Part shown: one piece after another, positions 1 to 64,000 of the stretch
Layout of the letters: each line of letters opens with the position of its first letter
How positions within the stretch are numbered: position 1 is the stretch's first letter
Source of the DNA: Mesostigma viride
Taxonomy: Eukaryota; Streptophyta; Mesostigmatophyceae; Mesostigmatales; Mesostigmataceae
NCBI GenBank assembly: GCA_009746045.1
Contig: RPFO01002048.1
Coordinates: 245,001-309,000 of the forward strand
DNA length: 64,000 bases
Direction of reading: 5' to 3'
The notes under the pieces: generated by a model
Seen by the model: the letters and a program-made list of their open reading frames with translations, nothing else
The model's database searches: none
Told to the model about the DNA's origin: nothing
Position numbers and translations under genes: made by a program

Positions 1-3000
1 CGCGGGTGTCTGTTCCATGCCCTGAGGAGTGAGGATGTGCGCGGGTGTCTGTTCCATGCCCTGAGGAGTGAGGATGTGCGCGGGTGTCTGTTCCATGCGC
101 TGAGGAGTGAGGATGTGCGCGGGTGTCTGTTCCATGCCTGAGGAGTGAGGATGTGCGCGGGTGTCTGTTCCATGCCTGAGGAGTGAGGATGTGCGCGGGT
201 GTCTACCTGAGGAGTGAGGATGTGCGCGGGTGTCTGTTCCATGCCCTGAGGAGTGAGGATGTGCGCGGGTGTCTGTTCCATGCCCTGAGGAGTGAGGATG
301 TGCGCGGGTGTCTGTTCCATGCCCTGAGGAGTGAGGATGTGCGCGGGTGTCTGTTCCATGCCCTGAGGAGTGAGGATGTGCGCGGGTGTCTGTTCCATGC
401 CCTGAGGAGTGAGGATGTGCGCGGGTGTCTGTTCCATGCCCTGAGGAGTGAGGATGTGCGCGGGTGTCTGTTCCATGCCCTGAGGAGTGAGGATGTGCGC
501 GGGTGTCTGTTCCATGCCCTGAGGAGTGAGGATGTGCGCGGGTGTCTGTTCCATGCGCTGAGGAGTGAGGATGTGCGCGGGTGTCTGTTCCATGCCTGAG
601 GAGTGAGGATGTGCGCGGGTGTCTGTTCCATGCCCTGAGGAGTGAGGATGTGCGCGGGTGTCTGTTCCATGCCCTGAGGAGTGAGGATGTGCGCGGGTGT
701 CTGTTCCATGCCCTGAGGAGTGAGGATGTGCGCGGGTGTCTGTTCCATGCCCTGAGGAGTGAGGATGTGCGCGGGTGTCTGTTCCATGCCCTGAGGAGTG
801 AGGATGTGCGCGGGTGTCTGTTCCATGCCCTGAGGAGTGAGGATGTGCGCGGGTGTCTGTTCCATGCCCTGAGGAGTGAGGATGTGCGCGGGTGTCTGTT
901 CCATGCTCTGAGGAGTGAGGATGTGCGCGGGTGTCTGTTCCATGCCCTGAGGAGTGAGGATGTGCGCGGGTGTCTGTTCCATGCCCTGAGGAGTGAGGAT
1001 GTGCGCGGGTGTCTGTTCCATGCCCTGAGGAGTGAGGATGTGCGCGGGTGTCTGTTCCATGCCCTGAGGAGTGAGGATGTGCGCGGGTGTCTGTTCCATG
1101 CCCTGAGGAGTGAGGATGTGCGCGGGTGTCTGTTCCATGCTCTGAGGAGTGAGGATGTGCGCGGGTGTCTGTTCCATGCCCTGAGGAGTGAGGATGTGCG
1201 CGGGTGTCTGTTCCATGCCCTGAGGAGTGAGGATGTGCGCGGGTGTCTACCTGAGGAGTGAGGATGTGCGCGGGTGTCTGTTCCATGCCCTGAGGAGTGA
1301 GGATGTGCGCGGGTGTCTGTTCCATGCCTGAGGAGTGAGGATGTGCGCGGGTGTCTGTTCCATGCCCTGAGGAGTGAGGATGTGCGCGGGTGTCTGTTCC
1401 ATGCCCTGAGGAGTGAGGATGTGCGCGGGTGTCTGTTCCATGCGCTGAGGAGTGAGGATGTGCGCGGGTGTCTACCTGAGGAGTGAGGATGTGCGCGGGT
1501 GTCTGTTCCATGCCCTGAGGAGTGAGGATGTGCGCGGGTGTCTGTTCCATGCGCTGAGGAGTGAGGATGTGCGCGGGTGTCTGTTCCATGCCCTGAGGAG
1601 TGAGGATGTGCGCGGGTGTCTGTTCCATGCCCTGAGGAGTGAGGATGTGCGCGGGTGTCTGTTCCATGCCCTGAGGAGTGAGGATGTGCGCGGGTGTCTG
1701 TTCCATGCCCTGAGGAGTGAGGATGTGCGCGGGTGTCTGTTCCATGCCTGAGGAGTGAGGATGTGCGCGGGTGTCTGTTCCATGCTCTGAGGAGTGAGGA
1801 TGTGCGCGGGTGTCTGTTCCATGCCTGAGGAGTGAGGATGTGCGCGGGTGTCTGTTCCATGCTCTGAGGAGTGAGGATGTGCGCGGGTGTCTGTTCCATG
1901 CTCTGAGGAGTGAGGATGTGCGCGGGTGTCTGTTCCATGCGCTGAGGAGTGAGGATGTGCGCGGGTGTCTGTTCCATGCTGAGGAGTGAGGATGTGCGCG
2001 GGTGTCTGTTCCATGCCCTGAGGAGTGAGGATGTGCGCGGGTGTCTGTTCCATGCCCTGAGGAGTGAGGATGTGCGCGGGTGTCTGTTCCATGCCCTGAG
2101 GAGTGAGGATGTGCGCGGGTGTCTGTTCCATGCCCTGAGGAGTGAGGATGTGCGCGGGTGTCTGTTCCATGCCCTGAGGAGTGAGGATGTGCGCGGGTGT
2201 CTGTTCCATGCTCTGAGGAGTGAGGATGTGCGCGGGTGTCTGTTCCATGCCCTGAGGAGTGAGGATGTGCGCGGGTGTCTGTTCCATGCCCTGAGGAGTG
2301 AGGATGTGCGCGGGTGTCTGTTCCATGCCTGAGGAGTGAGGATGTGCGCGGGTGTCTGTTCCATGCCCTGAGGAGTGAGGATGTGCGCGGGTGTCTACCT
2401 GAGGAGTGAGGATGTGCGCGGGTGTCTGTTCCATGCCCTGAGGAGTGAGGATGTGCGCGGGTGTCTGTTCCATGCCCTGAGGAGTGAGGATGTGCGCGGG
2501 TGTCTGTTCCATGCCCTGAGGAGTGAGGATGTGCGCGGGTGTCTGTTCCATGCCCTGAGGAGTGAGGATGTGCGCGGGTGTCTGTTCCATGCCCTGAGGA
2601 GTGAGGATGTGCGCGGGTGTCTGTTCCATGCTCTGAGGAGTGAGGATGTGCGCGGGTGTCTGTTCCATGCCTGAGGAGTGAGGATGTGCGCGGGTGTCTA
2701 CCTGAGGAGTGAGGATGTGCGCGGGTGTCTGTTCCATGCCCTGAGGAGTGAGGATGTGCGCGGGTGTCTGTTCCATGCCCTGAGGAGTGAGGATGTGCGC
2801 GGGTGTCTGTTCCATGCCCTGAGGAGTGAGGATGTGCGCGGGTGTCTGTTCCATGCCCTGAGGAGTGAGGATGTGCGCGGGTGTCTGTTCCATGCCCTGA
2901 GGAGTGAGGATGTGCGCGGGTGTCTGTTCCATGCCCTGAGGAGTGAGGATGTGCGCGGGTGTCTGTTCCATGCCCTGAGGAGTGAGGATGTGCGCGGGTG

Positions 3001-6000
3001 TCTGTTCCATGCCTGAGGAGTGAGGATGTGCGCGGGTGTCTGTTCCATGCGCTGAGGAGTGAGGATGTGCGCGGGTGTCTGTTCCATGCCCTGAGGAGTG
3101 AGGATGTGCGCGGGTGTCTGTTCCATGCCCTGAGGAGTGAGGATGTGCGCGGGTGTCTGTTCCATGCGCTGAGGAGTGAGGATGTGCGCGGGTGTCTGTT
3201 CCATGCCCTGAGGAGTGAGGATGTGCGCGGGTGTCTGTTCCATGCCTGAGGAGTGAGGATGTGCGCGGGTGTCTGTTCCATGCCCTGAGGAGTGAGGATG
3301 TGCGCGGGTGTCTGTTCCATGCCCTGAGGAGTGAGGATGTGCGCGGGTGTCTGTTCCATGCCCTGAGGAGTGAGGATGTGCGCGGGTGTCTGTTCCATGC
3401 CCTGAGGAGTGAGGATGTGCGCGGGTGTCTGTTCCATGCCTGAGGAGTGAGGATGTGCGCGGGTGTCTGTTCCATGCTCTGAGGAGTGAGGATGTGCGCG
3501 GGTGTCTGTTCCATGCCCTGAGGAGTGAGGATGTGCGCGGGTGTCTGTTCCATGCCCTGAGGAGTGAGGATGTGCGCGGGTGTCTGTTCCATGCCCTGAG
3601 GAGTGAGGATGTGCGCGGGTGTCTGTTCCATGCCCTGAGGAGTGAGGATGTGCGCGGGTGTCTGTTCCATGCCCTGAGGAGTGAGGATGTGCGCGGGTGT
3701 CTGTTCCATGCCCTGAGGAGTGAGGATGTGCGCGGGTGTCTGTTCCATGCCCTGAGGAGTGAGGATGTGCGCGGGTGTCTGTTCCATGCCCTGAGGAGTG
3801 AGGATGTGCGCGGGTGTCTGTTCCATGCCCTGAGGAGTGAGGATGTGCGCGGGTGTCTGTTCCATGCTCTGAGGAGTGAGGATGTGCGCGGGTGTCTGTT
3901 CCATGCCCTGAGGAGTGAGGATGTGCGCGGGTGTCTGTTCCATGCCCTGAGGAGTGAGGATGTGCGCGGGTGTCTGTTCCATGCCCTGAGGAGTGAGGAT
4001 GTGCGCGGGTGTCTGTTCCATGCTCTGAGGAGTGAGGATGTGCGCGGGTGTCTGTTCCATGCCCTGAGGAGTGAGGATGTGCGCGGGTGTCTGTTCCATG
4101 CCCTGAGGAGTGAGGATGTGCGCGGGTGTCTACCTGAGGAGTGAGGATGTGCGCGGGTGTCTGTTCCATGCCCTGAGGAGTGAGGATGTGCGCGGGTGTC
4201 TGTTCCATGCTCTGAGGAGTGAGGATGTGCGCGGGTGTCTGTTCCATGCCCTGAGGAGTGAGGATGTGCGCGGGTGTCTGTTCCATGCCCTGAGGAGTGA
4301 GGATGTGCGCGGGTGTCTGTTCCATGCGCTGAGGAGTGAGGATGTGCGCGGGTGTCTACCTGAGGAGTGAGGATGTGCGCGGGTGTCTGTTCCATGCCCT
4401 GAGGAGTGAGGATGTGCGCGGGTGTCTGTTCCATGCGCTGAGGAGTGAGGATGTGCGCGGGTGTCTGTTCCATGCCCTGAGGAGTGAGGATGTGCGCGGG
4501 TGTCTGTTCCATGCCCTGAGGAGTGAGGATGTGCGCGGGTGTCTGTTCCATGCCCTGAGGAGTGAGGATGTGCGCGGGTGTCTGTTCCATGCCCTGAGGA
4601 GTGAGGATGTGCGCGGGTGTCTGTTCCATGCCCTGAGGAGTGAGGATGTGCGCGGGTGTCTGTTCCATGCGCTGAGGAGTGAGGATGTGCGCGGGTGTCT
4701 GTTCCATGCCCTGAGGAGTGAGGATGTGCGCGGGTGTCTGTTCCATGCGCTGAGGAGTGAGGATGTGCGCGGGTGTCTGTTCCATGCCCTGAGGAGTGAG
4801 GATGTGCGCGGGTGTCTGTTCCATGCCCTGAGGAGTGAGGATGTGCGCGGGTGTCTGTTCCATGCCCTGAGGAGTGAGGATGTGCGCGGGTGTCTGTTCC
4901 ATGCGCTGAGGAGTGAGGATGTGCGCGGGTGTCTGTTCCATGCCCTGAGGAGTGAGGATGTGCGCGGGTGTCTGTTCCATGCCCTGAGGAGTGAGGATGT
5001 GCGCGGGTGTCTGTTCCATGCCCTGAGGAGTGAGGATGTGCGCGGGTGTCTGTTCCATGCCCTGAGGAGTGAGGATGTGCGCGGGTGTCTGTTCCATGCC
5101 CTGAGGAGTGAGGATGTGCGCGGGTGTCTGTTCCATGCCCTGAGGAGTGAGGATGTGCGCGGGTGTCTGTTCCATGCCCTGAGGAGTGAGGATGTGCGCG
5201 GGTGTCTGTTCCATGCCCTGAGGAGTGAGGATGTGCGCGGGTGTCTGTTCCATGCCCTGAGGAGTGAGGATGTGCGCGGGTGTCTGTTCCATGCCCTGAG
5301 GAGTGAGGATGTGCGCGGGTGTCTGTTCCATGCCCTGAGGAGTGAGGATGTGCGCGGGTGTCTGTTCCATGCCCTGAGGAGTGAGGATGTGCGCGGGTGT
5401 CTGTTCCATGCCCTGAGGAGTGAGGATGTGCGCGGGTGTCTGTTCCATGCCCTGAGGAGTGAGGATGTGCGCGGGTGTCTGTTCCATGCCCTGAGGAGTG
5501 AGGATGTGCGCGGGTGTCTGTTCCATGCCCTGAGGAGTGAGGATGTGCGCGGGTGTCTGTTCCATGCCCTGAGGAGTGAGGATGTGCGCGGGTGTCTGTT
5601 CCATGCCCTGAGGAGTGAGGATGTGCGCGGGTGTCTGTTCCATGCCCTGAGGAGTGAGGATGTGCGCGGGTGTCTACCTGAGGAGTGAGGATGTGCGCGG
5701 GTGTCTGTTCCATGCCCTGAGGAGTGAGGATGTGCGCGGGTGTCTGTTCCATGCCCTGAGGAGTGAGGATGTGCGCGGGTGTCTACCTGAGGAGTGAGGA
5801 TGTGCGCGGGTGTCTGTTCCATGCCCTGAGGAGTGAGGATGTGCGCGGGTGTCTGTTCCATGCCCTGAGGAGTGAGGATGTGCGCGGGTGTCTACCTGAG
5901 GAGTGAGGATGTGCGCGGGTGTCTGTTCCATGCCCTGAGGAGTGAGGATGTGCGCGGGTGTCTGTTCCATGCCCTGAGGAGTGAGGATGTGCGCGGGTGT

Positions 6001-6715
6001 CTGTTCCATGCCCTGAGGAGTGAGGATGTGCGCGGGTGTCTGTTCCATGCGCTGAGGAGTGAGGATGTGCGCGGGTGTCTGTTCCATGCCCTGAGGAGTG
6101 AGGATGTGCGCGGGTGTCTACCTGAGGAGTGAGGATGTGCGCGGGTGTCTGTTCCATGCGCTGAGGAGTGAGGATGTGCGCGGGTGTCTGTTCCATGCCC
6201 TGAGGAGTGAGGATGTGCGCGGGTGTCTGTTCCATGCCCTGAGGAGTGAGGATGTGCGCGGGTGTCTGTTCCATGCCCTGAGGAGTGAGGATGTGCGCGG
6301 GTGTCTGTTCCATGCCCTGAGGAGTGAGGATGTGCGCGGGTGTCTGTTCCATGCCCTGAGGAGTGAGGATGTGCGCGGGTGTCTGTTCCATGCCCTGAGG
6401 AGTGAGGATGTGCGCGGGTGTCTGTTCCATGCCCTGAGGAGTGAGGATGTGCGCGGGTGTCTGTTCCATGCTCTGAGGAGTGAGGATGTGCGCGGGTGTC
6501 TACCTGAGGAGTGAGGATGTGCGCGGGTGTCTGTTCCATGCGCTGAGGAGTGAGGATGTGCGCGGGTGTCTGTTCCATGCCCTGAGTGAGGATGTGCGCG
6601 GGTGTCTGTTCCATGCCCTGAGGAGTGAGGATGTGCGCGGGTGTCTACTCCATGCCCTGAGGAGTGAGGATGTGCGCGGGTGTGTGTTCCATGCCCTGAG
6701 GAGTGAGGATGTGTG
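1..6715. repeat. 39-bp minisatellite array, about 170 copies
   Basis: The unit starts GAGGAGTGAGGATGTGCGCG and ends TTCCATGCCCT. Variants include a third-base change before CTGAGG (CCC, CTC or CGC), a 38-bp form lacking one C, and a 31-bp form lacking eight bases that reads GTGTCTACCTGAGG; about a dozen of the latter are scattered along the array. The last units before 6715 are the most diverged, as expected at an array edge. The minus strand is open in all three frames and the plus strand in one (13-codon unit), but the 38- and 31-bp units keep breaking frame, so this is not coding. It lies just upstream of the first filamin exon and is probably intronic. The array continues past the left edge of the window. 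Confidence 0.97.
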
Positions 6716-7064
6716 TATGCGACGGTTGGCGAATCTAGGCGTACATGCACTTCATCTGCTCGGACAGATGAATGATAGTGATAATTATGATGACAATACT
6801 CGTACTTGATAATAGTGATGATAATACTAGTACTTGATAATTTTAATGATAACAGTAGTACTACTATAATGATAATACCAGTACTACTAGTAATAGTGTG
6901 CGATTTACGGTGGCTGCATGCGATGTTGCCCCTAGAGCCTCTAGCTAGGCCAAATGGAGAGCAGCGTGCAATGGATGGGAGCAGAAACACTCCTCCCTTT
7001 ACACATTGTTCACTTTTGCCACCTTGTGGTTTTGTGGCTGCTTCCTTGTGGCTGTCTCTGGCAG

Positions 7065-10000
7065 ATGTACCCACCACCATCCACGTCCGCCAGGTGGCGT
7101 CGCCCGCCACGCGGGGTCTTTGCAGGCCCGCCGCCCTGGAGGATGTGGTGGCCTACATGCGTGCAGGGCCAGGGGCCCTGATGTTCACGAGGAGGGCGCC
7201 ACGTTGGGTCCACCATGCGGATAATGGGGGGGAGGGGTCACCCAATAGCAGTCCGGAGGCAGGACAAAAGGGCACTGACGGTGGTCATGACGGCGATGAG
7301 AAGGAGGAGGAGGAGGAGGAGGACGAGGATGACGATGTAGATCCGTCAACGCTGGCATTGATCTCTTTTACGGCGCGACTCAGTGGCCGCTACACCCTGG
7401 GTGTGCTGGTGCGGGGAAGCGCCGCCCGGAACAGCCCCCTTCAGGTGGAGGTGCTCAAGGTACCTTAGCCATAGTTAGCTGCCTTTCTTTTTAGTTAGCT
7501 GCCTTTCTTAACAACTCCGCCAGGATCATCCATGGTGTTGATTGGCCTTGCATGCGATCTCACCTAAACCACGCAGTGTGCTGCATTTTATTCTGTTGTG
7601 ACTGCAAGCAACCCCAGTAGAGGATGCATGCATGCTGCTCGCTACGCGACATACAAACGCCGTCCACACACTCTCTCTTGCCGTATATAAACTTCCTCCT
7701 TTATCGCGCAGGGTGACAGGTGACAGGAACACCATGTTAAGGTGTACTCCACACAGGGGTGAGCTTGTCTGCGCATGGTAAGCTGAGTTGTGCTCTCGGC
7801 ATTTCGTCCTCCCCCCCTGCCTGTCGTCCGGCACCTCCCCAAAAGTCCTACGCGATACCTGTCTAATCTGCCACCCGTCTGTCCATCCCCCTGCAGGCGG
7901 TCACCGTCCCTGCCTCGTGCTACGCGCGGGGAGCCGGCCTGCGGCGTGCGCTGGCGGGGGAGTCTGCCCGTTTCGTCATCCTCGCGGTGGACCAGCTGGG
8001 GAACAAGGTGAGGCTGGGGAACAAGGTGGACCCGCGGGGGAGCAAAGTGAGGTGGTGAACTCGCGGGGGAGCAAGGTGAGGCGGTGGACCCGCGGGGGAC
8101 AAGGTGAGGCGGTGGACCCGCGGGGGACAAGGTGCGGCGGAGGACCCGCTGGGGAACCAGGGAGCGGGGGAGCAAGGGAGCGGACCGTGGGTCACAGGGG
8201 AGGGATGCGCGCAACGTTCCCACACGCGCAGGTGCTCGCGGATGCTTGCACACGCGCAGGTGCTCGCGGATGCTTGCACACACGCCGGTGCTCGCGGATG
8301 CTTGCACACGCGCTGGTGCTCGCGGATGTTTGCACACGCACAGGGGCTCGCGGATCTGGATTCCCTTGCGTTTGCGCTACAGAAGCCATGCTGCGAAGGT
8401 GGTGTGCATCGTCTTGTCATGCAGCTGTGAGTCCAGGATGGAATATCGAGCTGCGGGTTTCCCTCCTGTGCAGCGTTTAGGTCCCCTTTTCTCCATGGCC
8501 TGCTGCGGGTTGCTTTCCTGTGTAGGCACCCGTTTAGGTCCCCTTATTTCCATGGCCAGCTGCGCGAGGCACACCTCTGTCGACCAGGCTATGGCAACTT
8601 CACCATTCATGGCTATTTGCCCTGACCATGCCCTTCGCCCAGAATGCCCCATGCGCAGATATGAACGCGCTGATCCTTCCTGCCCTCATCCTTCCTGCCC
8701 ACCCCTTATATTCCAAGTGCTACCTCATACTAGTAGATAGAATCCAGTGGCTATTTAACTGTTTAGAATTCCACTTTGGTTCCTGGCCCCCGCTTCCCCT
8801 GCCCCTCCTCTCCCTATGTCCTCCCCTCTCCCCAACACGGCAGCGGCTGTCGGGCGGCGACCGCTTCCAGTTGGTCTTTTCTGGCCCGGCGCCCGTCGAC
8901 ACCACGCGCATCGTGGACGGCGCCAACGGCCGCTACACGGTCACGTACAACGCGCCCGCCGCCGTGGGGCTCTACTCGCTGGCCATCCTGCTGGACGGGG
9001 TGAACATCCGGGGCAGCCCCTTTGGCATCCTGGTGTCCCCGGGTGACGTGGAAGCCGCCAACTCCATCATCTCCAGCTTGGGCACGGCGCGTGACGGCGG
9101 CAGTGTCGCGGGCGACAAGCTCTTCCTGCACATCCACACGCGCGACAAGTGGGTCAGAAGCCGTGCACCGTGGGCTAGTGGGGGGGGGGGGCGGATTGAC
9201 GGGTTACAGTCATTCACGCTTTAGGTTGGGTTCACGCCTTCAGTTGGGTCGCCAGGATTTCGGCATCCTTAGTTCAAGCTAGTTCAGATTATTATGTTTT
9301 TGTACCTTTAGCTGAACGATTGAACGTATCTTTAGTTGAACGATTGATTTTTCACTCCTATTGGCGTTTTTTCGACCTTACAGACCTATTTTTTTACACA
9401 AATCGCCCAAGTCTTCAAAACTCCCAAGTCGAAGCAACATTCGACTGACAGCCCGAACAACTCACCTTTTACTTTACTTTTGGGGGGGGAGGGTGACTTA
9501 CCACCGGGCGCCATGCCACTACCTTTGCGACATCGAATGACCTCGCAGCACGCACGTGAAGCATTTCTAGTTTCAACTACCCAATGCCGCCCATGTTTTA
9601 CTGGGATTTATGAGCCGATCGTACGGCTGTGATTCCAGGATTGGGCGTGACATATTCCAGTCATGACGGCCTTCAGCCTAGTGCCTACTGTCTATAGGTA
9701 CTTCTTTTTTCCCCTGGTCAAGGTGAACTGACCATGCGGCCTCACGTATTCTCCACTTGTCTCTCCCGGTCAGGGCTAAGTTTGCTTTCTTGTTTGCGAG
9801 GTTCTAAGTGCAAATCATCTTTTTGCCCCTGTTGAAATGAGTACAACTTAGAATGCCGTTCGCGCCGGAGGTTGGGTTCACTCACCAAGTTGGGTGGATC
9901 CGGCTTATCCGGCGAGCCCAACTTAGGCGTGAATGACTGTACCTCCCACGCTATTCCTGACATCCACACACATGCGTGGTGGGGCGAGGCCAGGTGTGCC

Positions 10001-13000
10001 GTAGACTGCTGCCCTTGTGTCGCTGCTGCGCTTGCGTTGGTGCTGCGCTTGTGTTGGTGCTGCGCTTGTGTTGCTGCTGCCCTTGTGTGGCTGCTGCACA
10101 TGTGTCCTTCTGCGCTTGCGTCGCTGCTGCGCTTGTGTTGCTGCTGCCCTTGTGTTGTGGCTGCCCTTGTGTTACGGCGGCCCTTGTGTTGCAGCTGCCG
10201 TGTTGCCTCACATGCTCTTCAACGGATGCTCAAGCATCCAAACCACTGGCTGTCAGCTTTTTTTGGCTTTGAAGTTGACCGATCCAACAAGGGCAAATGG
10301 TTGCCTTTGGGCCCCCCTCCTCCCTGGCAGGTGCGGCAACACCGTGAACTCGGACTCCCTATTGCTCCATTGTCTGCTGGTGCTTGTCCCAAAGCCGGAC
10401 GCTGAGCCGGCGTGGGCGCCACTTGGCGGCGCCAGCACGTCTGCTGGCAACACCTCCGCTCCAAGCACGCCGCGGGAGACAGGGGATGTGCCGGAGGGGG
10501 TGGAGGTGGTCCTGAAGCCGCTGGGTGGCGGTCACTACGAGGGCTCTTACACGATCTATAAGGCAGGCAAGTGGAACTTGCGCGTTCGAGCCAGCTTCGG
10601 TGGTGCCCGCTTGTGATGCTGTCGTATGCTGCTGCTGGTACTGGAGTCGCTGCTTCTGTGGTTGCTGTCGCGCTGTGGTGGTCCAAGTCCTGGTGCAAAT
10701 TTTCGTGGTGATCCAAGTTCAGCGAGTAGGGCGATAGCAGCGGCAGTGAACGCTGAGAATGGTGAGGGATGGTGAGGATGGATGGTGAGGGATGGTGAGG
10801 ATGGATGGTGAGGGATGGTGAGTTGGACGAGGGATGGTGAGGGATGGTGAGGGATGGTGAGGGATGGTGAGGGATGGTGAGGGATGGTGAGGGATGGTGA
10901 GGGATGGTGAGGGATGGTGAGGGATGGTGAGGGATGGTGAGGATGGCAAGGGCGACCAGCTCGACGGTCGTGTCCATGATGAGAATGATGGAGATGATGG
11001 CCCATATCGTGTCTGATAAAAACACGGGTCCAGATGATGGTGTCACCATGACGATAGTGACAGCAGTGAAGCATGACAAGGGCCCAGCATTGCCCCTTGG
11101 ACCACCACAGCAAGTCAGCAGGTCAGCAGGTGGGTTGGGCGGTGAGGCGAGCGTGGGCTGCCTGTCTACTAGGCCAAAGTGCCAGAGGTCCAGGCAGCGT
11201 AGCTGTGGAACTGACACAGGCAAGGGGCATCCTCTGGTGTGTGTATCTGCATCGGCTGGTTGCATCTCCCCCGCAAGCATGGATCGTCCATAGCGTCTTC
11301 TCCCACGTGCCTTCTGCCAGACGTCGTCACTGTGTCCCTCCTTTTCCTGGTTGCTCCTATCTTCCCTGGTCGGTTTTCAGCACGCGGCTCACTCCCGGCA
11401 TGTCTTCCCTCCTGTGTCGTCGGTCCTCTCGGCCGTCCCCACCCACAGGGGAGTACCGCCTGCTTCTCAACGGCAAGACCTGCACGCTCATGCAGTCGCT
11501 GGTGGTCTACCCCGCGCCCGCGTGTGCCAGTACCAGCAGCGTGCGCTGGGACAGGGTCCCTGAGGCCGTGCGCGCGGGGCAGAACGTCCACCTGGCCGTC
11601 ATCCTGCGCGACCGGTACGGCAACGCCTGCCTCTCGGGCGACGCGGATGATGCGGCGGCCGCTTCCCTGCAAATACAGGTGGATGGCCCCACCGCCGTGC
11701 ACCCGGAGCGGCTGACGCGGTCCCGCCTGGCGCGTCGCCAGCAGCGCTACGATGTGGGGGACAGCGGAGCACCGCCGATTGAGTCGCTCTGGTGGTGGAC
11801 GGCGGTGCGCGCGGGTCTATACCACACACACGTGTTTGTGAACGGGGAGCCCGTGCTGGGTGGCCCGCACACGACGGCAGTCACCGCAGGTGCGTGCAGA
11901 GGTACTACCACTGGGCAGAAGGGCTTGTTGCCATACTTACCTATTGTAACGGTGCGGGGGAAGAGCCGTTCATCGCAGCACGTGCCATGAAGGGCTCGGT
12001 ACGATGCACGCGCGTTCGTTGGCGGGTCTCAGGCGATCCATGCTTGAAGGGTGGATGCTGGGTGGTCGCAGGAGACTGGGGCGTACAGAGCCAAAGACAG
12101 TAAGGACGGGTTCTTTGTGCTTAGGGGACGAAGGGTTGGATAAAATGCACCGCCGGCCGTAGGGAATGTCGCGGCTTCCACTATGGTCATGTCTAAGCGG
12201 ACATCAATTCTTAGGACTGGCAGGATGGGCCTCATCCAGGAACGACGCATGCGAACCAGATGCTGCTGTTGTATGCGAACCAGATGCTGTGGTTGCATGC
12301 TCGCACTTGCGATCTTTGTTCACTTTGCTTCCCTCTGTCATTTCTGGCTCACACCCCACCACTCGGTAAGCCTTGGACTGTAAGCGTGATACCCTTACCC
12401 CTGTTCCTGTCCTTTTGCCGTCTAGGCTATCCTTCTCAGATTGTGCCTTGCTGTCTGCATTAGTGCGATGAACGGGGTGGGATCCACCGGTTCGTTCATG
12501 TCGAAAGATGAATGCCGCTGGCATTCAAGTGCAAGCGTGTGGATCCATAATCTGTCCCCTGTCACAACCTTGGCACAGGCATCATGACGCATTGCCCTTG
12601 TTACCCTTGCTGCCCTTGTTGCCCTTGTTGCCCTTGCTGCCCTTGCTGCCCTTGTTGCCCTTGCTGCCCTTGCTGCCCTTGTTGCCCTTGCTGCCCTTGC
12701 TGCCCTTGTTGCCCTTGTTGCCCTTGCTGCCCTTGCTGCCCTTGTTGCCCTTGCTGCCCTTGCTGCCCTTGTTGCCCTTGCTGCCCTTGCTGCCCTTGTT
12801 GCCCTTGTTGCCCTTGTTGCCCTTGTTGCCCTTGTTGCCCTTGTTGCCCTTGCTGCCCTTGCTGCCCTTGTTGCCCTTGTTGCCCTTGTTGCCCTTGTTG
12901 CCCTTGTTGCCCTTGTTGCCCTCGTTGCCCTTGTATGCACTGGAACATTGCCGTGAACTTGACCGGTTGTGGTGGGCGGCATCGCAGGCCCGCTGCATGT

Positions 13001-16000
13001 CCCCTCCTGCACTGTTCGTGGCGGTGTGTCCTCCCTGCCTGATCTGATGGTGGCGAAGTGCGCGTGGCTCTGGGTGGAGCCCAGGGACTGCTACGGCAAC
13101 CTGATCATGCGGTGAGTCCCTGGTGGGCCGGCTGGCGCGGTGGCTGACCTGTAGGCTGGAATGATGCTAGCCATGGCTGCGCTTTCGTCTCTCCTGTCAT
13201 AGTTAGCCATGGCTTCCACCTTAGTCCTGGTTCCTCCCTTTGCACGTCCATCCTTGACTTGGGCGTTGCGCTGCTTTGGGCTCATGAAACCTGGGCTTTG
13301 AAAATAGCTACGATTGCTGGTCAGTTGACGGACCTGCCCTTGCAAGAGTCCTATCGGGGTGAGGGTAGTGTGAACTGTAGACCACGCACAGCCTGGCTCT
13401 GCCAATTTGCAATCCTCCCCCCTGGCCATCGCTTCAATGGACAACCTTCCGTGGACGACAACTGCCACTGCCCTCGTGGGCGCTGATGTCATCATCGTTG
13501 GTGCTGTCCATGGATGCCGTCCTTCCCCTTTTTGTCGCCGCCGTCCTTCCCCTTTTTGTCGCCGCCGTCCTTCCCCTTTTTGTCGCCGCCGTCCTTCCCC
13601 TTTTCATCGTCGCCGTCATGGCTTGCTCTTGCCTCTATCTTGTGATAAACCATGCAGTGCTTTGCATATCGTGTGCCAGACATTTTGCGCTCGGCTCCCA
13701 TGCGATGATCTGTTGGGCATACATGTCTAATCATGGTCTGTTGGGCATACATGTCTAATCATGGTCTGTTGGGCATACATGTCTAATCATGGTCTGTTGG
13801 GCATACATGTCTAATCATGGTCTGTTGGGCATACATGTCTAATCATGGTCTGTTGGGCATACATGTCTAATCATGGTCTGTTGGGCATACATGTCTAATC
13901 ATGGTCTGTTGGGCATACATGTCTAATCATGGTCTGTTGGGCATACATATCTAATCATGGTCTGTTGGGCATACATGTCTAATCATGGTCTGTTGGGCAT
14001 ACATGTCTAATCATGGTCTGTTGGGCATACATGTCTAATCATGGTCTGTTGGGCATACATGTCTAATCATGGTCTGTTGGGCATACATGTCTAATCATGG
14101 TCTGTTGGGCATACATGTCTAATCATGGTCTGTTGGGCATACATGTCTAATCATGGTCTGTTGGGCATACATGTCTAATCATGGTCTGTTGGGCATACAT
14201 GTCTAATTATTGCGGATCATTGCCTGCCTAGCTTGCTTAAGGCATGGCCCGCCGACACACAAGCTGACATCATCCTAAATTAATTAACACCGGCATGCGT
14301 CACACGCCGGCCTGAACAGTGCTGAAAACGCCACTACAAACAACGTGGCCACGCACCCCCAGGCTAGTGCGTTAACCGTACAGGTAGTTGTACAAGGTTC
14401 CCAAGACTGACAAACATAAAACTCGCCCATCGACCCCTTGGGCCGGTCCGAATCCACTATACAATAATTAATTACGACTCACTAAAGAACCCAAATCAGC
14501 CAAAGATTCGTCAAGCAACCAGCCGACCCTACAGGTCCCCACCTAACCTCAGCTGGTGCAACCAAACACGAATCTTTGCAAGCAAGTCGTATAAAACCTA
14601 CAATTAATTTTCTCGGACCACTAATTCATAGCCACCGACCCTTATAAACAACCGGGTCATCCAAGGAAAATTCGGGCGAACGGGAAACCCTTTGTACAGA
14701 TCGAATTAGTCAGCCCATGTCGCAGACAGCCTTCCACATCCAGGCCAAGGCATAGCGGCCCTATCTTTCCCGCATGCGTTAATTAAACTATATTCAGAGA
14801 AAAACGATTAAGATCACTGAGCTCCCAAGAAGACCAGCATTTGATTGAAAACAATAAGTGGAGCCCTGCCACAAATGCAGCAGTTAACAGTGGCCTTAAG
14901 GTTTCTTAATCCGCACGCGGAAGCAAGAAGCCTCCACCCAATTACCCCCCCCTGGCGCCAACCCCATAGCGCCGATTAAACTCATGACCACCGTGCGCGA
15001 AAGAGCGTGTCGCAACATCTTAAATGGCGACTCAGCCCGCGCTAGGCTATATTAACCCCCGCAGGGGCCCGCTGGTTACAATGCGACACAAGCCGGTGAC
15101 CACCCCAAAAGCAAGCCCCAAAAAAGAGCCAGCATTTCGCAATTGCGGAGCCGTCCAAAAAGGAAAGAGGTTTTACGACACCATAATAGACTGAGCCGCG
15201 CAGCAGGTGCTGAGACGAAAAGGAACGACAAAGGTCTGGCGTAGCCTCGCCTCCCTAAGACGCCCTCCCCAACTCGAGTCTCGCAATAGGGAATAATTTT
15301 TAGCTTCGGAGCGCAACTCTCGCGCGGCTCCTATTGTCCCCAACTACCCCTCCTCGGCAGGGGCAGCTGGACAACTGACCTGCCGCCACAAAAAAATAAT
15401 TTATTAAAAAAACAGGTCGTTGCTGACAGGAACCTGGTTCAGGACCTTTTGAGTCCAGGTCACGTCCCACGCACCATCGCAAGGTGGCAAGCCTGCGATG
15501 TGACACTAGAGCTGTTTTAGAAACTTATGAACAGCTCCGCCGAAGCTGGTCAAACCGCCGAAGTAGCGCCCCATCCTTCGCCCATGTCAAAAAGACCCGC
15601 AGCCGGGGAAAAACGACATGGGGGTAAATTTAAATTTTCTTTCCGTTGTATGACCAACTATACTATGCTTGGTCGGACAACTTAGCGGTTGTGCCACCAT
15701 CTGCCTCGGCTACAAGACAGATGCAACCCGCGCTAGAATGTGCAATTTTGCACAGGCGGCCATTGCCGCCATTGTGAAAGAAACAATTGCGGATCATTGC
15801 CTGCCTAGCTTGCTGAAGGCATGGCCCGCCGACACACAAGCTGACATCATCCTAAATTAATTAACACCGGCATGCGTCACACGCCGGCCTGAACAGTGCT
15901 GAAAACGCCACTACAAACAACGTGGCCACGCACCCCCAGGCTAGTGCGTTAACCGTACAGGTAGTTGTACAAGGTTCCCAAGACTGACAAACATAAAACT

Positions 16001-19000
16001 CGCCCATCGACCCCTTGGGCCGGTCCGAATCCACTATACAATAATTAATTACGACTCACTAAAGAACCCAAATCAGCCAAAGATTCGTCAAGCAACCAGC
16101 CGACCCTACAGGTCCCCACCTAACCTCAGCTGGTGCAACCAAACACGAATCTTTGCAAGCAAGTCGTATAAAACCTACAATTAATTTTCTCGGACCACTA
16201 ATTCATAGCCACCGACCCTTAAAAACAACCGGGTCATCCAAGGAAAATTCGGCGAACAGGAAACCCTTTGTACAGATCGAATTAGTCAGCCCATGTCGCA
16301 GACAGCCTTCCACATCCAGGCCAAGGCATAGCGGCCCTATCTTTCCCGCATGCGTTAATAAAACTATATTCAGAGAAAACCGATTCCACGCATTCTGCGC
16401 TCGGCTCTGCCGCCACCTCTGTGGAGTTGAAAGCATGCGCAGACTTCATCGTGTACTTGCATGCGGCACAGCAATGACCCCCCACAACACCAACAAGAGC
16501 ACGCCTGTCTTACTGGCTTGTGCTTACCACCGCTGAGGACTGTGGACAGCGCGTTCCTATCACACCGTTACGGACCATGAACAAAGGTGAGGCAAGGTGG
16601 CAGTAGCATGGGTATTGACAGCGTCACCGCGGCACCACCCGGCGTGCCTGCTGCCTCCCGCCACGCTGCAGGGACCCAGACGTACCCAAGGTGGGGCAGG
16701 ATGCCACGCAGAAGCTCGCCAACTCCCTGCAGGTGGTCCTCATGATGGGCCCCTGCGCCCCCGAGGCGCACATATTTGATGCCCACGACATGCCCGCCCT
16801 CATGGACAGCCTCGACCCGCCTCCCCCAGAGGTGCTCGAGTTAGTGGCCGAGGAGGCAGCGCGCGTCAAGAGCAAGAAAGGGCGCAAGGGGGGCGACCGA
16901 GGTGACAGCTCGCCAGGCAAGGTGGAGGTGGGTGCAGGCGCCAGCAAGAACAAGGCCATCACCAGGGGGGTGGCCCAGGGGCCCGCTTCTGCACGGGGCC
17001 TCAAGCGTTCAGCGTCCAAGGGGAAGTCGTCGGCGGCCGGAGATGCCGAGGCCAGGGGCGTGGAGAGTTTGCTGCGGGCAGACGTTACCCTGTGGTCGAG
17101 CGTGGCGGTGTCCCTGGCGTTCCCACTGGCAGGGTCCTACATCCTCGACATGGTGCTGGACGATGAATACCGCGACAGCATCGCAGGGTGTCCCTTCACG
17201 GTCGCCGTGGCGGGGCCCAGCGTGGAGGGTGCTGAAGGTGAGTGCCCGCGTTGGTTGCGGTAATGCTGGCATATGTGGTCCCCGTACGGCTGGTTTGTAC
17301 ATTTGTACTACAGTGCCCGGCATAACCTTGTTTGAATGTAATTGTCATTGAAGAGGAGTCCATGAAAAGCTTATGGTAGTACGCTTGGAGGCTCGTCTAC
17401 TTGGGGCGCCTCCGTACTGGGCATTATTGCCTGGCTTAGGTACCAGCAAACTTGGTTCCAGACCCTCATGTTCTGCTGCGGACGCGCCCACTCATGCCCA
17501 CAGACACGCGCGGGTGCCTCATGTCCTGCTGCGCCCACGCCCACTCATGCCCACACGCACGCGCTGGTGCCTCATGTCCTGCTGCGCCCACGCCCACTCA
17601 TGCCCACACACACGCGCGGGTGCCTCATGTCCTGCTGCGCCCACGCCCACTCATGCCCACACACACGCGCGGGTGCCTCATGTCCTGCTGCGCACGCGCC
17701 CACTCATGCCCACAAACACGCGCGGGCATGCGGGACCCTGTGCGTCCTGACCCACTTCTGCCAACATACCACACTGGTGCTAACAGTGAGCGTGCTTGCG
17801 CTTGTGCGAACCGTGCCGTGCTTGTGGGCTGCAGACTCTGAGGAGGCGCTGCTGGCATCCGCCGCCGCCGCCGCCATGCCTGTGATTTCTGCTGCCGACA
17901 TCAGCTGGGTGGCCGGCCGGAAGAACGTGGGGCCCGTCGCGGTTCGCCAGAAGAAGCAGAAGGGGGAGGAGGCGCCGTCGACCGAGGAGCAGGGTGGTCC
18001 TGGCAGGCTGGGCGGCCGCCCTGGTGGAAAACCTGGTGCGGGCACCCCCAGCCAGGGACCCCCCCACCCCAGGAAGGGTCAGGAGTCACCCAGGAAGAAT
18101 TCGCCGGCATCGGATGCGCCGTTCCCGCCATACCCCTTCCTCCCGGCCGAGGCAGGGTGCCGATTCAAGGCCTGCCTTGTGCTGTTGTCAAGCGAGGGCA
18201 TTCATGACACCGTGGCGCCGCCAGGTGTCCGCGCCGCGTTGACCAGGTTGGCTTTGGGGGCGGTGCAATCGGCGGGCAGTAGTGACACAGGGGCAAAGTG
18301 TGAGGTGCCGGCATCAGGTGACGTCGCAAGCAGCCACATTGTGGGCACCAGGGACGCTGCCGTAAGAGAGGAAGCGCTGGCAAGTTGTCAGGTGACTGGG
18401 GACAGTGATGCAGCCAGCGGGGTTGCATCTTCGGCACACACCTGCCATCCACCATCGGCCGACGCAGCTGGCACCGTCAAGGAAGCCACCGGCGCGACTT
18501 GTGCAGACACCAGCCACCGCACGAGGCTGTGGGCAGAGGCGACGGTGGAGGCCCCCGGCCTTGGGCTGGTGCTGCTTGGGGGCAGGCCCACGAAGGTGGG
18601 GTGGTACGGATGCCAGATCTACGTTGGGCGCGCCATGCGTGAGGGTTCCGAGGGTGCTGCTGCTGGGCCCCTTGGTGGGCTAGCAGGCGAAGGCACCGGG
18701 GAGGGTGGGCCAGCTGGTGGAGAGGGAGGAAGTGGGGAGGGTGGTCGTGGCCCCTCCATCAAGGCAGCGGCTGAGGGGATGATGCGGCCGGGTGCTGAGC
18801 TTGCAAGTAATTACAACACCCCATCGGCGACTGCAGGGAGCACTGTGGCGGTTAAGGGAGAGACGTCTCTTGCGGGTTTCCACGAAAGCATGCCTATTAC
18901 GGGCGTGAGTGCAGCTGCCTGCAAGAGCAAGAGCACGGATGGTGGGCTGTCCACCAGCCTGGCGGTGAGCAACGCTGTCAGTGTTGGCGAGCCAGGGGAC

Positions 19001-22000
19001 CATGGGGATGAGCCAAGAGAGGGGGGCGGGGGGGGAGGTGCCAGGGTTCAACCAGAGGAGGGCGTGCGCTGGGAGCTGCTGGAAGATGCGGTGCCGCTGC
19101 TGGTGCTGGTACAACCAGGTACGGCCCTTTTTCTTTTCTACGTGCGACCAGGTACGTTGTGAATTATGATGGTTGCGAATGCTGGTGCGACCAGGCACGT
19201 TGCGAACCGTGCTGGGACAATGCGGAGAGAGCAGACGTCGGGATGAGCTTGAGCAAACAGCACAGATGCATTATACGCTCACAGGTAGCCCACTTCTTGG
19301 TGGGAACGGGCTATTGTAAGCGAATTTGTGCTCCTAGGCGGTTACCTGCGTAACTGGTAGGCTCGTTGGCTCCGCAGGCTGCAGGATGTCCCTCTCATCC
19401 TTGGCCATGGCCAGCCACTTCACACCACAGTCACCGTCACCCACCCATGCTCCCGTCCGGTTTTTTAAGCTGGGCGTTCACGTGCCTGCTTGCCTAACAA
19501 ACACACCAAGGGACCGAGTGACCGGTTCCCCCCCCCGCGTCTTGCTTCCAGCCTGCCTTGCAATCCTTACTTTACCCGTAGACTTGCGTTTGCAGTCCCT
19601 GAGCACTTGACAAGCCCGTACTCACTTGCGATGGCCATACGTTTGTCCGTGCCCACGATGTGCTGGCGCAGGTCCCCTGTCGCTCGCCCACTCGCACCTG
19701 TCAGGGCCTGGCCTGGGGCCTGACCTGGTGGCGGGAGACAGCCACATCCGCATTCTCCCCCGTGACGACTGCGGCAATCAGCTCACGGGTCCCGCCCTCG
19801 CTGACGCTGTCGACTCTCTGCGCGCGTTCATCTTGGCGGACATGCGCCCGCCAGGGCGAGCCAGGGAGGCCTCCCAGGACAGCAACATGAGCACCTCACT
19901 GTACGCCGTATCAGACATTTCAACATTTGGCCGGGTGGACGCTTCCCCCGCCAGGGAAAGTGGGCGGGCCGTTGATGGGCTGGCGCTACTGCCCTCCCCC
20001 AGAGGGCAGGACGAGGGTGCCCGGTCGATCCGGGCGTCCACCATGCTGGCCGCCATCCTCGCTGGGTCCCTGGCCAAGGGGGGCGGTGGCGTGCGGTTGG
20101 CAGAAGCGCGGTCCTCGAGCGTGTCGGGTCCGTCCCCATACACGCCGGCCACGTGTCGGCTGGACGAGGATGGCCGAGGTATCGTGGTTGACTACTGCCT
20201 CACGCGTGTCGGCGCGTATGTGCTGGAGATCAAGTGTGAGGGGGGAGCGCGCCCGCCGCACGCCTTGCAGTGGCGGCTCCAGGTGCTGCCAGGTGAGTGC
20301 CTTCGATAGAGCCTGGCTTGTCGATCGATGGGGCACGTATGTGGGAGATCAGGGTAAGAGCACACCACGCCCATGTGCTCTGATATGGTACCACAGCGCT
20401 GTGGTATTGCATTGTGTGACTAGGTAAGAGCACACAAGGTGACAAAACGTCACGGTCACAATGAAAAATGGTGTCCGGAACCACCGGCTACTCGTAATTG
20501 GTCGATGTGAAAGTTGTTGCGTCTAGACAGCTCTGGCCATGAGCAATGGAGCATCGACGCGCATCATTGTAGCTTAATTAATAACACATGGCAGGGCCAG
20601 GGGAAGCAGCACCGTAGATGAGCCAATCGCAGCAAGAGCCAATGAGGCAACAAAATGAGGGCTGCCTGCTCACACCGACAACAACGGCTGTATTCCTCGT
20701 TGTGCAACAGGCCCGTGCATGGGCCATCACAATTGCCCATGCATGTCAGTGTGTGCAGATTGACCAAAGTCAATCTGCCCATGCATGTCAGATGGACCAA
20801 AGACCGTAATAGGACGTACAGTAGAGGAAGTACACACGGCATGCAAGGTGCCTACTGAGCGTTTGTCCAAGGAAATCCTTGGTATCTGCGTACCTTGGAA
20901 TGGGCACCAGCATGTCCACAGAAGTGACAGAAGTACCCAAGGGACGGCTGCTCAGGTCTACAGAAGCTGACCAGAGCCATGCGGGCTCTTGGTCCACAGA
21001 AAGCAACCATAGAGTCGCTGTAGCCACAATATAACTGGGCTACAAGGCCCCTGTCATCACACGGCATGATGAGGACGGGGTGGTCCATCGCCGGTCATCA
21101 CACGGCATGATGAGGACGGGGTGGTCCATCGCCGGTCATCACACGGCATGATGAGGACGGGGTGGTCCATCGCCGGTCATCACACGGCATGATGAGGACA
21201 GGGTGGTCCATCGCCTGTCATCACACGGCATGATGAGGACAGGGTGGTCCATCGCCGGTCATCACACGGCATGATGAGGACGGGGTGGTCCATCGCCGGT
21301 CATCACACGGCATGATGAGGACCGTGGCGTATCGGACCCGGTACAGTCGACGACCACCAATCGGGCCGCCTGATTGGGACCCAATAACTTACCACGTAGG
21401 TAACCAAATCAAGCGGTCTCACCGGCTCAGTGATGTACGCAACTCAGACAGCAATGGCGTAAACACCCCCCCCACCCCACACCCCACTCCCCCACCTTCC
21501 ACCCCACCCCTAAAAGTCGAGGTAGGGAGTCCCGTGCCTAAAAAAGAATCAGGTCCTGGTGTATCTGCACCCGGCTGGGCTGGGTCCACGTATCCACCCG
21601 AGCTGCGGGGCAAGCCTTCCTGGGCCCCGCCTGTTGTGGATCATCTTCACAAAGGCACCACGGACAAGCCCCGGATCAGTCTGGGTATCAATATTTCGTC
21701 ATGCCAAGGACAGGGCCTCCGTCTCCCAAGTGTTCTCCGCTCGGGATAGGGTGAACCCGCCCGCCATTGCCTCGTCCAGGGACCACAACGATAAGGATAA
21801 CTACGAGGACAAGGACAGCAACAATACCCGACCCCTAGTGGCAGATTCCCCAGTTAAAGCCTCCGACCGACTAAGCTATGGCGGTCGGTCACGTTGAGCT
21901 TGAGAGAAGGTGAAATCTGCTGCGTCGTCCGCCGTATAGTCGGCAGGTAGATCAGCGGGCACCTCCGTTTGCTTCAGAGGCCCGCGATTCAGAGCATCGT

Positions 22001-25000
22001 CAGCAGTAAGCATCAAATGCTTAAACTGCTTGGCCAGTTCAGGTTGTGCCACGAGGGTTTGCATCAGCCTCGTGGCATCGTCCGCACTAAAGCGTGGCAG
22101 GACGGAGCCTGCGGCCTCGCCACTTGGCGTATCTGTGTGTTCGCCCGTGCGGCTCCGTGTGCCGGAAGCCATCGGGATGTTTATGAATACAAGTTAAAGC
22201 CTCCGACCGACTAAGCTATGGCGGTCGGTCACGTTGAGCTTGAGAGAAGGTGAACACAGAGAACTGCTGTCGGAGCTGGCCAACCACTGGTTTATGTCTT
22301 AGCCAGCAAAGCCTATCCGGTTAACCGTAACTGTGGGACAGGCTAGCTGTCCGTACCGACCCGGATAAGGCCCCGGACTGGGGCCTAGGTGGCGCCGGCC
22401 CTAGGCGCCGCCCTTAGACCGGTCGACCGCATCGGACCGCCGGATTATAGCCGGCGGCTTAGCGGACGCTAGCGGAAGGCGTGCGGACGGACATGGGGAA
22501 CTTAGAGCCAGATCCTAGGGCTCTAGAGTTACTCAACTTCCCCTCCTTGGGGAATGCGCCTGCACTCAGGACCTGTCTTCAATGGCTCTCTACAGCGTGG
22601 GCGAGGTGTTCTACGACGTCACGCGCAGCACCTTTGACACTAGTGTGCCGGACCAGCCTGGGTAGAGTCGACCCAAAGCCCAAGGTGATGACAGGTCTTC
22701 CCGCGCCCTGGCTGTACACGCAGTACGCAGTTGAATGTGCAACTAGGGCGGATCTCCGTGAGGGCACCAAAAGGACGCCTGCAGGATAAGGAGAGTTGCT
22801 CGGCTCAATGAGCCCGGAAGCCAGAATAAAAATCAGAATGTTCTTGAGCCTTACCAGCTCAGCAGGCCCCATGCGATACATAGGGGAGTATGTGGGAAGC
22901 ACACCCTTGATGCTGTATGCGATAGAGGGCTGACATAGGAGGAGGGTAAAGAAGGTGTCTGGTCCTCAAAGACCTCCGACACATCTCGGATTTTGTAGTA
23001 CCTTACAGTTTCTTCATCTGTACAACCCACTCCTATCTCATCAAGGTCTGAAAAACACAGGAGGAGGTAGTTTGTTGGTACGATTGTCCACAGATAGCCT
23101 ATTGAGGAGAGGTGAGAGATACCCATACTCTTGAACGCCGGCATGAAGCTTGTCCTGAGACATAACTGCCTCCTCTAGCGTATTACTAGGAGTGAGAGCT
23201 ATTGGAGGGGTAGGATCCGGAAGAGAAAGGTGTTCTACCTCATACGCAAGCTTCTATGGCAATAACAAGCAGTCGTTGGTACAGACGGGGGACATCGGGG
23301 GCAGCATCCCAACGGATGGTTTCTCGGCGCCGCGCGCAGCAGCTGTGGAGTGGCCCTTGGTGTAGCGTCCATTTCTTTACCTGAACGTCGTCTGTGGAGC
23401 ATCTCACAGATTCACAGAGAGCCACACAGACATCGTGTGTTCCGGTAGTTCACCAGAATGCACTTGCTCCTACCGCTATCGGTATTTTAGCGCTTCACTA
23501 AGTTTGGTCCTCAACCACATACCGAAGAATTCCTATAGTGCGGTGTAGTTGACTATAGTAAAGCTCTCCTTGACCTCATCCCCTCTGCGTGCAAATGGCA
23601 GCAAAACTTTCCTGACCCTTCTCTCCCTGCTCTGCGTGCAAATGGCAGCAACACTTTTCTGACCCTCCTCTCCCTGCTCTGCGTGCAAATGGCATCAACA
23701 ATTTCCCGACCCTCCTCTCCCTGGTGCCGCGGCCGCTGCTGCCTGATCCCGCCACAGGCCCCATCCATGTGCCTAGCTGCACCCTGGACGACGACGACAA
23801 CGCGGCCACTCTCCGCGCCACCGCAGGTGTCCCGTCCGACATCACCGTGACGCTGCGCGACCGTTTTGGCAACGAGCGGCCCGACGCGGGCGCCGCCCTG
23901 TGGGTGTCCCTGCGCCGCAAGCACGGGGAAGATACCAGGGAACCTGGCGCATCCCCTGGGGGCTTGCATGTGCCAGCTGTCCCCGGTCCCATCGAATCGT
24001 CAGAAACCAACCCACCGGATTCCCCTTCCCTGCGTGATGCGGCAGCGGAGGGCCAGGTGGCGCCCGTTGCCTGGCCAGGGCCCTGGGACCCTGCGGCGGC
24101 CGGCGTGGGGGAGGAGGTGCACGAGCTAGGGCAGGGCCGCTATCGCGCGGCATTTGTGCGGCAGCGGGCGGGGCGGTACCAGCTGCGCGTGCTGTGTCGC
24201 GAGGACAGCCTGGGGCAAGCACGGGGGGGGGAGACCTGCGAGGCGATCGCAGTCATGAGCACGCCCGCGCGCGTGGGCACTCCACCGGTTACGGCAGCCA
24301 GTGCCGCTTCAGAAGCCAAAGGAGGCGCCTTCGCCCATGCCCCCACCGAAGCGGCCTCGCTCTCGTCCATCGACCAACGGCCCTTGTCCTCGTCCCCCTC
24401 GCTGGCCTCGCTGATGGCGCCGCCGTCATTGACCGCATCCCCCGCCTCGTCGCATTCTAGCCCTGCCGCGTCCCTGGGTGCTTACCCAGGGACGCCGCAA
24501 CCCGCGTCCCACGTGGCGGCGGACGGCAGGGGGAACGGCGCAGCGGGCGGGGCACGGGGGACCGACACGGGCGTTGTGATGTGGGAGCTGATCGAGCAAC
24601 GCGAGGTCGTGGTGGTGCCGGGTACGTGAGCAGGTGGTCACTATAGTATAGTGTGGGGTGGTGCCGGGTACGTGAGCAGGTGGTCACTGTAGTATCGTGT
24701 GGGGGGGTGCGCACGTACACGAGTCGCGGGTGGTGCTGGTCCATGGCGTGTGAGGTGGCAGCGATGCAAGTTGGCGGCTGTTTGTAGCCAGCAGGTGCAA
24801 GGTGACCAGCGTAGCGCAAGTCAAGGTATATATTTGTTTAGAACGCCAGAAGGCCAGTCATGGCGGTGCGAGAGTTGTGCGTTCGGAACAGGAGGTGGCG
24901 GCAAGTTGGCTCTGGGCTTTACAACCACATGTTTGGCGATCTGCGGTTCGTCGGGCATTGTCAAAAGCTAAAAGTAACAATTGCGGAATTCGCCTGCCTA

Positions 25001-28000
25001 GCTTGCTGAAGGCATGGTCCGCCGACACACAAGCTGACATCATCCTAAATGAATCAACACCGGCATGTTCCACGCACCGGCCTGAAACAGTGCTGAAAAC
25101 GCCACAAACTATTGTGGCCACGCACCCCCAGGATAATCAAGTAACCGTAAAATACAGGAAGTCATACTAAGTCCCTAAAACTAAGAAGCTCAAATCTTGC
25201 CCATCGACCCCATGGACCGGTCCGAGTCAACTATTCAATAATCAATCACGACTTACTAAAAACATTCAGTCAAAGATTCATTAGGCAACCAACTGACCCT
25301 AGAGGTCCCTAGCTTCACAGCCTGTGCACTATTAACAAAACAGTTGCGAATCTTTGCCAGCAAGTCGTATCAATCCGACAAGAAATTTTTCGGACCACTA
25401 AACAATCTTCACCGACCCTTATAAACAACCGGGTCTGTCAAGGAGAATTAGACGAGCATAAAACCCTTTGTAGAGATCAGATAAGTCCGTCCATGTTGCA
25501 GACAGCCTTCCACATCGCAGGCCTAGGCGTAGCGGCCCTATCTTTCCCTCATGCGTTTATTAAACTAAACATTCAGAGAAAACCGATTGCTTGACAAATG
25601 CGTGACAGGATGTACTATCTTTTCTCAGCAACTTTTTGCATGCATGTTTCCCCCTGACGTCGTGACTCGTACACTACGGATTCGCCAGTATCTATTACAG
25701 TCAGATTTTCATCCAAATGCTGGTTCGCCTTTTAGCTCCTCGCCTGGGCTGCCTTGAAAGAAGCCTTTCACCACCTCCCCTTTCTCCCCTTCCTCTTCTG
25801 CTCTTCCCTGTTAGGCCAGTACATGGCCTGTGTGTCAGTATAGTATCCGGTCGCTGGCTGATCATCGTTGCTGCCTCCTGAAACTGGACATGACAACCCC
25901 CCGCTCTCACGCCATCGCCCTGCCCACGATACGTGCCAGGGGCCCCTGACTGCTGTGAGAGCTACGCCGCCTGGGAGGGCATGGCAGACAGCGCACACGC
26001 GGCGCTGCGCCCCTCGCTCATGCGCCGCCGCTTCAAGCTGCTGGTGGCGGTCCGCGACGCGTTCGGCAACCCCTGCCGCAACCTGGTGGCCGAGCGCCGC
26101 CTGTTGGTGCTGCTGCTGCCCGCCGACACGCGGGAAGGTGAGGGGCGCCGCGGGATGCGGTCATGACAGCATGCTGGATGATGTCATCACAACATGACAG
26201 CATGCTGGATGATGTCATCACAACATGACAGCATGCTGGATGATGTCATCACAACATGGATGATGTCATCACAACATGGCACGGGTGCACCCTTGTACAG
26301 GAGGCATGTCATGACAACATGGCACGGGTCCACCCTTGTACAGGAGGCGTGTCATGACAACATGGCACGGCTCCACCCTTGTACAGGAGGCGTGTCATGA
26401 CAACATGGCACGGCTCCACCCTTGTACAGGAGGCGTGTCATGACAACATGGCACGGCTCCACCCTTGTACAGGAGGCACATCGTCGCGATGAGATGCCCA
26501 CCCAGTAGAGGGGAGAGCGGCGGATGATCCACCCTGCAGGTATCTGTGTGAGGATTGTTGTGGCTGTCGCTTTGAAGGACTCCTGTAGATGCTTGTAGTT
26601 GGAATGTGCTGATTGTGCACCTTTACTGCTAGGAATGGGCTGTTCGCCGTTGTTCAACCTAGGACATGTCCGACCCTTTGCCCTGGCCAACCCCTGACCC
26701 CTACCTGCTCCCGCGTTGGCAGATGACAGCAACAGCGCTGCCAACAACAAGGGCAGTACCAGAGATACCGCCAGCCTCACGGTGAGCGCCACGCAGGACA
26801 GCGCAGCCCCGCCCCCTGACCAGGGCATGCTGGCGTTGCCCACCGCGCACGAGCTGTCCACGGCCAAGGAGCTCGTGTGCGTGACCGAGGGGGAGGCACC
26901 CCCCTGGGACCTGGAGCCGGACCTACAGGACGCGCCGGGCGCCGCGCCGGCCTTCGCCCTGGCAGGGGCGGGGCAGGGCTCAGGGACGGCGCGGTCGCTC
27001 TCAGGGGCGTGCGCCAGCGGTGGCTTGGGAAACTACATCGTGAGCTGCGCACGGGCGGACCTCCAGGCGTGCCGCGGCGTGGCGGTGCTGGTGGACGGGA
27101 GGCACGTCCGAAACAGCCCTCTGAGGCCCCCGCCGGTCGCCGGTGCGTGTGGCAGCAGGCGGTTGGGCGGGCGTGGGAACATGCGCTTGTGTGGCAGGAG
27201 GGTGACGGCTGGGGGGTGACATCTTTACGCATTGAACGGTCCTGATCCAGTCGTTGTCTAGCATCAGAGGGTGTCCATCACTTTGTGCTTGGTGGTTTCG
27301 GACGCAGTACGACTCCGATGGTGCAGTAAGGATTGTGCAGGACGACTCAGCTCCCTTGCATGTCCCATCAGTATGCCACGGCGACGGTGCCGGATGGTTG
27401 CTGGTGTAAATGCTGCCACAGGACTTTGGAATGCTGCGTGGGCAAGCGGACGGGAAGCCCCGGCTCTCAATCATCGCGTGGCATCCCTTGGTGGGGGGCG
27501 GCGTTGCCGATGCTGACATCTGCTGTGTTCGACCAAATAGCTCATGCAATGGAGCAAGCTACATGCAAACCGTGGCCGAAGGGCATGGGTCACATATCTA
27601 ATGATCGGTTTCCACCCGCAACCATCCCTCTTGTGCCCCTTATCCGCGATGGTGCCCTCCCGTCCTTGTAAATACCTGTGGCGCTGCAAATCAACTCATC
27701 ATCTCCCTGGCCCTGGCATATGCGCGCCCTTGTACACGGCTCGAATCTGTGCATTTTCCTGAATGGATCCGTCCCACAACCATGGCTCCCATGCACCCCC
27801 CTCCCCTGGACCCCCCTGGGACCCTGCCCGTGCATGTCTGTTCTCGCAGTGCGCGCGGACGAAGGCGACCAGCTGGCGCTGCGGCTGGAGCACGCGCATG
27901 GCATCGTGACAGATGCCATGCGGAAAGGGGCGTTTGCGTGGGACCCTGACTCTGCGGCGGTGTGGGAGGCCCGGTTGCGGATGCCAGCGTCGTTGGACGA

Positions 28001-29325
28001 TTTGGAGGCGGCACAGCTGGCGCAGCTGGAGGTGCGGGCGGCCAGGAACGAGCAGATTGCCTTTGTGGATGGCGCAGGCAGACGGTTGTAGGTTATGTTA
28101 GAGCAGGCAGATGGTTGTGGGTTGTGCTAAAGCAGATAGCTGTTGTGGGTTGTATCCAAGCAGGCAGATGGTTGTAGGTTGTGTTAAAGCAGGCAGATAG
28201 CTAGTGGTTGTGGGTTGTGTTAGAGCAGACACTGGTGTTGTGTGCGTGTGTGCGCGTGTGCATATATGCTTTTCTGTGTGTTGTCGCATTTAGCAACTCA
28301 CCAGCACGTCGTTTTTCTTTTTCTTTTTCTTTTTTTTTTTTACCGAGCTCAATATTGAGGTATATTGCTAAATCAAGATGCTAGAAATTCCTTTTTCTTA
28401 GGAGCCAGCTTGTCAGCCAAGGGTGCAGAGGGTGTGGAGGGTGCAGAGGGGGGAGGGGGGACAGCCTTGACAGCCTGACCAAAAGCCTAATGACACGCAC
28501 CTCTCCCATCCCTGTTGCGGGACACTTCCTCGGCACCCTTGCGGTCGCTTTGCCTCTAACAGGACCATATGGGCTCCACAGGAGATGACCCGAGCACTTG
28601 GCAGGGACCAGGGGGGCAGGCACAGGGGCCCGGCTCGCCCGCAGGGCCGGCGCCCCCTGCCCACCTCCCTGGTGGGTCGGAGCGGGCCGCGTCGGACCTG
28701 CGCGCGGTGCGCATCGCACGCCTCAACGCGTTGGCGCGCTACCTCCATCGCAAGCGGGAGACGCTGCTGACGGTGCAGGTGGTCAACGCGCTGCAGCAGG
28801 TAAGGGGATGCCCTCACTATCCTCAATTCATTACTCTCTTTACCCTCGTACCCTCGCTTTCTCTACCCTCATGTCCTGCATTTGCCCTTTCTATCTATTT
28901 CGTGTGGGGGATGGTGATCCATTCACCCGGCAGGTAGGCCCCGGCCTTGCACATGCAGTCTGTCACAAGGTCATCGAGGCAGTGCTCCTCGAGTGCGTTT
29001 TCTCGCAGCAACTAACTGCTGGCTGGCTCGGTGGCGGGGTGCTCCATGTCACACCTGGCACACCGACCTCATTGTGCTGCAGGTGAGCAAGCCGCTGCAC
29101 ACCGACACGGGCGCCAGCAGCGGGCTCTGCGCGCGCAGGCGCATGCTGGGCGTGGACAAGCGGCAGGACCAGAAGATGGTGGGGGGCCACGCGGACCGGC
29201 ACAAGCTGTCCCTGCCCCCTGGGTGGGAGAACCGGGTCAAGTCCGCGGCCGAGAACAAGCAGCAGCGTCTCGTGGAGCTGCGGCGCAGGAAGTTGAGGCA
29301 ACCGGAGGCCTCCTACACAGAGTGA
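7065..29325 (+). CDS. Large filamin-repeat protein, 3' portion of gene (at least 15 exons)
   Basis: Exons read: 7065-7459, 7897-8007, 8844-9148, 10331-10599, 11449-11889, 12988-13111, 16672-17237, 17835-19118, 19672-20292, 23758-24621, 25940-26137, 26723-27142, 27850-about 28077, 28563 or 28582-28799, 29083-29325 (stop). Together they give about 2,100 codons. Phases agree at every junction except exon 13/14; most introns from exon 7 on are phase 1. The product has at least seven filamin/ABP280-type immunoglobulin repeats, recognised by D-x-x-G-N turns (DQLGN, DKCGN, DRYGN, DCYGN, DDCGN, DRFGN, DAFGN) and closing strands such as NIRGSPFGILVSPG. Filamin repeats usually act as elastic or binding modules in cytoskeletal or surface proteins. 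No actin-binding CH domain is visible, but the 5' end is missing. No signal peptide or membrane segment was seen. The exact function is unknown. Confidence 0.85.
8008..8165 (+). repeat. Tandem repeat grown from the exon 2 donor
   Basis: Exon 2 ends GGGGAACAAG followed by gtgagg. The same GGGGAACAAGGTG recurs 18 bases on. Diverged versions (GGGGGAGCAAGGTGAGG, GGGGGACAAGGTGAGG) then repeat about every 28 bases to about 8165. Each unit carries a potential donor. Confidence 0.8.
8220..8356. repeat. 28-bp minisatellite, about 5 copies
   Basis: Unit reads CACACGCGCAGGTGCTCGCG followed by GATGCTTG, with small changes between copies. It lies in filamin intron 2. There are no spacers, so it is not a CRISPR. 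Confidence 0.9.
10013..10200. repeat. Degenerate CTG/TTG-rich repeat in filamin intron 3
   Basis: Runs of TTGTGTTGCTGCTG-type blocks in irregular order. The rest of intron 3 (9149-10330) is unique sequence with short G and T runs; no gene is recognised in it. Confidence 0.75.
10755..10945. repeat. 10-bp minisatellite GGGATGGTGA
   Basis: About 18 copies, regular from about 10830 and interrupted before that. It lies in filamin intron 4. The minus strand reads as a Ser/Pro/His-rich open frame that is an artefact of the repeat. Confidence 0.92.
12594..12935. repeat. 9-bp minisatellite CCCTTGYTG, about 38 copies
   Basis: Mixture of CCCTTGTTG and CCCTTGCTG units, often in the order GTT-GCT-GCT, giving a 27-bp higher-order pattern in places. 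It lies about 50 bases before the acceptor of filamin exon 6. It produces open frames of Leu-Pro or Cys-Cys-Pro repeats that are not genes. Confidence 0.93.
13517..13605. repeat. 24-bp repeat, 4 copies
   Basis: Units of GCCGTCCTTCCCCTTTTTGT followed by CGCC in filamin intron 6. The last copy is diverged. Confidence 0.85.
13704..14207. repeat. 28-bp minisatellite, 18 copies
   Basis: Unit CATGGTCTGTTGGGCATACA followed by TGTCTAAT, nearly invariant except one ACATAT copy near 13945. It abuts the left end of the element at 14209. A 17-bp sequence just left of the array (13681-13697, CATTTTGCGCTCGGCTC) recurs with one mismatch at 16391-16407, just right of that element. Confidence 0.95.
14209..16385. 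mobile_element. Element with 600-bp direct terminal repeats (TRIM-like)
   Basis: The terminal repeats are 14209-14809 and 15786-16385. Both start ATTGCGGATCATTGCCTGCC and end GAAAAMCGATT. I count about six differences between them, so the insertion looks young. The 976-bp interior (14810-15785) has no long open frame and no protease, integrase or reverse transcriptase motif. A small non-autonomous terminal-repeat retrotransposon fits the layout, but the repeats do not start TG or end CA and no primer binding site is evident. It could instead be a tandem insertion of another element type. It sits in filamin intron 6. Confidence 0.65.
16672..19118 (+). other. Filamin gene exons 7-8: linker-rich central region
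   Basis: Exon 7 begins DPDVPKVGQDATQK directly after the phase-2 junction with exon 6. It contains a basic Lys/Gly/Ser-rich stretch and ends in a filamin closing strand (SYILDMVLDDEY..SIAGCPFTVAVAGP). Exon 8 (428 codons) is mostly low-complexity Ala/Gly/Ser/Thr sequence. It closes with RWELLEDAVPLLVLVQPG, which resembles the end of exon 10 (MWELIEQREVVVVPG), so the two exons probably descend from one duplicated module. Long disordered inserts inside filamin repeats are unusual but the reading frame is open throughout. Confidence 0.8.
17465..17735. repeat. 53-bp minisatellite, about 5 copies
   Basis: Unit contains CTCATGTCCTGCTGCGCCCA and CACACACACGCGCGGGTGC. It lies in filamin intron 7, about 100 bases before the acceptor of exon 8. 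Confidence 0.9.
21050..21331. repeat. 41-bp minisatellite, about 7 copies
   Basis: Unit CCGGTCATCACACGGCATGA followed by TGAGGACGGGGTGGTCCATCG, with one C/G and one G/A variant. It has no spacers. Confidence 0.93.
21853..22255. repeat. Pair of 63-bp direct repeats around a small antisense open frame
   Basis: The copies at 21853-21915 and 22193-22255 start AGTTAAAGCCTCCGACCG and are essentially identical. Each contains an inverted repeat GACCGAC/GTCGGTC. Between them the minus strand has a 98-codon open frame (22172-21876, MASGTRSRTGEHTDTPSGE...) with no recognised family; its 3' end runs into the left repeat. It may be part of an element related to the antisense reverse transcriptase fragment nearby, but the order (pol upstream) does not fit a simple single insertion. 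Confidence 0.7.
22336..22457. other. Cluster of hairpins in filamin intron 9
   Basis: Inverted repeats in close succession: GGACAG/CTGTCC, GGCCCC/GGGGCC, GGCGCC/GGCGCC, the palindrome GACCGGTC, and CCGCCGG/CCGGCGG with a 7-base loop. The function is unknown. It may be a structured part of the adjacent retroelement. Confidence 0.6.
22579..23080 (-). mobile_element. Ty3/gypsy-like reverse transcriptase fragment, degenerate
   Basis: On the minus strand a 107-codon frame contains YRMGPAELVRLKN...LIEPSNSPY, the entry to the reverse transcriptase domain of Ty3/gypsy elements (known family pattern: YRM-P-E, then I-PS-SP). An upstream frame ending about 22930 contains VFEDQTPSLPSS, which resembles the stretch before that domain but lies in another frame, so a frameshift separates them. 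The catalytic block is not seen after the PVITLGF segment. It is a dead fragment, antisense to the filamin gene. Confidence 0.65.
23575..23720. repeat. 47-bp repeat, 3 copies, next to the exon 10 acceptor
   Basis: Unit contains CTGCGTGCAAATGGCAGCAA and ends CTCTCCCTG. The last copy runs into the polypyrimidine region before the acceptor at 23757, so each copy brings pyrimidine-rich sequence. Confidence 0.85.
24612..24703 (+). repeat. 46-bp duplication of the exon 10 end and its donor
   Basis: Exon 10 ends GTGGTGCCGG and is followed by gtacgtgagc. The same GTGGTGCCGGGTACGTGAGC starts again at 24658, 46 bases later, with the following sequence also repeated. The second copy is an intact decoy donor. 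Confidence 0.88.
24980..25588. mobile_element. Lone diverged copy of the 600-bp terminal repeat
   Basis: It starts ATTGCGGAATTCGCCTGCC and ends GAAAACCGATT, matching the terminal repeats at 14209 and 15786 along its length with frequent substitutions and small gaps. It sits alone in filamin intron 10, like a solo terminal repeat. No target duplication could be made out. Confidence 0.7.
26165..26480. repeat. Two adjoining minisatellites (31 bp and 43 bp)
   Basis: First a 31-bp unit (ATGACAGCATGCTGGATGAT...) in three full copies and one short copy. Then a 43-bp unit (CATGGCACGGCTCCACCCTT GTACAGG...) in five copies. They lie in filamin intron 11, starting 27 bases after the donor. Confidence 0.92.
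27850..29325 (+). other. Filamin gene exons 13-15: charged helical C-terminus
   Basis: Exon 13 (VRADEGDQLALRLEHAHG...) and exons 14-15 lack filamin motifs and look like charged helices ending in KQQRLVELRRRKLRQPEASYTE and a stop at 29323-29325. The exon 14/15 junction is a clean phase-0 GT-AG. The exon 13/14 junction is unresolved. No GT donor before the in-frame TAG (28088) fits the best acceptor (28562) without losing conserved-looking sequence. A GC donor at 28078 (CGCAG|GCAGA) would join in phase 1 to the acceptor at 28581. Confidence 0.65.
28071..28225 (+). repeat. About 30-bp repeat starting at the end of exon 13
   Basis: GCAGGCAGACGGTTGTAGG at the presumed exon 13 end recurs as GCAGGCAGATGGTTGTGGG and further diverged copies, about five in all. 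The array overlaps the unresolved splice junction. The rest of the intron to 28562 holds a CT/T-rich tract near 28315-28340. Confidence 0.75.
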
Positions 29326-30163
29326 CCGGTGATAATCCGTTCACTGGCGGGTGATTATGGCATGCGGCTGATATCCCTTGGACTTGTTGTTTATGCCAGG
29401 AACCATACATTGAACGCTTTTGTAGTAGTGTGTATGAATAGTTGCAGCACAGACTGCAAGCAGGAAATAGTTTCCCTGCGTACAGTTTCGAGCGCAAGAC
29501 CTATTGTTGTTCCTTATACAAGTTGTGGCTGCAGGTAAAGTGGAAGCTCAAAATTAGGGAAATATGATTCGGAACATTATCGGAAGCGGCATGGATGTTC
29601 CGTACAGCCCCGTTCTTACAATGCATTCATGGGGTTAGCGTTAGAGCCAGAATTGTGGTGCACCTGGGGCCAGGTGGCTCACAAAGTATGCGCTGGCAGA
29701 AGGTTATATGCGTGGCGTGACCCCCAAGTGGTGGGGGTACCAACACAGGGTGTGGTCGATTGAAGATTTGTGCTCCATAGCTTATGTCAAGTGATTGATA
29801 GTTATTATTTATAATTAGCAATAGTTTTATTTATAATCAGCAAAGTAGTGTCACGCAGTACGGCTCAAACAGCGCAAGGGGTGAGGGGCCTGTCAAATAT
29901 CAAAACTAGACCGATAGCTAGGCGGTTTGCATGATACTTCACTCCACTTCGTATGACCTATTCATGATAATCCGTTCTGCCTTTGAAGCATTTGCTTCTT
30001 GTGAAAATTCATGCTACACACTTGTCTGTAACTGTAAGTAAACTATTCGAGGCAACTTTCAATGGTAAACACTATCATCTTTGTACATGTCAATTAACTC
30101 ATCAAAACCAGATTATGCTTGTGGTATCATCCATACCTTTAATTAATTATAATTAATAGACAC
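29326..30163. other. 3' flank of the filamin gene, no gene seen
   Basis: AT-richer than the gene. It has a local duplication near 29803-29843 (TTATTTATAATTAGCAA / TTATTTATAATCAGCAA) and an AT run near 30140-30158. It probably holds the 3' UTR and flank. Confidence 0.5.
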
Positions 30164-31195
30164 GTGCGCACTCAACACGGCATTACCCCGCCATGCCCAC
30201 TGCAGACTGGCGTCTGTCAGGGTTGCGTCCTGTCGCCGTACCTGTTTATTATTGTAGTGGATGATGTTATGCGCCAGGCACGTGCTCGCTTTGCTAGCAT
30301 TGCAGGCCGTGCCCCTGGCCTAGCGATCACGAACGAGCTTGGAGAAGGGGGGCCGACTAACAAGCAGAATTTACTAGCTGACCTCATTTATGCCGACGAC
30401 ATCACGCTCATCGAGAAGCCGGAGTCTGCCCAACTTTGGCTGGACTGCCTGGCGCTCGAGGCTCGGGCAGTTGGTCTAGAAATCAGCCCCAAAACGGAGG
30501 CCCTGGCCCTCGGCATGGCAGGGCCCCCACCCACACTCCGCCTCTTAGACGATGCCGAGGTCAACTACTCTCCTTCAGGCCGCTTCAAGCTGCTCGGCAG
30601 ACTTGGCTTCCCGACTGCGAGGACGACATGACGACACGGATCGGCATGGCGTGGGCGCACCTCCATGACCACCGCCGCTGGTGGAGCAACCCCGCCCTAC
30701 CCCGGATCGTCAAGCGTGACCTCTTCAAGGTCGTCATTCTGACGATCCTGACCTACGGCGCCGAGACCTGGACACTGACGCAGGAGCTGGAGCAACGACT
30801 CGACGGCGCCGTCACCAAGATGCTGCGCAAGGCCCTTAACATCCCCTTTGGTTTGCACATTAGTAATGAGGATTTGTACGCTGATTTGCCCTATGTTTCC
30901 CACATTAATAGGCACAGGCGCCTGGGCCTAGCCGGGCACCTGGCCCGCACAGATCAGGTAGATACATCAGATAGACTAGCTGGCACCAAGCCCGCCCAGC
31001 CTGGGCGATATGTCCTCACCTGGCGTGCCCCCGGCCGCGCGCGGCAGGGCCGCCACCCGTGGGCTTTTTTTTCATGATAGATTTGGCATGGACATGTGCT
31101 ACACTAGACGTGACGGGCTCACACCCGGGCAGCCTCCTGGTTTGTCTGTAATATTGAGGCAGATGGTGCGCAAGGATAGATGGCAAGTAGTGATG
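30164..31195 (+). mobile_element. Non-LTR retrotransposon, 3' part with broken reverse transcriptase
   Basis: Frame one (from 30164) has GVCQGCVLSPYLF and YADDITLIE, the fingers/palm blocks of a non-LTR reverse transcriptase with the catalytic YADD. Around 30596-30603 a frameshift moves to a second frame with LPDCEDDMTTRIGMAW, LTYGAETWTLTQELE and RRLGLAGHLAR, the usual thumb and C-terminal blocks. A further shift near the T run at 31068 leads to sequence shared with a second, inverted copy. The 5' part (endonuclease) is absent. It is inactive and 5'-truncated. Confidence 0.85.
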
Positions 31196-31823
31196 AAGGA
31201 GACCACCCCCAAGCCTGTGGGGGCTCCGCGTGTGACCAAGTATGGCATTCATAGCGATTCGGGCCGCGGTGTAACGTGCCAGTCCAGACACCTAGCCTGA
31301 GCTACGTCGCGAAAGATCAACTGTGCCAGGACTAGGAAGAATCAAGGTGGCCTAATGCAGATTGCGCTTCACAACTGGGGTCGTGAGATATCTGGCACCG
31401 CGACTTGATGCCAAGCTAATTAATACACACTTATAATGGCTAGCAAGACCAATTACAAATGGATAAGTGCCCCAGGTTCAATGTGTAGGCTTCATCGCAC
31501 TTTACATTCATCGAACCAAGAGGACGAGACTCTCGTCCTCGGACCAATTTCACCTAGGTCTGCCACCAAGCTGGCAAGAGGCGCTGACATGGCGCCGACC
31601 TTCCAGAGAACTCCGAAACAGGCAGTCCACACAAGATCCTCGGGTCGACATCGACCCTCGCCAGGCTACAGAATCCATCGCATTAGTACAATATCTGAAC
31701 CAGCTATAAAGTACGCAGCGCGGCGCGACTGCACCGGCCCCTAGAAAATCGCATACATCAACCTAGGCCCAAAATAACTGCCCGAATCACACAAACTATC
31801 ATAGTTCCATACAAAAGTCCTGA

Positions 31824-33009
31824 TCAAGGGACAATTCCCAAATTAAGTCCCGAAATGAGTCCCAAAGTCCTACGGACTATGACAACAAGCCAAAATACAT
31901 AATTTATTCCATTGTTGCGCCCGTTCCAAGGGTCGGGCACGCAACACTCCTCCCCCTCCCCAGGAGCCGCGCATCCGGTAGTATTGTTATCGGTCGACCC
32001 CATCAAAATTGGGCTGTCTTGGCGTTGATTGGTGTGCGCCTCTGATTCGGGTCGCTGGCGGAATTTTATATGCTGCCGCGGCATTGCACTAGCGCGGTCG
32101 CCAGGGAGGGCAGCGGTGAGAGGAAAATTGATGGATTTGTGGGAAGTGGGGGAGATTCCAGGAAGGATTATGGGGGTTCCTGATCCTGATGTTCCAGTCC
32201 AGAGATCCAGAGTTTCTTCTATCCCGGGGGAGCCCGGGGCGCTTCCACAGTTTCTTTTTGACATAAAGGTCCCCGCCCCGCCCGTACACTTGGGGCTTCT
32301 CGGGGTTGGTCTTGTGGCGGATGTACGTAGTCGGGCCACTGATCGCGGCATTGCTGCTGCTGGGCTGGCGTCACCAGTCGTCGTCAAGCGACCAGGAGGT
32401 GTTCACCAGCTTCTTGCGGCGAGAGAGGAACCAAACTCGGGCTGTGATGTCGCTGAAGGTGAGGACCACTGGAGGGGGGCCAGCCTTGTCCCGTGGATGG
32501 GGCAGGCGGTAGGCGCCCTGCAGTGTCGCACCTGGCATGCAGCTCCATGCACGCCAAGAGTTGTTTCTTCAGCTCGTATGTCGAGAAGAGAGTCTGGGGT
32601 CTCCTCCGGCTGCATGTCGAAGCGCCTGAGCCGGATGACCCGGCAGCGGCGACGGTCGCGGTCAGCGGCCTCGCGGCACGCGTGTCCTCCAGCTCCTGGA
32701 GCTTGGTGGTGATGCCAGCGGTGGTGGTAGAGGCCGGTTGCCTGGCTCTTGAGCAGGTCAGCCCAGGAGGCGCGAGTCGAGGGGTCATCGCTAGCCCTAG
32801 GTACCAGCAGGTTGGGCGGCGATGGTGGCCGTTCGCTCGGCGATCTCGGGGACCTGCGAGGCCAGGGCGTCTACCTTGGTAGCAACTGCCTCAAGTTTCA
32901 CTGTGCCTTGGCCGACTCGGCCTTCCACCTGGTTAAGGCGCGCGGTCACAGTGGCTGTGGCCTCGGAAACTTTGGTGGCAATGTGCTCTAGCTTGCGTCT
33001 ACTTGCCAT
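31824..33009 (-). other. Possible element-derived open frames, minus strand
   Basis: Three consecutive minus-strand frames: a 70-codon frame from 33009 (MASRRKLEHIATKVSEATATV...) with coiled-coil-like heptads, a 134-codon frame from 32788, and a 187-codon frame from 32387. They directly follow the inverted retrotransposon fragment and may be part of the same or a nested element. No family was recognised; treat as hypothetical or pseudogenic. Confidence 0.3.
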
Positions 33010-33245
33010 CTATCCTTGCGTACCATCTGCCTCCATGGTACAGACAGACCAGGAGGCTGCCCGGGTGTGAGCCCGTCACGTCTAGGGTAGCACATGTCCA
33101 TGCCGAGCCTATCATGACAAAAAAGCCCACGGGTGGCGGCCCTGCTGCGCGCGGCCTGGGGCACGCCAGGTGAGGACATAACGCCCAAGCTGGGCGGGCT
33201 TGGTGCCAGCTAGTCTATCTGCATGATGTGTCTACCTGATCTGCT
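32996..33245 (-). mobile_element. Second, inverted fragment of the same non-LTR element
   Basis: The minus strand from 33245 matches the plus-strand sequence around 30955-31190 (ACTAGCTGGCACCAAGCCCG, GTCCTCACCTGGCGTGCCCC and onward) to the shared GATAGATGGCAAGTAG, then the two copies diverge. With the plus-strand copy it makes an inverted pair about 1.8 kb apart. Confidence 0.8.
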
Positions 33246-34079
33246 CAGCTGATAGCCAGCCACATGGTGTAATGTTGTCGAGGCAAGCAGCAACTAGCAA
33301 ACTCAATGCTGCCTAGTGCCAGGGCGCATGAAAACGTGGAAAATTAGCATAGCTCTAGTCTAGCGCGGTTTCGAAGCATAGGACTTCTAGCCACATCGTG
33401 TATACATGCGCATGAATCACATGCAGGGATGGGGATTATATCTTGCACCCCCTCAGTCGACTCCCAATCGCAGATGCCTGTGAGTACAGAATAAGTTGAT
33501 TGACTGTAATCATGAGTGCGCTTATGCAGCCAGCCTGGTTCACGTTGGGTATAGATAGATATATGCACTGGTTGTCTCCTTGATAGATAGATGACCGGCG
33601 TCGGGCGTAGCTAACCATCTGCAATTTGGTGGGGCACACAGCATGCATGACCTCCCAACAGAGGCAAATGCTATGACTATGGTCTTGTTTGAGCCCAAAG
33701 CGAATATTGAATTCCTTATTTGTGTCAGGCTGGCACCTGGCGAAGCCATAGATTACAGCTGTTATGATAAAAGCTCTTTGGCGCCAATGTTTAGCCCAAG
33801 CAGAACCGCCTTAGCAGGCAGCAGCATCGATCGGGCGCATGGTTTCTCGCGGGTGCTGTTGTCAGAAATGCAGGCTAACAACATCCTGAATGTGGCCACC
33901 CCCTGCCATTTGCGTGAGCTTTGCGCAAACAGTCATTTGACTGTGCATATGACCATGGGGTGACTAAATCAGCAGCACCAGTGGCCTACTTGCAGGCCGA
34001 AAAGAACCTCATGTTTCTCTGCATGGAAACACGGTGGAGGCATCCTAACATGTCATGTCTAGCTCGTCCTTGCTAGCGA
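33246..34079. other. 3' flank of IFT38, no confirmed gene
   Basis: A plus-strand open frame of 106 codons (33643-33963) exists but matches no family I recognise and lacks exon-like GC content. Part of this stretch is likely the IFT38 3' UTR. Confidence 0.4.
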
Positions 34080-37000
34080 TTAGAAGTCATTATCGCTGCC
34101 CTCCTTGCCATCATCGTCGTCCTCAATGCCTGAAAGCTCTTCATCCTCGTCGCCTTCATCGGACTTGTCATCGTCGTTGTCATCATCGTCATCACCATCC
34201 TCCTCAATAAGGTCCTGTGATGACAGCGATGCCAAGTGGTGGGTAGACGTGAGCACAACAAGCACCGCCACGTGAGTAAAAAACGTTATAGCGCTTTACG
34301 ACGGTTTCACACCAGCATCCGTGACACTTCCTCAGGCAGGAGGTTCAATTTTGTCCAAGAATGGAAAACGGACTCAAAACCCTTAGAGCGGTTAAACTGA
34401 GGTTACATCAGCCCACCGATGATGTCAGATGACACAACCAACTATGTTGGGCGAGGCATGCCTGATACCCTGCAGAACCTAAACCACGTGCCCCGTTCCA
34501 ATGTTGTATCACTAGAAGTATCAAGCCAGCCTCACCACCCCCACCCCTCCTCCCACGCGCATGCCAGCCTCACCACCCCCACCCCTCCTCCCACGCGCAT
34601 GCCCGCCTCACCACCCCCACCCCTCCTCCCACGCGCATGCCCGCCTCATCACCCCCACCCCTCCTCCCACGCGCATGCCCGCCTCATCACCCCCACCCCT
34701 CCTCCCACGCCTCAGTACCTTATAAACCCTCATTGCGCACGCCACTCACCCCCGACTCTGCGTCATCGTCATCGTCGTCCGACCCGTCCTCATTGATGGA
34801 CACGTGGGTGGAGCCGCTGCCGTCGCTGAGCTCCTCGCTGAGGTCGCTGTCCGAGTTGTCCCCGTCCTTGTAGCCCATGATGCTGCCGACGACCCGCGAC
34901 GTGCCGCGCGCCTTGTCCTTGCCGCCGCCACGCTGGGGAGTTGGGAGCACGCATGCACACGCACAAGCAGCCGTACACGCACCCACACCCGCACCGGCAG
35001 ACAGACAGGCACATCCACCCACTAAGCACGCAGACAGGGAGAGACACCCACAAAGGCCCGCTCACACAAGAGCACACACATCCACACAGATATCCACGCC
35101 CACATGCACACACCGAGACGCAGGCACACGGGAGCACGGCTGCAAAGGCCCACACGCACACGCACACGTGAGGCTCATAGGTCGGGTGTCAGGCTTCTTC
35201 ACGGGGGACAAACGAGGGCAACTTTGTGCCGAGGCTTGGAGCGCAAGTACGTGACACAAATGAATGTAGAGGTACTTTTTCGCTAGCCGCCGCCACGCAC
35301 TGCGCACGGCACCGTCGCCATGCACCCATTCGCCAGCACACACCGCACGCCCCACATCCACCCGGGAAACTTACTGCATGCACCATCCTGCTATGTGCTG
35401 CATCCTTTGCATGCTCCAGCAACCCATGAGCCCACAACCACCTTGCCCTGGCCGGTGCCCTTGCCCTTGCCCTTGCCCTTGCCCTTGCCCTTGCCCTTGC
35501 CCTTGCCCTTGCCCTTGCCCTTGCCCTTGCCCTTGCCCTTGCCCTTGCCCTTGCCCTGGCCCTTGCTAGGCTCGGACCTCCCCATCCACTTTCAGCGCGA
35601 ACATATTTAACCACGGGGCCCCGCCACGCAATGTGCCAGACACGTGGTTGGATCCCTTCTTCTTGCCCTTAAACTTGCCCTCACCTTGCCCTTGACGTGC
35701 TTGGAGCCCTTCTTCTTGCCCTTGCGCTTGCCCTCATCGCCGCTTCCCTCGGACGCGGGGCGGTACACGTCGCCCTCGATATTGGCTTCATCCACCTGCG
35801 CCTCCCCACGCAGGATGCGCAGCTCCTGCGGCAGCACAGCGTACGCAAGTAAACATGCCCGTGACGGAACAGGAGGAGTGAGAGAGGGCATGCGATGCAC
35901 AATCCTCCCCACGCAGGATGCGCAGCTCATGCAGCATCACAGCGGACGCAGCAGATGTAGCCATATGCTCATAACAGAACAGGAGTGAGAGAGTACACGA
36001 GCCACAATCCTCCCCACGCAGCTTCTGCGAGACAGGAAGCTGGAGGCTGCCGATGTATACCGAACAAAGCAGAGGGATGAGCAGAGGAAGGGTAGGAAAC
36101 AACCCCCGCCCTGCAGGATGCACAGCTTCTGGGACACGAATAAGCATGCACGCAAGGGATAGGAATAGGAAAAACCGCCCGGTGGAGACATTTCTCACCC
36201 GCCAGATGCAGATAAGGTCCAGCCCCCCAATTAAGCCTGACACCCGAAGCCCGAAACCTTAAACCCGAAACCCTAAATAGTCGCCACCCACCTCCTCCAA
36301 CAGCCGCACCTGCATGTCTTTGCATGGTGGCCAGATTTATTTGTTACAGCAAGCAACTAGCTGGCACCCATTTCCTCCCGCTCATGCATGCACTTGCACT
36401 GTGGCTGACTCCCCAACTACCATTCCTACAGCAATCACTAGGGGGGAGTCCCCCAGACAAGGCACGAATAACAACCCTGTCACGCCCCTTTGGCGACCCC
36501 TTTGGCCATCCCTTTGTCCACCCCATTGGCCACCCCTTTGTCCACCCCTTTGGCCACTCCTTTGGCTTCCAATACGGTTGCAAGAGCCGCGTGCCCACCT
36601 CCTCGCGCAGCCGCTTCTGCATGCGCTTGAGCTCCCTCTCGGTCTCCTCCACCCGCTCCTGTTCCGCGCGCCGGTGCCGCTCCAGCTGGCTCTCCAGGTA
36701 CTCCAGGTTGCGGAACCGCTCGAGGTAGACGACATAGAGCGCCTGCAGGTCCACCTGCAGCTTCTCGTAGTCGTCCATGTAGGCGGGCCTGGTGCAAAAA
36801 TATACAAGAAAAGGGCACAACCACATGGTTCAATAACAAGTTTTAGTGACAGGACCACCTGCAGCTTCTCGTAGTCGTCCATGTACGCCGGCCTGGTGCC
36901 AAGTTTATATAGAAATATGGTGAACAATGATGGCTTGATCATAAGTAATACACGGCGTGAGGGGTCCACCTGCAGCTTCTACATGTCGTCCAAGTGCACG

Positions 37001-40000
37001 GGTCATAGCCTGGTACCACATCTGAACAACATACTGTATATATGCTTTGACGTTCTGTGCATACGCTTTGACGTACGGTATATATCACTGGGTATGAGGA
37101 GGCCCTGCCTGCTACAGGAATGGTGGCCCTGCCTGCCGTGGCGCATGTCATGCAGCCTAGTGGCAGGCGGCCAGGGGAGAGTACGGTGGACGCTTCGCAC
37201 GCTCATCCACCCGTTACCCCTTGCCGCTACCCACCTACCATCCACAGTTACAGCGCCATAAACCAATTGGACCACCCACCCACCCACCCACCCACCCACC
37301 CACCCACCCACCCACCCACCCACCCACCCACCCACCCACCCCACGCTCTGCAGCATCCTTGCTTGCTCATGCACCCTTCCACCCATGTTGCCAGCTGCCC
37401 ACCTCACGCTTTCCAGCGTGCTCGTGGGCTCATCCATCCCTTTAGCCAACGATTCCACCCACACCCCTCTGCAGCGTTCTTGCTTGCTCCTCCATCGCTT
37501 TTAACCCATGATTCCAACCACCCACCTCATGCCCTTTATGTGCTCATGAGCACATCCATCCCTTTCAATTCATGATTCCACCCACCCACCTCACGCTCTG
37601 CAGCGTGCTGAGCCGCTTCTCGCCGCGCTCCAGCTCCGCCTGCCGCTTCTCGATCTTCTGCTCGAGGCTCTTCTCTGTTTGGGGCGGCAAAAGGATACGG
37701 TGAGGAGGGAATGGGATATAGATGGGGAGGCAAAAGGATACGGTGAGGAGGCAATGGGATATAGATGGGGAGGCAAAAGGATACGGTGAGGAGGCGATGG
37801 GATATAGATGGGGAGGCAAAAGGATACGGTGAGGAGGCAATGGGATATAGATGGGGAGGCAAAAGGATACGGTGAGGAGGCAATGGGATATAGATGGGGA
37901 GGCAAAAGGATACGGTGAGGAGGCAATGGGATATAGATGGGGCGGCAAAAGGATACGATGAGGTGAGGAGACATGGGTGGGACAATACATTGTAAGAGGG
38001 GAGCGCAAGAACTTCCAGGCTCTTCTCTGCGGGGAGAGAGGCAGGGGGGAGAGACCGGGAACCCAGAACAAGGCAGGGTGATAGTGACATGCGGGTGGGG
38101 AGCAGGGCATAAGAGAGAAGCGATGGTGTGATGCTCCAGGCTCTTCTCCGTTTAAGGTGACAAGAGGGAGCGATCGGGGAACAGGGGGGAGAGAGCAGGT
38201 TGTACGAGAGGAGGGCATGGCTCTTCTCCATGCAGGTAGATGGCGCAGGGCAGGGCATGGTGGGGAGGGACCAAACAACAAGAGCCGATGGCAAGCCAGT
38301 GTGTTCCCAACCTGTGGCCCTCTGCACAGGTGAACATGACTACCGCTTCGCAAGGCAACCCCCTTCGCAGGTTGGAGTGTGAAAATATTGGACAAGCGGG
38401 GGCAGCCTCCCCACAGCCTAGTCCTTGCTGCTGACCTCGCAGGCCACCTTGTTCCCAGAGAATGGGCAGACAGAGAATGGGCAGACAGAGAATGGGCCGA
38501 TGTGAACCCCCCCACAGGCTCTGCCCATCACGCCACATCCCATGAACAGGGCTGCCCATCACGCCACATCCCATGAACAGGGCTGCCCATCACGCCACAT
38601 CCCATGAACAGGGCTGCCCATCACGCCACATCCCATGAACAGGGCTGCCCATCACGCCACATCCCACGAACAGGGCTGCCCATCACGCCACATCCCATGA
38701 ACAGGGCTGCCCATCACGCCACACCCCACGGCATGACCACGTCCCATCTCGCAGGCACACCATCCTCTCCACTGGCTGCCATCCCCTGTGCCCCAATCCA
38801 CCATGTTCTTGCCCACCCCACATGGCCCCCTACCCCCCCCTTACATGCCCCCCTAACCCCCCACCCCACATGGCCCCCTACCCCCGTTCCCCCTGCTGCA
38901 GTGCGCACCGTCTTTCTGCAGGTTTGCCAGCGTGGCTTCCACGTTGGCAACGTTCTTCCCCCCCCATGACAGGCCCCACACCCCCTCATCCCCTTGTTCA
39001 CCCCCCTACTGTGGCGCACCGTCTTTCTGCAGGTTTGCCAGCGTGGCTTCCACGTTGGCCACGTTTTCCCCCACGGCAGCAATGGCCTCTCGCACCGCTC
39101 GTTCAATGTCATCGATGTCCATGTTGCGGCCGACAGCACGCATGCGCGCCTCCTGCGAACAGAGGTTGGCGGGTGAGGGCATGGGGGCATAAGTGCATAG
39201 GGGCGGGGGCATGGCCCACAAACCCCACCTTGACCGCCTGCCCTTCACCCCGCCCCACCTGTACGCCGCCGCCCCCCCACACACACACATGCCGACCACC
39301 TGCCCCCCACCTCCCCCATCCCCCATCACACCCATCTTCACTACTCCACACAAACCTGAAAATGCCCCCCCCTTCCCCACCTATCTTTTACCTGCCAACT
39401 CCAACCTCCCCTACCCCCCCACCTTGCGGTCCGGCTCCCTCTCGCACGCGTCGCAGATCCACGAATAGCGCGCCTGCTGCCCCGCCCACCTTCACCTGCC
39501 CCCTTACAGCACCACCTTACCACCCCCCGCCCACCTTCACCAACCCCCACCAGCATGCATAACCCCCCCACACCAACCTTGAGCTCAGGCTCCCTCTCCA
39601 GCGCGTCGTAGAGCACGGCGCCCCGCTGCGTGATCTCGCTGGTCAGAGCGCGCGTGACCTTGGCGTCAAACATCTTGGCGTTGAAGGTGAACTCGTTCAG
39701 ATCGTCGCCCGCCTGGGGTTGGGGGTGGTGCAGTGAACCACACAGGTACAGGTATAGTGAATGCACATTACAGTGAACTCGTTCAGGTTGTTGCCCGCCC
39801 GGGTTGGTTGCGCATGGCACAGTGAACACACAGGCATATAGTGAACGCGCACGTTTATCGAGAATGCACATGGTCTCAGAACTAACAAATATGGTGAGCG
39901 CGCTTGTTAGAATATACGCATATTTGGTTAGCACACTAATAGAATATACACATATGTGGTTAGCGCGCTTGTTAGAATATGCACAAATATGGTTAGCACA

Positions 40001-40482
40001 CTAAATAGAATATACACAAAAATGGTGAGCACACTAAATAGAATATACACATATGTGGCTAGCACAATAGAATCTACGCACGCGTGGTCAGCACACTTGT
40101 TAGAATATACACGTATGTGGTTAGCGCACTGGACGTACGGTATATGAACTCATCCACGTCATCGTCTGTCAGCGGGCATGCAAAGAGCAATCTATGGGCA
40201 GCGAGTATGCATGCAGAGTGGACATTTGTATTGAGAACACAAGTACGGCGGACAGGGGCTGATACTCCACGCAGACATGCTGCAGAAGACAGTTCGATAC
40301 GGCAATGTCATCATTGCTGCATCGTTGCTGTGCGTGTGCAGCAATGACAGATATAGGCGATAAAGGTATGAGGGAATTGTATGCATGTAGTGACTTCACA
40401 CGTCACGTGCACCGATAGAGTAAGCAACAGTGCCTAGTCCGCCCACGTAGGCCACCCGCAAGCGAAATCACCAGCAGAGAGA

Positions 40483-40563
<81 letters not shown>

Positions 40564-42983
40564 GAGAGCGAGTGTGTGGGTGTGGGTGCGCGCGTGTGGG
40601 TGTGGGTGTGGGTGTGGGTGGGTGGGTGCGTGCGTGTGTGAGTGGGTGGGTGGGAGGCAAGGTGAATGGATGCAACGGCACGAACAGATGTGCGAGGCCA
40701 GCGGATGGGTGCCCAGCCGATGAGAGTGTGTGTGTGGGCTGATGAGTGCCCTTTGGGGCATAGACAGGCTGAGCACGAACACGAGAAACACGATGAATGG
40801 AAAGCACGTGACTGCGCACCATGGCGGAGGCTCAAGAAGCCGCTGGCCAAGAGCACGCGCTGGGCTAATCGAGCGACGGGCTAGTCCTGCCACCCGGCAG
40901 AGACCACAGGGTCACTGTATGCCACATGCAACAAGTAGCCGCATGGCCGCCCCCTCCCCCTCACAGCCAGCACTACGCCAGCGCAGGCTCAGGCCAGCTG
41001 TGTCATTATCCCAAGCAATGGAAGCAATACGGTCAGCATGGGGACCAGTACTGGCGCCTCATCCCCAGCATCCCCCCCCTTCTTCCACGGCTCCCAGCAC
41101 ATCCCCATATGCCACCCCCTCACACTCCTGCCTCATAACCTGGTCCCGGCAAGGCCTAATCCTAACTCATAAAGCCTGCCATGCCACCGGTTCAGCCTCG
41201 TTCCCCTGCCGACGGATCCCAGTGCTTGCTGCGGCCATCACGTGTGAATGTAGCTGCCATTATCGCGTATGGTCACCAGCGCACGTTGAGGTAACGCTCA
41301 TCTCATGGCCAGCCCGCGTGCATGACCGGGCGCACCTCGTCATCATCGCCCGCTGATGCGTAGAGCACGCTGGCTATTTTTAGCAGCTCCTTGACCGCGT
41401 AGCCGTCAGCCGCGTACAGCCGCTTGATGTTCAGCTTGATGTGCGCGCGTTGCAGCTGGGGGGGCAAGGGAAATGAGTTGCCAGGGGGGGCGAGGTCAGC
41501 GCGTTGACAGGGTGTGAGTGGAGGGGAGGGCGTTGCCGGGGGCGTCGGAGGAACGGGCGTCGACAGGAAGTGGAGGGGGTGGGCGGGGTGTGAGGGGGAT
41601 GGGGGGGGAGGCATGTGAGAGGTGGAGGTGACACTTATGAAGAATTCTACGTGAGATAACCGACTTATGATGACAAAGCCTATCTACGTGAGGTAACCGA
41701 CTTATGATGACAAAGCCTATCTACGTGAGGTAACCGACTTATGATGACAAAGCCTATCTACGTGAGGTAACCGACTTATTATGACAAAGCCTATCTACGT
41801 GAGGTAACCGACTTATGATGACAAAGCCTATCTACGTGAGGTAACCGACTTATGATGACAAAGTCTAACGATGGAAGTAGACCAATGCTAGCAGGCGTCC
41901 ATGGTGCATGGCATGGTGGGATTGTAGATGGGGCGACCGTTCGCAGAAGGCGAGACATCCAAGCATCCCCTCCCACAGCAGGGTACAGGGGCACATATGC
42001 GTGTGACAAGTCCAGGCGGGGGGCCAACGAGCGGGGACAGCGGGTGCTATGGGCCATTGAAAGGTGGCGAGCTGCTGAACGGACACCAAACAAGTAGGTG
42101 GGCCTTATTAGCAAAAGGACAGCGAGCCTATGCATGTGATGAATGAGCGGAAGTGCCATGCGGTTGATATGAGGCTATTCGCTACCCAAAAAGGCAGCGG
42201 AAAAGTCAGGCAGGGGGGTGTGGGCGGGGTTGGTGCAGACCAGCATGTCGGGAGCCACAAGGGCGTGGGAACTGCCGGCCGTGTAACGGAGACGTGGCAT
42301 TCTCAAGGTACGCTGTAAACGGCACGCGTTCTCCTGGACACCGTTCCGGGGCGATGCATGCCGGCTGCCATCGTGCGCGACAACAGGACAGCGACGATAA
42401 GCCCGGCCAAACGCAACAATATTGGTGAGTCCTCACCATGAAATGCGCGGTGGCTTTAAGGAAGGCGACGCGGTCTCTTTCCGTCGAAATGTCATCTGAT
42501 ATGTCCGCCGCTGCTGGATCATATCTGCGGAGCAAAATTTTATATCCCGTGACTCTCCCAACGGAGGCGCGTGAATGAATGAATGCATGCATATCTGCGG
42601 AGCAAAGAGGAAGAAAGTAAACAGAATTTAGAACACTCACTGCGCGAGGTCGACATCTCGACGTGTTTGTCTGAGAAATTAAGGTGCCTACCTCATTGCC
42701 AGCCAGTACAGGCAGTCTGCGACCAGCTCAAAATTTGGTGTCCTGAAATTCTCCATGGAGACCAAGCGAGGGTATCCCAGAGATCGCATGATCTCCGTGA
42801 AATCTGCAGGCATGAGCGAAAAAGCAAACAAAGAAGCACGTTCTTCTCAGCTTCAAGATACTTATGCTCAAAATCATGCCGGCGTGAGCTCAAGGGGTGT
42901 CAACAGCAACAAGGCGCGTACCAACCCTTTCCAGAAATACAGCCATGGCACACAAACGTACTTCGTAGCTCCCGAAAAGACAT
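34080..42983 (-). CDS. IFT38 / CLUAP1, intraflagellar transport complex B protein
   Basis: Complete gene with 11 exons (5' to 3'): 42983-42962, 42803-42692, 42524-42437, 41455-41336, 39712-39578, 39152-39020, 37674-37590, 36788-36599, 35825-35685, 34932-34750, 34214-34080. This gives 1344 nt, 447 residues plus TAA, near the usual family length (a little over 400). All junctions are GT-AG and in phase. It starts MSFRELR; then [33 protein letters not shown] and [20 protein letters not shown] form the N-terminal calponin-homology-like domain (about 1-115). Coiled coil spans about 170-300 ([28 protein letters not shown]). The acidic tail ends GSDNDF, as in animal CLUAP1. IFT38 is a peripheral IFT-B subunit needed for building cilia, so the organism is ciliated. 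Every large intron carries repeats. Confidence 0.96.
34527..34715. repeat. 36-bp minisatellite, about 5 copies
   Basis: Unit CCTCACCACCCCCACCCCTC followed by CTCCCACGCGCATGCC, in the last IFT38 intron. Read on the minus strand it contains several GGTG steps near the exon 10 donor. Confidence 0.88.
35458..35568 (-). repeat. Hexamer array (GGCAAG on the minus strand) echoing the exon 9 end
   Basis: About 18 copies of CCTTGC (plus strand). On the gene strand exon 9 ends AAGGGCAAG before the donor GTGAGGGCAAG, and GGCAAG is the array unit. Between exon and array lies a further diverged copy (GGGCAAGTTTAAGGGCAAG). The remaining intron to 34933 is rich in CACACG microsatellite. Confidence 0.8.
35800..36140 (-). 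repeat. About 100-bp module carrying the exon 9 acceptor, 4 copies
   Basis: The exon 9 start GAGCTGCGCATCCTGCGTGG and the sequence before it recur upstream on the gene strand around 35935, 36025 and 36130 (GAGCTGCGCATCC, AGCTGCGTGGGG, AGCTGTGCATCC) with pyrimidine-rich intron sequence between. Only the copy at 35825 joins in frame and resembles the family. Confidence 0.82.
36740..37017 (-). repeat. Exon 8 start with its acceptor, triplicated
   Basis: The true exon 8 starts at 36788 after CACCAG with GCCCGCCTACATGGACGACT and so on. Near-copies lie at about 36905-36856 and 37017-36967. The middle copy keeps CACCAGGCCGGCGTACATGG, an intact-looking acceptor and coding start. The last copy has a disrupted reading. 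Confidence 0.88.
37269..37600 (-). repeat. Decoy donors after exon 7 and a (GTGG)n/(CCCA)n run
   Basis: On the gene strand exon 7 ends CACGCTGCAGAGCGTGAG before gtgggtgg. Within the next 260 bases similar endings recur (AACGCTGCAGAGGGGTGTGG, CACGCTGGAAAGCGTGAGGT, GATGCTGCAGAGCGTGGGGT). The last runs into about 18 copies of GTGG (plus-strand CCCA, 37269-37345). The array thus extends the donor motif itself. Confidence 0.85.
37685..37965. repeat. 43-bp minisatellite before exon 7
   Basis: About seven copies of a unit with GATGGGGAGGCAAAAGGATA CGGTGAGG, on the upstream (acceptor) side of exon 7 of IFT38. On the gene strand each unit brings CCTTTTGCC-type pyrimidine runs. Further upstream, AGAAGAGCC (the exon 7 start) recurs near 38025, 38143 and 38222 as decoy acceptors, two after a GCAG or similar. 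Confidence 0.88.
38519..38735. repeat. 31-bp minisatellite, 7 copies
   Basis: Unit GCTGCCCATCACGCCACATC followed by CCATGAACAGG, in IFT38 intron 6. Copies differ by one base. Confidence 0.93.
38902..39068 (-). repeat. Exon 6 end with donor, duplicated
   Basis: The true exon 6 end (CTGCAGAAAGACG|gtgcgcc at 39020) is copied, with about 50 bases of exon, some 110 bases downstream on the gene strand (38902-38960). That copy also ends CTGCAGAAAGACGGTGCGC. It is an intact decoy donor attached to a pseudo-exon. Confidence 0.9.
39418..39805 (-). repeat. Exon 5 flanked by copies of its own start and its own end
   Basis: Upstream on the gene strand (39805-39770) CGGGCGGGCAACAACCTGAA copies the exon 5 start CAGGCGGGCGACGATCTGAA. 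Downstream (39455-39418) GCGAGAGGGAGCCGGACCGC AAGGTGG copies the exon 5 end GGAGAGGGAGCCTGAGCTCA AGGTTGG. The outer copies do not fit the conserved protein, so exon 5 is 39712-39578. Confidence 0.85.
39885..40130. repeat. Degenerate 30-40-bp repeat
   Basis: Repeated blocks of TGGTTAGCACACT, TTAGAATATACAC and CATATGTGG in IFT38 intron 4. It is AT-rich and about seven irregular copies long. Confidence 0.8.
40483..40660. repeat. (GA)n and (GTGGGT)n microsatellites
   Basis: About 35 GA dinucleotides (to about 40565), then a GTGTGGGTGTGGGTGGGTGG run, in IFT38 intron 4. Confidence 0.95.
41637..41865. repeat. 37-bp minisatellite, 6 copies
   Basis: Unit CGACTTATGATGACAAAGCC followed by TATCTACGTGAGGTAAC, in IFT38 intron 3. 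Confidence 0.93.
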
Positions 42984-45095
42984 CTTGGGAAAATATTAGC
43001 GGTAAATGTATGCGAAGGACTGTTGAAATATACTGTTTTGCTAACTTCTTCTAAACTCGGACATATTTAAACGCGGCATTCCTTGCTCGCATTTTCAAGC
43101 TGCCCAGCGGTTGTAAACGGTGGCCATAGCCAACTCGCGTCCATTACTAAATTAGCATTGCTCGGAGTCGCGACTGCAGCATTAATTGTCTAAGGCCATG
43201 TTGATTACGGATGACCGTTCGAATTTACTCAAATAGTAGCGGATCTATCGTATCTTACCGTTCACGTACTACGGAGAATTCGCCCTTGTTGTTGATGCCC
43301 ACGCCGCACAATTAATACCCCTGTCGGACCCTGGTCGGACCACCGGCGGGATGCGCAACAGCAAGAAATTATAAAAGATTTGGCCGTTAAAAAAAAAAGT
43401 TACATATAGAAAAACAAAAAAATTGATCAAATCAAATGGGCCCTGTTGTTGATCGAACAGGCTTTACCGGAGCTTACCGGCTACCGCATGTGACGGGCTT
43501 CGAGCCTTGGACAACTGTGCTGGCGTCGGCATCTGCCACTTCATATGCCTTCAGAAGTTGCCAAGTAAACGACATCAAAAGGGCGAAAACGAAAAAGTCT
43601 GCCGTTGTTATCTAACTATATTAAAAACTATATTAAATCTGAACATCTGGCATCTGACATAACCGTGATTGATAAATGACTGAAATCGAAAGTGAAAATT
43701 AGCCCAAGCTAGAACCGTCCGATCCCATGTTGTCTACTGTATGGTTTAATTAATATTATTTTTAATAAAATACAAGTTTTGCGGGCTTCGCCCGCGACAT
43801 TAGAGCTTGTTCTTTTTGTGGCCGGTCCCCGGCCAGGGAGCCCCGGCTAGGGAGATGTGAGTCACCACGTACCTCCGTCGAGTGCCAAGTGGCACTAGTC
43901 CCGCCAAGGAGCGCGCGCTAGCTTTAGAGTTTCGACCACAAGATTCACGGAGTTTGGCAAAAGGGTGAAGGAAAAAAATCCGGAATGCTAGAAGGCCTCT
44001 GAAGGTTCGAACCCGGTACGTCACGATTGATCGTACGATGAGGTGTGCCTTGGCGCCTGAAGTCTACGTAAGCAATTTCATCAGAAGTTGCACAATATGT
44101 ACATTGCTACAAAGGGACAAACTGCGCAACCGCGCAGTGGACGGAGCTCGCGAACTACGTCTTGCGGAGTTCAACTAGCTCCAGATTGACTGCTACCCCT
44201 GCACGGGAGCGCGATGCGCGCGGGGATGAGTGACCTCGCCGCAGACAGCAGGGAAAAATCGCTTACAGGCGGTGGAGCACAGGAAAATCCACGTGTGAGC
44301 TTCCTGCGCGTTTGTAACGGGATATCGCCAACAGAAAGTTTGCTCCAACAGCCCAAAAGTTTGCGACGGTTATATCTGGAGCTCGCGAACACAGGAAATC
44401 GCAGAGTTTTCTAGTAGGAGCCATCTGGGCATACGGACCTCTGCCAAATGGCTCATCTGGATGTAACGCTTCAGAAACCTCAAAAATGGGCGCGCCGTGG
44501 TTTGACCTTTTCGTGATTGGTCGCAACGAAATTTCGCGCAGCTCATTCGTCAAGCGGACCGTAAGTCGCGCCGCTGAGTGGCTGGAGCCGAAAGCCGTTC
44601 GAAAGAGTGTTAGCTAAAATTGTGCCAAGGCTGCGTTTTACAAGCTTTAGTATATATGTTGATAAAAAATATAAAACGAATTCCATGTTGTCGGGACGAA
44701 ACCTCCCGACAAGTAGGACAGGCTGACTACAGGATGCAACTCGCGATCATTAATTGGCGCGCTCTGGTGCATCAAAAGTGGATACGGACAGCGACCACGA
44801 AGGGCGACCAGCCCGCCACAAATCCGTCTCCGTTGCCTTACTTCTGTTGCTGTCCCCGTGTCTCATGATGTAAAAAAACAAAAGCAAGTGCGCCTGCACA
44901 CCTCCATCGCTCCCGGCCGTGCTCACAACCGGCATTTACTCGAATGAACGTGTTTTATCGTAGTTGTGCTGATAGGGGCTATGGCAAAGCCTGCGTGACA
45001 TGCCATTGTCTGATAGGCTGTGAGCACCGTTGTCTTGCCCATTTCTTGCAGGTAATTGTGTGGTAAATGGGCTTCTAAGCCTTGCGCAAACTACC
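42984..45095. promoter_or_regulatory. Intergenic spacer between divergent genes
   Basis: 2.1 kb between the start codons of IFT38 (minus) and the coiled-coil gene (plus), so it must hold both promoters. It is AT-richer than the genes. Notable are an A run at 43390, an AT stretch at 43745-43770 followed by a perfect hairpin GCGGGC-TTC-GCCCGC at 43780-43794, and a pyrimidine stretch ending TTTCTTGCAG at 45050 that looks like the acceptor of a 5' UTR intron. No TATA box could be assigned with confidence. No gene is recognised inside. Confidence 0.5.
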
Positions 45096-48000
45096 ATGTT
45101 TTCCCGTTCAAGTGGACGAGCTCCTGGGAATGCGAAACCGCCTGGTGCATCTCCGGTCTGGTCGCCCTTTGTTCCAACAAAGGGACTTTTGGCAGCAGAC
45201 CAAAATGCGAATGCCAATCGAGTGCGCAGCTTTCCAGGGGATGAAGCTGTTGCCGCCAGCGGTTCAGAGAACATGCCGGTTTGGCAGCGGTCGCAGAATG
45301 CCGGGTCGGCGTCCTCGGACAGAATGAATCTAGCTGACAGGGACGAGCTGCTTAGGCGGGTTGCGGAGCTGGAAGAGCAGGTATGCCCTTGTAGAACGGC
45401 TAAGCCCTCCACTTTCCCGTGCATACGAACCAATCGGAGAATACAGTTGTGTGCTACCGGCGCCATCTTGCAATCGCACGCGTCCTGTTGCTAAGGCCTA
45501 CATGGCGTGCCTTACGTTCTAAATCAACGGTAGACGGGATATGCCCGCCAATTGGTCATGTTCTGAATGTCTCCTGTGCAACCACCGCGTTGTGAATACT
45601 TGTTCCTTTAAGTTCATGTTCTGAACGTCTACTGTGCAACCACCGCATGTTGAATACTTGTTAATGGAAGGTCATGTTCTAAACGTCTCCTGCGCAACCA
45701 CCGCATGGCGAATACTTGTTCCTTCAAGGGCCATTAATGTGCACCTCATCCACCTTGTGCCACTTCTCACTGTGCCTTAGGCTGCCACGTGGCGCACCTT
45801 GCACACACTGCAAGTGGATGGATTCTTACAGGGGAACTCAGAAGTGTAAGACTCGGCAAACAAACAGAGGACCAGCGCTGAATTGTTGCCCGAGGCGTAG
45901 CCTTGTACATGGATGGTTGCTTCTGGAGTGCTGGGACCTTGATGCCCCAGCTCCGCTGCACGTCACACCCTTGTGCGCGACCAGGTGTGCGCGCACACCC
46001 TGCCCCTGTGCGCCACACCGGCCTTCAGGCATGACAGCATCTTGCTCTGCGTGCCAAAGCCAGGCATTTTTTAATGGCCGTTCGGGCCAATGTGATGACT
46101 GGCCCACCGTGATGACGGCTGCAGGTCGCGGAGAGGGAGTGTCATGTGACATGTGGCGCCTGTGGCTCCCTCCTACCTCACCGTTGACGTTTGGGAGTAG
46201 CTGGCCATCACGTTGCCAGCCCTGCGTACCACGCTGCGCCAGGTGGCACAACCATCCATGCTCTGCCAATCCTCCTTGCCAGATGCCACAACTTCCCCCC
46301 TTCCCTCTCTCCCCACACTTACGCATGTCATAATCATCCGCCCCCCTCCCCCCCGCACGTGCCCAAGGGCCTTGTGGCTGACTGGCAGCATGCCAGCCTC
46401 CTCTGTACCAAAGAATCCTCCCCCCCACCCACCCTGCCTTGCCGAATTTCCTCCCCCCCACCCCCACCCCCTGTGTCAATTCTCTAACCCCCCCCATACC
46501 ACTTCCCACCTAATGTCCTTATCAACCTAATGAACCAACCCACCCACCCACCCACCCACCCACCCACCCACCCACCCACCCACCCACCCGCCCGCCCGCC
46601 CGCCCGCCCGCCCGCCCACCCACCCACCCACCCACCCACCCTTCCATCCACCCACCCGCCCTCCCACCCGCCTGCCCGCCCACCCCCTCGCCCCCCCGCC
46701 CGCTTGCCCACCCACCGACCGACCCATGGACCAACTAACCAATTAGTGCGCGGCGTTGGAGGCGGAGCGGCGCGGCCTGGAAGCCGACTTGGCGGCGGTG
46801 GCGGATGACCGCGAGCAGGCGGCGCAGGCGGCGGTGGAGTGGGAGGCGGAGACCAAGATGGAGCAGGCCGCAGCCGCGCAGATGAAAGGGCGGTACGAGG
46901 AGGCAATATCCATCTTGCGGCGCGACCTGGCCGATGTGACGCAGCAACGCGACGCGGTGGGTCGGGTGGGGTGGGGTGGGGTGGGGTGGGGTGGGGTGGG
47001 GTGGGGTGGGGTGGGTGGGTGGGCAGGGGGGGGGACCGACGGCCTGCGGGTTTCACTGGTGGCATTGTGGACAAGTGGGTGTGCGCGCCAGTAAGTAGAG
47101 CGGTGGTGGTTCGACGGGGTAGGTGAAGGTGGACAAGTGGGTGTGCGCGCCAGTAAGTAGAGCGGTGGTGGTTCGACGGGGTAGGTGAAGGTGGACAAGT
47201 GGGTGTGCGCGCCAGTAAGTAGAGCGGTGGTGGTTCGACGGGGTAGGTGAAGGTGGACAAGTGGGTGTGCGCGCCAGTAAGTAGAGCGGTGGTGGTTCGA
47301 CGGGGTAGGTGAAGGTGGACAAGTGGGTGTGCGCGCCAGTAAGTAGAGCGGTGGTGGTTCGACGGGGTAGGTGAAGGTGGACAAGTGGGTGTGCGCGCCA
47401 GTAAGTAGAGCGGTGGTGGTTCGACGGGGTAGGTGAAGGTGGACAAGTGGGTGTGCGCGCCAGTAAGTAGAGCGGTGGTGGTTCGACGGGGTAGGTGAAG
47501 GTGGACAAGTGGGTGTGCGCGCCAGTAAGTAGAGCGGTGGTGGTTCGACGGGGTAGGTGAAGGTGGACAAGTGGGTGTGCGCGCCAGTAAGTAGAGCGGT
47601 GGTGGTTCGACGGGGTAGGTGAAGGTGGACAAGTGGGTGTGCGCGCCAGTAAGTAGAGCGGTGGTGGTTCGACGGGGTAGGTGAAGGTGGACAAGTGGGT
47701 GTGCGCGCCAGTAAGTAGAGCGGTGGTGGTTCGACGGGGTAGGTGAAGGTGGACAAGTGGGTGTGCGCGCCAGTAAGTAGAGCAGTGGTGGTTCGACGGG
47801 GTAGGTGAAGGTGGACAAGTGGGTGTGCGCGCCAGTAAGTAGAGCGGTGGTGGTTCGACGGGGTAGGTGAAGGTGGACAAGTGGGTGTGCGCGCCAGTAA
47901 GTAGAGCGGTGGTGGTTCGACGGGGTAGGTGAAGGGGGGGAAGGCTGCTGTCTTCTGTTGGAGAAAGGAGGGATGGTGGCTGATGGCAAGGAAGGTGCTT

Positions 48001-51000
48001 GATAGATAGGAGGGTGGTTGATAGAAGTGAGGGTGGTTGATAGAAAGGAGGGTGGTTGATGGAAAGGAGGGTGAGGGGATATCCCAGCCGTTCTGTGTGC
48101 CGCCCGTGAGTGGGGGGTGGGGGTGGGTGGGCAGTACCGATGGTGAGCACGGCGTGGGGAGGAAGGTGCGTGCGTGTGCCTACCCTGAAGAGTAGCGATG
48201 GGGAGCACGGCGTGGGGAGGAAGGTGCGTGCGTGTGCCTACTCTAAAAAAAGTCGTCAACTAGCGAATGTACCCATTGAAGTGATGGTGTCTTCTTGGGG
48301 AGGGGGGGGAAAGGAGGGTGGTGTGCCCCGTTTTCGCTAGTGTAGCAGGGCGAGGGCGCCGGGCATGGGGGGGGGGTTGGGGACATTTCCAATTTTCGGT
48401 AGAGGGGCTTGGGATGTAGGAGGGTCGAGCCGCGTGGATGTGCCTGTCAGCAGAGCGGTGCCACTCTCCTTGCTGGTTGTCAGCAGAGCGGTGCCACTCT
48501 CCTTGCTGGTTGTCAGCAGAGTGGTGCCACTCTCTTTGCAAAACAGTGGTTCGGCCCTCATTTGCTTGCATCAGAAACAGTGTATCAGAAACAGTGGTTC
48601 GGCTCTCTTTTGCTTGCATCAGAAACAGTGTATCAGAAACAGTGGTTCGGCTCTCTTTTGCTTGCATCAGAAACAGTGTATCAGAAACAGTGGTTCGGCT
48701 CTCTTTTGCTTGCATCAGAAACAGTGTATCAGAAACAGTGGTTCGGCTCTCTTTTGCTTGCATCAGAAACAGTGTATCAGAAACAGTGGTTCGGCTCTCT
48801 TTTGCTTGCATCAGAAACAGTGTATCAGAAACAGTGGTTCGGCTCTCTTTTGCTTGTATCAGAAACAGTGTATCAGAAACAGTGGTTCGGCCCTCTTTTG
48901 CTTGCATCAGAAACAGTGTATCAGAAACAGTGGTTCGGCTCTCTTTTGCTTGCATCAGAAACAGTGTATCAGAAACAGTGGTTCGGCTCTCTTTTGCTTG
49001 TATCAGAAACAGTGTATCAGAAACAGTGGTTCGGCCCTCTTTTGCTTGCATCAGAAACAGTGGTTCGGCTCTCTTTTGCTTGTATCAGAAACAGTGTATC
49101 AGAAACAGTGGTTCGGCTCTCTTTTGCTTGCATCAGAAACAGTGTATCAGAAACAGTGGTTCGGCTCTCTTTTGCTTGTATCAGAAACAGTGTATCAGAA
49201 ACAGTGGTTCGGCTCTCTTTTGCTTGCATCAGAAACAGTGTATCAGAAACAGTGGTTCGGCTCTCTTTTGCTTGCATCAGAAACAGTGTATCAGAAACAG
49301 TGGTTCGGCTCTCTTTTGCTTGTATCAGAAACAGTGTATCACAAACAGTGGTTCGGCTCTCTTTTGCTTGCATCAGAAACAGTGTATCAGAAACAGTGGT
49401 TCGGCTCTCTTTTGCTTGCATCAGAAACAGTGTATCAGAAACAGTGGTTCGGCTCTCTTTTGCTTGCATCAGAAACAGTGTATCAGAAACAGTGGTTCGG
49501 CTCTCTTTTGCTTGCATCAGAAACAGTGTATCAGAAACAGTGGTTCGGCTCTCTTTTGCTTGCATCAGAAACAGTGTATCAGAAACAGTGGTTCGGCTCT
49601 CTTTTGCTTGTATCAGAAACAGTGTATCAGAAACAGTGGTTCGGCTCTCTTTTGCTTGCATCAGAAACAGTGTATCAGAAACAGTGGTTCGGCCCTCTTT
49701 TGCTTGCATCAGAAACAGTGTATCAGAAACAGTGTATCAGAAACAGTGGTTCGGCTCTCTTTTGCTTGCATCAGAAACAGTGTATCAGAAACAGTGGTTC
49801 GGCTCTCTTTTGCTTGCATCAGAAACAGTGTATCAGAAACAGTGGTTCGGCTCTCTTTTGCTTGCATCAGAAACAGTGTATCAGAAACAGTGGTTCGGCT
49901 CTCTTTTGCTTGCATCAGAAACAGTGTATCAGAAACAGTGGTTCGGCTCTCTTTTGCTTGTATCAGAAACAGTGTATCAGAAACAGTGGTTCGGCTCTCT
50001 TTTGCTTGCATCAGAAACAGTGTATCAGAAACAGTGTATCAGAAACAGTGGTTCGGCTCTCTTTTGCTTGTATCAGAAACAGTGTATCAGAAACAGTGGT
50101 TCGGCTCTCTTTTGCTTGTATCAGAAACAGTGTATCAGAAACAGTGGTTCGGCTCTCTTTTGCTTGCATCAGAAACAGTGTATCAGAAACAGTGGTTCGG
50201 CTCTCTTTTGCTTGTATCAGAAACAGTGTATCAGAAACAGTGTATCAGAAACAGTGGTTCGGCTCTCTTTTGCTTGCATCAGAAACAGTGTATCAGAAAC
50301 AGTGGTTCGGCTCTCTTTTGCTTGCATCAGAAACAGTGTATCAGAAACAGTGGTTCGGCTCTCTTTTGCTTGTATCAGAAACAGTGTATCAGAAACAGTG
50401 GTTCGGCTCTCTTTTGCTTGCATCAGAAACAGTGTATCAGAAACAGTGGTTCGGCTCTCTTTTGCTTGTATCAGAAACAGTGTATCAGAAACATTGGTTC
50501 GGCTCTCTTTTGCTTGCATCAGAAACAGTGTATCAGAAACAGTGGTTCGGACCTCTTTTGCTTGCATCAGAAACAGTGTATCAGAAACAGTGGTTCGGCT
50601 CTCTTTTGCTTGCATCAGAAACAGTGTATCAGAAACAGTGGTTCGGCTCTCTTTTGCTTGCATCAGAAACAGTGTATCAGAAACAGTGGTTCGGCTCTCT
50701 TTTGCTTGTATCAGAAACAGTGTATCAGAAACAGTGGTTCGGCTCTCTTTTGCTTGCATCAGAAACAGTGTATCAGAAACAGTGGTTCGGCTCTCTTTTG
50801 CTTGCATCAGAAACAGTGTATCAGAAACAGTGGTTCGGCTCTCTTTTGCTTGTATCAGAAACAGTGTATCAGAAACAGTGGTTCGGCCCTCTTTTGCTTG
50901 TATCAGAAACAGTGCATCAGAAACAGTGGTTCGGCCCTCTTTTGCTTGCATCAGAAACAGTGTATCAGAAACAGTGGTTCGGCTCTCTTTTGCTTGCATC

Positions 51001-54000
51001 AGAAACAGTGTATCAGAAACAGTGGTTCGGCTCTCTTTTGCTTGTATCAGAAACAGTGTATCAGAAACAGTGGTTCGGCTCTCTTTTGCTTGCATCAGAA
51101 ACAGTGCCAGGCGGATCCTGGTCAGCCGAGGGATCCGCGTTTCTGTTTTTTGCTACGTTGCCATGGAGGACACCTCGCATCCGTTTGCCATGACCCATCC
51201 CTTTGCCATCATCTGTTCGCTGTTTCCGATTTTTTGCCATCCCCCTTCATTGTAGTGACGGATAAGCCTTGTTCAAGTCATGTGGCTGTGTCGCCCAGCT
51301 GATCCTTGTAGCTGGTGTAGCCGGTGTGCTCTCGTGCCCCTGGACATGCCCCTGCCCCTGCTGTCTCGTGCGCTTGCCAGCTGTCGGCGCGTGCGCGCGA
51401 GGCGGCGGCATCGTCGCGCGACGAGCTGTCAAGCAAGGAAGCCCTGCTCACGGCCGCGCTGAACGAGCTGGAGGCGCTCAAGAAGGAGCGCGAAAAGGAG
51501 CGCTCCGCCCCTGTGCCCAGCGCCGCCATGGCTAAGTGGGTGCCGGCATTTGGTGGCAAATGCGGGCAAACGAAAGGACTGTGGTTGCAAGTGGTGGCAA
51601 GTGGTGGCAAATGGGGGCAAGAATGGTGGCAGGTGTATGCTGCGTGGTGGCAAATCCATGGCAATGGTTTATAAATTGGCAAAATTATTGCTTTTGGTCG
51701 CGATTTGTGGGGCGTTGTGGCAATTATTAGCACTTGGTTACATGCGCATGCACATGGTCACAAGACCACACCTGGGACACGGGCGCCTTCATTCGTTAGG
51801 AACATTCTTGATACAGCAGCAGGTCGGCACATTGCAGCAGCAGACCGGCGCGCCGCAGCAGCAGGTCGGCACGACGTAGCCGCAGGTCGGCGCGTCGCGG
51901 CAGCAGGTCGGCACATTGCAGCCGCAGGTGGGCGCGTCGCGGCAGCAGGTCGGCACATTGCAGCCGCAGGTCGGCGTGTCGCGGCAGCAGGTCGGCACAT
52001 TGCAGCCGCAGGTCGGCGCGTCGCGGCAGCAGGTCGGCACATTGCAGCCGCAGGTGGGCGCGTCGCGGCAGCAGGTCGGCACATTGCAGCCGCAGGTCGG
52101 CGTGTCGCGGCAGCAGGTCGGCACATTGCAGCCGCAGGTGGGCGCGTCGCGGCAGCAGGTCGGCACATTGCAGCCGCAGGTGGGCGCGTCGCGGCAGCAG
52201 GTCGGCACATTGCAGCCGCAGGTTTCCCGATGCTGGCAACTGCTACAGATGCTGGCAACTGCTCCAGATGCTGGCAACTGCTCCAGATGCTGGCAACTGC
52301 TATGCTCGGCCGGACCATGGTCGTAGATTACCCTGCAGTCCTCACATCCTGGGCCCTGGGAACCCCCATCGGGTTTGCCTTCTTTGCCCCTCACTGTCAG
52401 GTGCCTTTACCTCTGCCTGTAAACGGCTCCTCCCCTCCCTCTATTGTCTCTGAGCCCCCCTCCTCTATTGTCTCTGTGTCCCCCCCCCCTCTATTGCCCC
52501 CAGGTTCCAGCAGGACAAGGCGGCCCTGGAGGCGCGCGTTGCGGCGGTGGAGGCGCGGGAGGCAGGAGTAGCACGCCAGCTGGCGGAGGCACAGGCGGCC
52601 GAGCGGGCGGTGGCCGACCAGCAAGCGTCACTGGCGGAACGGGAGAAGACGGTGGAGGCGGAGAGGGCGGCGGTGGTCGGTGCGAAGGAGCTGCAGGCTG
52701 CCGTCACCAAGCAGCTGCAGGTGGGGGTAGTGGGCACAAGACGGTGGGAGGCGGGGCAAGGGGCAGGCCGCCGCCACCAAGCAGCGGCAGGTGGGGGTAG
52801 TGGGCACAAGACGGTGGGAGGCGGGGCAAGGGGCAGGCCGCTGCCACCAAGCAGCGGCAGGTGGGGGTCGTGGGCACAAGACGGTGGGAGGCGGGGCAAG
52901 GGGCAGGCCGCCGCCACCAAGCAGCGGCAGGTGGGGGTCGTGGGCACAAGACAGTGGGAGGCGGGGCAAGGGGCAGGCCGCCGCCGCCAAGCAGCGGCAG
53001 GTGGGGGTAGTGGGCACAAGACGGTGGGAGGCGGGGCAAGGGGCAGGCCGCTGCCACCAAGCAGCGGCAGGTGGGGGTCGTGGGCACAAGACGGTGGGAG
53101 GCGGGGCAAGGGGCAGGCCGCCGCCACCAAGCAGCGGCAGGTGGGGGTCGTGGGCACAAGACGGTGGGAGGCGGGGCAAGGGGCAGGCCGCCGCCGCCAA
53201 GCAGCGGCAGATTGGACCTTTGGTTCAGTGGGCATGAGGCTGCATCGCAACGTTGTGTAAGGGGTATGCCCTTTATTTTCCTTCGTCCCTCAGGATTGTA
53301 TGGAGTTTTCTGCTGTTTGAAACTTGACATGAACTCATCGCATACAAGGGTTCAGCACGACCACACTCGTGCTCCCCTTCTGCCACCATGCGTCACCGCA
53401 ATCGTGTGGCCCTTCTGCCATCATACGTCACCACACTCGTTTGGCCCTTCGCTGTCATTGCTGCCACTTTCTTATTCCGAATGGTCCCCACCCCATTGGC
53501 CCCTCCTTAGCCCCCTTCCCCTTTCCCCCGCCCCCCATCTCACGCACTCCCCCCCCTCCCCCCCCCCCTTCCGCCCCCCCCCCGCGTCCCTGTGCAGGAG
53601 GTGGAAGCGAAGCAGCGGGCGCTGGACGTACGCACGATGCAGGTGTCGCAGCGGGAGGCGGAAGCCAGGGCGCAGTCGCTGGCGTTGTTGGGGCGCGAGC
53701 AGGTGAGGGCGAGAGAGGGGCGCGAATAGGCACTATTAAAGGGAGGGGCGTGAGCAGGTTAGGGGGGAGGCGAGGGGAGCAAACAGGTACTTGATGGGGG
53801 GGGGGGGAGGGCGTGAGCAGGTAAGAAGAGAGGGAAGGGACGCGAAAAGAAAAGGGGGGGGGGGGACGAACAGGGGAGGTGAGGGGGGAGAGAGGGGCGC
53901 CAATCGGTGTTAAAGCTGGGGGCCTGAACAGGTAAGGTGGGAGGGGAGGGGTGCCAATAGCTTTTGTGAGGGAGGTGTATGTGTGCAGATGTGTGTGGGT

Positions 54001-57000
54001 ATGTGACCCACAACCCTAAAACAGAAGGTATGTTGCATTTGAAGATATGTTTTTACGTGTGATATAGTATTATAATTAAACCCTAAAACAGAAGGTAGGT
54101 TACGGTTGAAGGTAGGCGCATTTGAAGGTATGTGTGGGAAGAGCACCCACACGGTACGCATGTGGGCTTGCGGTGGTGAAGCCATGCGTGGGCCATGTGC
54201 AGGCAGTTAGACAACATCACATCAAGCAAGAAGACTGAGCGTTTTTTTGTGGGCGCGGTCTGCCACGGCAGTTGATGGAAGGGGGCACGGGGAGTGTCGC
54301 CGCGGGTGATGAGCGCTTCCCGGTGTAGTCATGGTGGCGTTGGGGCAACCAGGCAAGGCTGTCTGCTACGCTCCGCCTCCAACGCTCCGCCTGGGCTTTT
54401 GGGTGGGGTAAGCAGGCTCAGGGCTAGGACGAGTCAGGCATTCGTGTGTGTTAATTACAGGCGTATGTGGCCAATCGGCTTGACATTTCCCCCTATACCC
54501 CTTCCGCCCCTTGCTCAACTACCTGGCGTGCCCCCCCGTTCCCCCCCATCCCCCCCATCCCCCCCCATCCCCCTCCCCTGCAGGCGCTGCTCTCTGGCCA
54601 GGACACGGTCTCCCGCCGCGCGTTTGAGCTGGCGGAGCGCGAGGCCTCTCTGAACGCGCAAGGGGAGGGCGTGCAGGCCGAGGCGTCGCACGTGCAAGCA
54701 GAAGCGGACCAGATCGCCCAGAAGCAGGCGGCTCTTGGCGAGCTGGCGCGCGATCTGGAGGAGCGCAGCCAGCAGCTGGCGCTGCGCACCGACGAGGTGG
54801 GGGGTTGTGTGCAGGAGTGCGACGAAGTGGGTGCCTATTTATAGCGCGTGTCAAAGTGGGTGCCTATGCATAGCACGTGTCGAAGTGTGTGCCTATTTAT
54901 AGCACGTGTCGAAGTGGGTGCCTATATATAGCACGTGTCTATTTATAGCGGACTGAGATGTGTAACATAACCGATGGAGTGCCTTGATTGGAAATAGCGA
55001 ACCATAGAGATGAGAGTCTTGTTATAGTGAGCTGGCAAGGGGGGCATCTGTTTATAGCGACTACTGAGGCGGGGGCCTGTGTATCGTGAAGCAATAAGGT
55101 GGGGGTGCATAGATAACAATGTCGGGGGAGGGGCTCCTGCGTGCCGGGGGAGGGGCTCCTGCGTGCCGGGGGAGGGGCAATCGGGGCGCTTGTCTTTACC
55201 GAAAAGCAGGCGCTGAGAGTCAGCGAGTTGGGCAGGGGTCAGCGGTTGATTCCCATGGGCCGTAGTTGATGCTGGATTGCATCTTCACATTCTGCTCAGC
55301 TCATGGCTTCCCATACTGGCTAACTCATGGCTTTCCTGCCGAAGAGGCTGACATACACATCCGGGCCTCTAGCCGTGGCCAGAATGCTCCTACCCATCCG
55401 CACGGAATGTCCCCGAGGGTCGGGCCACGGGATCGGCGGGTCGATGCCCCTATCCCTCCTGTGCGCTGCCTGGGCTATTAGCAAACGTGGATCACGTTGG
55501 TTTGTCGCCTTCCCCCCCCCACACAACCCCCCCCAACACACACACACACACACACGACCTGCATTACCCCTCCACAGCTCCCCTCTCTTCCCCCTCCCAC
55601 CCCAACCCCCTCCCCTGATCGCCACCCCCCCACGCCAACCTCCACCTTTACCTCCACCTCCACCCCAACCCGTTTCCCCACCCGGACCCACACCTTAACC
55701 TCCATCACCGTTGCGGCCCTCTCCCACCTCTCCCCCCCCCCAACCCCACCCCCGCCAGGTTCGGCGCCGCGAGGTGGTGCTGGCCCTCCTGCGGGAGAAG
55801 GAGACGGAGCTGGCGGTTGCAGAGGATTCGCACAAGCGTCGAGAGGGCGAGCTGGCGGCGCGCGACGCGGAGACGGCGTCGCATAAGCGGGGACTGGAGG
55901 CGAGGGAGGTCGCGGTGGTCAAGCGGGAGGAGGATGTGGCGGCCGCACGGCGCGCCATGCAGGAGAAGATGGAGGGTCTAGCGCAGTTGGTGCGTGTGTG
56001 AGGGGATGAGGCGTGGGTGTGTGAGGGGATGAGGCGTGCGTGTGTGAGGCGATGAGGCGTGCGTGTGTGAGGGGATGAGGCGTGGGTGTGTGAGGGGATG
56101 AGGCGTGTGTGTGTGAGGGGATGAGGCGTGGGTGTGTGAGGGGATGAGGCGTGCGTGTGTGAGGGGATGAGGCGTGGGTGTGTGAGGGGATGAGGCGTGC
56201 GTGTGTGAGGGGATGAGGCGTGGGTGTGTGAGGGGATGAGGCGTGGGTGTGTGAGGGGATGAGGGCATTGCATGTCGGGTAGGGACGTGGGGTGGGACGC
56301 GCCAGGAGGACTGGGAGCAGCGTGCGTGCGTGTGGTGGGGAGGGCGGATGTTGGAGCATGGCTGTGTGCGCGCGTTTGAAGTGGTGCAGTGGGCGGTGTG
56401 TGGCGTAGCCGAATGAGCTCGGGTCGTGGGCGCATGGGTTTGGGTTTTGCGCAGCGGGTGGTTGTGTGGGCTAGCCGCAGGGAGGTAAACCACTCTGTAA
56501 GGGGTTTTGCTTACTAAAATGCTCATGATAGAGTGCCCTTGGTGAGCTACACAGGGTTTGAGTTTGTTCAAGGTTCTAGGTCATACTTTTGAGGCTGGGT
56601 GTGTCAGCATATACTACCGGGCGGACAGGTGTAGCATCCGTTTTACGCTGAATTCATGCTATTTCAAGGCTATTATCAATACACCACGAACCTTACCCTC
56701 TCTTCTCATCTTCTCATATCGTTTTTATCTGCCCGAATTCGCGCCCCCTGGCAGGAGCGGTCCCTGGAGCTCCGCGCCGCCGAGGTGGCAAACCTGGAGG
56801 CTTCCTTGGAGGCGCGCGAGCGGGCGGTGGCGCGCGCAGAGCTGACGGTGGCGGCCGAGCGGCGGCAGTGCAGCGTTTGCCGCAAAGAGGCCAAGGAGAT
56901 CGGCCGCGGGTCCTTTGCGTTCGGCTGGCTGGGGTCTCTGCTGTCTCCCATCAGGAGGGGTGGCGCCGCTTCTGCTGCCGGCACGCCCGAGGGTACCCCC

Positions 57001-60000
57001 GGCGCGGCGCCCAGCCCTGGCACGCAAGGAAAGGCGGGGGGGCAAGGGAAGGCAGGGGAGCGAGGGAGGGCCACGCCGATGGCACGCGGCATCTCTGGTG
57101 TAGATGAGGAGGAAGAGGAAGGGGTGTTTGTGACCCCCCAGGGGACCGGCCAGCTGAGCTCCACCTCTAAGAAACGTGTTCGTGGGTCGGCGGCGCGCCA
57201 GGTGGCAGCGGATGCCGCCGCCACGGCGGTTGCGTCGGAGCTGGAGGCCGTCACGACGACGCTGACGAGGGCCACGCAGTTGGTGGTCACGCCAGCAGGA
57301 CGGGGGGCAGTCATGGGGACACTGGCACGCCGCAGCAGCAGCCGGCTGGTAACGCGCACGGGTGCCGCTGGTGTCCCGGCGCCACTTGGCAGCCCTGCGG
57401 CGGTCTCTTCCCCTAGGGACAAGATGGAGAGGCAGGGGGAGGCCAAGGACAAGAAAGAAGAGGACGGGGAGCTCAAGGAGAAGACGGGAGGGGAGGACGA
57501 GGGGGCAGCGAGGGTGGATCGTCGGCGTGGGCCACGGCACAAGGCGGCGGTGGAGTCATCACTGGCCGCGTCGGTTGGAGAGGGGGGTGGGCACAAGGAT
57601 AGGGGCAAGCATGCTGGCAAGGGCCCATCCACAGAGCCCATGGCAAAGGACAGCGAGCCAGCAACAGCGGAGCATGGGGCTAAGGGCGCGAAGAAGGCCG
57701 GTGGTGTCAAACAGGCCGGCGGGGCGGGTGCCAGCGAGGATGGGGCCCAACCCGCCCCATTGACGGATGTCAGGGAGGGGGATGCCGCGGTGGACATAGA
57801 AACGGAACCAGGGCCGGATGCGGGGGCTGACGGTGCTGGTACTCAGCCCACGGCGTCGCAGGGCGACGTGCCGCCACCTGTCCCGCACAGTGGCGCGCCA
57901 TCCCACGCGCGCGGCCACTCGCCATCGCCAGAGGGCAGCCCCCCCCCCGCGGAGGAGGTCACTCACGCATCCGCGCGCAAGCGGGCGCGGGGGGACTCGG
58001 CGCGCAAGGCGGTCGCAACGCCGTCGACTGGAGGGGGGCGGTACAACCTGCGCGGGCCGCACCAGTGAGTGGCTGGCTGCTGCGCGCCAACACCGTCCTA
58101 GTCCTGTTTCAATACCATCCTATTGTACCCTTTTGTACCCTTTTGTACCCTTTTGTATCCTTTTGTACCCTTTTGTACCCTTTTGTACCCTTTTGTACCC
58201 TTTTGTATCCTTTTGTATCCTTTTGTACCCTTTTGTACCCTTTTGTACCCTTTTGTACCCTTTTGTATCCTTTTGTATCCTTTTGTACCCTTTTGTGCCC
58301 TTTTGTACCCTTTTGTATCCTTTTGTATCCTTTTGTATCCTTTTGTACCCTTTTGTACCCTTTTGTACCCTTTTGTACCCTTTTGTACCCTTTTGTATCC
58401 TTTTGTACCCTTTTGTACCCTTTTGTACCCTTTTGTATCCTTTTGTACCCTTTTGTACCCTTTTGTACCCTTTTGTACCCTTTTGTACCCTTTTGTACCC
58501 TTTTGTATCCTTTTGTATCCTTTTGTACCCTTTTGTACCCTTTTGTACCCTTTTGTACCCTTTTGTACCCTTTTGTATCCTTTTGTACCCTTTTGTACCC
58601 TTTTGTACCCTTTTGTACCCTTTTGTATCCTTTTGTACCCTTTTGTACCCTTTTGTACCCTTTTGTACCCTTTTGTACCCTTTTGTATCCTTTTGTGTCC
58701 TTTTGTACCCTTTTGTACCCTTTTGTACCCTTTTGTACCCTTTTGTATCCTTTTGTATCCTTTTGTATCCTTTTGTACCCTTTTGTACCCTTTTGTATCC
58801 TTTTGTACCCTTTTGTATCCTTTTGTATCCTTTTGTATCCTTTTGTACCCTTTTGTACCCTTTTGTATCCTTTTGTATCCTTTTGTATCCTTTTGTATCC
58901 TTTTGTATCCTTTTGTACCCTTTTGTACCCTTTTGTACCCTTTTGTATCCTTTTGTACCCTTTTGTACCCTTTTGTATCCTTTTGTATCCTTTTGTATCC
59001 TTTTGTACCCTTTTGTACCCTTTTGTATCCTTTTGTACCCTTTTGTATCCTTTTGTATCCTTTTGTACCCTTTTGTACCCTTTTGTACCCTTTTGTACCC
59101 TTTTGTACCCTTTTGTACCCTTTTGTATCCTTTTGTACCCTTTTGTACCCTTTTGTACCCTTTTGTACCCTTTTGTACCCTTTTGTATCCTTTTGTATCC
59201 TTTTGTACCCTTTTGTACCCTTTTCTATCCTTTTATATCCTTTTGTACCCTTTTGTACCCTTTTGTATCCTTTTGTATCCTTTTGTACCCTTTTGTACCC
59301 TTTTGTACCCTTTTGTACCCTTTTGTACCCTTTTGTACCCTTTTGTACCCTTTTGTATCCTTTTGTACCCTTTTGTACCCTTTTGTATCCTTTTGTACCC
59401 TTTTGTGCCCTTTTGTACCCTTTTGTATCCTTTTGTACCCTTTTGTACCCTTTTGTATCCTTTTGTATCCTTTTGTACCCTTTTGTACCCTTTTGTATCC
59501 TTTTGTATCCTTTTGTACCCTTTTGTATCCTTTTGTATCCTTTTGTACCCTTTTGTACCCTTTTGTACCCTTTTGTACCCTTTTGTATCCTTTTGTACCC
59601 TTTTGTATCCTTTTGTATCCTATTGTACCCTTTTGTACCCTTTTGTACCCTTTTGTATCCTTTTGTACCCTTTTGTATCCTTTTGTACCCTTTTGTACCC
59701 TTTTGTATCCTTTTGTACCCTTTTGTGTCCTTTTGTATCCTTTTGTACCCTTTTGTACCCTTTTGTGTCCTTTTGTATCCTTTTGTACCCTTTTGTGTCC
59801 TTTTGTACCCTTTTGTACCCTTTTGTGTCCTTTTGTACCCTTTTGTACCCTTTTGTGTCCTTTTGTATCCTTTTGTACCCTTTTGTACCCTTTTGTACCC
59901 TTTTGTACCCTTTTGTATCCTTTTGTACCCTTTTGTACCCTTTTGTGCCCTTTTGTACCCTTTTGTATCCTTTTGTACCCTTTTGTATCCTTTTGTACCC

Positions 60001-61694
60001 TTTTGTACCCTTTTGTACCCTTTTGTACCCTTTTGTACCCTTTTGTACCCTTTTGTACCCTTTTGTACCCTTTTGTATCCTTTTGTACCCTTTTGTACCC
60101 TTTTGTACCCTTTTGTACCCTTTTGTACCCTTTTGTACCCTTTTGTACCCTTTTGTACCCTTTTGTACCCTTTTGTACCCTTTTGTACCCTTTTGTATCC
60201 TTTTGTACCCTTTTGTACCCTTTTGTACCCTTTTGTACCCTTTTGTACCCTTTTGTACCCTTTTGTATCCTTTTGTATCCTTTTGTACCCTTTTGTACCC
60301 TTTTGTACCCTTTTGTATCCTTTTGTATCCTTTTGTATCCTTTTGTACCCTTTTGTACCCTTTTGTACCCTTTTGTATCCTTTTGTACCCTTTTGTACCC
60401 TTTTGTATCCTTTTGTACCCTTTTGTACCCTTTTGTACCCTTTTGTATCCTTTTGTACCCTTTTGTACCCTTTTGTATCCTTTTGTATCCTTTTGTATCC
60501 TTTTGTACCCTTTTGTACCCTTTTGTACCCTTTTGTACCCTTTTGTACCCTTTTGTACCCTTTTGTACCCTTTTGTACCCTTTTGTACCCTTTTGTACCC
60601 TTTTGTATCCTTTTGTACCCTTTTGTACCCTTTTGTATCCTTTTGTATCCTTTTGTACCCTTTTGTACCCTTTTGTACCCTTTTGTACCCTTTTGTACCC
60701 TTTTGTACCCTTTTGTACCCTTTTGTACCCTTTTGTACCCTTTTGTATCCTTTTGTACCCTTTTGTACCCTTTTGTACCCTTTTGTATCCTTTTGTACCC
60801 TTTTGTACCCTTTTGTATCCTTTTGTATCCTTTTGTACCCTTTTGTATCCTTTTGTACCCTTTTGTATCCTTTTGTACCCTTTTGTACCCTTTTGTACCC
60901 TTTTGTACCCTTTTGTACCCTTTTGTACCCTTTTGTACCCTTTTGTATCCTTTTGTATCCTTTTGTACCCTTTTGGGTTGCGTAACGATCTTACTTGTAC
61001 TGGCGGGGCCCGCTCCTGCCATTGTGAAATCATCAATCTGACTCTTGGATGCCTCTGAGCCGGCATGGTGGATGCTTGGAGGTGTGCGTGCGTGGGGAAG
61101 CAGCGGTCCGCAGCGCGCGAGCCCATTGGTTCGCTGGTCCGCTCGCCTTGTCGTCCGCAGCGCACGAGCCCATTGGTTTGCTGGGCCACTCGCTTTGTCG
61201 TCCGCAGCGCACGAGCACACTGGTTTGCTGGTCCGCTCGCTTTGTTGTCTGGGTTCCACCAAGGGCTTGCCTTCACTGGGATACCCCACGCCCACGTGCG
61301 CTAGCTGTTGCGGCCTTCATCTGTGTGTGGCTGCATCATGGGGGCCGTTGGTTGGATTGGTGGATGGAGGAGGACACCACCAAGCCGACTGGCATACTCA
61401 CTCGGGAGAACGGATGCATGCAACTACAATTGTGAACAACTGCGGAAGGCAGGCAAAGGCCATTTGGTTTCTCATCGGTCAAGCAAAGCTAGTTGCCGCT
61501 GTCAGTAGGTAAAAGTAGCTGGTTGAAGCCATCAGTGATCACAATACCTGCTGGGGTGGAGCTCGTGGTGCTTCCCCATTAGAGGTGCGCCTTTGTAATT
61601 GCTTCACCATTGTAATCTTTCTGCCCTCTTGCAGCTACCTGCACCTGCCTGCTGGCCCATCCTCACTCGCTTTCATCTTGCACACACATGCACA

Positions 61695-61779
<85 letters not shown>

Positions 61780-62739
61780 ACTGTTCTGCACATGTACCAG
61801 CACGGAGGAGCAGGGCGAGGGCGCGGCTGCGGGGCATGGCCATGGCCAGGGGGGAGCATCACCGTCGCAGTCGCAGGCCAGCGAGGGCCCCGCCACCTCA
61901 TTGGGTGGCCGCAGGCCCAAGCGAGCCAGGGCGGTGGCAGCGGCAGTAGATATGGCGACACCCACGGTCGCCACTGGCAACGCAGCCACGCCGCACCCGC
62001 GCCCGCCACGTGGCAGCACGTCGGAGGCCAGCACCCCCCTGCCACTATCCCTGCGACGCCTGGGGCTGTCGCAGGAGGTGGTATCGGCGCTCAAGGCGGA
62101 GGTAGGCGCGCTGGCAGTGGTGCTGTTTGTTGGGTCTTACACCGTACTTGTTGGCTAATGTGGCAGTAACTGCCGTGCGGGCGCCTACATCTACCAGGGC
62201 CCCGCTGGACACATGCCACGAGGAACAGGAGCCACAGGCTGGTCGACGCGGGTTGGTTGCGGCTTGCCGTGTTGCCTTACTTTCCATGGGTGCGGCAGGG
62301 CGCCTGGAATCATCAATGGTACCAATCTTTTTGGCGCTTTTCGGGGAATCGGGGGCGCCGCTAAACCCCCCTTATTTGCCTCAAGTTCAGATCATCCTTG
62401 CTGTCTTCGCCCACTGTGTGACCATAACTTGCCGTGTTTGCCCACGACGCGAGTCTTCACATGTTGGTTATTTTTGCTGCCATCACTCTCATGCTGCCCA
62501 ACCCCACCTGGCCAACCCCCCCTGGCCAACCCCACCTGGCAAGGAGGTTCATGTGCCCCTTCAGAGTTTCACTCATGACTCTTTATTGTCTCTCTCTTTT
62601 GCTGCACTCTTTAGCTTCTCTCTCTTTAGTTTATCTAGTACGCCATCTGGTAACGCTTGCTGCCCTTTCCCTCCCGATTTCTGACGCCCCTGGCCGACAG
62701 GACCACGTGCGGACGCGCCGGTCCTCCCACCACCCTTAA
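45096..62739 (+). CDS. Long coiled-coil protein, NMCP/CRWN-like (candidate nuclear lamina protein)
   Basis: Exons: 45096-45380, 46747-46956, 51381-51535, 52504-52720, 53598-53702, 54584-54796, 55759-55989, 56755-58064, 61801-62101, 62701-62739; 3066 nt, 1021 residues. All junctions are GT-AG and in phase. Residues 1-80 (MFSRSSGRAPGNAKPPG...) are Ser/Pro-rich. About 80-510 is near-continuous Glu/Ala/Arg coiled coil. A CxxC (CSVCRK, about 511-514), a basic KKRVRG (about 611-616), a disordered acidic/basic region, RYNLR (901-905) and RRPKRAR in exon 9 follow. Plant NMCP/CRWN lamina proteins share the order short head, long rod, NLS and R-YNLR; the homology is inferred from this order only. The TGA at 58066-58068 is avoided by a strong donor (CA|gtgagt) in matching phase. 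It could instead be an unrelated coiled-coil protein. Confidence 0.82.
45556..45728. repeat. About 58-bp repeat, 3 copies
   Basis: Copies contain TCATGTTCTGAA, GTCTCCTGTGCAACCACCGC and GAATACTTGTT, in intron 1 of the coiled-coil gene. The rest of that intron (to 46520) is C-rich unique sequence. Confidence 0.85.
46534..46735. repeat. (CCCA)n / (CCCG)n tract before exon 2
   Basis: Pyrimidine-rich tetranucleotide run ending about 12 bases before the acceptor TTAG at 46746. It probably serves as, or expanded from, the polypyrimidine tract. Confidence 0.92.
46957..47030 (+). repeat. GGGGT pentamer run starting at the exon 2 donor
   Basis: Directly after exon 2 (CGACGCG|gtgggtcgg) the intron is about ten copies of GGTGGGGT-type sequence. 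It could form G-quadruplex on the transcript strand. Confidence 0.88.
47067..47935. repeat. 62-bp minisatellite, 14 copies
   Basis: Unit GTGGACAAGTGGGTGTGCGC, then GCCAGTAAGTAGAGCGG and GGGTAGGTGAAG; only one base differs among most copies. CAGTAAGT and GGTAGGTGAA give each unit donor-like sequence. The minus strand is open in all frames across the array; this is an artefact. After it, 48110-48250 holds a 58-bp duplication with GGTGCGTGCGTG. Confidence 0.96.
48446..48538. repeat. 33-bp repeat, 3 copies
   Basis: Unit GTCAGCAGAGCGGTGCCACT followed by CTCCTTGCTGGTT, just before the 48-bp array. Confidence 0.9.
48541..51107. repeat. 48-bp minisatellite, about 53 copies
   Basis: Unit TATCAGAAACAGTGGTTCGG then CTCTCTTTTGCTTGCATCAGAAACAGTG, in intron 2 of the coiled-coil gene. 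Each unit holds two copies of TCAGAAACAGTG. Single-base variants (GCATCAG/GTATCAG, GGCTCTC/GGCCCTC) alternate. Some units are shortened to give TATCAGAAACAGTG twice in a row, and one near 49050 lacks it. Because 48 is a multiple of three, all plus frames stay open for over 940 codons; nothing indicates translation. Confidence 0.97.
51822..52226. repeat. 42-bp minisatellite, about 9 copies
   Basis: Unit GGTCGGCACATTGCAGCCGC followed by AGGTCGGCGCGTCGCGGCAGCA, in intron 3. CAGGTCGG recurs twice per unit. A short CTGGCAACTGCTCCAGATG repeat follows to 52300. Confidence 0.94.
52691..53210 (+). repeat. 70-bp array made of the exon 4 end plus its donor
   Basis: Exon 4 ends GGCTGCCGTCACCAAGCAGC TGCAG and is followed by gtgggggtagtgggcac. 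The block GGCCGCCGCCACCAAGCAGC GGCAG|GTGGGGGT repeats at 52761, 52831, 52901, 52971, 53041, 53111 and 53181. The last copy ends at the CAG without the donor. Thus seven pseudo-exon ends and six intact CAG|GTGGGGG donors follow the real one. Unit length 70 is not a multiple of three, so use of most decoys would shift frame. Confidence 0.95.
53690..53945 (+). repeat. Degenerate repeats of the exon 5 donor
   Basis: Exon 5 ends GGGGCGCGAGCAG|gtgaggg. GGCGTGAGCAGGTTAGGG, GGAGCAAACAGGTACTTG, GGCGTGAGCAGGTAAGAA, GACGAACAGGGGAGGTGAGG and CCTGAACAGGTAAGGTGG follow within 240 bases. Each is a donor-like GAGCAG|GT copy, some closer to the splice consensus than the real site. Confidence 0.8.
54785..54935 (+). 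repeat. About 29-bp repeat of the exon 6 donor
   Basis: Exon 6 ends ACCGACGAG|gtggggg. TGCGACGAA|GTGGGTGCC and then GTGTCGAAGTGGGTGCCTAT units with TATAGCACGT follow, about five copies. Farther on, 55120-55175 has three GTGCCGGGGGAGGGGCTCCT copies. Confidence 0.8.
55990..56265 (+). repeat. 23-bp array beginning exactly at the exon 7 donor
   Basis: GTGCGTGTGTGAGGGGATGA GGC and its GTGGGTGTG variant repeat about 12 times. The first unit is the donor itself (CAGTTG|gtgcgtgtg). Every unit starts with the same donor bases. Confidence 0.93.
58118..60974. repeat. 10-bp minisatellite TTTTGTACCC, about 286 copies
   Basis: In intron 8, starting about 55 bases after the donor. Units are TTTTGTACCC, TTTTGTATCC, and rarer TTTTGTGCCC or TTTTGTGTCC; length is almost never broken. 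Both strands are open in all frames for about 1,000 codons because the unit has no stop in any frame. Single or double ATCC units are scattered among ACCC runs. Confidence 0.98.
61106..61247. repeat. 47-bp repeat, 3 copies
   Basis: Unit GTCCGCAGCGCACGAGCCCA TTGGTTTGCTGGTCCGCTCG CTTTGTC, in intron 8 after the 10-bp array. Confidence 0.92.
61699..61777. repeat. (CT)n tract before the exon 9 acceptor
   Basis: About 39 CT dinucleotides ending 23 bases before the CAG at 61800. It probably acts as the polypyrimidine tract of this 3' splice site. Confidence 0.96.
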
Positions 62740-64000
62740 GCCGCGGGATTGGGTTAGCTGGATGGGGTTGCTGGATGGGGTTCGCTGGATGGGGTCGCTG
62801 GATGGGGTTCCGGGATCGGGCGGGTGCCATTGCGGCGTGGTATTGCACCGGACCAATGGCGCTGGGCCACACAATGATGCAGCCAAGGTGGCAAGGCGCC
62901 GCGGGATCTTGCCAAGTGGCATCAAGTTGGCGCCGGGGCTGATGTGCATAAAGATGGTTTTCTCATGCATAAAGATGCTTGCACTCGACTGGGGGCCATT
63001 TAACTAGGGACGTGTGCGGGGACACGGCGCGAATAGGGACGAGCAATTCTGCAGGCCTTGGCATGCCTTAATCGCATGCGCCTGTGGCTGAGGGGTGAAT
63101 GCCAATCAAGCGCAACACGGACTCGCTGGTTGTGTTTTTGAAGGACACTGCTGACTAGGAGGCGCCAGCTGGCTTCGTTCATGGGTGGCGCTGCCTCCCC
63201 CCCCCCGGGCCATCCCTACATGGGGCATTTTCGTTGAGTTAATTACATTCGGGCGGTTGGCAGGTGCATCCTGGGAAACTGTTGCCTGTGGGCTGTTACG
63301 GGTTATATATCTGCGCAGCCTGGTACGGTGACCCTTAGATGGGGGCCCGCCCGTTTGCTGTGGGGAGGGATGTGCCGGGGACCAGCAGGAGATGAGCGCA
63401 TCCCCCGCGTGGTGATGAGTGGTACGAGGCGGATTCAGATGCAAGTATTTGATATGGATTGGTTCGTGGCAAATTCTATGGCGTGAAGCCTTTGATTGGC
63501 AGGGTGCCTGCTGCGATAGGCGCACGTGGCTGAGGTTTGACAGGGCGAGATTGATCTCTAGGCACGCTTGCTGAGCATTTTATAAATTTGTACGAGAAAC
63601 CTGGGCGGGCCCTTGTTATTGTATGTGTTCACTGTCTAGAATGAGTGGAGTAGCACAATTGCTTTGGTTGCTTCACAACTGCTGTGGTTTTTTTAGAGTT
63701 TAACTTTTTCTCAGGAAGTTTATTTACATATGCACGCATCCTCAGCTGCATTATGCTCAAGACGCTTTTTTTGTTGTTGTTATGGGCAACGTAGCTACCT
63801 GGTTACACGTGAATGGAAAGATGTGCTTCCATGCAAGGCTTTGCCCCAAGGTATGTGGCATGCCGGCCCTGCATGGTTAGCTGCCCTCGATCGTCAAGGG
63901 GCATTAATTCATTAATTAATTAATTAATTAATTAATTAATAGACACGGGACTGCGTCACGTGAGCATAAGTCCTCAGTGGGAGGGGAACATGGGATGGAG
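62740..64000. other. 3' flank of the coiled-coil gene, no gene seen
   Basis: Contains four copies of GCTGGATGGGGT (62757-62812), then unique sequence with no supported gene, and a (TTAA)n/(TAAT)n microsatellite at 63905-63944. The 3' UTR and terminator lie here but no clear poly(A) signal was identified. Confidence 0.5.

Follow-up and report, generated by a model that had tools for sequence, protein, structure and literature searches.

Intron lengthening is usually attributed to transposons and slippage, and internal gene duplication was reportedly treated by Gao and Lynch in 2009. A case described close to the introns discussed here is that of a potato RdRp gene, where a tandem duplication across an intron-exon boundary resulted in a new intron that uses a formerly cryptic donor (PMC4974935). 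The formation of such duplications is treated in other work: insertions of 10-1000 bp in rice are described, in an article that summarizes them, as patch-mediated or staggered-break duplications (Vaughn and Bennetzen 2014, as cited in PMC7407515), and fill-in by Pol alpha-primase is described as giving rise to short insertions, under 100 bp, in the human genome (PMC8355091). A different relation between repeats and introns was put forward by Rogers and Bendich in 2025, in whose account direct repeats with a mean of 11.4 bp pair the 5' with the 3' intron border (PMC11782384).

In the alga Mesostigma viride, decaying copies of the edges of neighboring exons, which mostly include the splice site, are frequent in introns. 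They were noticed in a window of 64,000 nucleotides (245001-309000 of its contig), which is the whole stretch of DNA analyzed in detail, but the core observation is real and extends beyond this window. As in the potato case, a tandem duplication extends across the exon/intron border, and splicing removes the copy, here by prediction. Unlike in potato, where a new intron arose in one gene (PMC4974935), in the alga an old intron lengthens, no new intron was seen, and the copies occur in 15 of 17 gene pieces. The copies resemble the patch-mediated and staggered-break duplications in being local direct duplications; however, that work treats the formation of duplications and, in the parts consulted, does not mention exon/intron borders (PMC7407515, PMC8355091). 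With the repeats of Rogers and Bendich they share that one member of a direct repeat lies at an exon/intron border, but in the alga an exon edge is paired with its own adjacent intron and a 5'/3' pairing is at most weak (PMC11782384). One border-crossing case is already in print, and it is the prevalence that appears to be new; in the literature searched, largely open-access papers, no account of a pervasive copying of exon edges into introns was found.

Three genes were modelled in the window: a filamin gene (7065-29325, plus strand, 15 exons), IFT38 (42983-34084, minus strand, 11 exons and 10 introns) and a coiled-coil gene (45096-58068, plus strand, 8 exons). The IFT38 protein built from the window matches PDB chain 8bd7_L, which we take to be a Chlamydomonas chain, over residues 1-426 (E=2e-116). 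Its splice sites were placed by hand, and a spliced protein-to-genome aligner supplied with about 310 N-side Chlamydomonas residues recovered introns 1-8 of the 10, all eight identical to the hand model. The reading phase is kept across all 21 introns of the filamin and coiled-coil genes; one of three filamin exons scanned passed the Pfam Filamin cut-off, and the single exon scanned of the coiled-coil gene was without a Pfam match. The original prediction had suggested that the duplications are perhaps tolerated because a nearby copy always restores splicing; in the modelled genes, the protein is continued by the exon-proximal splice site. To the 31 introns of the window, 120 dynein heavy-chain (DHC) introns from elsewhere in the same 440-Mb genome were added (n=151). 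The DHC loci were chosen in 10-kb stretches via Pfam PF12774, which has 44 matches in the genome, and thus independently of the repeat-based selection behind the original prediction. Their introns were set by spliced alignment to homologous dyneins with five references per locus, which gave the 120 introns in 14 gene pieces after exclusion of candidates that were shorter than 150 nt, had no C/T ahead of the AG, or were supported by fewer than three references or by two with weak flanks. Locus L042, a DHC with a single 2357-aa open frame, was also excluded. All results hence refer to one genome, to a sample dominated by the dynein heavy-chain family and to predicted splice sites. On another contig, a dynein open frame has the green algae Apatococcus fuscideae and Raphidocelis subcapitata among its named matches, in keeping with a green-algal host, and a search of the genome for actin, HSC70 and tubulin mainly matched long open frames.

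Exon-edge copies were searched by Smith-Waterman local self-alignment with one threshold for all introns (score at least 28, exon contribution at least 10) and with the reach into the exon limited to 60 nt, the acceptor test being the mirror image of the donor test. As control, exon edges were swapped between introns of different loci (n=523), and introns longer than 2500 nt were not used as targets. Donor-side copies, which repeat the end of the upstream exon and mostly include the donor, were found in 47 of 151 introns compared with 4 of 523 controls (p=6e-29). Acceptor-side copies, which repeat the start of the downstream exon and mostly include acceptor sequence, were found in 22 of 151 introns compared with 3 of 523 controls (p=2e-12). 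The DHC introns alone contribute 37/120 and 18/120, respectively. The outcome is stable to the threshold, as a stricter score of at least 40 leaves 30 donors and 11 acceptors out of 151 and 3 and 0 of the 523 controls; three donor matches in the swapped controls score at least 50. Some donor copies consist of exon sequence only, and the donor appears in these once the alignment is extended. At least one donor copy is present in the 15 of 17 gene pieces already mentioned, 12 of the 14 DHC pieces among them; in the window, copies were found at 5/10 donors and 4/10 acceptors of IFT38, at 3/14 donors and 0/14 acceptors of filamin, and at 2/7 donors and 0/7 acceptors of the coiled-coil gene. The 47 donor copies include one at filamin donor 9149 (score 29, offset 831) that is probably a chance match. 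The scan replaces a blastn self-comparison that had given 32/120 donors and 18/120 acceptors for the DHC introns. All offsets in that comparison were 59 or larger, and the 46-bp unit at 24611, which TRF detects, was absent from it. As blastn drops self-alignments near the main diagonal, this is a candidate cause of the missed short offsets.

Table 1. Copies of exon edges and related repeat arrays in the three modelled genes of the window
Feature	Positions	Strand	Description
Filamin array, first unit contains exon end and donor 8008	7986..8155	+	~28-bp units; exon part 13 nt by alignment and 22 nt by TRF
Filamin array at donor 24622	24611..24710	+	46-bp unit that includes 11 nt exon and the donor, 2.2 copies
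Filamin array at modelled GC donor 28078	28074..28198	+	29-bp array, starts 4 nt inside the exon
IFT38 donor-side copy of exon end 39578-39612	39418..39457	-	35 nt exon plus a few intron bases, offset 155, 80% identical
IFT38 donor-side copy, donor 39020	38864..38962	-	53 nt exon end plus donor, offset 110, exon part 98% identical
IFT38 acceptor copy, exon start 39712	39773..39853	-	Acceptor plus 26 nt, offset 84-86, AG->GG; newly found
IFT38 acceptor copy, exon start 37674	38132..38167	-	Acceptor plus 16 nt, offset 473, AG->GG; newly found
IFT38 decayed units, exon end/donor 37590	37332..37565	-	Exon contribution just 10, marginal
IFT38 acceptor copies, exon start 36788	36850..36988	-	Acceptor plus 43 nt, offset 104-111
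IFT38 copy of exon end 36599	36287..36316	-	25 nt, offset 307, exon part 80% identical; newly found
IFT38 acceptor copy, exon start 35825	35904..36019	-	Acceptor plus 25 nt, exon part 100% identical, AG->AT
IFT38 partial copy of exon end 35685	35642..35683	-	Offset 53; newly found
Coiled-coil array, donor 52721	52693..53210	+	7.4 copies (96% matches) of a 70-bp unit that includes the donor and 28 nt exon end
Coiled-coil copies, donor 53703	53745..53861	+	13 nt exon end plus donor, offset 55
Coiled-coil 23-bp array	55990..56264	+	12 copies, starts exactly at the first intron base; without significant exon copy
Coiled-coil 5-bp G-rich array	46959..47034	+	Starts 2 nt past a donor; without exon copy

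The original prediction had listed 11 sites in these three genes at which arrays or duplications would begin at a splice site and copy it. Eight of them are indeed exon copies (8008, 24612, the acceptors 35800 and 36740, 38902, 39418, 52691 and 53703) and 37590 is a borderline case (Table 1), whereas 54797 has no match with a score of at least 28, and the best score in the array at 55990, which runs from the first intron base, is 24 at an unrelated offset, so that it does not represent an exon copy. Four copies had been overlooked, all in IFT38, at the acceptors 39712 and 37674 and on the donor side at exon ends 36599 and 35685. By eye, two weaker acceptor copies can be seen for exon start 37674, near 38012 and 38220, and weaker copies of exon start 35825 near 36020 and 36112. 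Altogether, the observation was confirmed in part and its interpretation is partly supported.

The copies are found almost only on the side of the exon to which the junction belongs. An exon end is matched in its own downstream intron for 40 of 124 exons and in the upstream intron for one, and an exon start is matched in its own upstream intron for 19 of 124 exons, with no match to the downstream intron for any of the 124. This side preference excludes a general similarity between exons and introns. It also bears out the direction that had been foreseen for the copies, donor copies lying downstream and acceptor copies upstream of the exon, which is close to a logical consequence, since an intronic copy beside an exon edge must fall on that side. 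The distances between copy and original are those of small tandem duplications, i.e. of local direct copies tens to a few hundred bp apart: donor-copy offsets are 18-175 in 43 of 47 cases and 213-831 in the remainder, and acceptor-copy offsets are 81-151 in 19 of 22 cases and 301-473 in the remainder. A reading-frame preference of the offsets was considered and discarded (mod 3 classes 17/20/10 for donors and 7/8/7 for acceptors). The copies also look like junction-spanning duplications that lengthen the intron: the adjacent intron contains a copy of the exon edge, the exon itself is intact and the intron is longer. The exon part measures 6-60 nt in donor copies, where the scan itself ended at 60, and 12-43 nt in acceptor copies, and this range indicates scattered breakpoints that are not tied to the splice site. 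The assumption that the duplications are anchored at the splice site or start from it can thus not be upheld, as the copied segment begins within the exon, at a distance of 6-60 nt from its edge. The copies have diverged; the exon part of acceptor copies is on average 87% identical to the original, and the donor rows are mostly 72-100% identical.

We think that small tandem duplications that cross exon/intron borders likely survive as intron and thereby lengthen introns. Small tandem duplications of about 30-200 bp would arise repeatedly in genes, a process of which the copies are the visible trace, and those lying wholly within exons would be purged by selection. A duplication across a border would be tolerated because the exon-proximal splice site still works; as long as this site remains in use, the protein would be unchanged and the extra copy would be intron. 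That the exon-proximal site is the one in use is suggested by protein homology and reading phase. The intron would gain approximately one unit, and the copy would then decay or occasionally amplify into a minisatellite. The mutational source, which we infer as we do the splicing behavior, may be fill-in at staggered breaks or at nearby nicks on opposite strands, and in support of this, small tandem duplications are documented to arise when breaks are repaired with fill-in (PMC8355091, PMC7407515).

Directly observed are the copies as such, the side on which they lie, how often they occur, and their absence from exons. Internal duplications were present in none of 106 exons of 60-600 nt (25 kb scanned), and in 90 of 148 introns (0.93 per kb). 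Among 130 stretches between introns, eight contain an internal duplication; all of these are longer than 700 nt, and they probably contain uncalled introns. DHC introns with a junction copy have a median length of 583 nt, those without one of 513.5 nt (p=0.027), which fits the growth of introns. Recurrence is seen at an intron position inside WIENMNT/VLDD that was paired between five paralogous DHCs, all of which carry junction copies: donor copies at offsets 94, 103 and 166, and acceptor copies at 100 and 400, the last one exactly at threshold. As kind and offset of the copy differ at one paralogous position, the events recur. In two of the five DHCs (J1 and L040), the stretch of 32 nt in which the introns align best is the copied exon edge, with T in both where the exon has G, and this copy may be of common descent or of independent origin. 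The proposal of a recurrent junction duplication linked to intron growth is hence sustained by the 15 of 17 gene pieces and by the longer copy-bearing introns, but its splice-site anchoring is not.

Donor copies are about twice as frequent as acceptor copies (47 vs 22, p=0.0035; DHC alone 37 vs 18, p=0.014). This ratio fits a competition of splice sites, in which donor-crossing events would outlast acceptor-crossing ones, because a downstream donor would only compete with the original, whereas an upstream AG would tend to be the first one reached from the branch point. An AG upstream of and close to the true AG is harmful to splicing. In line with this rule, offsets below 60 occur in 13 of 47 donor copies and in none of 22 acceptor copies (p=0.006), with one acceptor cluster in the 30-60 class at the cluster level, and GT is retained in 38/44 donor copies compared with AG in 12/22 acceptor copies (p=0.007); these contrasts, like all donor/acceptor contrasts except the count of 47 vs 22, were picked post hoc. 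The AG is lost in three of the four IFT38 acceptor copies. In the whole sample, again post hoc, it is kept in 12/22 acceptor copies and 135/216 other adjacent pairs (p=0.50); as its loss is not significantly faster than that of other pairs, a purging of acceptor events is suggested by the numbers of copies and not by their decay.

The donor excess was compared with a simulation in which 2363 duplications were placed at random in 124 introns of 250-1000 nt and left to decay, with the same alignment scoring and a simpler count of internal events. For units of 60-180 nt, it predicts donor, acceptor and internal shares of 26/23/51% (counts 232/205/460). The observed clusters come from 148 of the 151 introns, the three longer than 2500 nt being excluded, and were filtered for complexity; of 173 clusters, seven lie beyond the tabulated offset classes. 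At offsets of 60-300, 32/18/13 donor, acceptor and internal clusters were observed vs 16/14/32 expected (p=1e-6), and at 30-60 the numbers were 12/1/27 vs 4/4/32 (p=1e-4). When only those clusters were counted whose intronic part is detectable alone, which removes the advantage of a conserved exon, 14/3/12 were observed vs 5.5/4.5/19 expected (p=3e-4). In none of the three cluster sets was the acceptor count alone different from the simulated one. The excess thus lies with the donors, and a neutral model needs either shorter ancestral introns together with purged acceptor events, or a targeting of donors.

Such a targeting would mean that some property of 5' splice sites, for instance a paused polymerase, R-loops or a G-rich intron start, makes them hot spots of breakage or slippage. 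It is suggested by donor-crossing clusters at 2-3 times the uniform placement, detection bias included, with acceptor-crossing clusters at expectation, and also by the six window arrays that touch a splice site, which all do so at donors (p=0.03), and by the GT of the donor copies, which is kept more often than neighboring pairs (38/43 vs 309/431 other adjacent pairs, p=0.018, post hoc). Against it stand the exon parts of 6-60 nt, which place the breakpoints away from the splice site, and the fact that shorter ancestral introns and a loss of acceptor events could yield an equal excess. By an arithmetic estimate, ancestral introns of about 170-200 nt and acceptor events tolerated half as often would come to about the shares observed. 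Introns that were shorter at the time of the events could make the null of present lengths too strict, so that the donor excess is evidence, but no proof, of targeting. We regard targeting of duplication to donors as rather unlikely, and we are equally doubtful about the wider idea that 5' splice sites are preferred duplication targets in this lineage and that the intronic donor copies are competent as decoy or reserve donors. If both parts of that idea were true, introns would grow from the donor end by a duplication linked to the splice site.

A second alternative to border-crossing duplications that survive as intron is that ordinary intronic tandem repeats were placed uniformly by chance and that the junctions have no special role. 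The arrays themselves speak in favor of this. Overlapping the 31 introns of the window are 57 merged TRF arrays, and six of these touch a splice site compared with 4.4 under uniform placement (p=0.27); three of the six extend at least 5 nt into the exon (7986, 24611 and 52693), and the other three have an edge at most 5 nt from the splice site. An excess of minisatellites at the junctions of the window was accordingly rejected. It had been argued that chance would put most arrays mid-intron, and this is where most of them are. The proposed check of the array edges thus turned out against the idea for the window, with edges no nearer to splice sites than uniform, and in its favor in that the junction copies share exon sequence. 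Of the 63 clusters with short units (offsets of 8-30 nt), 61 are internal, and in view of this and of the array positions an origin of the minisatellites at the junctions is not supported. The internal share falls with unit size, to 27/40 at 30-60 nt and 13/63 at 60-300 nt, so that the junction copies are mostly duplications of larger units, few of which turn into arrays. The process is not an anchored MINISATELLITE one, and arrays in general lie away from junctions. Chance placement fails for the larger units: at offsets of 60-300, 50 of 63 clusters cross a junction compared with 49% in the simulation, and for units of at least 30 bp it is contradicted by the simulation unless introns were far shorter at the time of the events. 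As explanation of the junction copies it is very improbable.

Since the splice sites are predicted, it has to be considered that the copies are an artefact, caused by incorrect gene models, by errors of the assembly or by low complexity, but the sites of IFT38 and of the DHCs stem from alignment with homologous proteins and those of the filamin and coiled-coil genes from phase continuity, the swapped controls have the same composition, the cluster analysis was filtered for complexity, and the divergence of the copies shows that they are not assembly duplicates; such an origin is extremely improbable. The intron gain after Rogers, in which an exonic AGGT segment is tandemly duplicated and an intron is gained that has one copy at each end, is favored by the exon-overlapping tandem duplications in the sample and by a slight excess of 5'/3' border similarity (score at least 22 in 5/151 introns vs 7/680 swapped), but it was rejected and has next to no probability here, as the copies are not at the opposite splice site (in all 69 junction copies the offset differs from the intron length by more than 60 nt, and no border pair in 151 introns reaches a score of 28). 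Introners likewise raise intron content, but they consist of a common element that is repeated at dispersed loci (PMC12730881), and they were set aside for this sample, as an all-against-all blastn of the 151 introns (E<=1e-8) gave just two cross-locus pairs.

With about a third of the donors and a seventh of the acceptors in the sample carrying fossil copies of an exon edge, border-crossing duplication looks like a steady contributor to intron growth in this alga. As the source of each copy is a known conserved exon, the events can be counted, which makes their rates, the survival of donor relative to acceptor events and the decay of spare sites measurable. It is also predicted that many spare donors would be available for alternative splicing.

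Among the 151 modelled introns, GC donors were predicted in four, including the two in filamin that are listed in the table together with the repeats and the mobile-element-like sequences of the window. Tandem arrays lie close to two of the modelled genes: the 39-bp satellite extends from the window start almost up to the first modelled filamin exon, and the 10-bp array begins about 50 nt 3' of the stop codon of the coiled-coil gene. The identical 300-nt pair in a filamin intron resembles long terminal repeats such as those that flank a non-autonomous element of recent origin. Sequence resembling this stretch was also spotted by eye near 25000, and a reverse-transcriptase fragment is found downstream of the filamin gene.

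Repeats, mobile-element-like sequences and GC donors in the window
Feature	Position	Strand	Details
39-bp satellite	1-6713		~175 copies, 95% matches
GC donors, filamin	10567, 28078	+	modelled introns
Identical 300-nt pair, filamin intron 13112-16671	within 14209-16085		start-to-start distance 1577 nt
Reverse-transcriptase fragment	30143-30628		Pfam RVT_1, E=3.6e-9
10-bp array	58119-60975		unit CCTTTTGTAC, ~286 copies

Elsewhere in the assembly (G000), some dynein heavy-chain (DHC) genes possess open frames of ~1650-2440 aa around the AAA1 domain (contigs C1909, C458, C2022:737k and C1624:1125k), and their paralogs are interrupted by introns at a spacing of a few hundred bases. Long open frames also occur in tubulin matches and in several HSP70 matches.

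Some introns of DHC paralogs have sequence in common. In the joined gene stretches J1 and J2, the introns at 9573-10258 and 1093-2026 (joined-stretch coordinates), respectively, share 114 nt with 84% identity at their 3' ends, adjoining a conserved exon, and this similarity possibly results from gene conversion. For another J1 intron (G000:C1, ~11462795-11463349) and its counterpart at the same position in the DHC gene piece L040 (7579-7943), the best alignment is a 32-nt exon-edge copy, which in both paralogs carries the identical G-to-T change relative to the exon; this common change could reflect either shared descent with constraint or coincidence.
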